From Colwellia sp. TT2012 (GTDB lineage Bacteria > Pseudomonadota > Gammaproteobacteria > Enterobacterales > Alteromonadaceae): DNA of 64,000 bases. Position numbers and translations under genes: made by a program. The notes beneath the pieces are model-generated. The model worked only from the letters and a program-made list of their open reading frames with translations, searched no databases and had not been told where the DNA came from. Below, piece after piece: positions 1-64,000 of the stretch (its first letter is position 1; each line of letters opens with the position of its first letter). Where the stretch lies: NCBI RefSeq assembly GCF_001440345.1, contig NZ_LJYX01000006.1, positions 124,001-188,000 of the forward strand, in the 5' to 3' direction.

Positions 1-488
1 TTGGTTTGTATGAGCGTTTAACTGCGTATGAGCAAGTAGATTATTTTGCCAGTATTCATGGTATGCACGGCGCAGCTAAACATCAGGCTATCGAGACTGT
101 TTTTAAAGAATTAGAAATGACCGAACTAGCGCATCGAAAAACCACCGGTTTCTCACAAGGTCAACGTATGAAAGTTACTCTGGCACAAGCCTTGGTACAT
201 CAACCAAAAAACTTTGTCTTGGATGAGCCAACTAGAGGTTTGGATGTAATGAGTACCCGTATTTTACGTAATTACTTAGCCGCGCATAAAGAAAAAGGCC
301 ACTGTATTTTATTCTCATCACATGTGATGCAAGAAGTTGCCGCACTGTGTGATCGGGTGATTATCGTCGCTAACGGTAAGTTAGCCGCAGAAGGTACACC
401 ACAAGAGCTGTGTGATTTAGCCGGTGAAAAATTATTAGAAGATGCCTTTGTTAAACTTATAGGCTCAGATGAAGGAGTAGCAGCATAA
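1..488 (+). CDS. natA: ABC transporter ATP-binding protein, NatA-like (5' end outside window)
   Basis: C-terminal two thirds of an ABC ATPase; the frame is open to the left edge, so the true start lies outside the window. The signature motif (FSQGQRMK), Walker B (FVLDEPT) and H-loop (LFSSHVMQEV) are all visible; Walker A is off the edge. The wording GLDVMSTR and the C-terminal layout are those of the NatA/CcmA export ATPases. Its stop overlaps the start of the following permease gene (TAATG), so the pair is translationally coupled. Likely role: energising export of Na+ or another small substrate; the substrate cannot be told from sequence. Confidence 0.85.
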   Translation, partial: GLYERLTAYEQVDYFASIHGMHGAAKHQAIETVFKELEMTELAHRKTTGFSQGQRMKVTLAQALVHQPKNFVLDEPTRGLDVMSTRILRNYLAAHKEKGHCILFSSHVMQEVAALCDRVIIVANGKLAAEGTPQELCDLAGEKLLEDAFVKLIGSDEGVAA

Positions 489-1663
489 TGAATGCGAGCA
501 TAAGACAATTTAACGCCTTGTTAATTAAAGAATTAAAAGAAGCATATCGTGATAAACGTGCCTTGATGGTCGCATTAAGCATGGCCTTTTTTCTACCCGT
601 GCTGATGGTAATAGTGGTTAACATTGTGATCACAAAGAGTGTTGACAATCCCGCGGTTTATGTTCAATTTACCGGTGCTGAATATGCCCCTAAGTTAATA
701 AAGGCACTGCAAGACAAAAATATATTAGCGTTTGCGGACGTGCCGAGCGAGGATAAACGTCAATGGCAGCAGCAAAGCATTGAGCTGAAAATTCCTGAGT
801 CTTATGCGCAAGATATGGCTGAGGGCAGACCGATTGATATTATATTACGTGCCGACTTTACCGAGCAATCGTTAGGTGTGCCGCTAAGACGTATTGATAA
901 CATCATTCAAAAACACTCCATGGCGATAGGTTATAAACGTTTATTAGTGCGCGGTATTGATACTAAATTATTACAGCCGATTGCGCTGCAAAAACAAGAT
1001 ACCGCTTTGCCTAGCTCTAATGCTATGATGATTTCTATGATGTTAGGTATTTCCCTTTTACTGCTCGCTTTTATGTCAGGTTTATCTATTGCTATTGACT
1101 CAAGTGCTGGTGAACGTGAGCGTAATATTTTAGAAATGTTACTTTGCCAACCGGTTAGTACCTTAAAAATAGTGTTAGCTAAAATGACCTGTGTTAGCTC
1201 GGTTAGTATTTTGTCTATCGCTATCATGCTCAGTTTGACTTCGTTTGCCATGAATTTTATTGATTTAAGTAAATTAGGTATGTCTTTTAATATTGATTTA
1301 ACAACATTCTCTGTATTGATGTTATTGCTTATCCCAATATGTTTTTTAGCGGCAATTTTACAGCTGTTTTTTGCTTTTCAAGCAAAAAGTTTTAAAGAAG
1401 CGCAAGCAACGGTGAGCATGTTAATTGCGGTGCCAACCACTATTCCTTACGCAATGATGTTTATGGACAGTAAACCTGCTTGGTTGAGCTACGCACCGAT
1501 CGCGGGGCATTCTTTATTAATGGAAGATATCTTTAAAGGTCTGCCCATTGACTGGTTCGCCTTTGCTGCCACGACGGCGCTTACACTAGCGCTTATCGCA
1601 GCACTGGTTGTGACTTTATCGATACGATTAAAATCTGAAAAAGTTGTTATGGCGCTAAGTTAG
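488..1663 (+). CDS. natB: ABC transporter permease, NatB-like
   Basis: 391 aa inner-membrane protein with the ABC-2 export permease layout: one N-terminal transmembrane helix (about residues 25-48), a large extracytoplasmic domain (about 50-175), then five or so helices. The motif SAGERERNILEMLLCQPVS after the second helix is typical of NatB-type permeases. It starts inside the stop of the ATPase gene (TAATG) and forms the exporter with it. Substrate unknown; Na+ is the family precedent. Confidence 0.82.
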   Translation: MNASIRQFNALLIKELKEAYRDKRALMVALSMAFFLPVLMVIVVNIVITKSVDNPAVYVQFTGAEYAPKLIKALQDKNILAFADVPSEDKRQWQQQSIELKIPESYAQDMAEGRPIDIILRADFTEQSLGVPLRRIDNIIQKHSMAIGYKRLLVRGIDTKLLQPIALQKQDTALPSSNAMMISMMLGISLLLLAFMSGLSIAIDSSAGERERNILEMLLCQPVSTLKIVLAKMTCVSSVSILSIAIMLSLTSFAMNFIDLSKLGMSFNIDLTTFSVLMLLLIPICFLAAILQLFFAFQAKSFKEAQATVSMLIAVPTTIPYAMMFMDSKPAWLSYAPIAGHSLLMEDIFKGLPIDWFAFAATTALTLALIAALVVTLSIRLKSEKVVMALS

Positions 1664-1723
1664 TATTGGTTTTGATGATTAAATGCAAGTAACTGAATAA
1701 GAGCTGAGCTAAAAGCAATTAAT

Positions 1724-2356
1724 ATGTTAAATTCTAGTAAATTAATATTATCTAAAGCTCAATTCTCTTCCGTTACAGTTGAGGGGATTGAATACAAGGA
1801 AAGTAGTTTGGAATGCTCTTATGCAGAGGTTAAATATGTAGATAATCAAGCTGTATTTACCGAGTGGATGACGGAGCATGAAAAGCTGCTTCGTCATATT
1901 ATTACCGGTTTTGAAGCAAAACCGGCTATACAAGATGAACTTTTTCAAGAGATCGCCTTAAACATTTGGCGCGCCTTGCCTAAGTTTCGTCAAGACGCTG
2001 CGGTTAAAACCTTTGTCGCGCGTATCGCTCATAATGTTTTAGCTACCCATGTTGCTAAAGCGGTGAAAACAGTTAAAACCTCGGATATAGAACGTTGTGC
2101 TGAAGTTGAAAATATAGCAACAACACAGAAAACGCCTTATCAATCACTTAACCAGAGTCAGCGACAACAAAAATTAGCTAATGCAATTCGTCAGTTAAAA
2201 CTTGAGCAACAACAAGTGATAACCCTGGCTTTAGAAGGTATGAGTTATCAAGAAATAGCGGATATTTTAGTGATAACTACCAATTTAGTGGGTGTGAGGT
2301 TACAACGTGCTAAAACATTATTAGCACAGCTGTTGGAGGGATCAGAACGTGGATAA
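1724..2356 (+). CDS. RNA polymerase sigma factor, ECF-like
   Basis: Sigma-70 family protein of 210 aa in this reading. Region 2 is seen as DELFQEIALNIWRALPKFRQ with the following FVARIAHNVLATH, and region 4 as a helix-turn-helix (QQQVITLALEGMSYQEIADIL ending in VGVRLQRAKTLL). The first 45 or so residues do not look like sigma region 2; an internal ATG at 1868 would give a more usual 162 aa protein, but no strong ribosome site picks either start. It overlaps the next gene by 8 bases, suggesting that the next protein is its membrane-bound partner or anti-sigma. Confidence 0.75.
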   Translation: MLNSSKLILSKAQFSSVTVEGIEYKESSLECSYAEVKYVDNQAVFTEWMTEHEKLLRHIITGFEAKPAIQDELFQEIALNIWRALPKFRQDAAVKTFVARIAHNVLATHVAKAVKTVKTSDIERCAEVENIATTQKTPYQSLNQSQRQQKLANAIRQLKLEQQQVITLALEGMSYQEIADILVITTNLVGVRLQRAKTLLAQLLEGSERG

Positions 2357-3071
2357 ATCAATATTGGATAATGAAGATACATCATCGGTAGAGCCCAACA
2401 AGCTAGAAACTCATGGAGTTATTGTTAAAACAAACCAGATTGATGTACTTTCATTACCTAGCCAAAAAAATGTACCTCGTTCAGAAAAAGATAAAAAATC
2501 TCCACCAGAAGATGAGCCAGCATTAGATGAAAACTGGCTGTTACTTGCTCGAGACTGGCAAAGTCAGCCTTATGAAAAAGCAGATATTAAAGCGCTGTTA
2601 AAACAAACTAAAAATCGCACCTGGCTAGCAAAGTCTTTGTTGGTAATTGACATTATCGCTACTGTCGGGCTTATTATTACGCTATTGGTTGGTTGCTATC
2701 AAGGTGATTGGGGTACGGCGACTATGGCCTACCTAGCGTTTGGCAGTATTACCTCAGTGGTCTTTGTTTATTATGAGATAAAAATACGCTTGCGTATGTG
2801 GCAGCACTGTTGTGACAGCCCCGATAAAGCGGTAGCTAATGCTATTGCTGGGGTCGAGTCTTCCATTAAATATATAAAACTAATCAAACTGTCGTGTTGG
2901 TTGTTCCTACCTGCAGTCAATTGGTATATTTATGTCATGGTTAAAGAATCAGAGAAGTCACCTTGGCCACCTTTTATCTTTATCAATATTTTTGTAGCTA
3001 TTATGTGGTTGATTAGCCACTGGTTTGATAAAAAACGCCATAAAGAATTAAGCCAGCTTGGTTTGGTGTAG
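2349..3071 (+). CDS. Membrane protein, probable anti-sigma partner
   Basis: 240 aa with a GTG start inside the sigma gene (8 base overlap). The N-terminal 95 residues are hydrophilic and acidic, followed by four predicted transmembrane helices (about residues 98-118, 126-146, 178-197, 205-222). The soluble N-terminus plus membrane anchor plus overlap with a sigma gene is the classic organisation of sigma/anti-sigma pairs, but no anti-sigma motif (such as a zinc-binding HxxxCxxC) is visible. Function is therefore inferred from context only. Confidence 0.6.
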   Translation: MDKSILDNEDTSSVEPNKLETHGVIVKTNQIDVLSLPSQKNVPRSEKDKKSPPEDEPALDENWLLLARDWQSQPYEKADIKALLKQTKNRTWLAKSLLVIDIIATVGLIITLLVGCYQGDWGTATMAYLAFGSITSVVFVYYEIKIRLRMWQHCCDSPDKAVANAIAGVESSIKYIKLIKLSCWLFLPAVNWYIYVMVKESEKSPWPPFIFINIFVAIMWLISHWFDKKRHKELSQLGLV

Positions 3072-3145
3072 CTATAATAACTCGATTTTTAAGCTAGCTA
3101 GCACGCATTAACAAGTGCGAACTAGTATATAAATCTTATCAATAA

Positions 3146-3183
3146 AACGGCCCTATCGTGCAATATAACGTCGGGCCGTTTTT
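3146..3183 (+). terminator. Rho-independent terminator
   Basis: Inverted repeat AACGGCCC / GGGCCGTT with a long loop, followed by a T tract, 75 bases after the membrane protein stop. It ends the sigma/anti-sigma unit. Confidence 0.8.
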
Positions 3184-3549
3184 AATTAAGCCGGGTAATA
3201 TTCTTCGTGCTAGTGATTTAATATTTGCACTTTGCTTGTATTTTCCGTTTATTGTTCGGGATTGATGTTCGATTGTTGTTTTATATTCGTTGTAACTTGG
3301 TTTTTTATTGGTTATAGTTTATTTGCTTGCCTTGGTGAAAACTTTTATTGCGCTTTTAAGTGCTATAACTTAACATTTCACGCTATAAAACAGCGTAAAA
3401 TGGACTAAAGTAAGGGCGTTTTGCCGTGTACATAGAGGCAAAAATCAGGCAAAATACTGCCACTAATTTTTGTGTGTTCTAATCAACTTATTAAAAAGTT
3501 ATTAGGGCATAGTTTGCAGCCTTGGGCTGAAATACTTAAGGAATAAAAC
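3184..3549. other. Intergenic region upstream of glyA
   Basis: 366 bases without an ORF. AT-rich; holds the glyA promoter region and, just before the start, a good ribosome site (TAAGGAATAAAAC). I could not identify a convincing glycine riboswitch or operator. Confidence 0.5.
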
Positions 3550-4809
3550 ATGTTTACTCGTGATATGAATATTGCTGATTTTGATCCAGAGCTTTATCAA
3601 GCTATGGATAACGAAGTTACTCGTCAAGAAGATCACATTGAATTAATCGCTTCTGAAAACTACTGTAGCCCACGTGTACTAGAAGCTCAGGGTTCGCAAC
3701 TTACTAATAAATACGCTGAAGGCTACCCGGGTAAACGTTATTACGGTGGTTGTGAGTATGTTGATGTTGTTGAGCAATTAGCCATTGACCGCGCAAAAGA
3801 ATTATTTGGCGCTACTTATGCTAACGTGCAACCTCACGCGGGTTCACAAGCCAACGCGGCTGTTTTTCAAGCTTTAGTTACCCCAGGCGGAAAAATATTA
3901 GGTATGAGCTTGGCTCATGGTGGTCACTTAACTCATGGTTCACACGTAAACTTCTCGGGTAAGTCATATGAAGCTTTCCAATATGGTCTTCACCCAGAAA
4001 CGGGTGATATCGATTACGAAGAATTAGAGCGTTTAGCTGAAAAACATAAACCAGAAATGATCATTGGTGGTTTCTCTGCTTTCTCTGGCATTGTTGATTG
4101 GGCGCGTATGCGTAAAATCGCTGATAAAGTGGATGCTATCTTCTTCGTTGATATGGCTCATGTTGCCGGCCTAGTGGCGGCAGGTCTTTACCCTAACCCT
4201 GTTCCACATGCCCATGTTGTTACGACTACTACCCATAAAACCTTAGCGGGCCCACGTGGCGGTTTAATTGTTTCTGCTTGTGATGATGAAGCTATTTATA
4301 AAAAATTAAACAGTGCGGTATTCCCTGGTGGCCAAGGTGGCCCATTAATGCACATCATTGCTGCGAAAGCCGTAGCGTTTAAAGAAGCATTATTACCAGA
4401 GTTTAAAGTGTATCAACAAGCTGTTTTAGATAATGCTAAAGCTATGGTAGCGGTATTACAAGAACGTGGTTACAAAGTGGTTTCTAACAGTACTGAAAAT
4501 CACTTATTGTTACTTGATTTAATCGAAAAAGATATTACCGGTAAAGATGCTGATGCTGCTTTAGGTAAAGCACACATCACAGTAAACAAAAACTCGGTAC
4601 CAAACGATACTCGTTCTCCGTTTGTTACTTCGGGTTTACGTTTAGGTACGCCAGCGATTACACGTCGTGGTTTTGGTCTCACTGAAACTAAAGCGTTAAC
4701 GACTTGGATTTGTGACATTCTTGATGATATCAATAATGAAGACGTTATCACCCGTGTTCAGGGTCAAGTTAAAGAGTTATGTGGTCGTTTCCCTGTTTAC
4801 CAAAAATAG
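3550..4809 (+). CDS. glyA: Serine hydroxymethyltransferase
   Basis: 419 aa, the full family length. Converts serine and tetrahydrofolate to glycine and 5,10-methylene-THF in the cytoplasm, using PLP. The PLP-lysine motif [16 protein letters not shown], the N-terminal [19 protein letters not shown] and the GGHLTHGS segment are all intact. The start is supported by a strong AAGGA ribosome site nine bases upstream. It stands alone between two terminators. Confidence 0.98.
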
Positions 4810-4906
4810 CTACTCGGGATAACTAAGTTAATAACAAACTACCGTCATTGCCGAAGTATTTTATCGGCTAGGCAGTTTATTTAGCTTAATAGTTTTTTTT
4901 ATATTA

Positions 4907-4935
4907 AAATGGTCGCCTTGAGCGGCCATTTTTTT
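4907..4935 (+). terminator. Rho-independent terminator after glyA
   Basis: Stem AAATGGTCGC / GCGGCCATTT with one G-T pair, five-base loop, then seven Ts. Ends glyA just before nrdR. Confidence 0.85.
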
Positions 4936-4960
4936 GTCCGTAAACTTCTGTAGGTAACCT

Positions 4961-5458
4961 ATGTATTGTCCATTTTGTTCAGCTGTTGACACTAAAGTTA
5001 TTGATTCACGCTTAGTTTCTGGCGGCCATCAAGTACGCCGTCGCCGAGAATGCTTAGCCTGTCATGAACGGTATACCACTTTTGAAAATGCAGAGTTAGT
5101 TATGCCACGCATAATTAAACGTGATGGCAGCAGAGAGCCTTTTAATGAAGATAAGATGCGCAGTGGTTTAAGTCGCGCGTTAGAAAAACGTCCGGTAAGC
5201 ACGGAGAAAATAGAGCTGGCGATTAATAAGTTAAAATCGCAAATGCGTGCTACCGGTGAACGAGAAATTAGCAGTGAAATGTTGGGTGATTTAATCATGG
5301 CACAGCTTAAAGAATTAGATAAAGTTGCTTATTTACGTTTTGCCTCGGTGTATTTATCTTTTGAGGATATCAGTGAATTTGCCGATGAAATAACACGCTT
5401 AGGTAAAGAAAAAAACGGCAAGACACAAAAAACTAAACAAGTTAAAGTGGTTAAATAA
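4961..5458 (+). CDS. nrdR: Transcriptional repressor NrdR
   Basis: 165 aa. Represses ribonucleotide reductase genes in response to ATP/dATP. The N-terminal zinc ribbon is complete (MYCPFC at residues 1-6 and [12 protein letters not shown] around 31-42), followed by the ATP-cone domain ([18 protein letters not shown] onward). The C-terminus has a Lys-rich tail. First gene of the nrdR-ribD-ribE-ribBA group; ribD starts two bases after its stop. No NrdR boxes are seen in this window, as its targets lie elsewhere. Confidence 0.97.
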
Positions 5459-5459
5459 T

Positions 5460-6665
5460 ATGAATGCTAGTGTGGCTGATAGTCCTTTTACTGTGCAAGA
5501 TCACCTTTACATGTCTCAGGCACTAGCGTTAGCTAAAAAAGGTCACTTTACTACCTCGCCCAACCCTAGAGTTGGCTGTGTATTAGTGAGTTATCAAGCA
5601 GGCAAAGGCACAGTTATTGGCGCAGGTTATCATCAAAAAGCAGGGCAGGGCCATGCCGAAGTTCACGCTTTAGCTGAGGCTAAAATAAATAATGCCGACT
5701 TAATTAAGGGTGCTACAGCTTATGTAACCTTGGAGCCATGCAGTCACTTTGGTCGCACGCCGCCATGCGCACAAGCCTTAATTGATGCCGGTGTCGGGCG
5801 AGTTATTGCTGCCATGGTTGATCCTGACCCACGGGTCTCGGGCAATGGTTTAGCCATGTTAGAAAAAGCCGGTATCAAGACACAATCAGGTTTGTTAGCA
5901 CAAAGTGCAAGAGCGCTGAATGTTGGCTTTATTTATCTGATGGAAAATAAGCGTCCTTATGTACGCTGTAAATTAGCGGCAAGTCTTGATGGCAAAACCG
6001 CCATGGCCAGTGGCGAAAGTCAATGGATAACGTCAAGTGCCGCTCGCCAAGATGTGCAACGTTTAAGGGCGCAGAGTTGCGCTATTATTAGCGGTGCCGA
6101 TTCCATCATTTTTGATAACGCTAAAATGACGGTACGTTGGTCTGAGTTAGGTGAATTAAAAAATAGCTATGCAAAAGAAATGCTGAGACAACCATTACGT
6201 GTTGTTATCGACAGTCAAAATAGGCTAACGCCGGATCTTGCTTTATTCGAACATGACTCGCCAATTTTAATTATTCATGCAGAAATTGAAAATAAATTGG
6301 CAACAAATCTTGAAAACTTACCAAAATGGCCTCATTTCGTAGAACAAGTGCAATTACCTGTGGTGAAAAACGCACAGGGAAAATTTAAAATAGATTTACC
6401 CGCTTTGTTAACACTACTAGCAAAGCGAGGACTCAATGATATTTTAATTGAGTCAGGCGCACAGTTAAGTGGTGCCTTTATTGAGCAAGATTTAGTTAAT
6501 GAACTTATTCTTTATCAAGCGCCTAAATTAATGGGCGGTGATGGTAAAAACTTAGTGGTTATGCCTGGCATAACCAGACTAAGCCAAGCTAAAGCATTAA
6601 CCATTAGTGATATTCGACTGGTCGGTGGCGATATTCGCATCACTAGCCAACTAACTAACACCTAA
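5460..6665 (+). CDS. ribD: Bifunctional riboflavin biosynthesis protein RibD
   Basis: 401 aa. N-terminal deaminase domain has the zinc motif HAEVHAL and the paired cysteines in TLEPCSHFGRTPPCAQALI; the C-terminal part is the 5-amino-6-(ribosylamino)uracil reductase (RPYVRCKLAASLDGKTAM). Catalyses two successive steps of riboflavin synthesis after GTP cyclohydrolase II. Starts one base after the nrdR stop, so the two are co-transcribed. Confidence 0.97.
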   Translation: MNASVADSPFTVQDHLYMSQALALAKKGHFTTSPNPRVGCVLVSYQAGKGTVIGAGYHQKAGQGHAEVHALAEAKINNADLIKGATAYVTLEPCSHFGRTPPCAQALIDAGVGRVIAAMVDPDPRVSGNGLAMLEKAGIKTQSGLLAQSARALNVGFIYLMENKRPYVRCKLAASLDGKTAMASGESQWITSSAARQDVQRLRAQSCAIISGADSIIFDNAKMTVRWSELGELKNSYAKEMLRQPLRVVIDSQNRLTPDLALFEHDSPILIIHAEIENKLATNLENLPKWPHFVEQVQLPVVKNAQGKFKIDLPALLTLLAKRGLNDILIESGAQLSGAFIEQDLVNELILYQAPKLMGGDGKNLVVMPGITRLSQAKALTISDIRLVGGDIRITSQLTNT

Positions 6666-6700
6666 TAAATAAACAAACAAAAAATTAAATAGAGAAGTCT

Positions 6701-7387
6701 ATGTTTACAGGAATTATCGAAGCGATTGGTGTTATAAAAACCATCAATGTTAATGCCCAAGGTGCTCGTTTAGTTATCGCTACCCATGATTTGGATATGA
6801 GTGATGTTAAACTGGGTGACTCCATCGCAACTAATGGTATTTGTCTTACTGTGGTTGAGGTTAATAACAGCAAAGGAAAGGGGAGTTATAGCGCCGATGT
6901 TTCTAATGAAACCCTACAGCGCACTGGTTTTGTCAACTATCAAGTGGGTAGTAAAGTAAACTTAGAAAAAGCTATGTTAGCAAGCACACGTTTTGGCGGC
7001 CATATGGTTTCGGGACATGTGGATGGTGTTAGTGAAATATTAGCGATTAATAACAATGGCAACAGTATTGAATATTGGTTAAGCATGCCAGATGATTTAG
7101 CACATTATATTGCTGAAAAAGGTTCAGTAACTATTGATGGTACTAGCTTAACGGTAAATGCGTTGGCTGAGGATTGCTCACCAGGGAAGTTTCGACTGAC
7201 CATAGTGCCGCACACAGTAAAAGAAACCATCTTTGGGGACTATCAAGTGGGTACTAAGGTGAACATTGAAGTGGATTTAATTGCCCGTTACCTAGAACGC
7301 TTACTCACTAAAAGTGAGCAAAATGAACAAGCGCCACGGTCAAATGTTAGTGAAGCTATGTTATTAAAAGCGGGCTTTATTAAATAG
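6701..7387 (+). CDS. ribE: Riboflavin synthase alpha chain
   Basis: 228 aa, two homologous lumazine-binding barrels: MFTGIIEAIGVI...GICLTVV (residues 1-95) and FGGHMVSGHVDGV...GTSLTVN (about 98-190). Dismutates two 6,7-dimethyl-8-ribityllumazines to riboflavin. Third gene of the rib group, 35 bases after ribD, preceded by an AGAGAAG ribosome site. Confidence 0.96.
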   Translation: MFTGIIEAIGVIKTINVNAQGARLVIATHDLDMSDVKLGDSIATNGICLTVVEVNNSKGKGSYSADVSNETLQRTGFVNYQVGSKVNLEKAMLASTRFGGHMVSGHVDGVSEILAINNNGNSIEYWLSMPDDLAHYIAEKGSVTIDGTSLTVNALAEDCSPGKFRLTIVPHTVKETIFGDYQVGTKVNIEVDLIARYLERLLTKSEQNEQAPRSNVSEAMLLKAGFIK

Positions 7388-7544
7388 CCACGATTTAAAA
7401 TAAAGCTAAGCAACTAATTAAAGTGAACAACTTAAGCTAAACAAAGAAATGATGAGTGCATATAATTGATGAACTCACTAAAATATAACAAATACGCACA
7501 GTAAAATGGCGCTAACAATATAGCTAGCCATCAAAGAGGCCGAA

Positions 7545-8654
7545 ATGAAATTAAATACCCCACAAGAAATCATCGCAGACATCGCCCTAGGTAAAATGGT
7601 TATATTAATGGATGATGAAGATAGGGAAAATGAAGGTGACTTCATTATGGCCGCGGAACAAGTGACCTCTGCAGCGATTAACTTTATGGCAACCCATGGG
7701 CGTGGTTTAATTTGTATGCCAATGAGCCGTGAAAAATGTGAAGCATTAAAAATACCCTTGATGGTAGATAAAAATGATGCACAATTTAGCACCAACTTTA
7801 CCGTGTCAATTGAAGCCGCAACGGGGGTAACTACGGGTATCTCAGCCGCTGATCGCGCCACGACGGTACTTGCTGCGGCCATTAAAGGCTCGACACATCT
7901 TGATATCGTACAACCAGGTCATATTTTTCCCTTAATTGCAAAAGATGGCGGCGTATTAAATCGTGCCGGTCATACTGAAGCGGGTGTTGATCTAGCTCGC
8001 ATGGCGGGTTTTGAACCTGCTGCTGTTATTGTCGAAATTTTAAATGAAGATGGCACCATGGCACGTCGTCCTGATTTGGAAATTATCGCACAAAAACATG
8101 ATATTAAAATGGGCACTATAGCTGATTTAATTGAATTTAGAAATGCCACTGAAACGACTATCGAGCGTATCTCGCAGTGTAAATTACCGACGGCTTTTGG
8201 TGAATTTGATTTAACCGTATTTAAAGACACCATCGACGGTCAAGCACATTTTGCTTTAACCAAGGGTGAAATTAAGGCAGATGAGCCGACACTTGTACGT
8301 GTGCATTTAGAAAATACTTTCCGTGACTTACTCTTTAGCCAGCGTGAAAGTGTGGCTACTTGGCCAATGGCAAGCGCTTTGGAAAAAATCGCTAAAGAAG
8401 GTGGTGTACTGGTCTTACTAGGTAAACATGAATCACCAACTGAGTTAATTAACTTAGTTGAAAAATATGCCCAAATTGATGCTGGTGAAGTGGTAAAAGA
8501 AATTAACCGTCATGTTGGCTCACGTAACGTTGGTGTTGGTTCACAAATACTGGCTAACTTAGGTGTAAGTAAAATGCGCTTATTAAGTTCACAAACCAAG
8601 TACCACTCACTGTCAGGCTTTGGCTTAGAAGTCGTTGAGTATATTGCAGAGTAA
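7545..8654 (+). CDS. ribBA: 3,4-DHBP synthase with degenerate GTP cyclohydrolase II domain
   Basis: 369 aa. The N-terminal 200 residues are a complete DHBP synthase ([17 protein letters not shown], then [13 protein letters not shown]), making 3,4-dihydroxy-2-butanone 4-phosphate from ribulose 5-phosphate. The C-terminal GCH II-like domain lacks the zinc cysteines: where active enzymes read SECLTGD...RCDCG, this one reads LENTFRD with no following Cys pair. It is therefore probably inactive as a cyclohydrolase, as in the RibB-X hybrids of related bacteria; a separate ribA is expected elsewhere. No FMN riboswitch was recognised in the 157 bases upstream. Confidence 0.93.
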
Positions 8655-8782
8655 ATGTTTTCGGTGTTTTATTCGTTGCTGTAGTTATTCACAAGGCTGA
8701 ATTCAGCTATGATGAACAAGATTCGGTATCAAAAAAACACGGAATGACGGCTTCTTCAGTTACCTAGACTATTGATAAATCA

Positions 8783-8807
8783 AACGCTACTTCGGTAGCG
8801 TTTTTTT
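8783..8807 (+). terminator. Rho-independent terminator after ribBA
   Basis: Perfect stem AACGCTAC / GTAGCGTT closed by a TTCG loop and followed by a T run. Separates the rib genes from the convergent pseudogene. Confidence 0.9.
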
Positions 8808-8842
8808 GTTTTACTATAAACAGCTACTCGAAAAAAATCACG

Positions 8843-10278
8843 CTAAAAGGTGTAATTAACACCAAGGCCTAAGGTAAACTGCATAGCTTTATCTAAGTCA
8901 AGTTCATCTGTTGCAAGTACAATATCAAGCCAGTTGTTACTGTATCGTAGCTCGGGTGATAAATGTTCTAAATCTAGCATTAACATCAGTGAACTCGCTG
9001 CAAATTCGAGTTCAACACCAGCATAATAAAAGTTAACCTCTCCTTGGCGTTTATAACGAACAATATAGCGGCTAGCAATAGATTCAGTCGATATATGCTC
9101 TGCTTGATAATGGGCAAATAAGTTAGTATTTTCTGGCAGATCGAATTGATAATCTTTAGAGCCTGCGACTCCTCTATATAAAGGTAAGTAAGACTTGCCG
9201 CCTAAACTATTAATAAAAGTGCCATCGGTATCCACCGTGCCTTCACGATAGCCTAATTTTTTCATGTTAAATTGTGAATATAAATCTTTTATATCAAGGG
9301 TAAATGCTAGGTCATTATTGACTTGCCAATGGAAAAAAATCAACTGTTACGCCATAACCATCGATGTCCCAGCTATCATTATTTCCACGTTTTAAAAATT
9401 TTTTATCACTGTAAAGCTCTCTTAGCTGAGCTGTGCTGGTAAGCACTTCCGACAAGGCTAATTCAAAACTATCATCTTCGTCTTGGATAACTAAGAAAGC
9501 ACCATTATGTGCGATTAGATCAGCAGCAACTTCAGCAAGCTTACTTGATAACACGCCTGAGTCATCAGTTTCTCCAGCGAATAATGCTGACATGATGCCA
9601 GCATCGATTAAACCATACCTTAACTCTGTCGCATTGTCTTTTGCAGCTACTTCGTTAGCATCATTGGTGATTGTTGGTTCTAATTGAGTTATATCTCCGT
9701 CAATACCAAAGGTGCTGGCAATTAGTGCTGATTTCTCGGTTACTGTATCAGCAGTAACACCGTCATCGCTTGCTTCGATTAATACTGAGACTAGATGGGT
9801 TAAAGCGGAAATATTAACTTTAACTTCGCCATCACTGTTACTATCAACTATAGAAATAGCAGCTAATTTGAAGTCAGCATCAACAGCCGTTAAAGTAATT
9901 TCCTTGCCTAAAGCTGTATCACCACAGCCTGCAGGAGCATCACAAGTCATCGTGGTTGGGTTGTCAGGATCAGTACTTGGAGATAATTCGATTTTAATTG
10001 GACCATCATAATCTAATACGGTAAAGGTATAGTTACCTTCCCGTTAGTGCTTATATTAGCCTCTTTAATTTCTGTCTCTGATAAGGCTATGGGGCTACCA
10101 TCAACAAATTTGTACACTGTTACAATAGCATTGGTTAAGACACCCTTAATGGCTCTACCATTAAGGGTGGTTTCAATTATTACAGGTTCAGGTATAACAA
10201 CCGTTTCAGTTATTGGACCAGAGCTATCTGAGCAAGCGCCAAGAGCAGAAGCAAGTGTAGGCGTTTATTAAAGTTCAC
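8843..10278 (-). pseudogene. Frameshifted lipoprotein / outer-membrane-like protein gene
   Basis: Read on the minus strand, three segments in different frames make one protein. A GTG start at 10278 with an AAGGAT site gives MNFNKR; a shift then leads to a lipobox-like SALGAC followed by a Ser-rich linker and an acidic region. A second shift near 10040 (G/A-rich run) joins the 9315-9950 segment; a third at a seven-T run near 9330 joins 8843-9343, whose end FTLGLGVNYTF looks like an outer-membrane barrel closing strand. All three breaks could be real decay, or partly homopolymer errors. Function unknown. Confidence 0.65.
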
Positions 10279-10370
10279 AGGATATCCTTATGAGGTAAAT
10301 AGCTCTAGCTCCAAGATCGTTAATAATAGAGAAAAACTATGTTTGTTGTGTAGATAATTTACACAGACTG

Positions 10371-10409
10371 CAAATTAATTACATTCGTTAATAAAATGTA
10401 ATTAATTTG
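10371..10409. repeat. AT-rich perfect inverted repeat
   Basis: Two 15 base arms (CAAATTAATTACATT and its complement) around a nine base loop, in the 386 base gap (10279-10664) between the divergent pseudogene and the C15-like gene. No T tract on either strand, so more likely an operator or cruciform than a terminator. Nothing else was recognised in this gap apart from short direct repeats (ACCATCATGGCTTT / ACCATCATAGCTTT) before the next gene. Confidence 0.6.
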
Positions 10410-10664
10410 TTGGTTGGTGTGTTTTTAGTTCAGATTTGGTGGTTAAATATACATATCTACTGGTTAGCTGTAATTAAAATTAAAGTTCAAACTTAATATA
10501 AAATCAAATAAAATTTTATATTTTTAATTTCATATAGGTCGTTTATATAGCTACAATCGAGAAAGTTTTATCCGCTAGCCTTTGTAGCACTTACAATATA
10601 GGCTTAATATTTTTTTACCATCATGGCTTTACCATCATAGCTTTGCCATAAAAAGAGGAGTCTT

Positions 10665-11879
10665 ATGAGACTTTTGACCGTGTTTTTATTTTCACTATCG
10701 ACCGCTAGTCTAAGTGCAGTAGCGCTAGCATCTGTTGATGATCATTCAGATAGTAGCAATAAAATTGCCTTAACCATTGAAGAGCAGCGTGTAGAACAAG
10801 CGCAGCAAGCAATGCCTATGTTAAAAGGTTTTTTTGACTGGACTGATTTTAAGGGCAACTGGTCACAGGTTACCCTTTTTACTGTTGGTCAACGCTTGAT
10901 GAACCAACTTGGTGATGAGCTTTGGCAATACAGCAAGGTTCAAGCTCAACGTGGCAAGCTAGTAGATGACAGGCCTTTATACTGGACCAGGTTATCAATT
11001 ATTTCTTTTATTAAATCTACGGAAAATAATTTTACTCAAGCCGAGCTGAAGAGCTTATTAGCCGTATTTGAAAAGGCTTCTCGTGGCCGTAGTGATTTAG
11101 CTTATAGCAAGGCTACGGATAAGCGCATTTTATTAACCGGCTTCGATCCTTTTTTTCTTGATAGAAATATTCAACAGTCTAATCCATCGGGTTTAGCCGC
11201 TTTGTTACTTGATGGCACCGTTATCGAATATCAGGGCATAATAGCTGGGGTTAAACAAACAATCACCGCAGAAATTAATACCGCCATGGTATCGGTGCGT
11301 TATGGTGATTTTGATCAAGGAGAAATTGAAAGTCTACTCGCGCCTTTTTATGCTCTTAACAGTGTTGACCTGATTACTACCATCTCAATGGGGCGTAGTG
11401 ATTTTGATTTAGAGCACTTTCCAGGGCTAAGACGCAGCGCAACCGCACCTGATAATGTCAATGTTTATACGGGCGCTAATAAAACTAATCCCTTAGTACC
11501 AAGCTTGCTTAAAATGCCACTAAGGGGTGATGAATTTGTCTTGTTTAGTCTGCCTTATCAAGCCATGATGAAAGCTAAAGGCGAGTATAAAATTAATGAT
11601 AATCGTGGTGTAACAATACTTGAATCAGGTAAAGCGAAAGATATTAACGCCAATAGCTTAAGCGAACTTAGCGATAAAGTGTCAGTGCAAGGCGGCGGTG
11701 GTGGCTACCTTTCTAATGAAATTTCTTATCGTAGTATTGTGCTGCGTAATAAGCTGGACTCAACTATTCCCACCGGCCATATCCATACCCCGCGTATAAG
11801 TGATTTTGATGGTAAAACAAATCAAGCTATTATTGAACAAATTAATGCTATGTTAGTGCAAGCTTTAAGCGAAATTTAG
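10665..11879 (+). CDS. Secreted pyroglutamyl-peptidase I-like protein (C15 fold) with Ser in place of catalytic Cys
   Basis: 404 aa with a Sec signal peptide (residues 1-22, cleavage near VALAS). After an N-terminal extension of about 135 residues comes the C15 core: ILLTGFDPFFLDR matches the TGFEPF start of pyroglutamyl-peptidase I, SMGRSDFDLE holds the family Glu, and GHIHTP holds the His. The nucleophile motif AGTFVCN reads GGGYLSN here, so Cys is replaced by Ser. It is also longer and exported, unlike the cytoplasmic enzyme of about 215 aa. It may be a serine variant or a non-catalytic relative. Good AGAGGAG ribosome site. Confidence 0.75.
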   Translation: MRLLTVFLFSLSTASLSAVALASVDDHSDSSNKIALTIEEQRVEQAQQAMPMLKGFFDWTDFKGNWSQVTLFTVGQRLMNQLGDELWQYSKVQAQRGKLVDDRPLYWTRLSIISFIKSTENNFTQAELKSLLAVFEKASRGRSDLAYSKATDKRILLTGFDPFFLDRNIQQSNPSGLAALLLDGTVIEYQGIIAGVKQTITAEINTAMVSVRYGDFDQGEIESLLAPFYALNSVDLITTISMGRSDFDLEHFPGLRRSATAPDNVNVYTGANKTNPLVPSLLKMPLRGDEFVLFSLPYQAMMKAKGEYKINDNRGVTILESGKAKDINANSLSELSDKVSVQGGGGGYLSNEISYRSIVLRNKLDSTIPTGHIHTPRISDFDGKTNQAIIEQINAMLVQALSEI

Positions 11880-11927
11880 GCGCTGCTTTTAGGTGTAATT
11901 ACATAGAAATAGTCGAAAATACCATAA

Positions 11928-12344
11928 ATGGTTAATGTTATTTATTGGTCTGCTTCTGGGACTTATATGGTGTTAATGGATATTGATTATATTCATAGTG
12001 ATTCATTCGTTGCAGTAAAAAAACAAAGCTTAAAGCCAGAGCAAGTTCAATATAGCTTTCAGCAGTTATTGGCAGAGCATGCTCAGGCCAAAAATATCGA
12101 ACTTGGTTTGATGTTAAAGCAAGCGGTGTACCGTTTTAGCCTTAATAAAGAAAAAGTGACCATCTCTGCTAAAGATGGTTAGCAACTTTCACCGATCAAT
12201 GAGAGCCTAGCCACTGAAATTGCCAAGCAAAGCTATGCTAATAAAAACGCAGTGATCAGTTTGCTAACGAGTTCCAGAAGGGCGAGTTTAAAAGGATTAC
12301 ATGCGACGTTATTGATTTTGGACAAGGACGCTACACGGATGTAG
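11928..12344 (+). pseudogene. Remnant of a PepSY-domain membrane protein
   Basis: Frame open from 11928 but broken by TAG at 12180-12182; reading through gives QLSPINESLATEIAKQSYA, which resembles the PepSY repeat of iron-regulated membrane proteins. The upstream part (NVIYWSASGTYMVLMDID) looks like the middle of such a protein, without its N-terminal helices. Interpreted as a fragment left after deletion. Confidence moderate as the family call rests on a short motif. Confidence 0.5.
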
Positions 12345-12373
12345 CGTCTAAGAGAATGCCGGAGCTATTCTCT
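12327..12373. repeat. Tandem hairpin (REP-like) element
   Basis: Two adjacent palindromes: GACGCTACA / TGTAGCGTC around CGGA, then AGAGAAT / ATTCTCT around a nine base loop. This double-hairpin form is typical of intergenic REP-type repeats of marine gammaproteobacteria; it sits at the end of the PepSY relic. Confidence 0.5.
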
Positions 12374-12465
12374 GCCTCTATGCCTTTTAATTCTCGCTAA
12401 GCGATCAGCTAATTAGTCCGATTGGTATAAGTAGAGAGGGAAGGCAGAAATAAAGTGACAGACAC

Positions 12466-12507
12466 AAAAAAACGAAGGATGAGTTAAACTCATGCTTCGT
12501 TTTTTTA
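12466..12507 (-). terminator. Terminator of the cold-shock gene (bidirectional)
   Basis: Long stem with A tract on the left and T tract on the right (AAAAAACGAAG / CTTCGTTTTTT plus inner ATGAGTT / AACTCAT). Lies 20 bases after the minus-strand csp stop; symmetrical, so it can also stop plus-strand transcripts. Confidence 0.85.
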
Positions 12508-12527
12508 GATTAGCTTATAAGTTAAAC

Positions 12528-12737
12528 TTATACAGCTAGTACGTTTTCTGCTTCAGGGCCTTTTTGACCTTGTTTAACAGTAAAAGTAACTGCTTGACCG
12601 TCAGCTAGAGTACGGAAACCGTCTCCAGAGATAGCGCTGAAGTGAACAAACACGTCAGGACCATTTTCTTGCTCTATAAAACCGAAACCTTTAGTTTCGT
12701 TGAAAAATTTAACTTTACCAGTAACTGTATCAGACAT
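12528..12737 (-). CDS. Cold-shock protein, CspA family
   Basis: 69 aa single cold-shock domain with RNP1 KGFGFIEQ and RNP2 VFVHFSA. Nucleic-acid chaperone of the CspA/CspE type. The start is preceded by a GGGAAAA site. The 5' untranslated region and promoter lie in 12738-13151. Confidence 0.95.
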
Positions 12738-13151
12738 ACTAACATTTTCCCGTAGTCATAAAATAATAATGTGGCTCTACGCCAAAATGGCTAGAAACCG
12801 TTTTTACCCGAGTAAATGCCCTCTACCAAAAAGTACAGGAAGAGGAAGGAAACAAACCAATATTCGACACAATCATTGTTTCAAACAATAGTTTGCATTG
12901 TTTAAATCCGTCTGTGTAGAATATTCAAGTATATCAGTACACTTAAGTGCATCAGATAGAAAACCTACAACAAAAGTCAGTATAAACCTTCATCTGCAAC
13001 GCAAGAACTCAACGCAAAAGTAGTCTAGCATAGTTATTTTTAATATGCTTTATAAAAAATTGGATTAGTTCAACATTTCTTAGTTTTAAATGAGTGTCGC
13101 TATCAAAGCTAGCGGAAATACAGTGATAAAAGACATTAGCAGGGGGGAAAT
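12738..13151. other. Intergenic region, csp upstream / valS downstream
   Basis: About 410 bases without a credible gene. Should contain the promoter and long leader of the cold-shock gene on the minus strand. No further motif recognised. Confidence 0.4.
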
Positions 13152-13190
13152 AAAAAAGTGACAACTCGTTAGACCAGTTGTCACTTTTTT
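13152..13190 (-). terminator. Terminator of valS
   Basis: Stem AAAAAAGTGACAACT / AGTTGTCACTTTTTT with a nine base loop, about 20 bases after the valS stop on the minus strand. Confidence 0.9.
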
Positions 13191-13211
13191 AAACTTGAGC
13201 ACTGTTATAAA

Positions 13212-16085
13212 TTAGAGTGCGGCTATTTTCTCTTTTTGTTCAAGCATTTTGGCAAGAGCCGATTCAGCTTCGGCCAATTTCGTTTTTTCTTTTTCAATAA
13301 CGGCTGCGGGTGCTTTACCAACAAAGTTCTCATTACTAAGCTTACCACGGGTTCTTGCCGCATCTTTTTCAAGCTTATCCATGGCTTTATCTAAACGAGC
13401 TAGCTCAGCTTCTTTATCGATTAAACCTGCCATTGGTATAAGTACCGTTAGCTCACCGACAACCGCGGATGCTGACGCAGGACCTTGTTCGTTGTCAGCT
13501 AATAGAGTAATACTGTCAAGTTTGGCGAGTGTTAATAAAAATTGCTCGTTGCTGCTTAAACGACGTTGATCCTCTTCGCTAACGTTTTTAAGTAATACCG
13601 GTAATGCTTTACTGGGTGATATATCCATTTCGCCACGGATATTTCGAATGGCAACAATAAATTGTTTTACCCACTCTAAGTCATCAATAGCTTGTTGATC
13701 GCACTTACTCTCATCAAACTGAGGGAATGCTTGAATCATAATAGAATCACCAACCTTGGCAAAGTCGCTTAATGGCTGCACACGCTGCCAAATAGTTTCC
13801 GTGATAAAGGGCATAATGGGGTGCATTAAGCGTAATAAGCTTTCCAATATATTGACTAAGGTATGACGAGTACCACGTTGCTGTGCTTCATTACCTTTGA
13901 ATAATACCGGCTTGGTTAACTCTAAATACCAGTCACAAAATTGATTCCAAGTGAATTCGTAAAGCGCTTGTGAAGCTAAGTCAAAGCGGAATGAGTCAAA
14001 GGCTTCATGAACAGTTTTAACCGTTTGCTCAAATTGGCCGATGATCCAACGATCAGCCAGTGATAATTCCATTGCACCGGCAGCTTCATTCGCTGAAGCT
14101 TGGCCGCAATCAAACTCTTCAGTATTCATTAAGACATAACGACTAGCATTCCATAATTTATTGGTAAAGTTACGGTAACCTTCAAGGCGCTTCATATCCC
14201 AGCTAATGTCACGGCCAGTGGTGGCAACTGAGGTTAAAGTGAAACGTAAGGCATCAGTACCGTGTGCTTCAATACCGTTTGGATATTCTTTCTTCGTTAG
14301 TTTTTCAATTTTAGCGGCCAGTTTAGGCTGCATCATATTGCCGGTACGTTTTTTCAATAGGTCTTCAAGGGATATGCCATCAATCATATCCAAAGGATCA
14401 ACCACATTGCCTTTAGATTTACTCATCTTATCGCCATTTTCATCGCGAATAAGGCCGGTCATATAGATTTTTTTAAATGGAATTTGCGCTTTACCGTTTT
14501 CATCTTTGTTAAAGTGCATGGTCATCATGATCATACGGGCAACCCAGAAGAAAATAATGTCAAAACCGGTTACTAACACATCGGTTGGGTGGAAAGTTTT
14601 TAAGTCTTCAGTCTCTTTTGGCCAACCTAGGGTTGAGAAGGTCCACAGTGCAGATGAGAACCAAGTATCAAGTACATCCTCATCTTGGCGTAGTTTCATG
14701 TCGTCGCTAATGGGGTTATTAGCACGTACTTCTGCTTCAGTACGACCAACATACACTTTACCGTTTTCGTCATACCAAGCTGGGATTCGATGTCCCCACC
14801 ACAGTTGGCGTGAAATACACCAATCTTGAATGTTGTTCATCCACGCGAAATACATGTTTTCGTATTGTTTTGGTACAAATTCAATTTGACCATCTTTCAC
14901 GGCATCAATGGCAGGACCTGCTAGCTTTTCTACACGCACATACCATTGGTCTGTTAATAATGGCTCAATAATAACACCAGAGCGATCGCCGTAAGGGGCA
15001 ACTAAATCATGATCTTTAACTTCAACCAATAAACCGAGTTCATCAAATTTAGCAACAATGGCTTTACGGGCAACAAAGCGGTCCATACCGGCAAATTCGC
15101 TGGGTAATTCAGTGCTGTAAACATCAGAAATTTCGCCTTTGGTATCATATACTTCAGCGTTGGCTAAAATAGCGGCATTTTTATCTAGAATATTGATTTG
15201 TGGTAGCGCATGACGTTTGCCGACTTCATTATCGTTAAAGTCATGAGCGGGAGTGATTTTCACACAACCTGTGCCCTTGTCCATATCGGCATGGTCATCA
15301 CCAACAATGGGAATTAAGCGATTCACTAAAGGCAACAATATTTTTTTACCAATAAGATCTTTATAACGTGGATCTTTAGGGTTAACAGCAACGCCAGTAT
15401 CACCTAACATGGTTTCTGGACGGGTAGTGGCAACTACTAAGTAATCAAGGCCTTCGGCAGTTTTTTCGCCATCAGCTAAAGGATAACGTAAGTGCCACAT
15501 GTGACCCTTTTTATCTTTGTTTTCTACTTCTAAATCTGAAATAGCGGTATGTAATTTAGGATCCCAGTTAACTAAACGTTTACCACGATAAATTAAATCA
15601 TCTTCGAATAAACGCACAAATACTTCTTGTACCGCTTCCGACATACCCTCGTCCATGGTAAAACGTTCACGGCTCCAATCAATGGAGTTTCCTAAGCGAC
15701 GCATTTGTTTACTTATGGTGCCACCCGATTCTTCTTTCCACTGCCAAATTTTATCGATAAAACCTTCACGACCATAATCATGGCGAGTTTTGCCTTCTTC
15801 GGCGGCAATTTTACGTTCAACTACCATTTGTGTCGCTATACCGGCATGGTCGCAACCTGTTTGCCATAAGGTGTTTTTACCTTGCATACGTTGGTAGCGA
15901 ATAAGGGTATCCATGATGGTTTGCTGAAAAGCATGACCCATATGTAAGCTACCCGTCACATTGGGTGGCGGAATCGCAATGCTGTAACTGTCACCTTCAC
16001 CGGTAGGGCTAAAGTAACCTTGCTCTTCCCAGCTAGTATAAAGGGACTGTTCAATGTCGGTCGGGTTAAAGGTTTTTTCCATCAT
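13212..16085 (-). CDS. valS: Valyl-tRNA synthetase
   Basis: 957 aa, the family length. Class I synthetase charging tRNA-Val, with HIGH box as [20 protein letters not shown] in [17 protein letters not shown], the CP1 editing domain between them, the anticodon-binding helices and a C-terminal coiled-coil tRNA arm (Lys/Glu-rich last 65 residues). Starts ATGATG after a GGAAAC site; either Met is possible. Downstream of holC in the usual pepA-holC-valS order. Confidence 0.98.
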
Positions 16086-16261
16086 AGTTTCCGCTAATAG
16101 GTTTAAGTGTTGTTCGTTGTTTTGCTGTCGTACTCTTTATCCGTAAAAGCTTATCAGTTAAGCTCAACAAGGCAAAATTGCAGCAAAGTAAAATTCATTG
16201 TTTAAGGTGTTTTTTTAGCTTTCGTGTTTTTCTTGGTGTTTATCTTTGTGCAAGATAGCCG

Positions 16262-16744
16262 CTACTTAGTGGCTTCGCTTGAGACATTGGCTGGCACGGT
16301 TACCGCTTGGTTATCTACTTGAAAACCCCATTGTCGGCAAGTTTTAAAGCGTTCTCTCGCTTGTTGCTTAAGTGTTTCATCGCTAGGCACAAAATCAACG
16401 ATAAATTGAAATTGATTAGCAAAGTTAGGCACAGTATTGGTCAAGTTAATAAGCACAGAGCGACGCCCTTGCGGTGCTTGAAAACCTATTTCAACAGCTG
16501 CGCCTTGTTTTGGACCTTCACCAACGAGGTTATGCGGTACAAAACTGTCGCTATCAAATGCCCACAGCATTTCATCAATTTGTTCAGCATGTTGCTGGTC
16601 TTGTGTATAGATATAGACCCGCTGCTTTTGCCGATAAAAATAGCTGGCTTGCAAACAGGCATGATAGGGCGCAGAACGAGACTCTTGGTCCGAGTCGTCT
16701 GTTACCTCATCTTTAAGTAGATAAAACATTACTTGGGTTTGCAT
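16262..16744 (-). CDS. holC: DNA polymerase III chi subunit
   Basis: 160 aa. Chi links the clamp-loader to SSB. Typical features: N-terminal VMFYLLKD, the ACLQASYFYRQKQRVYIYTQDQQHAEQIDEMLW helix-strand block and DSFVPHNLVGEG. Lies between pepA and valS, the conserved gammaproteobacterial arrangement, which supports the call. Confidence 0.93.
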   Translation of the reverse strand: MQTQVMFYLLKDEVTDDSDQESRSAPYHACLQASYFYRQKQRVYIYTQDQQHAEQIDEMLWAFDSDSFVPHNLVGEGPKQGAAVEIGFQAPQGRRSVLINLTNTVPNFANQFQFIVDFVPSDETLKQQARERFKTCRQWGFQVDNQAVTVPANVSSEATK

Positions 16745-16841
16745 GTCATTAGCCTAAGTTAATTTGTAGTAGTGGCTTTAACCGCGATTAAGCTCATACT
16801 TGTGTATGAGCGTAAAATCGGGAATAAATTACCTCCTACAA

Positions 16842-18347
16842 TTACTCGCCTTGTTCTTGACCGGCACGGTTAAGCAAAAATTGCGTTAACATGCTTACTG
16901 GGCGACCTGTTGCACCTTTGTTTTTACCACTGCGCCATGCGGTGCCAGCAATATCTAGATGTGCCCAGTTATATTTTTTAGTGAATTTTGATAAGAAACA
17001 AGCGGCGGTAATGGCGCCAGCCTCTTTGCCACCTAGATTGGTAAAGTCAGCAAATGGGCTATCAAGTTGATCTTGATAATCATCCCATAACGGCATGCGC
17101 CATGCTCGGTCGCCACTTTGCTCTGAAGCATTTAAAAGCTCATGGGCAAGCGGGTTATGACTAGTGAATAAGGCAGTGGCGTGTGCACCAAGTGCAACAA
17201 CACAAGCACCGGTTAACGTGGCCACATCAATTACCGCATCGGGATCAAAACGCTCAACATAGGTCAGCGCGTCACATAATACTAAGCGGCCTTCGGCGTC
17301 GGTATTCAATACTTCAACTGTTTGACCCGACATAGTGGTTAATATATCACCAGGTCGGTAAGCGTTACTGCTTGGCATGTTTTCACAGCCGGCTAAAATG
17401 CCGATAACATTGATTGGTAGGTTAAGCTCGGCTAATGCATGCATAGCACCCAATACACTGGCAGCCCCACCCATATCATATTTCATTTCATCCATGCCAA
17501 GGCCTGGTTTTAATGAAATACCGCCACTGTCAAAGGTTAAACCTTTACCGATTAAAACTAATGGCTTCGAGTCATCATTTGCGCCATCATATTTAATAAT
17601 ACTCATCAATGATTCATTAAACGAACCACGACCAACGGCAAGGTATGAGCCCATACCAAGTTCTTCCATTTCTTTTTCGTCAACAATGGTGGTGGTTATC
17701 TTGTCATAATCAGTATCAAGAATCTTCGCTTGCTCAGCAAGATAAGCTGGATTACAAATATTTGGCGGCATGTTAGCAACATTTTTACAGGTAGTAATAC
17801 CTTCAGCAATGGCTAATGCATGGGTAACGGCACGCTCACCAATAGGCAGTTCACGGCGAGTTGGTACATTAAAAACAATTTTACGTAAAGGACGACGTGG
17901 CTCGGCAATGCGAGTTTTTAAACTATCAAAGCTGTATAAGGCATCTTGTGCCGCTTCTACTGCTTGACGTACTTTCCAGTAAATATCACGGCCTTTAACA
18001 TGTAACTCGGATAGGAAACATACCGCTTCCATAGAACCTGTTTCATTTAAGGTATTAATTGTTTTGGTAATTATTTGACGATATTGACGTTCATCAAGCT
18101 CGCGTTCCTTACCACAGCCGACTAATAATACCCGTTCACTTAAGATATTAGGCACATGATGTAATAATAACATCTGTCCTGCTTTACCTTCTAAATCACC
18201 CTTACGTAAAAGGTTGCTAATGTAGCCTTCACTTATTTCATCAAGCTGCTCTGCGGTACCGCTAAGTCTGCGTGGCTCAAAAACACCAACAACAATACAA
18301 GCGCTACGTTGTTTTTCGGGACTGCCGCTTTTTACACTGAACTCCAT
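16842..18347 (-). CDS. pepA: Leucyl aminopeptidase (cytosol aminopeptidase)
   Basis: 501 aa M17 metallopeptidase. Metal and active-site motifs are present: [31 protein letters not shown] and the family signature [14 protein letters not shown]. Removes N-terminal residues from peptides; in relatives it also acts as a DNA-binding accessory protein. Divergent from lptF, as in most gammaproteobacteria. Confidence 0.97.
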
Positions 18348-18575
18348 GACTTTTCCTTTTACAATTTTATAGGGTAATTATTTAGCTTAACTTGCTAAAA
18401 TAAGTAAAAAATAGCACTCTTGTCTATTCAATTGATATCGCTAAGGGCTATAATTATAGTAGCACTCATCAATATTAGTTACTCACTGACTATATAGTTT
18501 ACTTATGAAAACGACAAGTTTACTCAATATTTGCCAATATGTCAGAAAAAAACTAAGTTTTTACGGGATCTTTTT

Positions 18576-19742
18576 GTGATCATTTTTCGTTATTTATTAA
18601 AAGAAGTCGCCAAAACACAATTAGCAGTATTTTTTGTGTTAATGACTATTTTTATCAGTCAAAAATTTGTCCGTGTGCTCGGTGATGCATCAGAAGGCAG
18701 TATACCAGGGCAACTAGTAATGACTTTTATCGTTTTGAAAATCCCCGACCTTGCCGGTTTTATTCTGCCACTAAGTTTATTCCTAGGGGTGTTACTTGCT
18801 TATGGCCGGATTTATGCGGACAGTGAAATGACAGTGTTACACGCCTGTGGTGTCAGCGAGTGGTATGTCGTTCGAGTGACGTTAGTACTGGCAGTTATTA
18901 CCGCCATTGTTACCGGTATTTTTACTTTATACCTTGCGCCCCTGGCCTCTGAATATCAATATCAAGTAAAAGAAAAACTTACCGCCGACTCTGGCTTAAG
19001 TGCTCTAGTTTCAGGACGTTTTCAGCAAACGGGTAATCAAGATGCCGTGGTATTTATTCATGATAAAGACCGGGAGACTAATAGCTTTCATAAAGTTTTT
19101 GTCGCCCAGTTACCCAAGGGTGAGAATATTGGCGCCAGTATTATCAATTCAAGTTTGGTGTATGCTAAAACAGGACGAGTTTTTGAAGATGAATCTGGCT
19201 CTCAACAGCTAGTACTAGGTGATGGTATTCGTTATCACCGAGATGTTGATAGCGGTGAATTTCAGTCAGTGGCCTTCGACAAATACTATATTCAGATTAA
19301 AGATCAAGAAGTTGAACGTCAACATCGTAAGTTAAGTGCGCTAACCACGCTGGAGTTGTATAACAATGATAACCCAGAGTTAGAGTCAGCCTACCGCGCT
19401 ACTATTCAATGGCGAATATCTTTTCCTTTAATTTGTATTATTCTCATTTTTATTGCCGTACCGTTAAGTGTGGTCAACCCTAGACAGGGTAAATTTGGTA
19501 AATTGCTACCCGCCTTAATGTTGTTTTTAGGATATTTATTATTGTTAACGTCAATGCGCTCAGCCATAGAAAAAAATGCTATCCCTAGTGTTATCGGTTT
19601 ATGGCCAGTACATATTAGTGCCTTATTTATCGGTATAATGCTGTTAATGAAGGACCGTAGTAGTGGGCGAATTATCAAAGCAAAATTACCCAGTTTTAAA
19701 CGTAAAGCTAGAAGTAAAATCGGTGAAGGTAAGGGTAATTAA
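18576..19742 (+). CDS. lptF: LPS export permease LptF
   Basis: Inner-membrane component of the LptBFGC complex that extracts LPS. I take GTG at 18576 as start because it gives the family N-terminus M-IIFRYLLKEVAKTQ; an upstream in-frame ATG at 18531 adds 15 atypical residues. Six helices in two groups of three flank a periplasmic jellyroll domain (about residues 120-265). Its stop overlaps the next ATG (TAATG), and its last codons (GKGN-stop) have been copied into the repeats that follow. Confidence 0.94.
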   Translation: MIIFRYLLKEVAKTQLAVFFVLMTIFISQKFVRVLGDASEGSIPGQLVMTFIVLKIPDLAGFILPLSLFLGVLLAYGRIYADSEMTVLHACGVSEWYVVRVTLVLAVITAIVTGIFTLYLAPLASEYQYQVKEKLTADSGLSALVSGRFQQTGNQDAVVFIHDKDRETNSFHKVFVAQLPKGENIGASIINSSLVYAKTGRVFEDESGSQQLVLGDGIRYHRDVDSGEFQSVAFDKYYIQIKDQEVERQHRKLSALTTLELYNNDNPELESAYRATIQWRISFPLICIILIFIAVPLSVVNPRQGKFGKLLPALMLFLGYLLLLTSMRSAIEKNAIPSVIGLWPVHISALFIGIMLLMKDRSSGRIIKAKLPSFKRKARSKIGEGKGN

Positions 19743-19870
19743 TGCGTATTCTTGATTTATATATTGGACGTTTTACTCATAATAGCGCTGCTACTACTTT
19801 TACTCCCTTAGCCGTATTTATTAGCGTTAGTGGCATCATTAAATTTGTCGAACAAGGTAAGGGTAATTAA
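19742..19870 (+). pseudogene. Truncated lptG 5' copy 1 (128 bp tandem repeat)
   Basis: A 42 codon ORF starting MRILDLYIGRFTHN and continuing as LptG (VFISVSGIIKFVEQ), then switching to the LptF tail GKGN and a stop that overlaps the next ATG. Same start context as real lptG. The segment after YIGR differs from the intact gene by substitution and three extra codons. May still be translated as a one-helix peptide by coupling. Confidence 0.85.
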
Positions 19871-19998
19871 TGCGTATTCTTGCTTTATATATTGGACGTT
19901 TTACTCATAATAGTGCTGCTAATACTTTTACTACCTTAGCCGTATTTATTAGCGTTAGTGGCATCATTAAATTTGTTGAACAAGGTAAGGGTAATTAA
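19870..19998 (+). pseudogene. Truncated lptG 5' copy 2 (128 bp tandem repeat)
   Basis: Second 128 base unit, nearly the same as copy 1 (a few substitutions, for example D to A at codon 5), again ending FVEQGKGN-stop with TAATG overlap to the intact lptG start at 19998. Confidence 0.85.
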
Positions 19999-21065
19999 TG
20001 CGTATTCTTGATTTATATATTGGACGCATCATAGCTTCTACTACTTTTACTACCTTAGCCGTATTTATTAGCGTCAGTGGCATCATTAAATTTGTCGAAC
20101 AAATGCGTGCTATCGGGCGTGGTGATTACGATTTAGCCCACGCCGCCCTATACGTACTTTACATGGTACCACGTGATGTGGAAGTGTTTTTCCCTATGTC
20201 AGCGCTTATTGGCGGCTTAATTGGCATAGGCATGTTAGCCAGTAATAGTGAATTGGTGGTGATGCAAGCAGCAGGTTTATCAAAGTTAGATATTATTAAG
20301 TCAGTAATGAAAACCGCTATTTTATTGATTATTGTTAGTATGGCTATTGGGGAGTGGTTAGCGCCCAGTGGAGAAGCTAAAGCGCGTGAAATTCGCGCAC
20401 AAGCTATTTCTGGCGGTAGTTTAATATCAGCTAAAAATGGTGTCTGGGCAAAAGACGGTGATTACTTTGTCAATATAGGTGAAGTACAGGATAAAGGTCG
20501 ATTAAAAAACATTCAAATATATGGCTTTAATGATCAATTAAGAATTGATAGTTGGATTGCGGCTAAAAGTGCCATTTATCAAAATGATGCTTGGCTGCTC
20601 TCGGATGTTGAGGAGTTTTTGTTACTTGAAGATGAAATTATTACTAAGAACTACAGTCAAAAAGTTTGGAAATCGTCGTTAACACCGAAAAAGCTAGGGG
20701 TGGTGACCGTTACTCCCGAGTCACTTTCTTTACGAGGTTTGATTGATTATTTAGATTATTTAGAGGCTAATGAACAAGACACTAGCCGCTATGAACTCGC
20801 TTTTTGGCGAAAACTAATGCAACCATTGACGGTAGCGGTAATGCTACTCGTGGCACTATCTTTTATTTTTGGACCCTTACGTGAAGTTTCTATGGGGGCG
20901 CGCATTATGATGGGGGTCTTTACCGGCATTCTATTTTTTATTAGTAATGAAGTTTTGGGCTCGATGAGTTTGGTCTATCAACTTCCGCCAATACTGGGGG
21001 CAACGATGCCGAGTTTGCTCTTCATTAGCGCTGCTTGGTACTTTATCAGTAAGAAACCCAGCTAA
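19998..21065 (+). CDS. lptG: LPS export permease LptG
   Basis: 355 aa partner of LptF. N-terminus MRILDLYIGRIIASTTFTTL and SGIIKFVEQMRAIGRGDY match the LptG family; three helices, a periplasmic jellyroll (about 125-255), three more helices. The two partial copies between lptF and this gene keep the TAATG coupling, so ribosomes could pass from lptF through both mini-ORFs to lptG. Confidence 0.95.
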   Translation: MRILDLYIGRIIASTTFTTLAVFISVSGIIKFVEQMRAIGRGDYDLAHAALYVLYMVPRDVEVFFPMSALIGGLIGIGMLASNSELVVMQAAGLSKLDIIKSVMKTAILLIIVSMAIGEWLAPSGEAKAREIRAQAISGGSLISAKNGVWAKDGDYFVNIGEVQDKGRLKNIQIYGFNDQLRIDSWIAAKSAIYQNDAWLLSDVEEFLLLEDEIITKNYSQKVWKSSLTPKKLGVVTVTPESLSLRGLIDYLDYLEANEQDTSRYELAFWRKLMQPLTVAVMLLVALSFIFGPLREVSMGARIMMGVFTGILFFISNEVLGSMSLVYQLPPILGATMPSLLFISAAWYFISKKPS

Positions 21066-21185
21066 CAGCTCAGCGCTTAATTTTTCGCCATTAACCGGTT
21101 AATTAATTAGGGTTAATAGCGAAAATGTCGATAAAGATAACTACCTTAGGCTATGTTAGATTAAAGGAAAGGCCCCGCTAAGCGG

Positions 21186-21686
21186 TTATAAACGACCTCG
21201 ATTAGCTTCTAGCGATAACACCACAACTTCTGTGTTAGTTAATCTATCTTGTAAGCTGAGTTTGTTTTTTCTATCAAAAGCAACCAAAATAGTACCTAAA
21301 CCGAATAACGTTGGTACTAGTCGTTTAATGCCGGTGTTTATACTTAATAGTGAACCATCAAGGTTTTGTACGCGTAAACGCCATGCTCTCATCCCTAATG
21401 TTTGGCCACTCTTACTCCAGAAATAGACAAAGAAAAAACTGACCCAAGCCATTTTCCATAATTCATTAGGCCACTTTAACCAAGCCGTATTGGCTATGGT
21501 ATCGGAAAAATGTTGTTGGCCTTGCATATCAAATAAGCCAAAGTAATGCCCAATAAACATTAATAAAAAACTCAAGGCTCCAGCCGCCATATAAACAGCA
21601 AAAGCGATAAGAAAGTCATAGACCCATGAGCCGAAGCGACGTCTAAAGCCAGCGCGAGGAAAAACTACAGGTGTGGTATCAGTCAT
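21186..21686 (-). CDS. RDD family membrane protein
   Basis: 166 aa with three predicted helices. Contains the RDD hallmark sites: RRFGSWVYDFLIAF near the N-terminus and GMRAWRLRVQN after the second helix. Function of the family is poorly defined (transport or ion homeostasis suggested). Convergent with lptG, a common neighbourhood. Confidence 0.85.
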   Translation of the reverse strand: MTDTTPVVFPRAGFRRRFGSWVYDFLIAFAVYMAAGALSFLLMFIGHYFGLFDMQGQQHFSDTIANTAWLKWPNELWKMAWVSFFFVYFWSKSGQTLGMRAWRLRVQNLDGSLLSINTGIKRLVPTLFGLGTILVAFDRKNKLSLQDRLTNTEVVVLSLEANRGRL

Positions 21687-22082
21687 TGAACCTTCTATAT
21701 ATTAAGTTATTGAAAATTTAAACAGCGGAAAATATTTTTTGCAGTTTAACAAAATTTATCTTAATTGAGTATCCCTATGAGCTAGGGTAGGGAAGTATTC
21801 AACCCGCTAGGTTTTATCTGTGGTGTCATAGCGTTAAACTTAAAGGAGTAAGTACTGGCCTAGTTAATTAATGAGTAATAAAAGCAACTAAGCTCGGATA
21901 ATTTATAAATATAATGTTACTAATTGGTTGTCTTATGCGTTTTAGTTATATACGACTTTGCTCACATTGATGTCGGCCGCTACTTGATTAGTATATAATC
22001 TGCGCAAACTATAGCTGTTGCCATGTAGCGACAGATACAAACATACAATCATAGAAAGTAGCTATCAAATAAAAGGGCTAGC
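21687..22082. other. Intergenic region
   Basis: 396 bases, AT-rich, no ORF or RNA recognised. Presumed divergent promoters for the RDD gene and the next plus-strand gene. Confidence 0.4.
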
Positions 22083-22520
22083 ATGAGTAGTAAATTTTTA
22101 TCTGGAAGTGCATTTATTGTTGCCGTACTTGTAACCGTGCCAACATTAGCCGAAAAAATCGGCGTTACCCTAGCAGATGCTGACACTCTAAGCCGTATGG
22201 CCGTTGGCGGAGACATTGTTATAGATGGCAATGTTAGCAAAATTGATAATGCTAGCCTCAATGTTGCTAAGGCTGTCCAAGAGCAACCTACTCGTGCCGG
22301 GGAATTAGTTTCCCTAGGTAAAGTGATGAATAGTGGCGCAGAAATCAACTCTGCGGTAAATGGTCAAGTTGCAGCTCAGCTCAGTCAAGTAAAGAAGACG
22401 CAACTACTTACACCCATTAGTATCTGGTTATTTGTTTTAGCTATGACCTTAGTTTATGTCAATAGAAAAACGCTCTTCCCAAAACAGCTTACAATGTTGA
22501 AAAAGCCTGCTAAAAGGTAA
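22083..22520 (+). CDS. Hypothetical exported protein with C-terminal membrane anchor
   Basis: 145 aa, unrecognised. Signal peptide or helix at residues 5-23 (FLSGSAFIVAVLVTVPTLAE), a 85 residue soluble stretch rich in Ala, Val and Asn, then one helix (about 110-128) and a basic tail, suggesting a periplasmic domain anchored at the C-terminus. Stands alone and is followed by a clear terminator, which supports it as a real gene. Confidence 0.6.
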   Translation: MSSKFLSGSAFIVAVLVTVPTLAEKIGVTLADADTLSRMAVGGDIVIDGNVSKIDNASLNVAKAVQEQPTRAGELVSLGKVMNSGAEINSAVNGQVAAQLSQVKKTQLLTPISIWLFVLAMTLVYVNRKTLFPKQLTMLKKPAKR

Positions 22521-22545
22521 GTTTTAGATAGCGAACGACTTCATT

Positions 22546-22597
22546 AAAAAGCCACTTTTTTTGTCAGGTATTCCTGGTCAAAGAAAGTGGCTTTTTT
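22546..22597 (+). terminator. Rho-independent terminator (bidirectional)
   Basis: AAAAAGCCACTTT / AAAGTGGCTTTTT stem between convergent genes; T tracts fit both strands. Confidence 0.85.
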
Positions 22598-22643
22598 GTT
22601 GGTATAGTCTCTTGCTTGCTAATTCCTTAGCAAGCAAGGCGAT

Positions 22644-25600
22644 TTAGGCTGAAATTGGCTGAGTCGCCTTAATTTTATAAAAGCCACAATACAGTGCTGG
22701 TACTACCGCTAAGGTTAAAATGGTACCTATGCCTAAGCCAAACGCAATCACATTTGCCATACCGTAAAACAAGGGATCTTTACCGATAATTAACGGCAAT
22801 AACCCCATAACAGTAGTGATAGTGGTCATTGCTATGGGGCGTAATCTAGTTAAACAGGCATCAACCACAGCCTGATAGTCAGACTTACCTGCCGCGGTTT
22901 CTATTTGAATTCTATCAATCAATACTATGGCGTTATTAATAATGATACCGGCTAGGCTGTACAGCCCTAGGGTAACCATAAAGCCAAAGGGTGCCTGCAT
23001 CAGAAATAAGCCTAATACTGCACCAATAAACGCTAATGGAATGGTAAGGGTGATCACTGCTGCTTGTCTAAAAGAATTAAATTGTGCCACTAGTAACATC
23101 AAAACAAGTCCTAATACTATCGGCATACTTGCCCCTAAGGCCTTTTGAGCCTCTCGAGAGTCTTTAATTACCCCATCATATTCAATAATATGGTTAACCG
23201 GTAAGTCGAGTTTTAGCGCTTGAATTCTAGCATCGATTAGCGATTTTAAGTCTTCTGCTGCCATCTCTGTATTTCGAGCTTGAATACTCACGGTTCTAAA
23301 TAAATCTTCATGTTGAATAATAGAAAATTGATTATTGGGCGCCAGTTCAGCCACTTGAAATAACGGTATACTTTTTCCTGTTTTTTCAGAATAGATGGTG
23401 AGGGTCCTTAACCGGTCTAAGTTTTCTCGTTCAGCTTGCTCGGCTCTGAGGATCACGGGAATAATTTCATCACCTTCACGGTACTCAGTGATTTGTGTAC
23501 CGGAAAAATAGGTTTCCAGTGCTTGCGCTATTTCAGATGAAGTGAGTCCGGATCGTTTTGCTCTGTGTTGATCTATTTTCACATCAATTTTAACAATCAG
23601 GTTTTCCCAGTCGGTTCTGATATCTATGGTGTTTGGTGTGTCATGGAGTACATCCATGATCTGTTGGGCTTTTCTATAGATGACATTTTTGTCTGGGCCC
23701 TTTACCTGAATCTTAATGGTATTGGAATCTGATGGCCCTAAAAACATCTTACTTACCCGAGCCGATACATTAGGGAAGTCATGCTCTATATCACGGCCTA
23801 ACATGAGAACCTTAGCGGAAATATCGGTTTCATCTTTTACATTGAGTACAATAAAACCTTTATTTTGCGCAGGGTCTTCCGGCGCTAATGACATCACGAA
23901 ACGTGGACCACTAAAACCAACATAACCAGAGTAGCTGTCGATAAAGGCAAAACGTGTTTTGTTATCTAACCATGAGAATATCTCTTTCATCTGGCGGTTA
24001 GTTTCTTTTGAAGACGTGCCATTAGGTAAGTCGATATTGATAATAATTTGTGTACGATCAGAGTCGGGGAAAAACTGCTTTGAAACCGAGCCCATGGCTA
24101 TTATAGAAATAACAAATAACATCAGCATAGCGCTGATAAACAGTGCTTTATGTCTTAATAACCAATGTAAAAACATTTCGTAATAGCGATAAAACTTTCC
24201 GGCACTAGCATCTTTATTGTTGGCCAGTAAAGCCTTACCATCAGATTTTTTTGGCGGTTTAATGAAAAAATAACATAATAATGGCGTGACACATAAGGCT
24301 AATATCCAGCTGGTTAATAAGGTAATTAAGATCACCAAAGAAATAGAGCGGGTATATTCACCAGCAACATGCTCAGCCAGCATTAGGGGTAAGAAAAATA
24401 AAATAGTGGTGATAGATGAACTCAGTAGGGGAATTGCTAATTCTTGACTGCCTTGTAACATAGCATCATAACGGGCAATGCCTTTTTCGATACGACGCTT
24501 AAAATCTTCTGCGATAACAATGCCGTTGTCTACCAATAAACCTAAGGAAATAATTAAAGTCGCTAAGCTCATACGCTCTAATTTCATATCGGCAAATTGC
24601 ATTATGGTGAGTGTAGTAAGCATAACAAAGGGCACAATAGCGCCAACAATAAGTCCTACTCGCAGTCCTAAAAATAAAATAACCACCACCAATACAATCG
24701 CCAGTGTTTGCAATACATTAACCGATACACCTCTAATGGTTTTCTCTACCTGCTTGGCTTGGTAAGTGGCAACATTGATGGTATATCCTACCGGTAAGGT
24801 GCTGGCTACTTCATCCGATTTTTTCATCATTCGCGGGGCAAATTCTAATAAGTTAAATTCGGGTAACTTTGAAATCGCAAAAAATATTGCCGGTTGGCCA
24901 TTAAAGTAGGCAAGTTTATCAGGCGGATCAATATAGTCTCTGCGCAGGGTGACAATATCTTTTAGCGCGATAAAATTCTCGCTATTAGGGATGTTGATAT
25001 AGGTATTGCCAATATCTACTATGCTATCAAAGTTACCGGAAGGCTCTACGATAAAACTGATGGATCCCGTGTCTATTTGCCCGCCTGAGCTAATAATATT
25101 TTGATTTTTCAGCTCCATTATTAACGCCTTGGGCGAGATGCCCAGTTGTGCTAACTTGGCATTAGACACTTCTAGGAAAATTCGCTCTTCTTGGCGGCCA
25201 AGAATTTCAATTTTTTTGGTGCCTGGCACGCCGTATAAACTATCACGTATATGTTGGGCAATATCATACATTTCACCCATGCCAAAACCGTCGGCGGTTA
25301 AGGCTAGAGTGATCACCGAGACATCACCAAATTCATCATTAACATGAGGAATATGTGTTCCTGAGGGCATTCTTTGATAGGCTGCCGTGGTTTTATTACG
25401 TACGTTTTGCCATATATCGTCAAGGTTAAAATAACGGTCATAAACTTTGACATGAATAATGGATAAACCTATGGTGGAGGTTGATTTAATTTCCTCAACT
25501 TCAGGGATTTTTCGTAGCTCTTCTTCCAGTTTTTTGGTGATAAGTTGTTCAATTCTGTCAGGAGACATACCGGGGAAAGAGGTACTGATAATAGCTTCAC

Positions 25601-25727
25601 GTATGGTGATAGTGGGATCTTCTTGCGCAGGCAAGGTGAAGTAGGCAAACACACCATTAACTAACATAACACCAAGCAGTAAAAAAACACTTTTACGATA
25701 CTTAAAGGCGATTTTGGTTAAATTCAT
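22644..25727 (-). CDS. RND efflux transporter permease
   Basis: 1027 aa inner-membrane pump of the AcrB/HAE type: 12 helices, two large periplasmic loops after TM1 and TM7, and the TM4 region LIISLGLLVDNGIVIAEDFKRR carrying the proton-relay Asp. Internal duplication is visible (second half repeats VVDACLTRLRPIAMTTITT). 20 bases after the adaptor gene, forming a two-gene operon; no TolC-like outer-membrane gene is present nearby. Substrate unknown. Confidence 0.93.
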   Translation of the reverse strand: MNLTKIAFKYRKSVFLLLGVMLVNGVFAYFTLPAQEDPTITIREAIISTSFPGMSPDRIEQLITKKLEEELRKIPEVEEIKSTSTIGLSIIHVKVYDRYFNLDDIWQNVRNKTTAAYQRMPSGTHIPHVNDEFGDVSVITLALTADGFGMGEMYDIAQHIRDSLYGVPGTKKIEILGRQEERIFLEVSNAKLAQLGISPKALIMELKNQNIISSGGQIDTGSISFIVEPSGNFDSIVDIGNTYINIPNSENFIALKDIVTLRRDYIDPPDKLAYFNGQPAIFFAISKLPEFNLLEFAPRMMKKSDEVASTLPVGYTINVATYQAKQVEKTIRGVSVNVLQTLAIVLVVVILFLGLRVGLIVGAIVPFVMLTTLTIMQFADMKLERMSLATLIISLGLLVDNGIVIAEDFKRRIEKGIARYDAMLQGSQELAIPLLSSSITTILFFLPLMLAEHVAGEYTRSISLVILITLLTSWILALCVTPLLCYFFIKPPKKSDGKALLANNKDASAGKFYRYYEMFLHWLLRHKALFISAMLMLFVISIIAMGSVSKQFFPDSDRTQIIINIDLPNGTSSKETNRQMKEIFSWLDNKTRFAFIDSYSGYVGFSGPRFVMSLAPEDPAQNKGFIVLNVKDETDISAKVLMLGRDIEHDFPNVSARVSKMFLGPSDSNTIKIQVKGPDKNVIYRKAQQIMDVLHDTPNTIDIRTDWENLIVKIDVKIDQHRAKRSGLTSSEIAQALETYFSGTQITEYREGDEIIPVILRAEQAERENLDRLRTLTIYSEKTGKSIPLFQVAELAPNNQFSIIQHEDLFRTVSIQARNTEMAAEDLKSLIDARIQALKLDLPVNHIIEYDGVIKDSREAQKALGASMPIVLGLVLMLLVAQFNSFRQAAVITLTIPLAFIGAVLGLFLMQAPFGFMVTLGLYSLAGIIINNAIVLIDRIQIETAAGKSDYQAVVDACLTRLRPIAMTTITTVMGLLPLIIGKDPLFYGMANVIAFGLGIGTILTLAVVPALYCGFYKIKATQPISA

Positions 25728-25747
25728 TATTATTCCTTAGGCTCGGC

Positions 25748-26848
25748 TTAGTTAAATCGCTTAGTTTTAGCGTCTAGCAAGCTAACTTGTTGGCCATCTC
25801 TAAGGAAGGCAACTCCGGCTGTGGCGATTATGTCGCCCGACTGTAACCCAGCAGATATATACACTTGGTTGTTTAAGATGTTTTCTATTATTATTTCTCT
25901 GCGATGAACTACTTTTTCCTCGGCGTTATAGACAAAGACAAAAGTCTTTTGCTCTAGTCCGGCGCTAATGGCGGTAAGTGGTATCTTGATAGAAGGCCCT
26001 TTATGTCCTGTTCTGCCGATACCCTCAAAAATAAACTCTACTTCAGCGGTCATGCCAGCGCGTAATAATGGGTTATCACCTTGTAATACAACGGTGACTG
26101 GAAAGGCGTTGGCTGACTCTGCTCTAGTACCTATTTCGGTGATACGACCCTTCATTTTTATATTGGGCAATACCGGGAATTTTATCGGTAAAATGGCGTT
26201 TTGGGTTAATTCCTGAATTAAGGTTTCGGGCACCATAACCTGAATTTCTAGGCCATGTTTACCTTCAATTTCAAAGACCGATTGGCCGGAGGTAATCTGC
26301 TGAGACGGCTCAAATAATCGTCGCGTAATAATGCCATCATAGGGAGCACGTAAAATGCTGTCTTGCAGATTTTTATTGGCAATATCTAATTGTGCCTGTG
26401 CAACAGCAACGGCACTATTATTGGCATCATAACTTGCTTTAGCATTATCAAAACCTGATTGTGAAACAACGCCCTGTTTTAGTAAGGTTTGATAACGAGC
26501 ATAAGTATTTTTAGCATCGGCTAAGCTCACTTTTGACTGTTGGTATTTTGCCGTAGCGGATTGCAGCTCTAGGTTAAAACTACGTTTATGTAAATATGCT
26601 AATGGTTGATCTTTACTAACATGTGCACCCAAGTTAACGTTAATTTGCTCAATTTTACCGCTAACTTCAAAGCTAAGTTTAGTGGCTTCAACGGGAGCAA
26701 CAATACCGGATAATACCCGTATTTGTTCAAGTGTGGAAAGACTTACTTGTGTCCATTTAATGGGGCGAATGGCCGTTTCAATTTGCTTAGTTTGTTCATT
26801 ACACCCTAGGAGAAATAGGGCGATAAAAAGTAGCGATATGGTGCGCAT
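25748..26848 (-). CDS. RND efflux periplasmic adaptor lipoprotein
   Basis: MFP/HlyD-type adaptor. I choose the ATG at 26848 (AAGGAACA ribosome site, then MRTISLLFIALFLLGCNEQ with lipobox LLGC) over an in-frame ATG six codons upstream. Lipoyl half-motifs flank a coiled-coil hairpin (about residues 85-160), then beta-barrel and membrane-proximal domains. Bridges the permease to an outer-membrane channel. Divergent from the TetR regulator with operators between. Confidence 0.92.
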   Translation of the reverse strand: MRTISLLFIALFLLGCNEQTKQIETAIRPIKWTQVSLSTLEQIRVLSGIVAPVEATKLSFEVSGKIEQINVNLGAHVSKDQPLAYLHKRSFNLELQSATAKYQQSKVSLADAKNTYARYQTLLKQGVVSQSGFDNAKASYDANNSAVAVAQAQLDIANKNLQDSILRAPYDGIITRRLFEPSQQITSGQSVFEIEGKHGLEIQVMVPETLIQELTQNAILPIKFPVLPNIKMKGRITEIGTRAESANAFPVTVVLQGDNPLLRAGMTAEVEFIFEGIGRTGHKGPSIKIPLTAISAGLEQKTFVFVYNAEEKVVHRREIIIENILNNQVYISAGLQSGDIIATAGVAFLRDGQQVSLLDAKTKRFN

Positions 26849-26972
26849 GGTTGTTCCTTCATTCACTTTTGGCTTGATAGAATTATAGGCAAAAGTATAT
26901 TGTTCAAAGTATTATCAAAAGTATTGTTGTAACCCAGTAGGTTAGCATAAGAATGCCAGCATACTTACAAAT

Positions 26973-26988
26973 GGTACTGCTCAGTACC
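26973..26988. promoter_or_regulatory. Palindromic operator 1 for the TetR regulator
   Basis: GGTACTGCTCAGTACC, a perfect 7+2+7 palindrome in the gap between the RND operon and the TetR gene. Shares the GGTACT half-site with the second palindrome. Confidence 0.7.
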
Positions 26989-26996
26989 GAAATAGT

Positions 26997-27016
26997 TTGG
27001 TACTATGTAGTACCAA
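26997..27016. promoter_or_regulatory. Palindromic operator 2 for the TetR regulator
   Basis: TTGGTACTATGTAGTACCAA, a perfect 9+2+9 palindrome. Its centre is 26 bases from that of operator 1, about two and a half helical turns; probably overlaps the tetR promoter. Confidence 0.75.
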
Positions 27017-27049
27017 TGTCAACCCTATTTAATGTTTACGGTAAAAATA

Positions 27050-27670
27050 ATGGCAAAACCTGTTAGCGAAGAAAATGAAACTTTAAGTGCTCGAGGCCTG
27101 TTAATACGGGACGCGGCTGAGCAGTTGTTTTTCCAACACGGTTTTGATGAAACCTCTCTAGAAATGATCATCAATGAAACCGGAGGTTCGCGTCGTTCTA
27201 TTTATAATGAATTTGGTAATAAGCAAGGATTATTACTCGCGGTTGTTAATAGGCAAGTATACAAACAAGCCCATACATTAAGCGATATTCACCGTGAATT
27301 GTCAGCCAAAGCTGCGCTTAATGATGTGTGTTTTCGCTTTGCCCAAGGCATGTTATCACCAACAATGATGTCGCTATTTCGCTTAGTGGTACAACAGGTG
27401 GTTAAATTTCCAGAGTTGGGTGAGGTCATTAATCAAAGAGGGCGGATAACAGGGATTTTACCTTTAGCCGATTACTTGTACTGGTTAACTGAGCAGCAAG
27501 TATTAACCATAGAGGATTGTCATTTTTCTGCGCAAATGTTGATAGAAATGACCAAAGGGCCATTACATACCCAGGCCTTATTGTTACCAAACACAGTAAT
27601 CACCGATGATGAAATAAGACAACAAGTGCATAGCGCAGTGGATATTTTTTTCAAGGCACATAAAATATAA
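27050..27670 (+). CDS. TetR/AcrR family transcriptional regulator
   Basis: N-terminal TetR helix-turn-helix: LLIRDAAEQLFFQHGFDETSLEMIINETGGSRRSIYNEFGNKQGLL. The C-terminal ligand domain resembles AcrR-type C-domains. ATG at 27050 (MAKPVSE) is preferred; an in-frame ATG at 27032 adds six residues. Likely represses the divergent RND operon and itself through the two palindromes just upstream. Confidence 0.88.
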   Translation: MAKPVSEENETLSARGLLIRDAAEQLFFQHGFDETSLEMIINETGGSRRSIYNEFGNKQGLLLAVVNRQVYKQAHTLSDIHRELSAKAALNDVCFRFAQGMLSPTMMSLFRLVVQQVVKFPELGEVINQRGRITGILPLADYLYWLTEQQVLTIEDCHFSAQMLIEMTKGPLHTQALLLPNTVITDDEIRQQVHSAVDIFFKAHKI

Positions 27671-27687
27671 AAGAGTATTAGAGGACC

Positions 27688-28812
27688 ATGGCGGCACAAA
27701 GGTTAATGAAAGACGGCTTAAATACCGCCTCGGCACAGCGAATTGCTCAGGCAATAAATCAGGTTTATCCTGAATTTAATGTGGAGCAATTTATAGCGCA
27801 AATTGACTCGGGCTTAGCTGCCCTAGAATTAAAGCAGCGGGTAAACCATTTTATTGCTGTATTAGCCAAGCACTTGCCGCAAGACTTTATCGCCTGCCAT
27901 AAAATTTTAACTCAACTTAAACCCCATTGGGATCACGGCGACCCTGATGATGCCCTACGTTCATTTGCCGCTTGGCCAGTAACCGACTTTGTCGCCAAAT
28001 ATGGCCTAGACTTTCCCGAGCTGGCATTTGACTGTTTACATTATCTAACCAGCTTATTTTCGGCTGAATTTGCCATAAGGCCGCTGATTGAAAAGTACCC
28101 TGATTTATCGGCTAAATATTTACGCCAGTGGGTAACAGATGATGATTACCATGTTAGGCGCTTAACCTCTGAAGGAACACGACCTCGTTTACCTTGGGGT
28201 ATAAGGTTACAGCGTTTTTGTCAGGATCCCAGCCCCAATTTATGGTTATTAGAGCAATTAAAAGATGATGACAGTGAATATGTGCGCCGATCGGTCGCCA
28301 ACCACTTAAACGACATTGCCAAAGATAACCCTGATATTGTTATTGATATGTGCAAACGTTGGCAACAAGACGCCTCCACTAAGACCCAATGGGTAATTAA
28401 ACACGCTTGTCGCAGCTTAATTAAATCAGGCAACCCCGAGGTATTTCCATTGCTTGGCTTTACTGAGTTTCCTAACGTTATTCTAGAAAAGTTTTCTCTA
28501 ATAAATACAGAGCTAACACTGGGTGATGTTTTATCTTTTAGTGTGCAGTTAACTTCAAGCTCAAACAGTACGCAAAAACTGGCCATTGATTTTGTTATTT
28601 ACCATATGAAAGCGAATGGTAAATTATCAGCCAAAGTATTTAAATTGAAAGAAGTCACACTAAATAGCAAAGAGAGCATTAGCTTAACTAAACAACACAC
28701 CATTAAAGCCATCACTACACGCAAGTATTATTCGGGTGCTCATAAAATTGCCATTCAGGTCAATGGTCGAGAAGAAGTCATAAAAGACTTTAAACTTACT
28801 GTTCCTGACTAG
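27688..28812 (+). CDS. DNA alkylation repair protein, AlkC-like
   Basis: 374 aa. HEAT-like helical repeat protein of the AlkC/AlkD superfamily of non-base-flipping glycosylases: KYLRQWVTDDDYHVRRLTSEGTRPRLPWG and DDDSEYVRRSVANHLNDIAKDNP are diagnostic. The last 110 residues (from LTLGDVLSFSVQLTSSS) are beta-rich like the Ig-type domain fused to many AlkC proteins. Expected to excise 3-methyladenine-type lesions. 17 bases after tetR, possibly co-transcribed. Confidence 0.85.
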   Translation: MAAQRLMKDGLNTASAQRIAQAINQVYPEFNVEQFIAQIDSGLAALELKQRVNHFIAVLAKHLPQDFIACHKILTQLKPHWDHGDPDDALRSFAAWPVTDFVAKYGLDFPELAFDCLHYLTSLFSAEFAIRPLIEKYPDLSAKYLRQWVTDDDYHVRRLTSEGTRPRLPWGIRLQRFCQDPSPNLWLLEQLKDDDSEYVRRSVANHLNDIAKDNPDIVIDMCKRWQQDASTKTQWVIKHACRSLIKSGNPEVFPLLGFTEFPNVILEKFSLINTELTLGDVLSFSVQLTSSSNSTQKLAIDFVIYHMKANGKLSAKVFKLKEVTLNSKESISLTKQHTIKAITTRKYYSGAHKIAIQVNGREEVIKDFKLTVPD

Positions 28813-29046
28813 TTATGGCCGGACAATGGCTAGTAACATCAGCATTGATGTTATGCCAGACAAATTGTGCAATTACTTTCATGTTAGGGCCCAACCTCAT
28901 GAATTGCTGAGCTGTTGCTCTAAGTAAATGTCTAAATAGCATAAATAAACAACAGTCAGTGATAATGCTGAGAAAACTAGTTGCTTACTGAACTCATTTT
29001 CGTATAATGCCAGCCTCTTTAGCCGTAATGTTAAAGTTACTGTGTC

Positions 29047-29195
29047 ACCGGAGTTATAGAATGGGTAGATACGGAGGGAATTCAAAATCCTTTGCTTGCA
29101 AGCATCAATTTTGAAGTTATAGAAAAGAAATGCCAGCGTGATGAAATTGGTATACATGGGGGATTCAAAAGTGAACGTGTCTACACGTAAGGTAT
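29047..29195 (+). pseudogene. Degenerate tRNA-Leu relics (two)
   Basis: Two stretches resemble the 5' half of the tRNA-Leu at 29368: one around 29047-29095 (GGGTAGATAC...AATTCAAAATCC) and one around 29133-29175 (GCCAGCGTGATGAAATTGG then GATTCAAAA). Both keep D-loop and anticodon-loop words but cannot form a full cloverleaf. Interpreted as decayed duplicate tRNAs or old attachment sites. Confidence 0.5.
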
Positions 29196-29367
29196 TGAAT
29201 TACTGATGAAATACTACTTATTGAGCCTTGCAAAGATTTGCAAAGAATACTGACAGTAATTAGTCATTGTTTAGTAAGATAGTTAGAAGAAAATAGTTTA
29301 CAAAGAAATCAGTTTTCAAAGTGAAAAATGACTTCTTTGCAAATTGCAAAAATTGCTACAGTCCTTT

Positions 29368-29452
29368 GCCGCAGTGGTGGAATTGGTAGACACGCCGGAT
29401 TCAAAATCCGGTTTCGAAAGAAGTGACGGTTCAAGTCCGTCTTGCGGTACCA
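29368..29452 (+). tRNA. tRNA-Leu (CAA)
   Basis: 85 bases with encoded CCA. Acceptor GCCGCAG pairs with TTGCGGT (two G-U pairs), D arm GTGGAATTGGTAGAC, anticodon stem CCGGA/TCCGG around TTCAAAA (anticodon CAA), long variable arm and T arm GACGG TTCAAGT CCGTC. Followed at once by a terminator. Confidence 0.95.
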
Positions 29453-29460
29453 TATATAGA

Positions 29461-29492
29461 AAGCCCTGATTCGAAAGAGTCGGGGCTTTTTT
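29461..29492 (+). terminator. Terminator after tRNA-Leu
   Basis: Stem AAGCCCTGATTC / GAGTCGGGGCTT with GAAA loop and T run. Confidence 0.85.
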
Positions 29493-29524
29493 ATGTCCAA
29501 AAGATAAAGTTAAAAGGTTTTTAC

Positions 29525-29803
29525 ATGGCAGCTACAGCGTACGCACTTCACATATTGGTCAAGCACAAAGAAATTGCAGAAGATATTATTGAGCAGTTAG
29601 GTAAAGGAGCTAAGTTTCAAACGTTAGCTAAAAAATATTCGTCATGTCCTTCTGGTAAAAAGGGCGGTGATTTAGGTGAGTTTAAACGAGGTCAAATGGT
29701 ACCTCAGTTTGATAAAATAGCATTTAAGGGCGCAATATTAGAGCCTCATCTCGTTAAAACTAAATTTGGTTGGCATGTAATTAAAGTGCTTTACCGGACT
29801 TAA
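29525..29803 (+). CDS. ppiC: Parvulin-type peptidyl-prolyl isomerase
   Basis: 92 aa single parvulin domain (PpiC): [18 protein letters not shown], the [23 protein letters not shown] loop and [12 protein letters not shown] end. Cytoplasmic, no signal peptide. Start at 29525 is set by an AAAAGG site; the longer frame runs back into the tRNA and is not used. Flanked by the tRNA-Leu and a copy of its 3' end. Confidence 0.92.
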
Positions 29804-29843
29804 TTTACAATGAATGTTTTTTAAATGCACGTCTGATTAAACA

Positions 29844-29890
29844 TCCGATTTCTAAAGAAGTGACAGTTCAAGTCCGTCTTGCGGTACCAT
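29844..29890 (+). repeat. Repeat of the tRNA-Leu 3' end (attachment-site-like)
   Basis: 47 bases matching 29407-29453 with three differences, covering variable arm, T arm, acceptor and CCA. Sequence before it is not tRNA-like. Duplication of only the 3' end is what tRNA-targeting integrases leave behind; no integrase is present now. Confidence 0.65.
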
Positions 29891-29901
29891 TATTATAAAG
29901 C

Positions 29902-29930
29902 CCCGTTCTCGATTGAACGGGATTTTTTTT
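29902..29930 (+). terminator. Rho-independent terminator
   Basis: Stem CCCGTTC / GAACGGG followed by eight Ts; mirrors the terminator after the intact tRNA. Confidence 0.85.
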
Positions 29931-30274
29931 GTTTTAAATTTAGTGTAATGCTACCGATCTAGTTATTCCCCTACTCATATCATGATGGCGTGCCATAGTT
30001 ATTTATTACTATTTTTGGCAATTGGTAATGACTTCTTGGTGCGCTTAGGGGAAGTTAGCTATCGGTTGTTCGTTAGGTCAACTGATAGCCAAAAGCTGAC
30101 ATTAGCTTTTGAGTTACTAAAGGCAACTCAGAGCCTAAAGCGGCCGTTAGCTTTGAGTGTGGGTTTGCCCCTTCAGTCTGAACAACTGCCGTTAGTGAAA
30201 CAAATTAGCCCCCTGATAAGACCATATCGTTGACCTATTTTTCATCCCTTACGAGTAAAGCTCACTGCTCACAC

Positions 30275-30309
30275 AATAAAGCCCCTGCATTACTGTAGAG
30301 GCTTTTATT
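30275..30309. terminator. Possible hairpin terminator
   Basis: Imperfect stem AATAAAGCC / GGCTTTTATT between ppiC region and the convergent unknown operon. No further gene was supported between 29931 and 30436. Confidence 0.4.
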
Positions 30310-30436
30310 GAATTAGTGAGCTGACCGATAAGCTAGCTCAAACATAAAACATAAACACCTGTTTTTACAGTGATTTATCTGTGGACATTAAACCACACGA
30401 CTAAAATACAGGAGGTGAAATTAACTATGTCATCCT

Positions 30437-31057
30437 CTAAATTTTAGCGAAATGGACTTCACCACATACTGAGTCTATTTGTTCTAACAACTTTATTTCT
30501 ATCAATTGACCAATAACAGTTAAAGAACGATTATAACCCCAACCTAACATTTTTTGAACCCAAGAGAGGTTGTAAATTTCTTGAGGTTGACTCGATAATG
30601 CAGTCATTAATTGATTAATACTATCATCATCTTTGATAAAGGTTATTTTGGGGATGAAAAATTTAGACTGACTATTTTGTTCTGTACAAATTATCTCATT
30701 ACGGTCTAGCTGGACAATCGATATTGATGGAAAAACAGAATCGACAATAGAATAAATTACACTGTCGGCTCGACCTGTTAATACCAAATATTTATACATA
30801 ATGTCATTTACAGCTTCGTACTCACCACAGGTAAGCGAATCAGCTGGCGAATTTATGATGACATGTAATGAATCACACTTTATGTTTTTAACAATTTTAT
30901 ATAACCCTTGATAGCAGAATGGGTTTTCTTGAATATTATTTATTTCGGTGACCGTATTATTTGAATAGAGATTTTTTATGTCATCAATTTTTGAAAATAA
31001 AGTGTCGCTCTGAAGGAGGTCTGCAATATCCAATTCAGATGCTTTTTCACTTTTCAT
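30437..31057 (-). CDS. Unknown protein with C-terminal winged-helix-like domain
   Basis: 206 aa using the ATG at 31057, chosen for its AGGGAGAA ribosome site; a longer frame would overlap the upstream gene. Last gene of a three-gene minus-strand operon. Residues 1-145 are unrecognised. The last 60 (LSWVQKMLGWGYNRSLTVIGQLIE) resemble the FtsK gamma winged helix, which reads GYNRAARIIEQ, so DNA binding is plausible. Low GC, unlike the core genes. Confidence 0.55.
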   Translation of the reverse strand: MKSEKASELDIADLLQSDTLFSKIDDIKNLYSNNTVTEINNIQENPFCYQGLYKIVKNIKCDSLHVIINSPADSLTCGEYEAVNDIMYKYLVLTGRADSVIYSIVDSVFPSISIVQLDRNEIICTEQNSQSKFFIPKITFIKDDDSINQLMTALSSQPQEIYNLSWVQKMLGWGYNRSLTVIGQLIEIKLLEQIDSVCGEVHFAKI

Positions 31058-31085
31058 TATTTCTCCCTGTTTTTTCATGAGGTAT

Positions 31086-32312
31086 CTACTTAAATACGTT
31101 ACAGCTAAATATTTCAAGCTTGTCGTGTAATTTAATAAGTAAATCATTTTTCTGTATACGAGTTTCAAAATAAGCCTTTAAAGCATCTGTCGCAGTATTG
31201 ACGTCAGTCCTCTGTAGATCAGTTAAACTATCAATTGCAGCGTACCTATCACCATAAAAGTTGAAGATGTCTTCTGTATAAGTTATATGATTGTTGTCAA
31301 TCTGGAGAGGTTTATTAGGGTTATTTTCACCATAATGATTAACTTTTAGTTTTTCCTGCCGTTTTCTATCACTAAGCACAAGATAACCAATAATACTTAA
31401 CTGATACTTACAGTTAAGATTTCTTTCTAGTTGTTCCCCTTGCATAGAGAATCGTGAGATTAAAATATTTTTCAGTAGATGTTGAATATGTTTTTTATCT
31501 GATGAACTTAAATCGTATTTTTTTTCAAGCACCTCAAACCTTCTTGAGGTTTTACTTTCGTCACATAGATCTATTAGACCATTAATCTCAGGCCAATTTA
31601 GCCAATCTAATTTACTATTCTGTTTTGCTGTTTCGATTTTTCCCCCACATTGCGCTTTTGCTCTATTTAATAAGCTTGTTTTTAATACTGTTTCAAATAC
31701 ACTATCTACTGTATAAGGATCAAAGTTATCCGTTGTGAAAACTTTATCGATATAAGTTTCCGCATATTTAATCGCGGTTGTTATACCCGCGTTCATAATG
31801 GTGGTTTGGTTAGAAAAGTCATTATACTTTTGTTGATGTTTATTAACACAATCAATGAGAAAACTCTCAATTTCCATCAAACTAATTCCATAAGCACAAA
31901 GTTCTAATGAAATGCAATTATCTTCAAGTACGAATAAGGAACTAGTGTCTCCTTGAATAAAGGAAGTAGTTTTTTTCCAAAAATTTAATACCGTAACAAC
32001 CCTGATTTCCTCCTCTTTAAGAATCCCTTTATAAGGTTCATAGTTTCCTAAAGAGTGTGGGTTTAAAGTATCTTTTTTTTCTATGTATTGTATCCAGTTT
32101 TTAAATTGATTCGATGCTATAAATATAAGCATAAGTAAACTGCGTTCATTCTCTGTTGCTTTATACGTTTCAGCTACTTGGGTTCCCAAAATAGATATCA
32201 ACTTATTACGAAGTCTATTTATCTGCACGTCTGTTTTTAATTCACTAAAAATAGCATTTCTTAAAGCAACATCTGATGTGAGCGGTGCACTAGAACAATC
32301 TGGCATGATCAA
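31086..32312 (-). CDS. Unknown 408 aa protein of three-gene operon
   Basis: No recognised domain. Mostly alpha-helical, soluble, no signal peptide or membrane helix; Cys residues are scattered and no clear catalytic motif is seen. Start ATG overlaps the upstream stop (ATGA), showing tight coupling. Next to a tRNA integration hot spot, so a phage-defence or plasmid-maintenance role is possible but not shown. Confidence 0.6.
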   Translation of the reverse strand: MIMPDCSSAPLTSDVALRNAIFSELKTDVQINRLRNKLISILGTQVAETYKATENERSLLMLIFIASNQFKNWIQYIEKKDTLNPHSLGNYEPYKGILKEEEIRVVTVLNFWKKTTSFIQGDTSSLFVLEDNCISLELCAYGISLMEIESFLIDCVNKHQQKYNDFSNQTTIMNAGITTAIKYAETYIDKVFTTDNFDPYTVDSVFETVLKTSLLNRAKAQCGGKIETAKQNSKLDWLNWPEINGLIDLCDESKTSRRFEVLEKKYDLSSSDKKHIQHLLKNILISRFSMQGEQLERNLNCKYQLSIIGYLVLSDRKRQEKLKVNHYGENNPNKPLQIDNNHITYTEDIFNFYGDRYAAIDSLTDLQRTDVNTATDALKAYFETRIQKNDLLIKLHDKLEIFSCNVFK

Positions 32313-32605
32313 AACTCCATTACAGTTGAGGGTACAACTTGGGGTACAACTTTATTTAATTTAGAACGAACTCTTGTTGCCCTACCATTTCCTGAAGCAA
32401 TAGAATGGCTAGTTTCAATTTCAACCCCCGCTCTTATCGCAACTTCGCTCATAGGCATTTGAGGATTAATTGCCTTGATGTCTTTCATATACGCCTGTAT
32501 GATCGCTTCGTCTGAATGCTGATTATGCATAGATGCAAAGTGGTACATATCTTTACCCGCTGTAAATACTATATTTGCCATTTTTATCTGATTTATTTTA
32601 GTCAT
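32309..32605 (-). CDS. Small unknown protein, first gene of operon
   Basis: 98 aa from the ATG at 32605 (GGAACT ribosome site); an in-frame ATG at 32656 would add 17 residues. Basic C-terminal half (GNGRATRVRSKLNKVVP) and the phrase MPMSEVAIRAGVEIETSHSIASGNGR suggest a small DNA-binding regulator with a helix-turn-helix, but not securely. Overlaps the next gene by ATGA. Confidence 0.5.
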   Translation of the reverse strand: MTKINQIKMANIVFTAGKDMYHFASMHNQHSDEAIIQAYMKDIKAINPQMPMSEVAIRAGVEIETSHSIASGNGRATRVRSKLNKVVPQVVPSTVMEF

Positions 32606-32656
32606 TTTCGAGTTCCAATGTTTTATGATTTTAGGATTCGATAGTAAAGCAATCAT

Positions 32657-33510
32657 TATCTGTTGGATATTACACTTCCTTATTTGGCTTCCCTGTATCT
32701 GTAGTGGTTAAGGAATATTAGCGAGTTTACATACGCTTTGCGCCTTTTCAGATATACAAATAGCTAATGTAACTTTTAAGTATAATCAAAACTTACGTTA
32801 ATAAAACTGATTTATGTTGTCATTTTTAGGTCTACTTTTCGGTTAACTTTATAGCTACCTCTGACATCTAAGACCTTAAATTTACAGTGACTGGACTTCC
32901 CAGATTTCACTGACAGATTTCAATTCATAAAAGTACTCTAAGGGCTTTTGAGTAGAAAATTTAGCCTTTGCAATCTAGTCTGTTGGTCTTCTTAGCAAGC
33001 ATAGGTCATTAATGTTCACTAAACCTTAACGTCCGCTTTGTCGGATCACTTGTCGTTAGGTAAGCCAAAGCTAACGTCCGGTTTCGTATCAAAGTTGTCG
33101 TTATGTCGGATGATTTTAATAGGTGTATTAGGTCGGCTTTGTGGCTAGTGACTTTAGAAAAATGAACACTGGTAGGTTTTCCCTCACCAACAGCTAACGT
33201 CAAAAAAGTGCGCAGACCGGAAGTTAAGATTTGAAATTATGAACGTTTTTTTAGGTCAGCTATATGCGAGTTAGTTGACCTAACTAGGTCGATAGGTAAC
33301 TTTAAAAATTAAGGGAAAGCAGACGTTACCGAAATTGGTTTATGACTTTTTTCATGGTAACACTGAGTAAATACAGCTATAGAGCTATAACATCATCTAC
33401 GTCCCTTCAGGGCGTGAAGCTGCCAGTCGAATTTCGTTTCTGGTCGCTAGCTTTTGCCACTTTACGGACATAAGGTGTGAACTGTAACAAAACACTTTGG
33501 ATTAGCTTTT
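32657..33510. other. Intergenic region without supported gene
   Basis: 854 bases, AT-rich with scattered repeats of AGCTAACGTCCG-like words. The only ORF (64 codons, minus) has no ribosome site or family resemblance and was not accepted. Confidence 0.4.
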
Positions 33511-34530
33511 TTACAAAAAAGGTAAGACTCGGTTTCGAACAGCTTCCCGCTGTCTTTTTTTATATTCACTATGAGAAGCTAAACCTTCTCTAGTTTTGAT
33601 AAAACTATAATGATCCATCATTTGTATTTCGAAAGGAAAATAAAAACAAAACTTTTTACCATCGGGTTGCTTTATTTTAATTCGTTGGCGACAAGTTATT
33701 TGAATGGAATGATATGAAGCTTCACTGAATTGATTTTGTACTGGAGCCTTATTAAAAGAAGGATATTCCATAGACTGCATTTCTTTGCGAATTTCATCAA
33801 TAGACATTTTACGATCAAAACACTGATTTACCCAATTAAGATCAATCAAGGTATTTCGAGAACGGGAGGGTTTTACATTTGCATAAGTGATAATATGCTT
33901 TTCCCGTAAATAAGCGAAAACATCCAGTACATCTGAACGATATTTTGTGATAAAGCGGATACCTATCCAGTCAAAAATATCGGCTGCAACATTTTCAGTT
34001 TTATGCAATAATTTCATTGCAACAGAACGTCTTGATTTTACTGCTCTTAATTTAACATCAACCAATTTTATTTTACCGAAAAAACAGGCATCTTTCTGGC
34101 GAACAATATGATTTTCAAATCGACTAAAAATTTGTTCGCGAATAGCGTCATGATAGATATCATTAAGGTGAGAATAGCTATGAGTCAATGTATGAATTAC
34201 ACGTAATAACGCTGCACTCCAAGGCATTAGTGTTTTATCACCATCCCCTGAGGCATTAAGTAAATACCAAGAAATATCTTTTACATCCATTATAGCCTGA
34301 GGAATAAATTCATTCTCTTGCAATAATTCATCTTGAATGAGTTCAAGTGCTTCTATTCTAAGTTCTTCTAATTCTTTAACGTCCATTGGGTCATTAAGGT
34401 CAAAGCCATAGCATGACAAATATTCCAAGGCCTCTTGTTTAGAATGAATATGAATACGTTTTGCATCAATAAAAGAGCGACCTTCTAATGCGCATCTAAC
34501 AGATGTACTTCGCCAAGGGTTATTGTTCAT
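33511..34530 (-). CDS. RelA/SpoT-like nucleotidyltransferase-fold protein
   Basis: 339 aa. The middle and C-terminal parts resemble the RelA/SpoT synthetase fold: DIFDWIGIRFITKYRSDVLDVFAYL (like D-x-x-G-x-R), SEASYHSIQITC (like the YRSLHT strand) and FEIQMMDHYSF (like EIQIRT). It lacks HD hydrolase, TGS and ACT domains. Might be an alarmone synthetase-like or toxin-type enzyme; conservation of catalytic Asp/Glu needs a proper alignment. Alone, without an obvious antitoxin. Confidence 0.55.
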   Translation of the reverse strand: MNNNPWRSTSVRCALEGRSFIDAKRIHIHSKQEALEYLSCYGFDLNDPMDVKELEELRIEALELIQDELLQENEFIPQAIMDVKDISWYLLNASGDGDKTLMPWSAALLRVIHTLTHSYSHLNDIYHDAIREQIFSRFENHIVRQKDACFFGKIKLVDVKLRAVKSRRSVAMKLLHKTENVAADIFDWIGIRFITKYRSDVLDVFAYLREKHIITYANVKPSRSRNTLIDLNWVNQCFDRKMSIDEIRKEMQSMEYPSFNKAPVQNQFSEASYHSIQITCRQRIKIKQPDGKKFCFYFPFEIQMMDHYSFIKTREGLASHSEYKKRQREAVRNRVLPFL

Positions 34531-35411
34531 TGATTGGTTTAAAATCCATTTGAATAAAGAATATTATTTGAATAATAGTTAATTTTTAGCTAAGTGAAGG
34601 TGTAAAACATGAAAATTATGAATGTTTGTCAATTCGACTGTAGGCTCGAATTGACAAGAAATGGGCTATTACTATGAGGATTCATTAACATTAACTGTAT
34701 GAATCATTAGAACATAGATGGCAAAAACTACACATTCAATGTCTTCAATGCGAACTTTGAAGTCATGCTAATACAATTACGCGAACGACAGCAATGGTGG
34801 CTTAGTACGTACTCTGTTAGTAATATTAACAAACTCATCAAACATAAAAGTGTAAAGTAACCAGACAGCTACCCAATTATAACACCTCAAGACACCACCA
34901 TATCACTTGAATACGAGTAAGGTGCTGCAAGGTAAACATCAGAATAACCTAGGTAACTCTTAAGACTATATCTAGCAGGTAGGCTTCATACGTAACACGG
35001 GGAATACCTACGTATTACTAATGATAAAATACTGCTACAACAAGTAAGTAATCTTAGGTCTTACTCAGGATCCACAGGTGATCCATACGCCCATGATTAT
35101 CCCTATGCCACCCAATGACCTTACTGCTTATAGTTATGATCATCATTGATCACACAGGGGCTCTGAGAGCACATAGAATACACAGGGTTATGTGGTAGGT
35201 TGCTACTTAAATTTATAAGCTGAGGTTGCCTAACGTTAACTTTGCCACCCCCCTGTCCCTTCGCGCCCACATGCTATTCAATAAGCTGTTGAATGAGTGA
35301 CTTGAATCTACCTCGGTTTAACTAAACATTGACCAGTAGCATTGACCACGCTAAGGTATTTACTTCGTTTAACCAACGTAAACATACAGGATACAGACGA
35401 TTTAAAGGCTT
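34531..35411. other. Intergenic region without supported gene
   Basis: About 880 bases. No ORF with coding character, RNA gene or repeat recognised; may hold decayed mobile DNA. Confidence 0.4.
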
Positions 35412-35733
35412 ATGCCTGCTCCTACCATGTACCACTTATTAATGCCCAATGAGCGTCCTGGCAGTTTTACTAAAAGCCGTTTAGATCATGACCAAGAGTT
35501 ACTAGGTTTTAGCTGGCAAATTACCCCCTCTCAAACCAAGGCACAGCAGAATACACAACAAGGTCTTAATTCTGTTAGTGATGGCTATTTATTTGATACT
35601 ACTAGTATTAAAGCAATTTACTAATGCTGGGCATGATCAAGATATAACGCTTGATGGCAAAACTTATCAGTTAGATTGGTCTAACGATAAAAACGGCGCT
35701 ATGGCGATTATCGAATACATGAAAACGTTATAA
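35412..35733 (+). pseudogene. Frameshifted small gene upstream of lipase
   Basis: Frame 1 gives 70 aa (MPAPTMYHLLMPNERPG...). Near 35600 the frame switches and continues as QFTNAGHDQDITLDGKTYQLDWSNDK to a TAA at 35733, about 100 aa in all. The family is not recognised. The two parts read smoothly as one protein if one base is changed, hence pseudogene or sequencing error. Confidence 0.45.
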
Positions 35734-35789
35734 TTAACCGTGTAGTAATAACCCTAAATTTGGCCGTTAAAATTAGCAGGAACTAAGTA

Positions 35790-36614
35790 ATGAGCGTAGA
35801 TTTAAATTTAACTAAAAAAATATTAGTAGTACATGGTGTCCAAACAGGCACTGATGCTGACCAAACGCAAAACGTAGATCTTAACGCTAGTTTAAGTAAG
35901 TTTTTAGTCGGTATAGATTACAGCACCGACATCTTTACCTATGAAGATATAAATGACCAAGCACAAGCCATTTATAAACGAATAGTCTCTGCGCTGTCAG
36001 GTAACCCAATTACCGGCATGGTAGCATCAGTGGCAATCGACTTAGCGGGAGATGTATTAATTGCCTTAAGAGAAGGCAGTGTTTACGATGAAATTATTGG
36101 TAAATTACGCGCTAAAATAATGGCTAGCTTTGAAAAAGGAGAGCCACTGTTTATTGTTGCTCATAGCCTAGGCACTATTTATGCGTTTGATGCCGTTAAT
36201 CAAATTATGAAAGATCGTGACTTATTCCTTTATAACCGCAAAAACACTTGGCCAATACAAGGGTTAGTAACACTTGGTTCGCCAATATCGCTTGATCTGT
36301 TTGAACGCGACTTCAGTAAAATGGCTAGCTTAATCCCCGAAGGAGAAGAAGTTGACGACGACAACACGCAATTATTTCCATGGCAAAATTATTGGGACCC
36401 AACCGATCCGGTAGTATCGGGTAGTGTTGCTGGCCTGCCATGGAGCGAACAGTCTTTTAAGAAGCGTTTCGCTGATGAAAAAACCTACCCACTAGGTTGG
36501 GATGTTATGCCGCGATCTGTTATTACCGGCAAGGCTCATATAAGCGCACATATGGCTTACTGGGACGATGCGTTTGTACTGGGTGGTATTGCTCAAATGT
36601 TAAGAAGGGGATAA
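35790..36614 (+). CDS. Alpha/beta-hydrolase (lipase-like)
   Basis: 274 aa. Starts with the strand KKILVVHGVQTG (oxyanion-hole HG), has the nucleophile elbow FIVAHSLGT (A-x-S-x-G form) at about residue 127, a following LVTLGSPISL strand and a likely catalytic His near TGKAHISAHMAYW. No signal peptide. The next gene, a lipoprotein, starts two bases after its stop, so the two form a pair, as in some secreted phospholipase effector/immunity sets. Confidence 0.7.
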   Translation: MSVDLNLTKKILVVHGVQTGTDADQTQNVDLNASLSKFLVGIDYSTDIFTYEDINDQAQAIYKRIVSALSGNPITGMVASVAIDLAGDVLIALREGSVYDEIIGKLRAKIMASFEKGEPLFIVAHSLGTIYAFDAVNQIMKDRDLFLYNRKNTWPIQGLVTLGSPISLDLFERDFSKMASLIPEGEEVDDDNTQLFPWQNYWDPTDPVVSGSVAGLPWSEQSFKKRFADEKTYPLGWDVMPRSVITGKAHISAHMAYWDDAFVLGGIAQMLRRG

Positions 36615-36616
36615 TA

Positions 36617-37159
36617 ATGAAAAACACATCAAGGATAAAATATATCGTGGTTGCAGGGTTAATTTTCTTAACGGCAGCTTGTTCAAATCAAACATTTAAA
36701 GGGCAAGGTCAATATGTAGACGCCTCTGGCGTAAGTCGCGCTATTGTTTTGCAATATACAGCACAGGTTTATCATATTCCCTTTTTAAATGCAGATGTAG
36801 ACTATGGTTCAATATCATTAAGAGCTGAATGTTTAACCAGCTCGTTACTTGATAGTAAAATAGACCCTGAACTTGGGCTGGTTTTTACCGAAAGTACGCA
36901 AAATTTCACTTGGGTTGGTAAGCAAGACAAAATTAAAATAGGCCACCACCTTGTTTGCGCTAAGTTAGAAAATAGCCAGGCAATATTTACCGCTAAAGCC
37001 GGTGATAGCTTGGTTTTACAAACCTTTTGTAAGGCTAAAAATAGCGCTGTACCCATATTACCAGCCAACCCTAAAGGTTATACTTTAGTTATATCCGCAG
37101 AGGATGAAGAAGTTTCATCAGCACCTATTTCAGCTGATAGCACTTGTCCGACGATATAG
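36617..37159 (+). CDS. Lipoprotein, partner of lipase-like gene
   Basis: 180 aa using the ATG at 36617. Signal peptide with lipobox (VVAGLIFLTAACSNQ), then a beta-rich domain with several Cys residues likely to form disulphides. Not recognised. Position directly after a hydrolase fits a periplasmic immunity or accessory role. Confidence 0.6.
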   Translation: MKNTSRIKYIVVAGLIFLTAACSNQTFKGQGQYVDASGVSRAIVLQYTAQVYHIPFLNADVDYGSISLRAECLTSSLLDSKIDPELGLVFTESTQNFTWVGKQDKIKIGHHLVCAKLENSQAIFTAKAGDSLVLQTFCKAKNSAVPILPANPKGYTLVISAEDEEVSSAPISADSTCPTI

Positions 37160-37270
37160 GCTTTATAGGTACTGTTACGTTATCGAGCAAGGCCAAATTT
37201 ATGAGATAATCTGAGTATGAAAAGTAGAGGACAACTCGGTAACACTTTGCTTTCTCGATGAAGTCCTTAT

Positions 37271-37585
37271 CACTATCTATGGCGTGCCGTGGATCAAGAT
37301 GGCGATGAAATTGATATCCTGTACAGATGCGCCGAAATAAAAGGGCAGCAAAGTGAGAACTGATGCCTAGCATCGAACAGTCCACTCAGTAGTCTGAAAT
37401 TAATCGATGCGAACTATCCCATCAACCGACATGGCAGCAAGAAAAACCAATGAGGCGGTTCAAGTTTCAAGGCTCAGCTGTTTTTCTCTTGTCATGGTGT
37501 TGTTCATTGAAAACCAATAATCACAGGACGTTACGTGAACAATCATTTACTGAGTAGGCAAGGGTGCGTGCTGTCTGAAATTCAG
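37271..37585 (+). mobile_element. IS6-family transposase remnant (left)
   Basis: Contains HYLWRAVDQDGDEIDIL and, after a frameshift, RRNKRAAK, the DDE-region signature of IS6/IS26 transposases, then after an internal deletion the C-terminal part (ELSHQPTWQQEKPMRRFKF). Broken by frameshifts. Same orientation as the fragment at 38923. Confidence 0.7.
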
Positions 37586-37681
37586 CGTAACTTGTTGAAA
37601 ATTAGCTTTTATCATTCTAATTTGATAAGTTGACCATGCCCTACAATCTATCCAGCCCTTCAATATAAATGAGAACTGAAC

Positions 37682-38842
37682 ATGGAAAATCAGAATAATA
37701 AAGTGCTTAAGACTAACGTGAATCCGTCAAGATATCGCGGGTATTGGTCTACTATGACCATTATCTCTCTATTTCTAGTCCTTTTGATTGGTTTGATGTG
37801 GCTTAAGGTGGACGGTGACTATCTGCCCAATACAAACCAGTTAGTTTCAGAGTCGGCTGCGCGCGCCGATTTATTCTTAAAATTGAAGCAGGCGGATCTT
37901 TATCATCAGGAATCCTATCTGGAAGTGCCCACTGGGGTTTATCTACAATCTCTGAGTTTTGTCTCCGCCAATGATGTGTATATTAATGGTTTTATCTGGC
38001 AGACTTACCCAAGTACTCAGAATATCGACAAGCTCGGTGTGTACTTTCCAGAAGAAGTCTACGGAACAACAGTGCCCGAGTTAAGATATACCGAAGTACA
38101 TGATGGCAATACTACCTACGGTTGGTATTTTGAAGTGACCGTAAGACAACCTTTTGATTATTCTAAATACCCGCTGGACCATAAAACGGTTTGGTTACGT
38201 ATTCTTTCTACCGATTTTTCTGGAAAAACTTTATTGATACCAGACTTAAGCAGTTATCCATCCACAAGTCCTGGAGTTTCTTTTGGACTTGATGATCAGA
38301 TATTGCTTGGCAATTGGGAGATTAACGAAACTTTTTTCGACTATAAGATGAATGCCTACCAGACTAATTTTGGTTTTATGGAAAGAACCTCTGGTGTTGT
38401 ACCTGAGTTACACTTTAACGTCGTGTTAAAACGCAAATTCGTTAATGCCTTTGTCGTTCAACTGATCCCGCTGCTTACAGTGGCAGTGTTACTGTTTGCC
38501 ATTTTGCTGAGCCTGACTAAGGACAGAGATAGATTAACAATAAGTGGATTCTCACAAATGGCCGTGATCGGTTCAGTTTCCGCTTTGTTTTTTGTGGTCG
38601 TGATATCCCACGTTAACATACGTACTAAATTTCCTTCTCAGGGCATAGTGTATATCGAATATTTTTATTTAGTGATGTACGTTATTATGATGTTGATGGT
38701 AGTGAGTAGTTTTGTTTATCACAAGGATGATAGATGGTACAGCCAATTCTTCCGTCATGACTCATTATTACCAAAACTAATTTACTGGCCTCTGACCCTA
38801 TTTTCGATGGTGATTATTAGTTATTTTGTTTTATTATATTGA
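37682..38842 (+). CDS. Membrane protein resembling pentameric ligand-gated channels
   Basis: 386 aa: one N-terminal helix (about 25-42), a 190 residue extracytoplasmic beta-rich domain and four C-terminal helices (about 255-275, 285-305, 315-340, 362-385). FDYSKYPLDHKTV resembles the FPFD segment of the Cys-loop-type receptor domain, and RLTISGFSQMAVI followed by YIEYFYLVMYVI resembles M2/M3. Not secure; bacterial relatives often lack the Cys loop, as here. Flanked on both sides by IS6 remnants. Confidence 0.5.
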   Translation: MENQNNKVLKTNVNPSRYRGYWSTMTIISLFLVLLIGLMWLKVDGDYLPNTNQLVSESAARADLFLKLKQADLYHQESYLEVPTGVYLQSLSFVSANDVYINGFIWQTYPSTQNIDKLGVYFPEEVYGTTVPELRYTEVHDGNTTYGWYFEVTVRQPFDYSKYPLDHKTVWLRILSTDFSGKTLLIPDLSSYPSTSPGVSFGLDDQILLGNWEINETFFDYKMNAYQTNFGFMERTSGVVPELHFNVVLKRKFVNAFVVQLIPLLTVAVLLFAILLSLTKDRDRLTISGFSQMAVIGSVSALFFVVVISHVNIRTKFPSQGIVYIEYFYLVMYVIMMLMVVSSFVYHKDDRWYSQFFRHDSLLPKLIYWPLTLFSMVIISYFVLLY

Positions 38843-38922
38843 AAATTGTCATGAACAACCATGGACAGATCGCAAATGATTAGTGTTTGAAGGAAGTATT
38901 TATCAAGTTCAATGGTGTTCTT

Positions 38923-38985
38923 CACTATCTATGGCGTGCCATGAACAAAAATGGAGATGAACTTGATATTTTGGTGCACTTGCAT
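38923..38985 (+). mobile_element. IS6-family transposase remnant (right)
   Basis: Short fragment HYLWRAMNKNGDELDILVH, homologous to the left remnant but diverged from it, so not a recent copy. Together they frame the channel-like gene. Confidence 0.6.
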
Positions 38986-39052
38986 ATTGAATTCGCCCAT
39001 GAATTCGGGAGTCCCGCTGTTTTAGTGGACACCTTTTATTGTTAGATTATGT

Positions 39053-39946
39053 CTAACCTTGAGTTTTACTATCACTACTGATTTGTAACTGCAACCATTC
39101 AACAAAGGATTGTACGGCATTAGCAATATGACTGCCTTGACGATAATGCACATGATATTGTCCCCAGGGCAGTTGATATTGCCATTGAGGAAATGCTACT
39201 AGCTTTCCTTGTTTAATTAAATCTTCAGCCAAAAAGCGGTTACTTAATGCAATGCCTTGTCCATTCAATGCTGCTTTAGTGGCTAATAAGGCTAAGCCAA
39301 AATGCTCTACAGTGTTGATTGCCGGAGGTCTAAGTTGTTGCCTTTGCATCCATAGTTGCCAATCTTCGCCATTTTCAGATGAATATAAAGGTAAAGTTAA
39401 AATAGAGGAACTCTCATTAGAGTTGATTTTAGAACTAAGAGATGGTGCGCATACTGGAAACCAATATTCATCCCTTAATTTAGTGGATACAAAATTATCG
39501 GGTGTTGGCCATGTACCTATAACAATATCAAACTCCTGCGGGTCAAAACTTGCAGCCATAGATTCCATGGTTAGATAGCATGAGATATCGGGAAAAGACT
39601 TCTTAAACGATGAGATCCTTGGAGCAAGCCATTCGGTGGCAATTGAGGTCTGGGCTATTATTCTTAAATTCGTTTCCGGCTCTTTAAGAATATGATTACA
39701 GACTGTTTCTATCCGCTGCAAACTGTCTTTTACCACTGAATTTAAAGTGTCGCCTTCTTGAGTTAGGGATATTCGTTTGCCTTGACGTATTAAAAGTTTC
39801 TTATTAAAAAAATCTTCTAATAATTTAACTTGGTGACTGACGGCACTTTGCGTGACACAAAGTTCTTGTGCAGCTTTACTAAAGCTCAAATGACGAGCCG
39901 TGGTTGAAAAATACTGAATAGCCTTTAGAGGGGGAGATTTATTCAT
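39053..39946 (-). CDS. LysR family transcriptional regulator (GcvA-like)
   Basis: 297 aa. N-terminal winged helix (LKAIQYFSTTARHLSFSKAAQELCVTQSAVSHQVKLLEDFF) and a periplasmic-binding-like effector domain of the GcvA/AmpR subgroup (wording ALLATKAALNGQGIAL). Divergent from the acetyltransferase gene, a possible target. Confidence 0.9.
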   Translation of the reverse strand: MNKSPPLKAIQYFSTTARHLSFSKAAQELCVTQSAVSHQVKLLEDFFNKKLLIRQGKRISLTQEGDTLNSVVKDSLQRIETVCNHILKEPETNLRIIAQTSIATEWLAPRISSFKKSFPDISCYLTMESMAASFDPQEFDIVIGTWPTPDNFVSTKLRDEYWFPVCAPSLSSKINSNESSSILTLPLYSSENGEDWQLWMQRQQLRPPAINTVEHFGLALLATKAALNGQGIALSNRFLAEDLIKQGKLVAFPQWQYQLPWGQYHVHYRQGSHIANAVQSFVEWLQLQISSDSKTQG

Positions 39947-40093
39947 GGTCTGATTAATATGTTATTAGCTTATCTAATCTTTACGTTAGTTTATATCACT
40001 TTACCTCATGTATTGTATAGGACAATAATCGAACTTGTTCCATTTTATTTTGCTGTTTCAGAACACCGCAATAAAGTTTAAACGAGGTATATC

Positions 40094-40597
40094 ATGATTG
40101 TTTGTGAAACTAACAGGTTACGTATAAGACATTTTTTGAAGGAAGATAGCGAGTTTGTAATTCTCCTTTTGAATGAACCTTCTTTTATCGCCAATATAAT
40201 AGATAAGGAAGTACGAACTATCGAGGATGCAATGAAGTATTTGCTCTATGGTCCAATGACAAGTTACAAGGAATTTGGTTTCGGCTTGAATCTAGTGGAA
40301 TTAAAGGCAACAGGAGAATCTATCGGAATGTGCGGTCTGATTAAAAGAGCAACGTTAGCAGATGTCGATTTAGGTTATGCCTTTCTAAAGCAGCATTGGT
40401 CTATGGGTTATGCCGAAGAGTCTGCTGTGGCTGTTCTCAAAAGTGCTAATCATGACTTCGGATTAAATAGAGTGATAGCTATTACTAAAGTCGATAATCT
40501 TAGGTCCTCTGGTTTATTAAAGAAACTAGGTTTTGGATTCGAAGGCATGATTGAAATGTACGGCTGCAATAATAAATTATTTGGTCTTGATTTTTAG
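40094..40597 (+). CDS. GNAT family acetyltransferase (RimJ/RimL type)
   Basis: 167 aa. Starts ETNRLRIRHFLKEDSEFV, has GESIGMCGLIKR and the CoA loop region YAFLKQHWSMGYAEESAV, then LNRVIAITKVDNLRSSGLLKKLGFGFEG, all typical of ribosomal-protein-type GNATs. Substrate unknown. Divergent from the LysR gene. Confidence 0.88.
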   Translation: MIVCETNRLRIRHFLKEDSEFVILLLNEPSFIANIIDKEVRTIEDAMKYLLYGPMTSYKEFGFGLNLVELKATGESIGMCGLIKRATLADVDLGYAFLKQHWSMGYAEESAVAVLKSANHDFGLNRVIAITKVDNLRSSGLLKKLGFGFEGMIEMYGCNNKLFGLDF

Positions 40598-40706
40598 GGA
40601 TATAGCTTAAATATAGCTAAATATAGCAGACACCCACTTAAATGGAAATAATGAGTAGCATCAATTGTGCTCAAATAACCACCAATGAATATCTTTGAGA
40701 GTTATT

Positions 40707-41691
40707 ATGGCGACGGCAAGAAAACAGAAAATAAGCTTAGTTGATACACCTTATTATCATTGTGTTTCTCGTTGTGTTCGCCGGGCGTATCTTTGTGGTG
40801 AAGATAAACTCACCGGACAAAGTTATGAGCATAGAAGTGCTTGGGTCGCCGATAAATTACAGGCATTAAGTGACGTGTTTTCGATTGATGTTTGTGCGTA
40901 TGCCCTGTTTAGGTGAGAGGGAGTAATCACACCCATTTGGTATTATTTATTGATGAGCAGCAAGCTAAGTCATGGTCAATGCATGAAGTGATAAGCCGTT
41001 GGCATCAGTTATTTAAAGGAACCTTGCTAACGCAACAATATTTACGGGGTGAGCCACTCATTGACACCTTACAACAGGTTGTCGAACAAACTACCAAGGT
41101 TTATCGTCAGCGATTGATGGATATCAGTTGGTTTATGCGTATTTTAAATGAAACTATCGCTAAACAAGCCAATCGAGAAGATAAGTGTACCGGCAGGTTT
41201 TGGGAAGGGCGTTTTAAATCTCAAGCCTTGCTTGATGAAGCCGCGTTAATAGCCTGTATGGCTTATGTCGATTTAAATCCCATTAGAGCTAAGGGAGTAA
41301 AACCCCAGAAACATCCAAGTACACTAGTATTCAACGACGAATAAAAGCGGCGATTAAGGGGGAACAAGCCCCACAACTACTGCCATTTATCGGTAACCCA
41401 AGAAAGAACATGCCTACAGGTTTACCGTTTGCATTAAATGACTATATCCAATTGCTTGATTTAACCGGCCGTTGTATTCGAGCCGATAAACGCGGTTATA
41501 TAGACAAAGTCCAACCTGAAATATTAAGCCGCTTAGGCATTAGTACCCAAAACTGGTTAGTATTAACCACCCAGTTTAGACAATGTTTCCATGGCGCAGT
41601 GGGTAGGGCGCAAGCATTTACGGATTTTTGTGAACATCAGCACTTAAAGAAACGAGCAACGGTGTCAATTTGCCAAAAGTTGCTTGCTTAA
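40707..41691 (+). pseudogene. REP-associated (Y1/RAYT-type) transposase, disrupted
   Basis: Three frames form one protein of about 320 aa: KISLVDTPYYHCVSRCVRRAYL, then the HUH motif NHTHLVLF and CTGRFWEGRFKSQALLDE with AYVDLNPIRAK, then a C-terminal piece. Breaks occur at TGA 40914 just before the HUH motif and near 41341. Single-strand transposase domesticated with REP repeats in many gammaproteobacteria; inactive here. Confidence 0.8.
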
Positions 41692-42008
41692 TAATCCGTA
41701 AGACCACGTGCTAAATGCATTACCTATATCGAGCTAATTGTCTACAGTACGATACAGGGCACAAAAATTTAGCTGTTTTTGGCTGAATTAGTTATTCTAC
41801 AGCCTCAACGCCTCGTTAAGTGGTGAAAAGTAGTTGGCTATGATGTGGGTTAACATCGAATGAGTCAGAGAGTGAAGATACTAGGTTAATAATAAACTCA
41901 TGACCAAGATTAGTTGATCCCTTTTATCAATCTTATTCGTTAGATTATATTATGTAGATATATGTGTCATTATTAGCTTTTATGTAAGTAGCTTTTTGTA
42001 GGGACACA
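41692..42008. other. Intergenic region upstream of the dehydratase
   Basis: 317 bases, AT-rich. Presumed promoter of the RiPP dehydratase gene; no operator recognised. Confidence 0.4.
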
Positions 42009-45000
42009 ATGTTAAAAAAAAATATAAAGCATCAAGATTTTTTTGTTATTAGAACTCCAAGACTACCAGTCAATAAATTATTATCTTTAGGTACTAACTT
42101 AACTGAGACTAAAGCATCAGTAGAATATTGGCTTACGCAGCCTGAATTCATTGAAGCGGTATACTTAGCTAGCCCCTCTTTACATGAAAGAATTGTTCAA
42201 TCAAAGGCTAATAAAAAACAAAATAAGAAAGTCGATAAAAAATCAGAAGCTAAATTCCACCAGGCTATAGTTAAATATATTATTCGGATGTCTGCAAGAC
42301 CAACCCCCTTTGGACTGTTTTCTGGTATACACAAGGGAAATATTACACTTGAAACAAATTTAAAAAGCAATGACCCATCACAGGACAGTCGGAAAACACG
42401 TTTAGATATTTTTTATTTGACGGCTATTAAAGAGTTCTTTACACAAAGCAATGTCCGCTCACCATTGCTTAAATATCATCCAAATCAGACTCATTATTAT
42501 GTTGGCAAACAATGTCGTTATATAGAAGCTTACCAGTCAAATAAATCACAGCACTACAGATTAAGTGCTATTGAAATAGACAAGTATTCTTCTTTTCTGC
42601 TTCAAAAATCTCGTGATGGTAAAAGTTTTTATGAGCTAGTTAATCTTTTTATGTTGGAGTATTCGCAAGCACAGAAAGACGATGTGGTTGAATACTTACA
42701 GGACTTGATTGATGAAAGAGGGCTAATAGCAAGCGTAAGTATGCCAATCACAGGGATTTCTCCGCATAAAGCCTTAATTCAGTCTTTAATAAAATTAGGT
42801 GAAGTCGACGTAGTAGATAATTTAGAAACAGCAGTGTATCAATTAGAACAACTTGATCACAATAGGCAAAATGAACCAGACAGTTATAAAAAAATAATAT
42901 CTCACTTATCTAAAGTACCTGTTCAAATTCAAGAAAATAAACTATTTCAAACCGACGTTTATAGGTCATTTAGTCAATGTGATTTGGCTGAAAGCCAAGT
43001 TTCAAGTTTATTAAATAAATTAATGTTACTCAATGCTTTAGGTCATAGTAAACCAAGCTATTTTAATGATTTCATCCGAAAGTTTAATCATCGTTTTGAA
43101 GGCCAGCTTGTTCCGATGATGAGCTTGTTGGACGAAGAATCTGGTATTAGTTTTTCAAATGAAACAGGCTACGAAGCACCATTAATTGCAGGCTTAGAAT
43201 TAATTACCAATAACGTAGATAGTGTTACTATTAACCCTCCTTCTGTATTAGATTGTGTAATTACACAGGCTATTACTTTACCTGAAAATAGATCAAGTTC
43301 AGTTATTAATCTTAGTTCAAAATCATTGAAAAAACATCTCAAGCAGTCTTCGGTTAAAAATGATCTACCGGTATCTTTTGCGGCCGTAATTTCTTTATAT
43401 GAAATGAAATCAGAAAAAGACAACATGAAAGAGGAATTGCTAATAAAGTTTAATGGTTGTTACGGGCCTTCTGCAGCAAATTTACTAGGCCGGTTCTGTC
43501 ATTTGGATGATTCATTAAATAATAGTGTAATTGATCACCTCGCCAAGGAATCTGATCATAGTCAAGATGTGATTTTTGCGGAAATTGTCCACATGCCAGA
43601 AGGGCGACTTGGCAATGTTATTGCCCGACCGCATTTACGGAAATATGAAATAGTGTTTTTAGCTGATAGTTGTTTGACAAGTGAGTACCAACTATCTTTA
43701 AGTGACTTATATGTTTGTGTTGAAGGTGAACAAGTCAAGCTGTGGTCTAAACGCTTAGGTAAGCGAGTTATACCTAGACTATCCAGTGCTCATAATACAC
43801 ATTTAAATAGTTTAAGTGCTTATAAGTTTTTAAGTTTATTACAATATCAAGAAGGAATACCTCCTTCGTTTAGTATGCCAGCCAGCCAGGAACAGGCAAG
43901 TTTTGTACCTCGCATTATGTTAGATAATTTGATTTTATCAGAAAAAACTTGGAGATTACCCAGAGAGGACCTTGCACAAATTACAGCGAATGGGAAATTT
44001 AATACTTCAGCATTAATTGCGCTAAAATTAAAATATCAATTAGATGATTATATATCACTGGCTACAGGTGATAATGTATTACATTTGAATTTAAATAACC
44101 CTATGATGTTAGATATTTTGTTACAAGAGACAAAGGGTCAATTACTGGTAGAGCTAAAAGAGTCACTCGTTTGTCAATATTCAACACCCGTTAAGTCCAG
44201 CGAAAATGAGAGTTATGCTAATGAGTTAATCATACCTTATCTAAACTATGGCGCGAAAGTTCAAGAAGGTATCGTTAATGTATATAAAAATGATATTACT
44301 ACAAAAAATGTTAAACGCCGTTTTTCTCCTGGATCCGAGTGGCTTAGTTTAAAGATTTACTCTGGGCATGCCACTTTAGATGCTTTATTGGCAGAAAAAA
44401 TTATACCGTTCGTTGAGGATAACTCTAAGTTATTTAAAAAGTGGTTTTTTATTCGTTATAGTGATCCTGATTGGCACTTGAGGATTCGGTTTTATGGTAA
44501 GGCAGAGGATTTATGTAGTTATTTATTACCAAACCTAAATAAACTGTTCGAACCTTTGATCGCTAGTGGAGAACTTCATAAGTTTGAACTGTTTACTTAT
44601 GATAGAGAGATCGAACGGTACGGAGGACCAGATACTATTGACCTAGTTGAAGAATTATTCGCTGCTGATAGCAATTTAGTCATTCAATCAATTATATTTC
44701 AAAATAGGTACGGTAGCGAAGATATTCGTTGGCGTATTACACTCTTAATGATGGATACCTTACTTAACAGTTTTGGTTTTACGGGAGAGCTAAAGTTAAG
44801 CTTAATTACGGAACTACGAAACGGCTTTGGAAAAGAATTTAATGAATCAGGCGTACTACGCAAACAGTTAGGGCTTAAATATAAGTTAATTGAAAGAACA
44901 CTTAAATCGGACTTTTCAATAGCATGGGTTGCAGGGGAAATAAATAAGAGTTCAGTAAACAGTACTCAACAGATAGAAAGCTTTGATGAAGAAACATTAG

Positions 45001-45236
45001 GATTACTAGAGTTACTTAAAGATTGGCAGCGAGACGTATATCCAGTAATTAAAAAGCTCAATGAATCGATTAGCCGTAAAGGAGAGTTGCAAAGTTTAAG
45101 CATCAGTTCTTTAGTTAGTTCCGTGCTTCATATGCATATTAACCGAATGTTTAAAGCCTATGGACGGGAACATGAGCTAATCATGTATGATTTTTTAAGG
45201 CGTTATTACTTTTCACTGAAAATGAGAGAAGAATAA
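42009..45236 (+). CDS. Class I lanthipeptide-type dehydratase (LanB, full length)
   Basis: 1075 aa with both halves of a complete LanB. The N-terminal glutamylation domain is marked by RMSARPTPFGLFSGIHKG (residues 94-110); the C-terminal SpaB_C elimination domain (from about 775) by WLSLKIYSGHATLDALLAEKIIPF, KKWFFIRYSDPDWHLRIRFYG and ERYGGPDTIDLVEELF. Such enzymes glutamylate Ser/Thr from Glu-tRNA and eliminate to dehydroalanine/dehydrobutyrine. No LanC cyclase, LanM or flavin decarboxylase is in the window. The likely substrate is the Ser/Thr-rich precursor at 47855. Convergent with the regulator gene. Confidence 0.92.
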   Translation: MLKKNIKHQDFFVIRTPRLPVNKLLSLGTNLTETKASVEYWLTQPEFIEAVYLASPSLHERIVQSKANKKQNKKVDKKSEAKFHQAIVKYIIRMSARPTPFGLFSGIHKGNITLETNLKSNDPSQDSRKTRLDIFYLTAIKEFFTQSNVRSPLLKYHPNQTHYYVGKQCRYIEAYQSNKSQHYRLSAIEIDKYSSFLLQKSRDGKSFYELVNLFMLEYSQAQKDDVVEYLQDLIDERGLIASVSMPITGISPHKALIQSLIKLGEVDVVDNLETAVYQLEQLDHNRQNEPDSYKKIISHLSKVPVQIQENKLFQTDVYRSFSQCDLAESQVSSLLNKLMLLNALGHSKPSYFNDFIRKFNHRFEGQLVPMMSLLDEESGISFSNETGYEAPLIAGLELITNNVDSVTINPPSVLDCVITQAITLPENRSSSVINLSSKSLKKHLKQSSVKNDLPVSFAAVISLYEMKSEKDNMKEELLIKFNGCYGPSAANLLGRFCHLDDSLNNSVIDHLAKESDHSQDVIFAEIVHMPEGRLGNVIARPHLRKYEIVFLADSCLTSEYQLSLSDLYVCVEGEQVKLWSKRLGKRVIPRLSSAHNTHLNSLSAYKFLSLLQYQEGIPPSFSMPASQEQASFVPRIMLDNLILSEKTWRLPREDLAQITANGKFNTSALIALKLKYQLDDYISLATGDNVLHLNLNNPMMLDILLQETKGQLLVELKESLVCQYSTPVKSSENESYANELIIPYLNYGAKVQEGIVNVYKNDITTKNVKRRFSPGSEWLSLKIYSGHATLDALLAEKIIPFVEDNSKLFKKWFFIRYSDPDWHLRIRFYGKAEDLCSYLLPNLNKLFEPLIASGELHKFELFTYDREIERYGGPDTIDLVEELFAADSNLVIQSIIFQNRYGSEDIRWRITLLMMDTLLNSFGFTGELKLSLITELRNGFGKEFNESGVLRKQLGLKYKLIERTLKSDFSIAWVAGEINKSSVNSTQQIESFDEETLGLLELLKDWQRDVYPVIKKLNESISRKGELQSLSISSLVSSVLHMHINRMFKAYGREHELIMYDFLRRYYFSLKMREE

Positions 45237-45241
45237 AAGAG

Positions 45242-47473
45242 TTACTCTTTAAGCTTCATATCTAGCAGATAGTTATCTTTAAACTTTACGTACATTATAT
45301 ATAGAATTGAGGTGGTTGAGCTATTGCTAAGCGTTAGTCCTACTACAACCTTATCTCTTGAAATAGGCAATAACTCCTCTTTGCCAATATTGATGGTTGG
45401 TCTTTTATGGATATAATCTGTATATCGATTTTTAATGTAGTAAATGTAATCTTTATCTGCAGTCCATACAATTTCAGATATATTTTCTAGCTGTAATAAC
45501 ATCTTAGAATCACCCGTATCTAAATTTTTCCGAATCAGTTGAAATTTAGCATTGAAAAAAAGAAGGGTGCTTTTTTCTATTAATAAAGATGAGTCTGTTT
45601 GTACGTTTGTTAATTTGATCAATTTTTCTGTTTGTAAATTATAAAACCAAGCATAGGTTTTTATAACTTGTGCATAGGTCAGTAGGATATTGTCATTTAA
45701 GGGCCAGGAAGCATCTTTTATTGTGCCAGCTAAATTAATTTTTCGTTCTAATTTAAACTCGTTAATACTATAAATAAAGAGTTCTTTTGCTGTTGTTAAA
45801 AGTAATTTACTATCATCAGGTGATACAGCTAAACTTGTTATGTTACTGATTTTTATATCCAATAGTTTTTTTCTAATACCATTCTTATAAAGCCAGAGGG
45901 ATTTTTTGACGTTACCTAAGATAAAAATACTAGCGGAGGATAAATTAAAAGGCGCTATAAAGTCCTCGAACTCATTACTATTGAAGTGTTCAGTTAACAC
46001 ATTTGTACTAACTTTATCTATATTGAAATCTTGATTTTCAGTCGCTAAAATAAAGCGGTCTTCACTCAATATATCTATTCTAAACCGTCTTCCTAAAGGG
46101 TATTCAGACTTCACTTGTTGAGCTTTTACTTGTAGGTTTTTTAAATTAAACTCTACTAAAGTACTATTCTTTTGATTGAACCATAAAAGTTTCGAATCAG
46201 ATGCACTCCAAGTAAGGTAGCTGATTTTGTAATCAACGTTATAAATTTTATTTTTTTTACTCCCATCTTTATTTGCAATAAATATATCAGTCCCCGAAGG
46301 TTGCTCTCTTAAGAAGGCAACCTTATCCATGCTATCAGATAACGTTACGAAATAATCACCACGCTCCTCACTATTTGGAGAGCTGATCTGAAATTCTTTT
46401 CCTGTAGATAGATCTCTGCTAACAATAGCGGACAAGTCAGCAATACCACGATATTTGTATTTTGTATAAATTAATCTATTATCGATATCTGATAAATCGG
46501 CACTAATTATTTCATCAGCGTTACAGTCAAATAATTTCTTGTGCGCAGCATGACTTATACTTTCAGATAAATTCACTAGCCATATTTCACACTTTTCCCC
46601 GTTATTGGGTTGTATAATTTGATATACAAGAGACTGTTTTTCTGACCATGCTATAGGAAAAATCAGATCTGTAATCGTTATAATTTTATACACCTTTAAT
46701 GTATTCATATCCTTAATGTGTAGTGCAAAATAATTGCTATTTGACGCTTTAAAACTATAGGCAAGATATTTATTATCTTTAGACATTTTAGGAGCATCTA
46801 TTGCCCCTTTTTCCCAGGAAAGAATTTCTTCATAAAATTCTAGTGCTGGAACCTCTGATGAATGAGCAGGCACTGGATTTATGGGGGCAGAGGCTAGGAA
46901 ATTATATGAACCCGCAATTAACACGATTAACATGATAAAGAATAATAGAAAGTAACTAGGTTTCTTTGTGTTAGGGGCTAAATATTTAGAGATAAAGCCT
47001 ACTTCAATTGTTTCATGAACTACATTTTTCTTCGGAGCAGATTCTAGTTGAACGGTAGGCTTTGGTTGATAGTAAATTAACTCAATAGGTAATATAAAAC
47101 TATAACCAGTTCTATAATGCGTTTTAACAACGTGGCCTATTTGTTTATCCGATTTTAATGCTTTGCGTAACTCTGACATAGCTCTATTAATTGCATTATC
47201 GTCAACATAATTTTGCTTCCAAACATTATCAACTAATTCTTGGCGAGTTATGATGCGCTCATTGTTTAAAATAAAGTACAAAAGTATATTAAAAACTAGT
47301 GGCTCAAGACTTCGCTTTGTTGTCCCGTCATCAATTATTTGCTCTTTAGGTAATAGGGTCCAATAGCCAAATTTTACAGCTTCTATTTTTTTTAAAAAGC
47401 TAACTTCCGTTTCATTTAACATTTTTACTACTACTTTAGAGTGAAATATAAACCATGCACTTTTAGATATCAT
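45242..47473 (-). CDS. CadC/ToxR-like membrane-anchored regulator with beta-propeller sensor
   Basis: 743 aa. An OmpR-type winged helix (residues about 35-128: GTTKRSLEPLVFNILLYFILNNERIITRQELVDNVW) is followed by one transmembrane helix (about 173-194) and a 540 residue periplasmic region of repeated beta blades (SPDDSKLLLTT, SASDSKLLWF) like TolB/WD40 propellers. DNA binding is cytoplasmic, sensing is periplasmic. An internal ATG at 47422 may be the true start. Divergent from the precursor-transport operon, so it probably controls it. Confidence 0.85.
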   Translation of the reverse strand: MISKSAWFIFHSKVVVKMLNETEVSFLKKIEAVKFGYWTLLPKEQIIDDGTTKRSLEPLVFNILLYFILNNERIITRQELVDNVWKQNYVDDNAINRAMSELRKALKSDKQIGHVVKTHYRTGYSFILPIELIYYQPKPTVQLESAPKKNVVHETIEVGFISKYLAPNTKKPSYFLLFFIMLIVLIAGSYNFLASAPINPVPAHSSEVPALEFYEEILSWEKGAIDAPKMSKDNKYLAYSFKASNSNYFALHIKDMNTLKVYKIITITDLIFPIAWSEKQSLVYQIIQPNNGEKCEIWLVNLSESISHAAHKKLFDCNADEIISADLSDIDNRLIYTKYKYRGIADLSAIVSRDLSTGKEFQISSPNSEERGDYFVTLSDSMDKVAFLREQPSGTDIFIANKDGSKKNKIYNVDYKISYLTWSASDSKLLWFNQKNSTLVEFNLKNLQVKAQQVKSEYPLGRRFRIDILSEDRFILATENQDFNIDKVSTNVLTEHFNSNEFEDFIAPFNLSSASIFILGNVKKSLWLYKNGIRKKLLDIKISNITSLAVSPDDSKLLLTTAKELFIYSINEFKLERKINLAGTIKDASWPLNDNILLTYAQVIKTYAWFYNLQTEKLIKLTNVQTDSSLLIEKSTLLFFNAKFQLIRKNLDTGDSKMLLQLENISEIVWTADKDYIYYIKNRYTDYIHKRPTINIGKEELLPISRDKVVVGLTLSNSSTTSILYIMYVKFKDNYLLDMKLKE

Positions 47474-47854
47474 ACCTTAATTGGTCGATGTCAATGCCAG
47501 AGCTGAATTCATGAGGATATCAAAGTTAAATGATAATATTATACATTTAGTAACATATCAATATATTGTGGTAAGTGAATACTTAATTTATTTGAGGGTA
47601 AAACAACTATTGACCAAACCTTATGAAATGTGATGCTCTATTTATTTGTTTTGTTCATCAACGGGTTAGTTGTTTTTTTTTGGGTAATCTATAACGAATC
47701 ATAAGTATCAAATAAAACTAAATTTGTTATTGTTGAGGGGTCAACAACAAGGTGTGATTTTATGCAATGGATACGATTAAACTTACTTCACTTAGCTTTG
47801 AAAGTATCTGTAATTACTTACACATCATTACGAAAATAAATAGGAAAAATCATC
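47474..47854. promoter_or_regulatory. Divergent promoter region, regulator / RiPP export operon
   Basis: 381 bases, very AT-rich, between the minus-strand regulator and the plus-strand precursor. Expected to hold both promoters and the regulator's sites. The near-palindrome ATATCAATATATTG around 47560 is a candidate; nothing firmer. Confidence 0.4.
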
Positions 47855-48010
47855 ATGATCAAATTAAAATTAAACAAGAAAAAACTAAAAAACTTATCTT
47901 TAGATTCAAGAGTTATCCCGAGTAATATCACTTCAAAGGTCTCGGGAGCATCAAATGCAAATACCATCATTGTTGGACCTACAGCCTCTACTCGAACAAC
48001 TCCTAAATAG
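47855..48010 (+). CDS. Putative LanB precursor peptide, Cys-free
   Basis: 51 aa. Basic leader KLKLNKKKLKNLSLD resembles class I lanthipeptide leaders (LSLD like the FNLD box), followed by a VSGA site typical of PCAT cleavage, then a 19 residue core SNANTIIVGPTASTRTTPK with seven Ser/Thr-type or Asn-rich positions but no Cys. Ribosome site TAGGAAA. First gene of the export operon. With no Cys and no LanC, the mature product would be a linear peptide with dehydroamino acids (inference). Confidence 0.75.
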   Translation: MIKLKLNKKKLKNLSLDSRVIPSNITSKVSGASNANTIIVGPTASTRTTPK

Positions 48011-48022
48011 ATACGAGTTCAT

Positions 48023-48571
48023 ATGCGCTATTCTTTGTTTTTTATGGTACTTATCCCATTTTATTTGACTTCAAAGGAAGTCGATATTCGCTTAGCTGAA
48101 CCTGCATCAACGGTAATTATTGCAAGACAGTCAGGTGTAATAATTTTAGTGCCTCATAAAAAAGGAGATAATGTAACCCATAATAGTGTCCTATTGTCGA
48201 TTAAAAATGATACTGGTACCACGGATGTTATTTCAATGTCTAATGGCATTATTAAGCAATATGGTGAATTGATTAAACTAGATTCACTGATAAATTTAGG
48301 TGACTTTATTGTTGAAATACAAGAGAGTCAATTAAAGGGAATTCTATCTGTGAAAAATGGACTTTTAGATGTAAAACCTTTTTTAAACGGAGTAACTTAT
48401 TGCTGTATGAAAGTCGGTACCATGGCGCTGGATATTAAAATTAATAACCAGCGTAAGACTAAGGATATGACAACATATTTCTTTTCAATAGTTACGAAAG
48501 AAACACTTTTATTAGAGTTGATTAATAACGGTAGCATTCGAAATATGCATATTTCCTTTAAACAGGAATAA
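48023..48571 (+). CDS. Small exported lipoyl/hybrid-domain protein
   Basis: 182 aa with an N-terminal signal or anchor (residues 3-16) and a biotinyl-lipoyl-like fold (ARQSGVIILVPHKKGDNVTHNSVLLSI), the same half-motif as in HlyD adaptors, but far too short to be a complete adaptor and lacking coiled coil. Twelve bases after the precursor. Possibly an accessory to the exporter; function not known. Confidence 0.6.
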   Translation: MRYSLFFMVLIPFYLTSKEVDIRLAEPASTVIIARQSGVIILVPHKKGDNVTHNSVLLSIKNDTGTTDVISMSNGIIKQYGELIKLDSLINLGDFIVEIQESQLKGILSVKNGLLDVKPFLNGVTYCCMKVGTMALDIKINNQRKTKDMTTYFFSIVTKETLLLELINNGSIRNMHISFKQE

Positions 48572-48637
48572 GGTGAGGTGTAGGAATACAAACATTCAAT
48601 CGGTTGGTAATTTAGTGTATATTTTTTAGGAAAAACT

Positions 48638-48979
48638 ATGACAATAAATGAATATTTTAAGACTTATTATAAAATAATAAGCACGGGAAACTTAGACGAA
48701 TTGAATGACTATTTTCATACAAACTCACCATTTTTAGGTGGGATTAAGCAGCAATATGAAGCAATTCGAAAACAACTTGATTTTAATATTACTCTTGAAT
48801 CAATCGAGCTGGTCTCAAAGCTCGATGATTTACTGGTAATCCGCGACCGTATACTTTTTGAAGGGCAAAAAGGAGACGAGGTGAAAAGAAATTTTAGCGG
48901 TAATCTTCATGTCATGATTAAAGAAAATGACAGCTGGAAGTTACAGTCTACAACATGTCTCTCTGTCGAACAGGCTTGA
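48638..48979 (+). CDS. SnoaL/NTF2-like small protein
   Basis: 113 aa cone-fold candidate: an N-terminal helix MTINEYFKTYYKIISTGNLDELNDYFHTNSPFLGG and four strands ending WKLQSTTCLS match the NTF2/SnoaL pattern. May bind or modify a small ligand or the peptide. No catalytic residues assigned. Within the export operon. Confidence 0.55.
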   Translation: MTINEYFKTYYKIISTGNLDELNDYFHTNSPFLGGIKQQYEAIRKQLDFNITLESIELVSKLDDLLVIRDRILFEGQKGDEVKRNFSGNLHVMIKENDSWKLQSTTCLSVEQA

Positions 48980-48987
48980 GGTGATTT

Positions 48988-50232
48988 ATGACTGATTTAT
49001 TTAGAAAAGAAGCTATTTCGCATCAAGGGCAAAAGCTAGATGGTGAAGTAACTATAGCAACACATATGTCATTTAATGTCATTATCGCCTTGGTTGTAAT
49101 GATTATTTTAGTAGGTTTTACGTACCTGTTACTAGGTGAGTATCATCGAAAAGAAGTAGTATCCGGTTACCTAAGGCCAACCACGGGGCTGAGTAAGGTC
49201 TATCCTGTAGTTGCAGGCCGTATTGATGAAATATTTGTAAAAGAAGGCCAGTTAATTGAAAAAGGGCAGTTATTAGCGCGTATTCGAATGGATAAGCATC
49301 TGAGTTCAGGGATAGAAGTCAGTGAGTCCATTATTCATGACCTGTTATTACAAAAGGGTTTGATAGTAAAAAATATAGCTACACAAGAAAAATTATTTGT
49401 TGTGAATAAAGCAAAGTCGTCTTCACAAATTAAAAATACACAAGCGCAATTGTTACAAGCACAAAATCAAAAGTCGCTATTAAAAGAGCGTCTAGCCTTG
49501 AGTAAAAGTAAATTAGATGACACATTTTCTTTAATTAAGAAAGGTTATGTTTCTGAACGTGAATATCAAGAACAACAAGATCGACATTTAGCCATGAAAC
49601 AGCAAATTGAAGATACTCAGGCGCAAGTGTTGACGCAAATTGAACAGTTAAGTCAATTAACATTCCAAGCGCTACAATTGCCACTACAATATGAAGAAAC
49701 AATAGGCCAGCTTAAATCTAAACTAGCAGGTTTGAGTCAGCAAATTTCACAAACTGATGCACAAAGAAGTTTAGATGTGCGTAGTAATAGAGCCGGTAAG
49801 ATCACCAATCTTCTGTTAAAACCAGGCATGATGACACAAGTCAATAGGCCTTTAATGACCATTTTACCCGAAGGCGCTACGTTAGAGGCCGTTTTATTTG
49901 TTCCAACGAGAGCCTACGGCTTTGTACGAACAGGTCAAAAAACGCGTATTAGATATCAAGCTTTTCCTTATCAACGCTTTGGTATTTATTTAGGCGAAAT
50001 CGTAGAGGTATCACAATCCGTTATTTTACCGAATGAAACAATATTACCTGTAATTTTCCAAGAACCTGTATATCAGGTCGTGGTGAAGTTAGATGAGCAA
50101 GGTGCAAAAGCTTATGGAACCCAAGTCCCGCTTCAATCCGGTATGCTTTTAGAAGCCGATATCATGGTTGATCGACGAACATTATTTGAATGGTTATTTG
50201 AACCTATATATAGCATTAAAGGAGGCGTTTAA
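48988..50232 (+). CDS. HlyD family secretion adaptor
   Basis: 414 aa. One N-terminal transmembrane helix (about 30-50), lipoyl halves (VVAGRIDEIFVKEGQLIEKGQLLARI and NRAGKITNLLLKPGMMTQ) flanking a long Gln-rich coiled-coil hairpin, and a C-terminal barrel. The membrane-fusion partner of the ABC exporter, which starts on the base after its stop. Links it to an outer-membrane channel of TolC type, not in the window. Confidence 0.93.
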   Translation: MTDLFRKEAISHQGQKLDGEVTIATHMSFNVIIALVVMIILVGFTYLLLGEYHRKEVVSGYLRPTTGLSKVYPVVAGRIDEIFVKEGQLIEKGQLLARIRMDKHLSSGIEVSESIIHDLLLQKGLIVKNIATQEKLFVVNKAKSSSQIKNTQAQLLQAQNQKSLLKERLALSKSKLDDTFSLIKKGYVSEREYQEQQDRHLAMKQQIEDTQAQVLTQIEQLSQLTFQALQLPLQYEETIGQLKSKLAGLSQQISQTDAQRSLDVRSNRAGKITNLLLKPGMMTQVNRPLMTILPEGATLEAVLFVPTRAYGFVRTGQKTRIRYQAFPYQRFGIYLGEIVEVSQSVILPNETILPVIFQEPVYQVVVKLDEQGAKAYGTQVPLQSGMLLEADIMVDRRTLFEWLFEPIYSIKGGV

Positions 50233-52452
50233 ATGGAAAACCCAAAAAATTTACTGAAATTTAGCGGATTAAAACGCTTGCCTATGATTTTGCAAACTGA
50301 AGCTGCAGAGTGTGGTTTAGCTTGTTTGGCAATGGTTAGCGGATTTCATGGTCACAAAACCGATTTAACCCAATTAAGACAATCACATGCTATCTCTCTA
50401 AAAGGGGCAAATTTAGAAGATATAATGAGCATCGCTGATAAGTTGAATTTAAGCTCAAGAGCATTAAGATTAGAGCTCGAGCACCTCCCTCAACTGAAAA
50501 CACCCTGTATATTACATTGGGATATGAATCACTTTGTTGTTTTAAAAAAAGTAACAAAAAAGAGTATTGAAATACATGATCCAGCACTTGGTGAACGACG
50601 TTATACCATGGAGGAGTTTTCGAAACACTTTACGGGTGTTGCCTTAGAACTTTCTCCAACTAAAGAATTTGTATCGGAAGATAATCGCGTCAATATGCGC
50701 TTGTCAGACTTCTGGGGTGTTATAACTGGCTTGAAATCAACCTTGGCTAAAGTTTTTATATTATCACTGTTGTTGCAAGTATTTGCGATTGCAAGTCCCT
50801 ATTATATGCAGCTTGTCATTGATGAAGTTATTTTAAGCCATGATCAGAACCTCTTAGCCGTTTTGGGCATAGGCTTTGGCATATTGATGCTTATTGAGAT
50901 GATTACTGGCGCGGTTCGGAGCACATTATTATTACATTTTGGTAATTTAATGAGTATTCAATTAGCAGCAAATCTATTTCATCACCTAGTTCGCTTACCT
51001 TTACAATATTTTGAGAAACGACATATTGGTGATGTAGTATCAAGGTTTGGTTCGTTACAACAAGTAAAAGAGCTATTAACCAAAGGTGTCATTGAAGCCG
51101 TTGTTGATGGTTTGATGGCAATTACTACGTTAATAATGATTTTTTTATACAGTCCTAAATTAAGTGTGATTGTGCTAATTTCTATTGTTATTTATGCTAT
51201 TTTCCGTATTGCCATGTACCGCCCATTAAGGCAAATGTCTGAGGAAGTTATTGTCAACCAAGCCAAAGAGCAATCTAACTTTATGGAAACGGTACGAGGT
51301 ATACAAACAATAAAGTTATTTGGTCGTGAAGTACAAAGGCAAAGTGTTTGGCATAATAAATATGCGGATAGTTTGAATTCTGGTATTAGGGTTGGCCATT
51401 TAAATATCGGCTACGAAGCCGTTAACAAATTGATATTTGGTATCGAGAATGTCCTGGTTATATACTTTGCCGCTTTATTAGTTATGGAGGGTGATTTAAG
51501 TGTGGGGATGTTATTTGCTTTTATGGCCTATAAACGTCAATTTACTGAAAAAATGGCAAGTCTTATTGAAAAAGTCATTGAATTTAAAATGCTAAGTTTG
51601 CACTTTAATCGTTTAGCCGATATCTCGTTAACGAAAAAAGAAGCGAATTTACACAGCCAATCAACCAGCAAAGTATTGTCAGGTGGTATAGAACTTAAAA
51701 ATGTCACTTATAGATATAACGAGCGGGAGGCACCTATTTTTTCTAATTTAAACTTGACCATTAAACCAGGGGAATCTGTTGCCATTGTTGGGCCATCGGG
51801 CTGCGGTAAAACAACCTTAGCAAAAATAATGTTAGGTTTGTTTGAGCCAGAATCGGGCAAGGTTGAAGTGGATAATATTGACATTAAACAATTAGGTTTA
51901 AGCCAGTATAGAAGTCAAATAGCGGCGGTAATGCAAGACGACCAACTGTTATCGGGCTCTATTGCTGACAATATTAGTTTTTTTGATCCCGAGCTAGATA
52001 TGGCACAAGTTGAATGGGCCGCTAAAACCGCAGCAATAGATAAAGATATTATGCAAATGACCATGGGCTATAATACCTTGGTTGGTGATATGGGGGCGGC
52101 GCTTTCTGGTGGGCAAATTCAACGTTTATTCTTAGCCAGAGCATTATATAGAAAACCGAAGATACTCTTTATGGATGAGGCGACAAGTAATTTAGATACT
52201 ACGTTAGAAGCATCGGTTAACTATGCGGTAAAAGATTTAGCGGTTACCCGTATCATTATTGCACATCGGCCTGAAACTATTGCTAGTGCTGATAGGGTGC
52301 TTGAGCTGAGGTACGGTAAAATTACCGAAATTGAAAAACCAGATCTGAGCGGTAGAGAAATCATGAGAAAACTACCCGAGTTAGATGTGTCAAATATTGA
52401 ACCGACTGGAGTGGAAGAACCATTAGGTTGTGAGTTTGAATTAGCAAAATAA
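50233..52452 (+). CDS. Peptidase-containing ABC transporter (C39, PCAT)
   Basis: 739 aa. N-terminal C39 peptidase with catalytic Cys27 (QTEAAECGLACL), His100 (MNHFVVL) and Asp116 (IHDPALG); a six-helix membrane domain (about 160-450); and an ATPase domain with Walker A GPSGCGKTT near 520, signature LSGGQIQR and Walker B ILFMDEATSNLD. It cleaves double-glycine leaders and exports the cores. Every small precursor nearby has a GG or GA site, so it is the natural exporter for all of them. Confidence 0.96.
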   Translation: MENPKNLLKFSGLKRLPMILQTEAAECGLACLAMVSGFHGHKTDLTQLRQSHAISLKGANLEDIMSIADKLNLSSRALRLELEHLPQLKTPCILHWDMNHFVVLKKVTKKSIEIHDPALGERRYTMEEFSKHFTGVALELSPTKEFVSEDNRVNMRLSDFWGVITGLKSTLAKVFILSLLLQVFAIASPYYMQLVIDEVILSHDQNLLAVLGIGFGILMLIEMITGAVRSTLLLHFGNLMSIQLAANLFHHLVRLPLQYFEKRHIGDVVSRFGSLQQVKELLTKGVIEAVVDGLMAITTLIMIFLYSPKLSVIVLISIVIYAIFRIAMYRPLRQMSEEVIVNQAKEQSNFMETVRGIQTIKLFGREVQRQSVWHNKYADSLNSGIRVGHLNIGYEAVNKLIFGIENVLVIYFAALLVMEGDLSVGMLFAFMAYKRQFTEKMASLIEKVIEFKMLSLHFNRLADISLTKKEANLHSQSTSKVLSGGIELKNVTYRYNEREAPIFSNLNLTIKPGESVAIVGPSGCGKTTLAKIMLGLFEPESGKVEVDNIDIKQLGLSQYRSQIAAVMQDDQLLSGSIADNISFFDPELDMAQVEWAAKTAAIDKDIMQMTMGYNTLVGDMGAALSGGQIQRLFLARALYRKPKILFMDEATSNLDTTLEASVNYAVKDLAVTRIIIAHRPETIASADRVLELRYGKITEIEKPDLSGREIMRKLPELDVSNIEPTGVEEPLGCEFELAK

Positions 52453-52471
52453 CCCCCTTTCTAAAATAAAT

Positions 52472-52500
52472 AAAAAGCCTACCTTGCGTAGGTTTTTTTT
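52472..52500 (+). terminator. Rho-independent terminator after the exporter
   Basis: Stem AAGCCTAC / GTAGGTTT with a T run of eight. Ends the precursor-to-PCAT operon; the peptide array beyond must have its own promoters. Confidence 0.85.
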
Positions 52501-53578
52501 GGCTGAAATTATCCCTTCTTATTAATAGCATTTGTATTTATTAATATTACAGAGTCCAGTGAGAATAAATGTTTAATATCAATACGGCTGATTGAGTAAT
52601 AGCAGGCTACAGGGATTTACAGCAAGGATATTACTGGGTATTTAGGTCATCTGAAAAGGGTTACTTAATGAGTACAATTGGTATTATATGGTTGTAAGTC
52701 TTATTTAGGTTTTAGATGTTTCAGTTTTCAATTAACTTCATTGGCATATCCATGATATCTAATCAACCATATTTCAATGGGGTAGCTATCGTTTAAATTG
52801 AGTGAAGTAATTACTGCCGATAATCAACGTATACTCATTACCTTTTAAATTGCCAAATATAAAAGGTAATAAATGTGGACAATAAAAGACTTATACCTTT
52901 CAAGTTTCCCCCAAGCCTTACCGGTTCTCAGTAACCTTATTAATTTTTTATTATTTGCATAACGTCATAGATTTATTTTTCTCTGTTAGCAGCACTATAG
53001 AAGATTTAACCAGGGACTATGCAGGAAATTCCATGCTTTATAGGAAGTTTTAACCAAGCTATTTAATAGAGGCGTTGGGTTATTGTTTATTACCAATGCA
53101 AGTTGTTAAGTACAACAAACACTCAATAATACTCGTTCTACTATTTTCAGACGTTGCGTATGCAAGTTTAAATTATCACAAAGGGTTATATTTTTAAGCC
53201 TTAATTTTTTTTGACACACAGTTAAGCACTCTTGATAGTAATAAGTTGTTTTTTTAATCTGTGTCTATTTCTTTACTTAGCCTTCATTCGTATTTCTTAT
53301 TTGTTGATGTAATAGTTTGTTTTTAGCCATAAGGTTCTGATGTATCATTTTGTTTTTATTGTATTTTATTGTATTTTATTGTATTTTACTTTGACTTACT
53401 TGTTCCTTGATTTTTATTTTAATTAAGTAGATTATTCATCTCGTCAAACGTAATTAACAATGAAACATATTTTGTTAATGGTAAATTTAATACGTATTGA
53501 TGTGATAAATAGCTTGAGTTGATTTTTCAATTTCATCTTGAAAAATAAAAAATTGAATATTACCAAAAGTAAATAACC
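52501..53578. other. AT-rich region between exporter and peptide array
   Basis: About 1.1 kb with no ORF of coding character. Presumed to contain the promoter of the first peptide gene. Holds only the 10 base tandem repeat listed separately. Confidence 0.5.
53351..53390. repeat. 10 bp tandem repeat
   Basis: About four units of GTATTTTATT-type sequence in a row, the last with one change. Simple repeat likely to vary by slippage. Confidence 0.8.
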
Positions 53579-53671
53579 AGTTGGCCCGTTTAGCAAAAAC
53601 TTAAAGCCAACTAAACAACTAACCGGGTAATTACATATCAGTAAGGACCGGACATTAACAGGATAAATAAA
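53579..53671 (+). promoter_or_regulatory. Structured 5' leader motif, copy 1
   Basis: Stem P1 AGTTGGC/GCCAACT with loop containing CCGTTTAGC; CTAAAC after P1 can pair back to GTTTAG in the loop; CCGG/CCGG forms P2 just before ACATTAA; then AGGA ribosome site and ATG. Confidence 0.8.
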
Positions 53672-53776
53672 ATGAAAGAATTAAACACAGTAGAAGTACA
53701 AGAAGTAAATGGCGGCGTTATTTTAATCGCTTTAGCGTTTTGCGCAGGAGTTGCTTACGGTTATGCGATGCGGTAA
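53672..53776 (+). CDS. Double-glycine leader peptide 1
   Basis: 34 aa: leader MKELNTVEVQEVNGG and core VILIALAFCAGVAYGYAMR. The core is a single hydrophobic helix with small-residue spacing (A-x3-G-x3-G) and one Cys. Cleavage after GG by the C39 exporter is expected. Three identical copies follow each other. Resembles microcin/class II bacteriocin-type or signalling peptides; activity unknown. Confidence 0.8.
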   Translation: MKELNTVEVQEVNGGVILIALAFCAGVAYGYAMR

Positions 53777-53871
53777 GTAAATATTCATTGTTGATTTTGT
53801 GAGAAAATATTTTCAATTAAAATCAGGCAATGAACGTTTAGAATATCATTACTGAATGCACTTTAAGAGTC

Positions 53872-53964
53872 AGTTGGCCCGTTTAGCAAAAACTTAAAGC
53901 CAACTAAACAACTAACCGGGTAATTACATATCAGTAAGGACCGGACATTAACAGGATAAATAAA
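53872..53964 (+). promoter_or_regulatory. Structured 5' leader motif, copy 2
   Basis: Identical to copy 1 by reading; lies between the peptide 1 and peptide 2 genes. Confidence 0.8.
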
Positions 53965-54069
53965 ATGAAAGAATTAAACACAGTAGAAGTACAAGAAGTA
54001 AATGGCGGCGTTATTTTAATCGCTTTAGCGTTTTGCGCAGGAGTTGCTTACGGTTATGCGATGCGGTAA
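53965..54069 (+). CDS. Double-glycine leader peptide 2 (identical to 1)
   Basis: 34 aa, same protein and DNA sequence as peptide 1. A duplicated gene within the 293 base repeat. Confidence 0.8.
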   Translation: MKELNTVEVQEVNGGVILIALAFCAGVAYGYAMR

Positions 54070-54164
54070 GTAAATATTCATTGTTGATTTTGTGAGAAAA
54101 TATTTTCAATTAAAATCAGGCAATGAACGTTTAGAATATCATTACTGAATGCACTTTAAGAGTC

Positions 54165-54257
54165 AGTTGGCCCGTTTAGCAAAAACTTAAAGCCAACTAA
54201 ACAACTAACCGGGTAATTACATATCAGTAAGGACCGGACATTAACAGGATAAATAAA
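54165..54257 (+). promoter_or_regulatory. Structured 5' leader motif, copy 3
   Basis: Identical to copy 1 by reading. Confidence 0.8.
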
Positions 54258-54362
54258 ATGAAAGAATTAAACACAGTAGAAGTACAAGAAGTAAATGGCG
54301 GCGTTATTTTAATCGCTTTAGCGTTTTGCGCAGGAGTTGCTTACGGTTATGCGATGCGGTAA
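54258..54362 (+). CDS. Double-glycine leader peptide 3 (identical to 1)
   Basis: 34 aa, third exact copy of the same peptide. Confidence 0.8.
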   Translation: MKELNTVEVQEVNGGVILIALAFCAGVAYGYAMR

Positions 54363-54457
54363 GTAAATATTCATTGTTGATTTTGTGAGAAAATATTTTC
54401 AATTAAAATCAGGCAATGAACGTTTAGAATATCATTACTGAATGCACTTTAAGAGTC

Positions 54458-54550
54458 AGTTGGCCCGTTTAGCAAAAACTTAAAGCCAACTAAACAACTA
54501 ACCGGGTAATTACATATCAGTAAGGACCGGACATAAAAAGGACAAATAAA
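54458..54550 (+). promoter_or_regulatory. Structured 5' leader motif, copy 4
   Basis: As copy 1 up to CGGACAT, then AAAAAGGA in place of TAACAGGA before the ATG. Confidence 0.8.
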
Positions 54551-54655
54551 ATGAAAGAATTAAACAATGTAGAAGTACAAGAAGTAAATGGCGGCGTTAT
54601 GATGATTTTAGCAGCTTTCGTCATAGGTAGCGCTATAGGTTATGCGATGCGGTAA
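54551..54655 (+). CDS. Double-glycine leader peptide 4
   Basis: 34 aa: leader MKELNNVEVQEVNGG, core VMMILAAFVIGSAIGYAMR. Same length and GYAMR ending as peptide 1 but a different middle without Cys. Shows core diversification inside a constant frame. Confidence 0.78.
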   Translation: MKELNNVEVQEVNGGVMMILAAFVIGSAIGYAMR

Positions 54656-54750
54656 GTAAATATTCATTGTTGATTTTGTGAAAAATTATTTTCAAGAAAA
54701 ATCAGGCAATGAACGTTTTGAATATAATTACTGAATACACTTTAAGAGCC

Positions 54751-54842
54751 AGTTGGCCCGTTTAGCAAAAACTTAAAGCCAACTAAACAACGAACCGGGT
54801 AATTACATATCAGTAAGGACCGGACATAAAAAGGAAAACAAA
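54751..54842 (+). promoter_or_regulatory. Structured 5' leader motif, copy 5
   Basis: P1 AGTTGGC/GCCAACT, CTAAAC tail and CCGG/CCGG P2 preserved; ribosome site AAAAGGAAA. Confidence 0.8.
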
Positions 54843-54947
54843 ATGAAAGAATTAAATAAAGTAGAAGTAGAAAATGTAAACGGTGGGAGTCCAGCAACAG
54901 CGATAGTTACTCTTGGTATTCTATTTTACTTTTTATACGTATATTAA
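54843..54947 (+). CDS. Double-glycine leader peptide 5
   Basis: 34 aa: leader MKELNKVEVENVNGG, core SPATAIVTLGILFYFLYVY, a hydrophobic aromatic-ended helix. The last base of its TAA stop is the first base of an inserted MITE, whose 4 base target duplication lies within the final codons. Confidence 0.75.
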   Translation: MKELNKVEVENVNGGSPATAIVTLGILFYFLYVY

Positions 54948-55119
54948 TGGCTGTGTTGTAGTTAGCTGTTGTTAACAACGTAACCTATTGATTTTACAGT
55001 GAGTGTTGGTGATGTGATAAAAGCGATCGTCACAAGCATGGATGCTTGTGTAGAGCCCCATGGATGGGTTTATGCGTCTCGCTTGTTTACTCACCCACAC
55101 TAAACTACAACAGAACCAT
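54947..55119. mobile_element. 173 bp MITE-like insertion
   Basis: Ends ATGGCTGTGTTGTAGTT and AACTACAACAGAACCAT, which are inverted repeats matching at 15 of 17 positions, flanked by ATTA on both sides (54943-54946 and 55120-55123). The sister repeat at 55639-55650 has the uninterrupted sequence TATATTAATTCATTG, i.e. the empty site. Inside are two palindromes, CACAAGCAT/ATGCTTGTG and CCCAT/ATGGG, each around GG. No coding capacity. Confidence 0.8.
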
Positions 55120-55120
55120 A

Positions 55121-55322
55121 TTAATTCATTGTAATGTGTGCGCTATTTTAAATAGTAAATATTTGTAGCTAGCTTTGTTAAAGGTTTTGACACAGCTACG
55201 CTATAAATTTTGAGCTAAAAGCCTCTTTAAAATAATCAGTTGGCCGTTTAGCAAAACTTAAGCCAACGAAACAAACTACCCGTGATCATAAAAATGAAAG
55301 CTGGACATAAAAGGAAAACAAA
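55121..55322 (+). repeat. Segmental duplication, copy a
   Basis: About 200 bases from TTAATTCATTG to the start of peptide 6, closely matching 55641-55846. Covers an AT-rich spacer and the whole leader motif. Confidence 0.85.
55238..55322 (+). promoter_or_regulatory. Structured 5' leader motif, copy 6
   Basis: Shorter variant: AGTTGGC/GCCAACG around CGTTTAGC, tail GAAACAAAC, weak P2 before TGGACATAA, then AAAAGGAAA. Confidence 0.75.
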
Positions 55323-55427
55323 ATGAAAGAATTAAACAATGTAGAAGTAGAAAATGTAAATGGTGGATTTGCAGGAATAATTGTTGTTGGTGTTTTAATA
55401 TATTTAGGATACATAAAAATGTATTAA
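55323..55427 (+). CDS. Double-glycine leader peptide 6
   Basis: 34 aa: leader MKELNNVEVENVNGG, core FAGIIVVGVLIYLGYIKMY. Hydrophobic, Gly-spaced, no Cys. Confidence 0.75.
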   Translation: MKELNNVEVENVNGGFAGIIVVGVLIYLGYIKMY

Positions 55428-55514
55428 ATATCTGTATCTAGCTTTATTGATATTTTTTTCAAAGTTAGGTTATAAATTTTCATGCCTATGCAGATAACTC
55501 AGGATTGAACTATA

Positions 55515-55530
55515 CTGTACATATAAACAC
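55515..55530. promoter_or_regulatory. LexA-box-like site
   Basis: CTGTACATATAAACAC differs from CTGT-N8-ACAG at the last base. It lies 22 bases before peptide 7, the one array gene with neither the RNA leader nor the standard leader peptide. Weak evidence from one near-match. Confidence 0.3.
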
Positions 55531-55551
55531 ACTGTATAGGTAGACATAATC

Positions 55552-55644
55552 ATGAACATGCCAGTAGAAGAAGTAAACGGCGGGAATCCAGCAGTGGCAG
55601 TTGTTACTGTTGCTATTGTAATTTATTTTTTATTCATATATTAA
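55552..55644 (+). CDS. Double-glycine leader peptide 7 (short leader)
   Basis: 30 aa: MNMPVEEVNGG then NPAVAVVTVAIVIYFLFIY, a core similar to that of peptide 5. The leader is truncated to 11 residues and there is no structured motif upstream, so it may be a partly decayed or differently controlled copy. Confidence 0.6.
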   Translation: MNMPVEEVNGGNPAVAVVTVAIVIYFLFIY

Positions 55645-55846
55645 TTCATTGTAATGTGCGCGCTATTTTAAATAGTAAATATTTATAGCTAGCTTTGTTA
55701 AAGGTTTTGACACAGTTACGCTATAAATTTTTTGAGCTAAAAGCCGCTTCAAAATAATCAGTTGGCCCGTTTAGCAAAACTTTAAGCCAACGAAACAAAC
55801 TACCCGTGATCATAAAAATGAAAGCTGGACATAAAAGGAAAGTAAA
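55641..55846 (+). repeat. Segmental duplication, copy b
   Basis: Second copy of 55121-55322, with a few substitutions and small indels. Serves as the empty-site reference for the MITE. Confidence 0.85.
55760..55846 (+). promoter_or_regulatory. Structured 5' leader motif, copy 7
   Basis: P1 AGTTGGC/GCCAACG, loop CCGTTTAGC, tail GAAACAAAC, TGGACATAA, ribosome site AAAAGGAAA. Confidence 0.75.
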
Positions 55847-55957
55847 ATGAAAGAATTAAATAACGTAGAAGTACAAGAAGTAAATGGTGCAGGCGCTACC
55901 GATCAAACAGCAGAGCAAATTATTCGTAATGGCGGTTGTGTCTTTTTACGTCCATAA
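55847..55957 (+). CDS. Leader peptide 8 (GA cleavage site)
   Basis: 36 aa: MKELNNVEVQEVNGA then GATDQTAEQIIRNGGCVFLRP. The core is hydrophilic, unlike peptides 1-7, and ends in GGCVFLRP, a motif echoed in peptide 12 and in the graspetide precursors. Confidence 0.72.
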   Translation: MKELNNVEVQEVNGAGATDQTAEQIIRNGGCVFLRP

Positions 55958-55991
55958 GCCTAAACCAATATTAGCTATAAAGCGCTTGAAC

Positions 55992-56081
55992 TGAGCCAAT
56001 CTATTAGTGAAACCTAAAGTCAACTAATCAGGTAATTATATTACTGCTAAGTGTAGAACTGGATATTAAAAGGAAAGTAAA
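55992..56081 (+). promoter_or_regulatory. Degenerate 5' leader motif, copy 8
   Basis: Recognisable by GTCAACTAATCAGGTAATTA and ACTGGATATTAAAAGGA, but the CCGTTTAGC loop and P1 are lost. Confidence 0.5.
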
Positions 56082-56189
56082 TTGAAAGAATTAAATTACG
56101 TAGAAGTACAAGATGTTAATGGTGGTATGAGTATTGTAGAGCCGACTATAGAATACATTGTAGACTTTATTAATAAATACCTGTTTTAG
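56082..56189 (+). CDS. Double-glycine leader peptide 9 (TTG start)
   Basis: 35 aa with TTG in place of ATG: leader (M)KELNYVEVQDVNGG, core MSIVEPTIEYIVDFINKYLF, an amphipathic acidic helix. Strong AAAAGGAAA site. The degenerate upstream motif and TTG start suggest reduced expression. Confidence 0.65.
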   Translation: MKELNYVEVQDVNGGMSIVEPTIEYIVDFINKYLF

Positions 56190-56213
56190 ATTTATCACAT
56201 ATGTGAATAACCC

Positions 56214-56306
56214 GTAGGCCCGTTTAGCAAAAACTTAAAGCCAACTAAACAACGAACCGGGTAATTACATATCAGTAAGGACCGGACATTAAAAAGGACA
56301 AATAAA
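56214..56306 (+). promoter_or_regulatory. Structured 5' leader motif, copy 9
   Basis: As copy 1 but the 5' arm reads GTAGGC, leaving one mismatch in P1; CCGG P2 intact. Confidence 0.72.
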
Positions 56307-56417
56307 ATGAAAGAATTAAATAACGTAGAAGTACAAGAAGTAAATGGCGGTATTTTTATTGGTTTGTTTGAAGGGATAGTTCCAATTCCATTTTACATAC
56401 CAAAGCACCTTCGTTAA
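56307..56417 (+). CDS. Double-glycine leader peptide 10
   Basis: 36 aa: leader MKELNNVEVQEVNGG, core IFIGLFEGIVPIPFYIPKHLR, Pro- and aromatic-rich with a basic end. Confidence 0.75.
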   Translation: MKELNNVEVQEVNGGIFIGLFEGIVPIPFYIPKHLR

Positions 56418-56558
56418 ACATTCAATGACTTAAATCATTAAATATAGCTTATATGATAGAACACCAGACATTTCGAGTTGGCTTTTTTGAAGTACTTTGA
56501 AAAGCCAGCTAAAAAATTTGTTATCGCTGATAAAAATATCGTTATAACAAATACAATC

Positions 56559-56639
56559 GTTGTCCCGTTTAGCGACAAAGGCAACAAACAACTAAACCGA
56601 TATAATTTAATAAATATCGGACATTAAAAGGAAAGTAAA
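56559..56639 (+). promoter_or_regulatory. Structured 5' leader motif, copy 10
   Basis: Diverged copy with compensatory change: P1 is GTTGTC/GGCAAC and P2 is CCGATAT/ATATCGG, immediately before ACATTAA. Loop CCGTTTAGC kept; CTAAAC present downstream. Confidence 0.8.
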
Positions 56640-56750
56640 ATGAAAGACTTAAATCAAGCGCAATTACAAAAAATTGTTGGTGGAGTATGGGCCGGAGAAA
56701 AAGGTGGAGGTTCTTGTACCCCTACCGGCCCAGTAATTATTATTAAGTAA
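56640..56750 (+). CDS. Double-glycine leader peptide 11
   Basis: 36 aa: MKDLNQAQLQKIVGG then VWAGEKGGGSCTPTGPVIIIK. The leader differs more from the consensus; the core is Gly-rich with one Cys and two Thr. Confidence 0.72.
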   Translation: MKDLNQAQLQKIVGGVWAGEKGGGSCTPTGPVIIIK

Positions 56751-56816
56751 AGTGTAAATGAGCCATAGGTAAAACTGCTTTTTAAATAACAGCTCAATAC
56801 ATAAGGTATTTTAATA

Positions 56817-56918
56817 ATGAAAGAATTCACACAGCAAGATTTAAAAACAGTAATTGGTGCCGTAAATAATAATCTAGATATTATTATTTTGTTTGGTGGC
56901 TGTAAAATACTACCATAA
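56817..56918 (+). CDS. Leader peptide 12 (GA cleavage site)
   Basis: 33 aa: MKEFTQQDLKTVIGA then VNNNLDIIILFGGCKILP. No RNA motif of its own; 66 bases after peptide 11, so probably on the same transcript. Ends in GGCKILP, like peptide 8. Confidence 0.68.
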   Translation: MKEFTQQDLKTVIGAVNNNLDIIILFGGCKILP

Positions 56919-57680
56919 GCATTATATTCACCCGGTTGAATTTTGGTCGCTTAACATTACCCTTCTTACAGAGGTAATTGGCTAGTGATAGCTATAGGGA
57001 ATTATCTATAGCTATAAATTTAATCTACCTCATTTAATAGTAAACGTATTATCAACACCCTTCACTAGCTTGGTTCACTCCCCGTTTATCAGATACTATC
57101 AAGTCTCTCAAAATACTGTTTTTCACTTCATTGCAAACAGGTCATTATTACTATTTTGTATCATTAGGTTGTGGAATATAATTGAAGAACTCTGCACTAA
57201 CTGTATTTTTTATAACGTTTTTAGTCTAACTCGACCTTTTCCAATAGTAATCAAAAAATCACAGCGACGGCATTATCATGATAGCTTTCACGTCGTGATT
57301 TTCGATAATGCTTTGCTAATTAACGAAAGTATATTGAATACCTGTTCAGAATTTACCCGTACTTTGTTGGTCAGTGTTCTTCGTTAAGTGACAATCAATA
57401 TAACACCAGTAGCATGACGAGAGCACAACTCGCTAAGCACGTTCAAGCATAGCCAAGCCACATGTGTTTTAAGTTTGCTAAAATCAGTCACTCGACGAGA
57501 TAAAGTTTTAATTCTACAGATTTTTTATTGATGAACACTGCTTGCGTGTTTCTATTAAACTCACGTAGTTAAGCTGACGGTTTTTGTATATTTAATTGTT
57601 AGGATTACTGCTAAAACCAAAGTTTTTAAGTTTTAGCATTTATTGGGGAAGGGGGTTATAACTAAGAATTATGAAAAATT
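56919..57680. other. Gap between array and orphan leader motif
   Basis: 760 bases. One open frame (105 codons from 57070, plus) has no ribosome site or family resemblance and is not accepted. Nothing else recognised. Confidence 0.4.
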
Positions 57681-57745
57681 GGCTGGCCTCCCGTTTAGCG
57701 ACATAAAGCCAGCCACATCAACTACCGATTTCATCGGACATTAAT
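57681..57745 (+). promoter_or_regulatory. Orphan 5' leader motif, copy 11
   Basis: P1 GGCTGGC/GCCAGCC (perfect, with two paired changes from the usual AGTTGGC/GCCAACT), loop CCCGTTTAGC, P2 CCGAT/ATCGG and CGGACATTAA. The only following ATG, near 57771, gives a seven residue ORF, so the peptide gene has been lost. Confidence 0.75.
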
Positions 57746-58335
57746 AGCTAAAATATAGCAACGATGGGCACAGATGTAAATAAATAATAGCGCTATTTTA
57801 CTATTTATTTAGCATCACAGTATTTTCTAAAGGGATTTTTATTATCGTTATAGTGGCAATACAGTTATTTTTTAAGGTTTTGCTATAGCCTAACGCCCAT
57901 TAATGTATGCCGTGAAAAATTTTATTGCAGAGATATCTGTACTAGCAAAGGCTTAGTAGATAGCTATTGAAAGCGTTTGCACTATAGACACCCCCTTTTT
58001 TATTGCATTGAAAGTTAACTTAATCGATAAGCTTTAATATTGTTTATGTTTTTCTTCATTACCTTTTCTTATTTTAACTTAATCCAATTGTTTTATTTCA
58101 TAATATTCTGTGCTAATCATTTGTTTTTAATGGTTATAATGTTTTCAATGTTGTTTTTTTACTATTTGTTTTTTTTGATTTTTTAGTTGAAGATGCTCCT
58201 GGTCGAATCATAGGCGAATGACAGAAAATAAGAGTTTTAGCTATTTATTACTATTGAATATTTTAATACCGGAGTGTCAAGCCACTATTAAAGTAAGCAA
58301 GGTGAAGTATTAACTACTACATGAATTTAAAGTGC
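57746..58335. other. AT-rich gap before graspetide genes
   Basis: 590 bases without coding character. Likely carries the promoter for the graspetide precursor set. Confidence 0.4.
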
Positions 58336-58432
58336 AGTTGGCCCGTTTAGCGACATTAGCCAATGGATATATAACCCGATAACGACAAACAATAGAGTCA
58401 ACGTCGGACATTAATATTAAAAGGAAAAAACA
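58336..58432 (+). promoter_or_regulatory. Structured 5' leader motif, copy 12 (graspetide type)
   Basis: P1 TTGGC/GCCAA with loop CCGTTTAGCGACATTA; CGAC/GTCG forms P2 before GGACATTAA; ribosome site AAAAGGAAA. Confidence 0.75.
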
Positions 58433-58633
58433 ATGAACAAACCATTTTTTGCAAATTTTTTAGAAGAGCAAGATGTTAAAGAAGTATCTGGCGGTACATA
58501 TAAAGGGCTTCCGATTGGTGTTGCTCCTGGCGGTGGTGGTTGTGTCATTACCGACCCACGTAAAGATCAGTTAGAAGTTACAATGAAAGCCCCTTCTGAT
58601 GGTGATGAAGGTGCAGAATTAGAATTATTCTAA
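58433..58633 (+). CDS. Graspetide (microviridin-like) precursor 1
   Basis: 66 aa. Leader MNKPFFANFLEEQDVKEVSGG combines the graspetide helix motif (PFFARFL-type, here PFFANFL) with a double-glycine cleavage site. The core part contains TMKAPSDGDE, matching the microviridin T-x-K-x-P-S-D-x-E-E ring region, with Ala for Tyr and Asp for the first Glu. Predicted product: Thr/Ser ester and Lys amide crosslinks made by the two ATP-grasp enzymes downstream, released and exported by the PCAT (inference). Confidence 0.9.
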   Translation: MNKPFFANFLEEQDVKEVSGGTYKGLPIGVAPGGGGCVITDPRKDQLEVTMKAPSDGDEGAELELF

Positions 58634-58649
58634 TTTTTTAAATCTTATA

Positions 58650-58743
58650 TTGGCCCGTTTAGCGACATTAGCCAACAAACAACTACACGACAGATACTCA
58701 AAATAGGGTAAGCGTCGGACATTAATATTAAAAGGAAAAAACA
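58650..58743 (+). promoter_or_regulatory. Structured 5' leader motif, copy 13
   Basis: TTGGC/GCCAA P1, loop CCGTTTAGCGACATTA, tail CAAACAACTA, CGAC/GTCG P2, GGACATTAA. Confidence 0.75.
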
Positions 58744-58944
58744 ATGAACAAACCATTTTTTGCAAATTTTTTAGAAGAGCAAGATGTTAAAGAAGTATCT
58801 GGCGGTACATATAAAGGGCTTCCGATTGGTGTTGCTCCTGGCGGTGGTGGTTGTGTCATTACCGACCCACGTAAAGATCAGTTAGAAGTTACAATGAAAG
58901 CCCCTTCTGATGGTGATGAAGGTGCAGAATTAGAATTATTCTAA
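58744..58944 (+). CDS. Graspetide precursor 2 (identical to 1)
   Basis: 66 aa, same protein as precursor 1 and apparently the same DNA sequence. Confidence 0.9.
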   Translation: MNKPFFANFLEEQDVKEVSGGTYKGLPIGVAPGGGGCVITDPRKDQLEVTMKAPSDGDEGAELELF

Positions 58945-58960
58945 TTTTTTAAATCTTATA

Positions 58961-59054
58961 TTGGCCCGTTTAGCGACATTAGCCAACAAACAACTACACG
59001 ACAGATACTCAAAATAGGGTAAGCGTCGGACATTAATATTAAAAGGAAAAAACA
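58961..59054 (+). promoter_or_regulatory. Structured 5' leader motif, copy 14
   Basis: Same as copy 13 by reading. Confidence 0.75.
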
Positions 59055-59231
59055 ATGAACAAACCATTTTTTGCAAATTTTTTAGAAGAGCAAGATGTTA
59101 AAAAAGTAACAGGCGGCATACTTCCAGGCGATGGAGGTTGTGTTATTACCGACCCACGTAAAGATCAGTTAGAAGTTACAATGAAATACCCTTCTGATGG
59201 TGATGAAGGTGCAGAATTAGAATTATTCTAA
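59055..59231 (+). CDS. Graspetide precursor 3
   Basis: 58 aa: leader as before but ending DVKKVTGG; eight residues shorter after it (ILPGDGGCVITDPRKDQ); ring region TMKYPSDGDE with the canonical Tyr. Second precursor variant. Confidence 0.88.
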   Translation: MNKPFFANFLEEQDVKKVTGGILPGDGGCVITDPRKDQLEVTMKYPSDGDEGAELELF

Positions 59232-59247
59232 TTTTTTAAATCTTATA

Positions 59248-59341
59248 TTGGCCCGTTTAGCGACATTAGCCAACAAACAACTACACGACAGATACTCAAA
59301 ATAGGGTAAGCGTCGGACATTAATATTAAAAGGAAAAAACA
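59248..59341 (+). promoter_or_regulatory. Structured 5' leader motif, copy 15
   Basis: Same as copy 13 by reading. Confidence 0.75.
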
Positions 59342-59518
59342 ATGAACAAACCATTTTTTGCAAATTTTTTAGAAGAGCAAGATGTTAAAAAAGTAACAGG
59401 CGGCATACTTCCAGGCGATGGAGGTTGTGTTATTACCGACCCACGTAAAGATCAGTTAGAAGTTACAATGAAATACCCTTCTGATGGTGATGAAGGTGCA
59501 GAATTAGAATTATTCTAA
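59342..59518 (+). CDS. Graspetide precursor 4 (same as 3)
   Basis: 58 aa, identical to precursor 3 in protein sequence. Too short to stand out from ORF length alone but framed by the same leader and 3' sequence. Confidence 0.88.
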   Translation: MNKPFFANFLEEQDVKKVTGGILPGDGGCVITDPRKDQLEVTMKYPSDGDEGAELELF

Positions 59519-59534
59519 TTTTTTAAATCTTATA

Positions 59535-59628
59535 TTGGCCCGTTTAGCGACATTAGCCAACAAACAACTACACGACAGATACTCAAAATAGGGTAAGCGT
59601 CGGACATTAATATTAAAAGGAAAAAACA
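59535..59628 (+). promoter_or_regulatory. Structured 5' leader motif, copy 16
   Basis: Same as copy 13 by reading; last of the series. Confidence 0.75.
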
Positions 59629-59805
59629 ATGAACAAACCATTTTTTGCAAATTTTTTAGAAGAGCAAGATGTTAAACAAGTAACAGGCGGCATACTTCCA
59701 GGCGATGGAGGTTGTGTTATTACCGACCCACGTAAAGATCAGTTAGAAGTTACAATGAAATACCCTTCTGATGGTGATGAAGGGGCTGAATCAGAATTAT
59801 TCTAA
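59629..59805 (+). CDS. Graspetide precursor 5
   Basis: 58 aa, as precursor 3 with DVKQVTGG and a Leu to Ser change near the C-terminus (GAESELF). Closest to the ATP-grasp genes. Confidence 0.88.
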   Translation: MNKPFFANFLEEQDVKQVTGGILPGDGGCVITDPRKDQLEVTMKYPSDGDEGAESELF

Positions 59806-59815
59806 TTTTTTAACT

Positions 59816-59832
59816 GAGCGGTTTGTCCGCTC
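59816..59832 (+). terminator. Short hairpin, possible attenuator
   Basis: GAGCGG / CCGCTC with five base loop and a T-rich tail (TTTCTTC) between the last precursor and the ligase genes. Could lower enzyme transcription relative to precursors. Confidence 0.45.
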
Positions 59833-59867
59833 TTTCTTCAAACGACTTATCAGCTATTTAAAAGATT

Positions 59868-60878
59868 ATGACTATGAACAATACTAATGTGCTTTTTTTA
59901 ACTCACAGTAAAGACTCTTATGTACCTCAACTTATAGAGAAGTGCTTAGCAAAGAAGGGGTTGAAAATGGTACGGATGAATACTGATTCATACCCGCTTA
60001 ATATTAAACTAACGGCTTTTCAGAGTAATGAGGTTGTGTCAGGAGAGCTGACAGTTGATGGAGTAACATATCAACTTGATGAGTTTTGTGCGGTATATTT
60101 TCGAAAAAATATGCAAGCTAATTTAACTAGCGAACTTTCTGGTGATCTATTAAAGCAGGCAACTAAAGAAGCCTCAGCAGCTAAGAATGCAATTTTGTAT
60201 GCGCTTGAATCAGTATTTTGGATCGATTATCCCTTTGATATTCAACGCGCGGAAAATAAACAGTTGCAATTACTTTTAGCTAAACAAGTAGGCTTAATAA
60301 TTCCTAATTCGCTACTAAGCAATGATCCTACAAAGGTAGAGAAGTTTTACCACCAAGAGCAAGGTCATATCATTAGTAAAATGCTGACCCCTTTGAAAAA
60401 TTTTATGCAATCAGCTAGCTCGTTTGTTTATACCTCAAAAGTTAAAGAAGAACATTTATCACAATTAGAAAGCTTGAAGCTATGCCCTATGCAATTTCAA
60501 CAAGAAATTGAAAAAGCTTACGAACTTCGTGTCATTTATGTTGATGGTCATTTTTTTACTGGAAAAATTTCTACTACAGCTATAACTGATAGTAACAAGC
60601 CTGATTGGCGAAGAGCCAATAGTAATGATTTCTTTTGGCAAGAATACTGTCTACCAACGGAGGTTTCCGACAAAATAACTCATCTAATGAATCGATTATC
60701 TTTAAAGTTCGGTGCACTTGACCTTATTAAATCAATAAACAATGAATATGTGTTTTTAGAGGTAAACCCTTGCGGAGAGTGGGGGATGTTACAGCAAAGC
60801 TTAGACCTACCTATTGCAGAACAAATCGCAGAATGTATTCATAATAATGTAATGAAAGGAAAAAAACATGCAGCATAA
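59868..60878 (+). CDS. Graspetide ATP-grasp ligase 1 (MdnB/MdnC family)
   Basis: 336 aa. N-terminus VLFLTHSKDSYVPQLIEKCL and the FNTD-like MVRMNTDSYPL, central KLCPMQFQQEIEKAYELRVIYVDG, and the metal/ATP site FGALDLIKSINNEYVFLEVNPCGEW are typical of microviridin ligases. It uses ATP to join acidic side chains to Thr/Ser or Lys in the core after binding the PFFANFL helix. Whether it is the ester- or amide-former cannot be told here. Overlaps the second ligase by 11 bases. Confidence 0.92.
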   Translation: MTMNNTNVLFLTHSKDSYVPQLIEKCLAKKGLKMVRMNTDSYPLNIKLTAFQSNEVVSGELTVDGVTYQLDEFCAVYFRKNMQANLTSELSGDLLKQATKEASAAKNAILYALESVFWIDYPFDIQRAENKQLQLLLAKQVGLIIPNSLLSNDPTKVEKFYHQEQGHIISKMLTPLKNFMQSASSFVYTSKVKEEHLSQLESLKLCPMQFQQEIEKAYELRVIYVDGHFFTGKISTTAITDSNKPDWRRANSNDFFWQEYCLPTEVSDKITHLMNRLSLKFGALDLIKSINNEYVFLEVNPCGEWGMLQQSLDLPIAEQIAECIHNNVMKGKKHAA

Positions 60879-61854
60879 AATAGTATTAATTATTACCCAT
60901 AGTCATGACAATAATTCAATTGAAGAAGTTTCTGGTTTTCTAAAAGAACAAGGCATAAAAGCGGTAAGGTTTAATACTGATTTATTTCCAACTAAAATTA
61001 CAATTGAATCCTACCAAGGAGATATAAATCAGCAAATATTAACTATTGAAAATGGCGAGCAATACAAACTTTCTGATATTGGTGCCATTTGGTATCGTAG
61101 ATTTCATACTGGCCGAGACCTTCCTAAGGATATTGAGGCTCAAGCGAGAAAAACTTGCTTTGAAGAATCAAAGCGTACTCTGTTAGGTTACTTTGATGCG
61201 CTCGATGCGTTTAAAATGGATGATTATTGGGCTATTCGACGTGCATCATCAAAAGAATTACAGTTAATCAAAGCACGTGAGCATGGTATTGACATTCCTG
61301 ACACATTAACTACTAATAGCCCTCAAGCTGTAGTTGATTTTTATCATAAACATAACGGCGACATCATTAGCAAAATGCAAACAGCCTTTGCTATTTACAG
61401 TGAAGGCAAAGAAAGTGTAGTTTATACAAATCCAATTAAAGAATCAGATCTTGAAAAGTTGGATGAATTAAAATTTTGCCCTATGCAGTTTCAACAAGCA
61501 TTAGCCAAAGAATTAGAATTACGTGCCACAGTAGTTGGTGATAAGGTGTTTTGTATAGCCATTGATAGTAATAAATTTCAAGACGAAAATTATGATTGGC
61601 GTAAAAAAGGTTCATCTACTTTAGAAGCTTGGTTTCCTTACTCGCTACCAGAACATGAAGAGAAAAAGTTGATCGCACTTACCAAAGATTTGGGTCTTAA
61701 TTACGGAGCAGCGGACTATATTTTAACACCAAAAGGGGAATTGAAATTTTTAGAAATCAATCCGTGCGGTGAATTTTATTGGGCTGTGAAGTATCAAAAA
61801 CAAAAAATCTGTCAGGCGATTGCGAATCATCTAGCTTTAAATATGCATTGTTAG
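60868..61854 (+). CDS. Graspetide ATP-grasp ligase 2 (MdnB/MdnC family)
   Basis: 328 aa paralogue of ligase 1: IVLIITHSHDNNSIEEVSGFL, VRFNTDLFP, FCPMQFQQALAKELELRATVVGD and FLEINPCGEFYW. The pair matches the two-enzyme system (one ester, one amide former) of microviridin biosynthesis. No dedicated acetyltransferase lies next to it. Starts within the end of ligase 1. Confidence 0.92.
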   Translation: MQHKIVLIITHSHDNNSIEEVSGFLKEQGIKAVRFNTDLFPTKITIESYQGDINQQILTIENGEQYKLSDIGAIWYRRFHTGRDLPKDIEAQARKTCFEESKRTLLGYFDALDAFKMDDYWAIRRASSKELQLIKAREHGIDIPDTLTTNSPQAVVDFYHKHNGDIISKMQTAFAIYSEGKESVVYTNPIKESDLEKLDELKFCPMQFQQALAKELELRATVVGDKVFCIAIDSNKFQDENYDWRKKGSSTLEAWFPYSLPEHEEKKLIALTKDLGLNYGAADYILTPKGELKFLEINPCGEFYWAVKYQKQKICQAIANHLALNMHC

Positions 61855-61893
61855 ATATTTTTTAGTAAACAAAGTAAAGAGCAAAACGTAAGT

Positions 61894-61920
61894 AAGCATA
61901 ATCAGAAGAGTATTATGCTT
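61894..61920 (+). terminator. Hairpin after ligase 2
   Basis: Perfect stem AAGCATAAT / ATTATGCTT 40 bases after the stop, but without a T run; only a candidate. Confidence 0.3.
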
Positions 61921-61963
61921 AACAACTTCACTAAAACCGTTCGGTTAAAAATAATTTAAGTCG

Positions 61964-63274
61964 TTAGTATGTCGTGAGCTTACGGCAGCATAGCGTGACA
62001 TCGTGAATTTCAGGGTGTGCTTTTACTTGCTCTTTTTCTCGTTGTAAGGTGGTGAAGTAGTCAAATACATTGATGCCCGCCTCACTTCCCGTCGCGATGA
62101 CAGAGGTGATCACATCGCCGATCGTCGCACCCAATAAAGTTTTGTGGAACATCGCGTTTTTCTGTCTCTTACGATGATTTTTAGCATCGCTTCAATGCGA
62201 TTATTGTCGATTTTTACACCCTCTACGGTGCAAAACACAACTCAAGCCAACATAGTGTTTGATAAAATAGCGAATAGCCTTGCCTAAACCACTGTTTTCT
62301 TCAACCGTTTCATTAGCTAAATGGATTTCTCCCCAAGATTTTATTTCTGCCATGATGGGGGCTGAGTGTTTCTGATGATAAGCAGCCTTGCGCTCGGCGT
62401 TAACTTTTCTTCTTTCGTGCAGTCATCAAAGACCCATATTTCACTATAGCGTTTGAGTACATGCTCAACTTCCTCAGGGAAGTAATTGATAACATAAACA
62501 AATTGTCGTCTGGCGTGACATTACACAATGACATGGTCACATCGCGACCCGTCGGTCGATTACTCGCTAGTGCATCACTCCTGATAAGTGGTTTGGCGCA
62601 TGATTGACTACGTTTGTGTAAAATACTGTCAATAAACTCTCCTGCATTGCCAATGTTGATTTCGAACAAGACTATGTGCTTATTATCCATCAGTGTCGCG
62701 ATAACACTTGAGGTATAAACGCCTGATCGTAGACGCGTTTTATCACTGTTACGCACTGTTTTCTCTATCGGCTTTGCGTCAAAAATACGGTTAGTGGTGT
62801 CATCTAAATAATAATGTTTAGCGTCGCTCGCTAAATTGAAGAGTAATTGGACCACCGGATAAATATCATTACAAACAAGCTCAACTTGGTCGAATACTGT
62901 TGATGCAGTGATCTTGATCCCGAGTAACTTTTGAATACTGCTCTGTCGATAAAAAGGCAGTCCGGCCAAATATTTGTAAATCGCCATGAGTGAGCGTGCG
63001 GAATAACCATACTTTTGACCAGCGGTGCCATCGGTTAAGACCTCTGCCGGTAGTGGTGCGGTAAAGTAAGCGTCGCAGGTATTACAGCGAAGGCGCTCCA
63101 TCACATGTTGCTCAGGTTTAAACGGGTTTGTGTAGTCGCTAAGGTCAACAATGCGTCGAGTAATAACTGGTAATCATCAGGACTCAACGCCAGATTATTT
63201 TCCTTGGCTTCGCTGACGCGCGTTATCAACGCTTCAAATGCTTTGCCATCAATGTCGGTAAAAGGTTTTCTCAC
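61964..63274 (-). pseudogene. IS66-family transposase TnpC, frameshifted
   Basis: Minus-strand pieces in different frames: GTG start at 63274 giving MRKPFTDIDGKAFEALITRV and LALSPDDYQLLLDALL, then the zinc-like CNTCDAYFTAPLPAEV and YYLDDTTNRIFDAKP DDE region (62400-63104), and the C-terminal KTLLGATIGDVITSVIATG...FDYFTTLQR piece (61964-62152). At least three frame breaks, so inactive. Confidence 0.85.
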
Positions 63275-63399
63275 GGGTTATCCAAAGTCAGTGTTGGGTA
63301 CAGGTTGATTTTGCAGGCATTATGATCCGATAAAATGAAAAATTAAGTCTTTATATTGTGCTGTTTATTCGTTGGCGTGGATCTGTTTTTTCCCATAAG

Positions 63400-63578
63400 G
63401 GATCGTTATCGCACGCACCATGGTTTTATTGCGGTTTATAAAAACGAACACCGTGCCTGAACGTGGGTTGACCAAGAGTTTATGAACGACAGACAGTCGC
63501 TAAACTATCAATACCCTGACGAAAGTCTGCGGGTACAATAGCGACCAATATATGGGTATCGGCAGTAAGGTGGCTCAT
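63400..63578 (-). pseudogene. IS66-family TnpB remnant
   Basis: Minus strand: MSHLTADTHILVAIVPADFRQGIDSLATVCR, then after a frameshift SGTVFVFINRNKTMVRAITIPYG, the IS66 Orf2 (TnpB) signature. Broken and shortened. Confidence 0.75.
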
Positions 63579-63580
63579 GA

Positions 63581-63940
63581 TCACATCGCGCCAATTAGTG
63601 AAATGAGCAGTTCAGCATTAACTGCACCCGATAAATTCATCTGATCACCACTGGCAAAGCACCGTTCAACCTTTACAGAAGACTGTGTTGGTGAGGTGGA
63701 AATCGGTAGATGAACAAATTGCGGTTTTGTCTCGGTGGACGCAACACACTTTCGCCATTGTTTGAGCTGACGACCACTGATCTTAAGTGCGGATGTTATT
63801 TGACTAGAGGAATAATGATTGAGTAATGCGATGGCTTGCTCACGCAATATGACAGGTGTTGGCACTTGACGGCCATTTCGATTGCTACGCCAGTACTCAA
63901 AGACAGTAACGAGCGTTGATAATGGATCTGGGGGTGACAT
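63581..63940 (-). CDS. IS66-family TnpA-like accessory protein
   Basis: 119 aa helix-turn-helix type protein (REQAIALLNHYSSSQITSALKISGRQLKQWRK) of the IS66 first ORF. Apparently intact but belongs to a dead element, ahead of tnpB and tnpC. Confidence 0.7.
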   Translation of the reverse strand: MSPPDPLSTLVTVFEYWRSNRNGRQVPTPVILREQAIALLNHYSSSQITSALKISGRQLKQWRKCVASTETKPQFVHLPISTSPTQSSVKVERCFASGDQMNLSGAVNAELLISLIGAM

Positions 63941-64000
63941 AATTGCATCCTAATAATAGAGGTTGCGTACATTAAATCAGATCAAAAGATGGAAGTTGAA

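Follow-up and report, generated by a model that had tools for sequence, protein, structure and literature searches.

A composite peptide locus in Colwellia sp. TT2012: two gene clusters apparently joined around one exporter, with a candidate two-hairpin RNA leader

A ~20-kb stretch of the Colwellia sp. TT2012 genome (42009–61854) carries a LanB dehydratase, an HlyD-type protein, a C39-containing exporter (PCAT), 12 peptides with double-glycine (DG) leaders, five microviridin-type precursors and two ATP-grasp ligases. In our reading, one exporter now unites what were two peptide gene clusters. The part on the left (LanB, a CadC-type regulator, the precursor at 47855, HlyD and PCAT) would derive from the class I lanthipeptide clusters of its family, and the right part (DG array, graspetide precursors, MvdC and MvdD) from clusters with a PCAT of their own, which here is gone. 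The joint reading, comprising two merged clusters, one exporter, an unbridged LanB product and RNA-headed DG and graspetide genes, has a probability of about two in three in our estimate. Coordinates are positions in the window, the 64,000-nt stretch analyzed (contig NZ_LJYX01000006.1, 124,001 to 188,000), which belongs to a draft assembly of 223 contigs. The preliminary description of this DNA knew of no system uniting these modules; as far as the literature was searched, that holds for the union, and the composite locus was not found in print. Individual parts are already known: the available passages of published reports describe graspetides that combine a GG leader with a C39 exporter (PMC13039773, PMC8939145) and, in Pseudoalteromonas, class I lanthipeptides (pci of P. 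citrea, PMC9993889).

The left part contains the following features.

42009..45236, + strand: LanB, full-length class I lanthipeptide-type dehydratase, 1075 aa (Lant_dehydr_N 1.4e-119, Lant_dehydr_C 1.6e-59)
45242..47473, − strand: CadC/ToxR-type regulator with a propeller-like C-terminal part (Trans_reg_C 2.4e-15)
47855..48010, + strand: LanB-type precursor, leader ending SGA (leader matches precursors of other LanB loci)
48023..48571, + strand: 182-aa ORF between precursor and exporter genes (one weak NCBIfam match, E 0.008)
48638..48979, + strand: 113-aa ORF, predicted as three helices then four long strands (AlphaFold2 mean pLDDT 65.8 without alignment)
48988..50232, + strand: HlyD-type membrane-fusion protein (HlyD_3 7.2e-14; TIGR01843 1.9e-44, below its cut-off)
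50233..52452, + strand: PCAT, C39 peptidase-ABC exporter (Peptidase_C39 1.1e-38; PCAT peptidase domain 6mpz, E 5.4e-27)

Profile matches place the full LanB, HlyD and C39-ABC exporter where the preliminary description had them. LanB aligns with NisB (4wd9, E 2.3e-28) across the TPFGLFS, YDxExERYGG and HxHxNR blocks. The CadC/ToxR-type regulator has relatives near RiPP loci L129–L131 at 29–37% identity, versus 22–23% to the regulators of DG loci. The precursor at 47855–48010, absent from the earlier inventory, matches precursors of other LanB loci in its leader (tblastn E 0.001 to 3e-6), and its core, SNANTIIVGPTASTRTTPK, contains 2 Ser, 5 Thr and 0 Cys. The 182-aa ORF matched no Pfam family at E 0.01, and its structure model (pLDDT 30.5) is unusable; the 113-aa ORF matched no Pfam family, and its modeled fold has what we take to be an NTF2/SnoaL-like topology.

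A profile search of the whole draft genome for LanC (PF05147) returned 0 matches, an absence that had gone unmentioned. LanB matches were found in 38 genomes, this one and some weak or fragmentary matches included; loci were fetched from 20 of them, and later from one more (G508). LanC is present at 19 of the 20 fetched loci of relatives. The L073 locus also lacks LanC in the stretch fetched, so its loss in the window is not unique. At least two Cys occur in each of 18 precursors from 11 of the 20 relatives' loci, versus none in the window precursor; the L073 precursor has one. The pattern used to list precursors gave none in 11 of the 20 loci; further ones from L075, L079 and L073 were read via leader matches or by eye, and none was read in 8 of the 20. 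Thus, by the features of a class I lanthipeptide cluster, the locus has the full-length LanB and lacks both LanC and core Cys. LanC loss together with a Cys-free precursor points to a product with dehydroalanine/dehydrobutyrine and without thioether rings, and LanB most likely yields such a dehydrated, unbridged peptide. An ordinary lanthipeptide with rings closed by an enzyme that escaped our searches would fit the intact LanB blocks, but is very unlikely given the draft-genome LanC result and the only precursor found being free of Cys.

Downstream of the exporter lies an array of short DG peptides.

53672..53776, + strand: DG peptide 1 (TIGR03949 class IIb bacteriocin, 28.2 bits, cut-off 21.5)
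53965..54069, + strand: DG peptide 2, identical to 1 (sequence)
54258..54362, + strand: DG peptide 3, identical to 1 (sequence)
54551..54655, + strand: DG peptide 4 (sequence)
54843..54947, + strand: DG peptide 5 (sequence)
55323..55427, + strand: DG peptide 6 (sequence)
55552..55644, + strand: DG peptide 7, shortened leader, without 5' element (sequence, covariance search)
55847..55957, + strand: DG peptide 8, leader ending Gly-Ala (sequence)
56082..56189, + strand: DG peptide 9, TTG start, degenerate 5' element (sequence; model match 12.4 bits, E 2.3)
56307..56417, + strand: DG peptide 10 (sequence)
56640..56750, + strand: DG peptide 11, divergent leader (sequence)
56817..56918, + strand: DG peptide 12, divergent leader, without 5' element (sequence, covariance search)

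All 12 ORFs of the preliminary description are present, but its near-constant leader MKELNxVEVxxVNGG, with GG or GA at the end, applies to eight with ATG and one with TTG (56082); the three at 55552 (shortened), 56640 and 56817 deviate. DG peptide 1, and hence its identical copies 2 and 3, passes the TIGR03949 cut-off, which none of the five other DG peptides scanned reaches. Should LanB act on these peptides, the whole locus would make dehydrated or lanthionine peptides, a reading that draws on LanB and array sharing one 20-kb stretch and on a DG-leader ORF near the L073 LanB locus. We consider it extremely unlikely: six of the 12 DG cores lack Ser and Thr, LanB has its own precursor type, and the fetched stretches of DG loci L019, L020, L062 and L063 have no LanB match. 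Judged from their sequences, the array peptides are probably not LanB substrates.

The graspetide module follows.

58433..58633, + strand: microviridin-type precursor 1, leader ending SGG (NF033738 48.7 bits, cut-off 26)
58744..58944, + strand: microviridin-type precursor 2, identical to 1 (sequence)
59055..59231, + strand: microviridin-type precursor 3, core motif TMKYPSDGDE (sequence)
59342..59518, + strand: microviridin-type precursor 4, identical to 3 (sequence)
59629..59805, + strand: microviridin-type precursor 5 (NF033738 56.3 bits)
59816..59832, + strand: terminator-like hairpin between precursors and ligases (sequence scan)
59868..60878, + strand: MvdC-type ATP-grasp ligase (TIGR04185 354.9 bits, best family, below cut-off 425)
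60868..61854, + strand: MvdD-type ATP-grasp ligase (TIGR04184 380.2 bits, best family, below cut-off 475)

Here too, profile matches agree with the precursors and ligases described earlier. The NF033738 scan covered precursors 1 and 5, which carry the PFFxxFLE leader and TxKxPSD core of microviridin precursors; precursors 2, 3 and 4 are copies identical or nearly identical to them. The residue corresponding to E12 of the microviridin core is Asp in the window precursors. The ligases form an MvdC/MvdD-type pair of the microviridin-type graspetide kind, though below the equivalog cut-offs, and the MvdD-type ligase matches 5ig9 at E 1.9e-77. Terminator-like sites in the stretch number 9 against 7.8 expected by chance. 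A graspetide precursor searched against plasmids gave no match.

The C39 peptidase-ABC fusion and HlyD constitute a PCAT/HlyD type I export pair, and a whole-genome scan found this PCAT to be the only PF03412 match, which makes one exporter for three leader types the simplest reading. The leaders terminate in GG or GA, and their positions −4 and −12 are hydrophobic, except that DG peptide 7 lacks −12; by reading they fit the published C39 leader pattern with −4 and −12 (PMC10885120). At −7, DG and graspetide leaders have a hydrophobic residue and the LanB-type leader has Thr. Because the leaders fit the C39 preference, the PCAT, working with HlyD, probably processes and exports all three classes: the bacteriocin-like peptides, which would be unmodified, the omega-ester/amide graspetides and whatever LanB produces. 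On these sequence grounds, a single exporter for the three classes is likely.

The exporter itself appears to belong with the left part. PCATs of G051, G443 and T. marina are 79–89% identical among themselves; the window PCAT is 55–56% identical to these and 61–62% to the two LanB-locus PCATs compared. This divergence contrasts with MvdD, which is 77.5–81.6% identical among the window, G051 and G443. In the PCAT tree the window protein groups with LanB-locus PCATs at 96/94; an AU test did not reject grouping with DG-locus PCATs (p 0.07), and the HlyD tree gave no resolved placement. Positions 57672–57764 are the surviving downstream flank of a lost PCAT, 89.5% identical over 95 nt to L019:4129–4221, which sits directly after a PCAT stop. 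The array thus appears to have lost its own exporter.

That loss also suits an account in which the modules are chance neighbors, the PCAT exporting only the LanB product while the DG/graspetide part decays after losing its exporter; the degenerate look of some DG ORFs (TTG start, shortened leader) and the IS66-type transposase adjoining the locus agree with it. We find this account unlikely, since all five graspetide precursors and both ligases are open and keep their family motifs, the leaders retain the C39 pattern, and the 293-nt and 287-nt tandem copies contain intact ORFs. Moreover, the pairing of LanB with ATP-grasp is also seen in two other genera. The two lie within 15 kb of each other on a single contig in 5 of the 38 LanB genomes, window included, so that the proposed check for co-occurrence in related genomes gave four further cases; three of these four have a PCAT, and one is a same-strand cluster with one HlyD/PCAT.

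Most peptide genes of the right part are preceded by a repeated 5' element, detected with covariance model R2.

53580..53663, + strand: 5' element, first of nine before DG peptides (R2)
starts 53873, 54166, 54459, 54752, 55239, 55761, 56214 and 56559, + strand: other DG-associated 5' elements (R2)
57682..57749, + strand: orphan 5' element, inside the lost PCAT's downstream flank (R2 E 7e-7)
58337..58419, + strand: 5' element, first of five before graspetide precursors (R2)
starts 58649, 58960, 59247 and 59534, + strand: other graspetide-associated 5' elements (R2)

The exact core finds 15 copies in the window, on the + strand only, and the covariance model finds 15 genome-wide, all at this locus. 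They precede nine DG ORFs (E 4.5e-15 to 1.2e-9) and five graspetide ORFs (E 6.9e-12 and 2.7e-12), hence 14 of the 17 DG and graspetide genes; the orphan at 57682, newly noted here, has no precursor ORF. The degenerate element before DG peptide 9 is at chance level. A shared structured leader, first proposed as control for the whole locus, is therefore supported for DG peptides and graspetides and not for the LanB part, as the covariance model gave no strong match between 42009 and 53579. Nor was the element found in 20 other LanB loci or in any of five other ATP-grasp loci. It is rare, occurring in 3 of 395 genomes (own included) drawn from the larger family and searched for element, LanB and ATP-grasp; a further search, whose filters for the RNA model were stricter, covered 394 genomes from the order. 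G051 has the element without a match in the 395-genome search and was presumably not drawn. The GTDB scan pattern is narrow and would miss copies such as the one in G443. Pattern matches in G012, in Mycobacterium nebraskense and on an IMG/VR contig (inside an ORF), as well as weak R1/R2 matches at E >0.05, were dropped as chance; a weak match at L062:9526–9606 (E 0.077) may be real because a DG ORF comes after it. Four genomes hold 23 strong copies, all within such loci: 13 before DG peptides, 7 before graspetides and 3 orphans.

The element is predicted to fold into two hairpins. In helix 1, 97.1% of cells are paired, and both sides change at five of six pairs. The covariation score of alignment A7, which was fitted to the model, is 0.376 against 0.168 (sd 0.023) for shuffles; none of 500 shuffles reaches it, and sliding gives no more than 0.094. 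In A4, the plain MAFFT alignment, the signal is weak: 41 of 500 shuffles reach its covariation score, and 213 of 500 its pairs changed on both sides. The Shine-Dalgarno sequence is mostly unpaired in 14 of 15 copies folded, the exception being one T. marina copy, and a Shine-Dalgarno-masking switch or RNA thermometer was rejected on this basis. A GUUUAG/CUAAAC pseudoknot was dropped, its pairing being seen by eye in only some copies. Promoter-like sites show no excess (42 found, 51.5 expected), which lends no support to one mRNA per element copy. In our reading, each element-bearing gene would probably be transcribed from a start of its own, so that its mRNA begins with the two-hairpin leader; this leader would leave the ribosome site open and may stabilize or activate DG and graspetide mRNAs together.

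Alternatively, the element could simply reflect tandem duplication, or act at the DNA level as an operator or recombination site. Several of the copies did arise by recent tandem duplication, and the weak plain-alignment covariation and missing promoter excess lean the same way. We nonetheless think this improbable: the arms vary with pairing kept across four genomes of three genera, and each strong copy either precedes a DG-leader ORF in the sense direction or belongs to the three orphans found in a PCAT downstream flank. The arms also lack an attC layout; against the attC box consensus that we assumed for comparison, the outward AAC...GTT box order and position do not fit an integron attC site. 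More tentatively, and with considerable doubt, the leader may represent a cis-regulatory RNA class not yet described, in which the head of the mRNA, and not the chemistry of the peptide, would mark out a regulon. Unmodified bacteriocins and graspetides leaving by one PCAT would then be switched together, and the orphan, retained beside the exporter gene in three genomes, would serve as a non-coding decoy or sensor that tunes the rest.

The element resembles Rfam cis-regulatory leader RNAs in its conserved hairpins, compensatory changes and place just upstream of the ribosome site, but matches no catalogued family over its gathering score: in the window, no copy of the element gave a match at E values up to 5, and in two relatives up to E 1 there was only a weak minus-strand-sense overlap in L063, far below cut-off. 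As far as searched, the two-hairpin leader was not found in print. Compared with the available passages on class II/III microviridin/graspetide clusters (PMC13039773, PMC8939145), the locus shares MvdC/MvdD-type ligases, PCAT, HlyD, the PFFxxFLE leader, the TxKYPSD core and the GG site, but its PCAT is nearer those of LanB clusters and its five precursors have a structured 5' leader in common with unmodified DG peptides. It shares LanB with pci of P. citrea, but lacks LanC and core Cys and is joined to a graspetide/bacteriocin array; a GG-leader precursor with PCAT is as in fetched relatives, the passages of PMC9993889 seen mentioning no transporter. Like class II microcin/class IIb bacteriocin systems (PMC9746304, as listed; S. 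oneidensis plasmid region), it has short hydrophobic cores, GG leaders, HlyD and PCAT; it differs in its ~20-residue cores, twelve genes in a row and no immunity gene that we recognized.

These observations suggest that a PCAT can serve as a hub: separate peptide clusters come together on it and afterwards shed the exporters that they had, and exporter promiscuity becomes directly testable within one strain. The leader offers a compact, covarying RNA family candidate on secreted-peptide genes, with natural variants ready. Finally, a LanB that has a Cys-free substrate and no LanC beside it suggests a path by which lanthipeptides may give rise to linear dehydropeptides.

The window lies at positions 124001–188000 of a 1.04-Mb contig, and ORF lists and profile scans bear out the gene set of the preliminary description: LanB, HlyD, a C39 peptidase-ABC exporter (PCAT), twelve short ORFs with double-glycine (DG) leaders, five microviridin-type precursors and two ATP-grasp ligases, MvdC and MvdD. 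The locus also contains a CadC-type regulator. An alignment of the window LanB with NisB matched the conserved blocks of both domains, 5ig9 matched the MvdD-type ligase (E = 1.9e-77), and 6mpz, a PCAT peptidase domain, matched that of the window (E = 5.4e-27). The G+C content of positions 44001–60000 is island-like, at 0.32–0.36 versus 0.36–0.41 in the rest of the window (4-kb steps), and an IS66-type transposase piece lies to the right of the locus, at 62400–63104. Broken frames at 40695–41691, left of the locus, adjoin LanB where the lanthipeptide cyclase gene (LanC) stands in most relatives; we take them to be transposase-like, and they have no match in Pfam.

No substrate for LanB had been named earlier. 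A candidate precursor of its own was detected within the locus:

47855–48010, LanB-type precursor of 51 codons, with a ribosome-site-like AGGA upstream

Its leader resembles the precursors of other LanB loci. Between this gene and HlyD, two ORFs at 48023–48979 belong to no Pfam family and have no tblastn match in 25 compared loci, 20 of them LanB loci. Of 395 family genomes, 38 contain LanB relatives, the window genome counted, and one locus was fetched from each of 20 of these 38. Seventeen of the 20 loci have HlyD as well as PCAT (one of the 17 with a partial HlyD match), and LanC occurs in 19, the exception being locus L073, which lacks LanC within the fetched stretch; a Pfam scan confirmed all nine LanC proteins submitted to it. 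The 19 LanB-type precursors that we read are spread over 12 of the loci. Sixteen, found by pattern, carry 2 to 17 cysteines in the core, two more carry 2 and 3, and one in L073 carries a single cysteine. The core of the window precursor contains none. A LanC query found no match in the window, and a profile search found no LanC in the whole window genome. The missing LanC match and the cysteine-free precursor together suggest that the window LanB product would be a dehydrated, unbridged peptide. The CadC-type regulator seems to belong with this half of the locus, since regulators near HlyD and PCAT in three loci (L129, L130 and L131) are 29–37% identical to it, compared with just 22–23% for regulators of DG loci.

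The array and graspetide half has counterparts in three relatives. A single contig of genome G443 encodes, on the same strand, HlyD, a DG ORF with a weak copy of the two-hairpin leader element, a microviridin-type precursor with another copy, both ligases (MvdC and MvdD), PCAT and a CadC-type regulator. In genome G051, of the same GTDB genus as the window genome, two contigs have DG peptides, which are joined on one by a microviridin-type precursor and MvdD and on the other by PCAT and a regulator. Thalassotalea marina has HlyD, DG peptides, PCAT and a regulator, with no ligase within the stretch. The array module thus comes with an exporter of its own in each of these relatives. Also in G051, a rhomboid-family protein (PF01694; L020:4743–6017) lies immediately 3' of a DG peptide that weakly matches Bacteriocin_IIc and microcin V, and group II intron RNA matches surround an ORF resembling a reverse transcriptase that separates two groups of DG peptides (L020:2671–4582).

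The window MvdD shares 77.5–79.1% identity with the MvdD proteins of G051 and G443, which are 81.6% identical to one another. The window PCAT is only 55–56% identical to the PCATs of G051, G443 and T. marina, which are 79–89% identical among themselves. Window positions 57672–57764 match the DNA directly after the G051 PCAT stop codon (89.5% over 95 nt), and an equivalent element lies downstream of the T. marina PCAT; no such match follows the G443 PCAT. From the divergence of the PCAT despite the close MvdD, and from this surviving flank, we conclude that the window array has probably lost a PCAT of its own. A tree groups the window PCAT with those of LanB loci (support 96/94), an AU test does not reject a grouping with the PCATs of DG loci (p = 0.07), and the HlyD tree does not settle the placement of the window HlyD. 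G443 has both modules on separate contigs (loci L062 and L076), and each comes with an HlyD and a PCAT of its own.

The window genome has a single match to the C39 family PF03412. The leaders of the locus terminate in GG or GA, and their positions -4 and -12 are hydrophobic (the shortened DG peptide 7 lacks the latter); position -7 is Val or Leu in DG and graspetide leaders and Thr in the LanB-type leader. A C39 peptidase leader pattern including hydrophobic -4 and -12 positions is described in PMC10885120. Because of the single C39 match and the fitting leaders, one exporter is likely to serve all three peptide classes, and the exporter reading of the preliminary description is correct in outline.

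The leader element occurs in the window in 15 exact-core copies. A longer exact core has 12 copies genome-wide, all inside the window, and a covariance model found 15 copies in the whole genome, every one within the array. Among 23 strong copies from four genomes, 13 precede DG ORFs, seven precede graspetide precursors and three are orphans, of which two sit directly 3' of a PCAT and the window copy sits in the flank of the putatively lost one:

L019:4139–4205, orphan element in PCAT downstream flank
L063:8862–8929, orphan element in PCAT downstream flank
window 57682–57749, orphan element in PCAT downstream flank

The three lie in three genomes and are followed only by very short ORFs (3–7 codons, by eye). 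Hairpin 1 carries the motif CGUUUAGC(G/A)A in 22 of the 23 copies, and hairpin 2 leads into GGACAU in 20 (otherwise GGAUAU or GAACAU), with the ribosome site next. In alignment A7, comprising 17 distinct rows fitted to the model, 97.1% of helix 1 cells are paired with both-side changes in five of six pairs, and 72.3% of helix 2 cells with both-side changes in three of six. The A7 covariation score is 0.376; shuffles score 0.168 (sd 0.023), and sliding gives no more than 0.094. The plain ten-sequence alignment A4 gives weak covariation support. Pairing is kept in the Thalassotalea copies despite different arm sequences. Rfam has no family at the element copies of the window or of two relatives, where one chance-level overlap fell far below its cut-off. 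In predicted folds the Shine-Dalgarno sequence stays largely unpaired in 14 of the 15 copies folded, which argues against simple masking and for a head that may stabilise or activate the mRNA.

The element is rare. Covariance-model scans, window genome included, found it in 1 of 394 genomes of the order (model R1) and 3 of 395 of the family (R2), and a narrow exact pattern run over GTDB genomes returned only Colwellia sp. NORP201, T. marina and one chance match. Neither the 20 LanB loci nor five other ATP-grasp loci carry the element (best match E = 2.3). The proposed shared leader holds in outline for DG peptides and graspetides and falls away for the LanB part. We found no paper on the element in the open-licence literature, and we regard this candidate RNA family as the most original part of the locus.

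The union of LanB with ATP-grasp recurs in four other genomes. The two genes lie within 15 kb on one contig in at least 5 of the 38 LanB genomes, window included, a lower bound because many contigs are short. Locus L127 of genome G508 encodes, on one strand, LanB-type precursors, two LanC matches, LanB, a pair of short ORFs whose leaders look precursor-like and end in TAGS and TGG, an ORF that we take to be erythromycin-esterase-like (no NCBIfam match), an ATP-grasp protein matching maturase families, HlyD and PCAT; this lanthipeptide and graspetide-type composite (L127:225–12735) is cleaner than that of the window. Genome G731 (L129, continued by L067) has ATP-grasp, three precursor matches, a CadC-type regulator, GlmU, HlyD, PCAT, LanC and LanB. 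G652 has HlyD-PCAT-LanC-LanB; past GlmU come ATP-grasp and a precursor, and farther out a radical SAM/SPASM maturase. This maturase (L128:11898–13577; best TIGR04103, 624.9 bits, below the cut-off of 725) is accompanied by a short ORF with a leader ending in Glu-Gly-Gly, an extra peptide module close to the LanB/PCAT cluster that adjoins GlmU. G577 has ATP-grasp, precursors, a DG peptide and LanB adjoining GlmU, with no PCAT found in the stretch. The three GlmU genes are presumed such from their sequence. Three of the four ATP-grasps of these genomes were scanned; they hit TIGR04187 or TIGR04185 best, below cut-offs, and unlike the window ligases they are not the MvdC/MvdD pair.

Published work describes class II and III microviridin precursors with double-glycine motifs, often with C39 transporters (PMC13039773), a C39/ABC gene ranking top by weighted frequency among graspetide ATP-grasp neighbours, loci with ATP-grasp, a double-glycine peptidase and an erythromycin-esterase relative (both PMC8939145), and the expression of a Pseudoalteromonas citrea class I lanthipeptide (PMC9993889). 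We found no paper in the open-licence literature on LanB with graspetides behind one PCAT, and the locus is a variation on kinds already known. The recurrence in G508, G731, G652 and G577 shows that, in this family, several modules of DG-leader peptides have repeatedly converged near a single PCAT.
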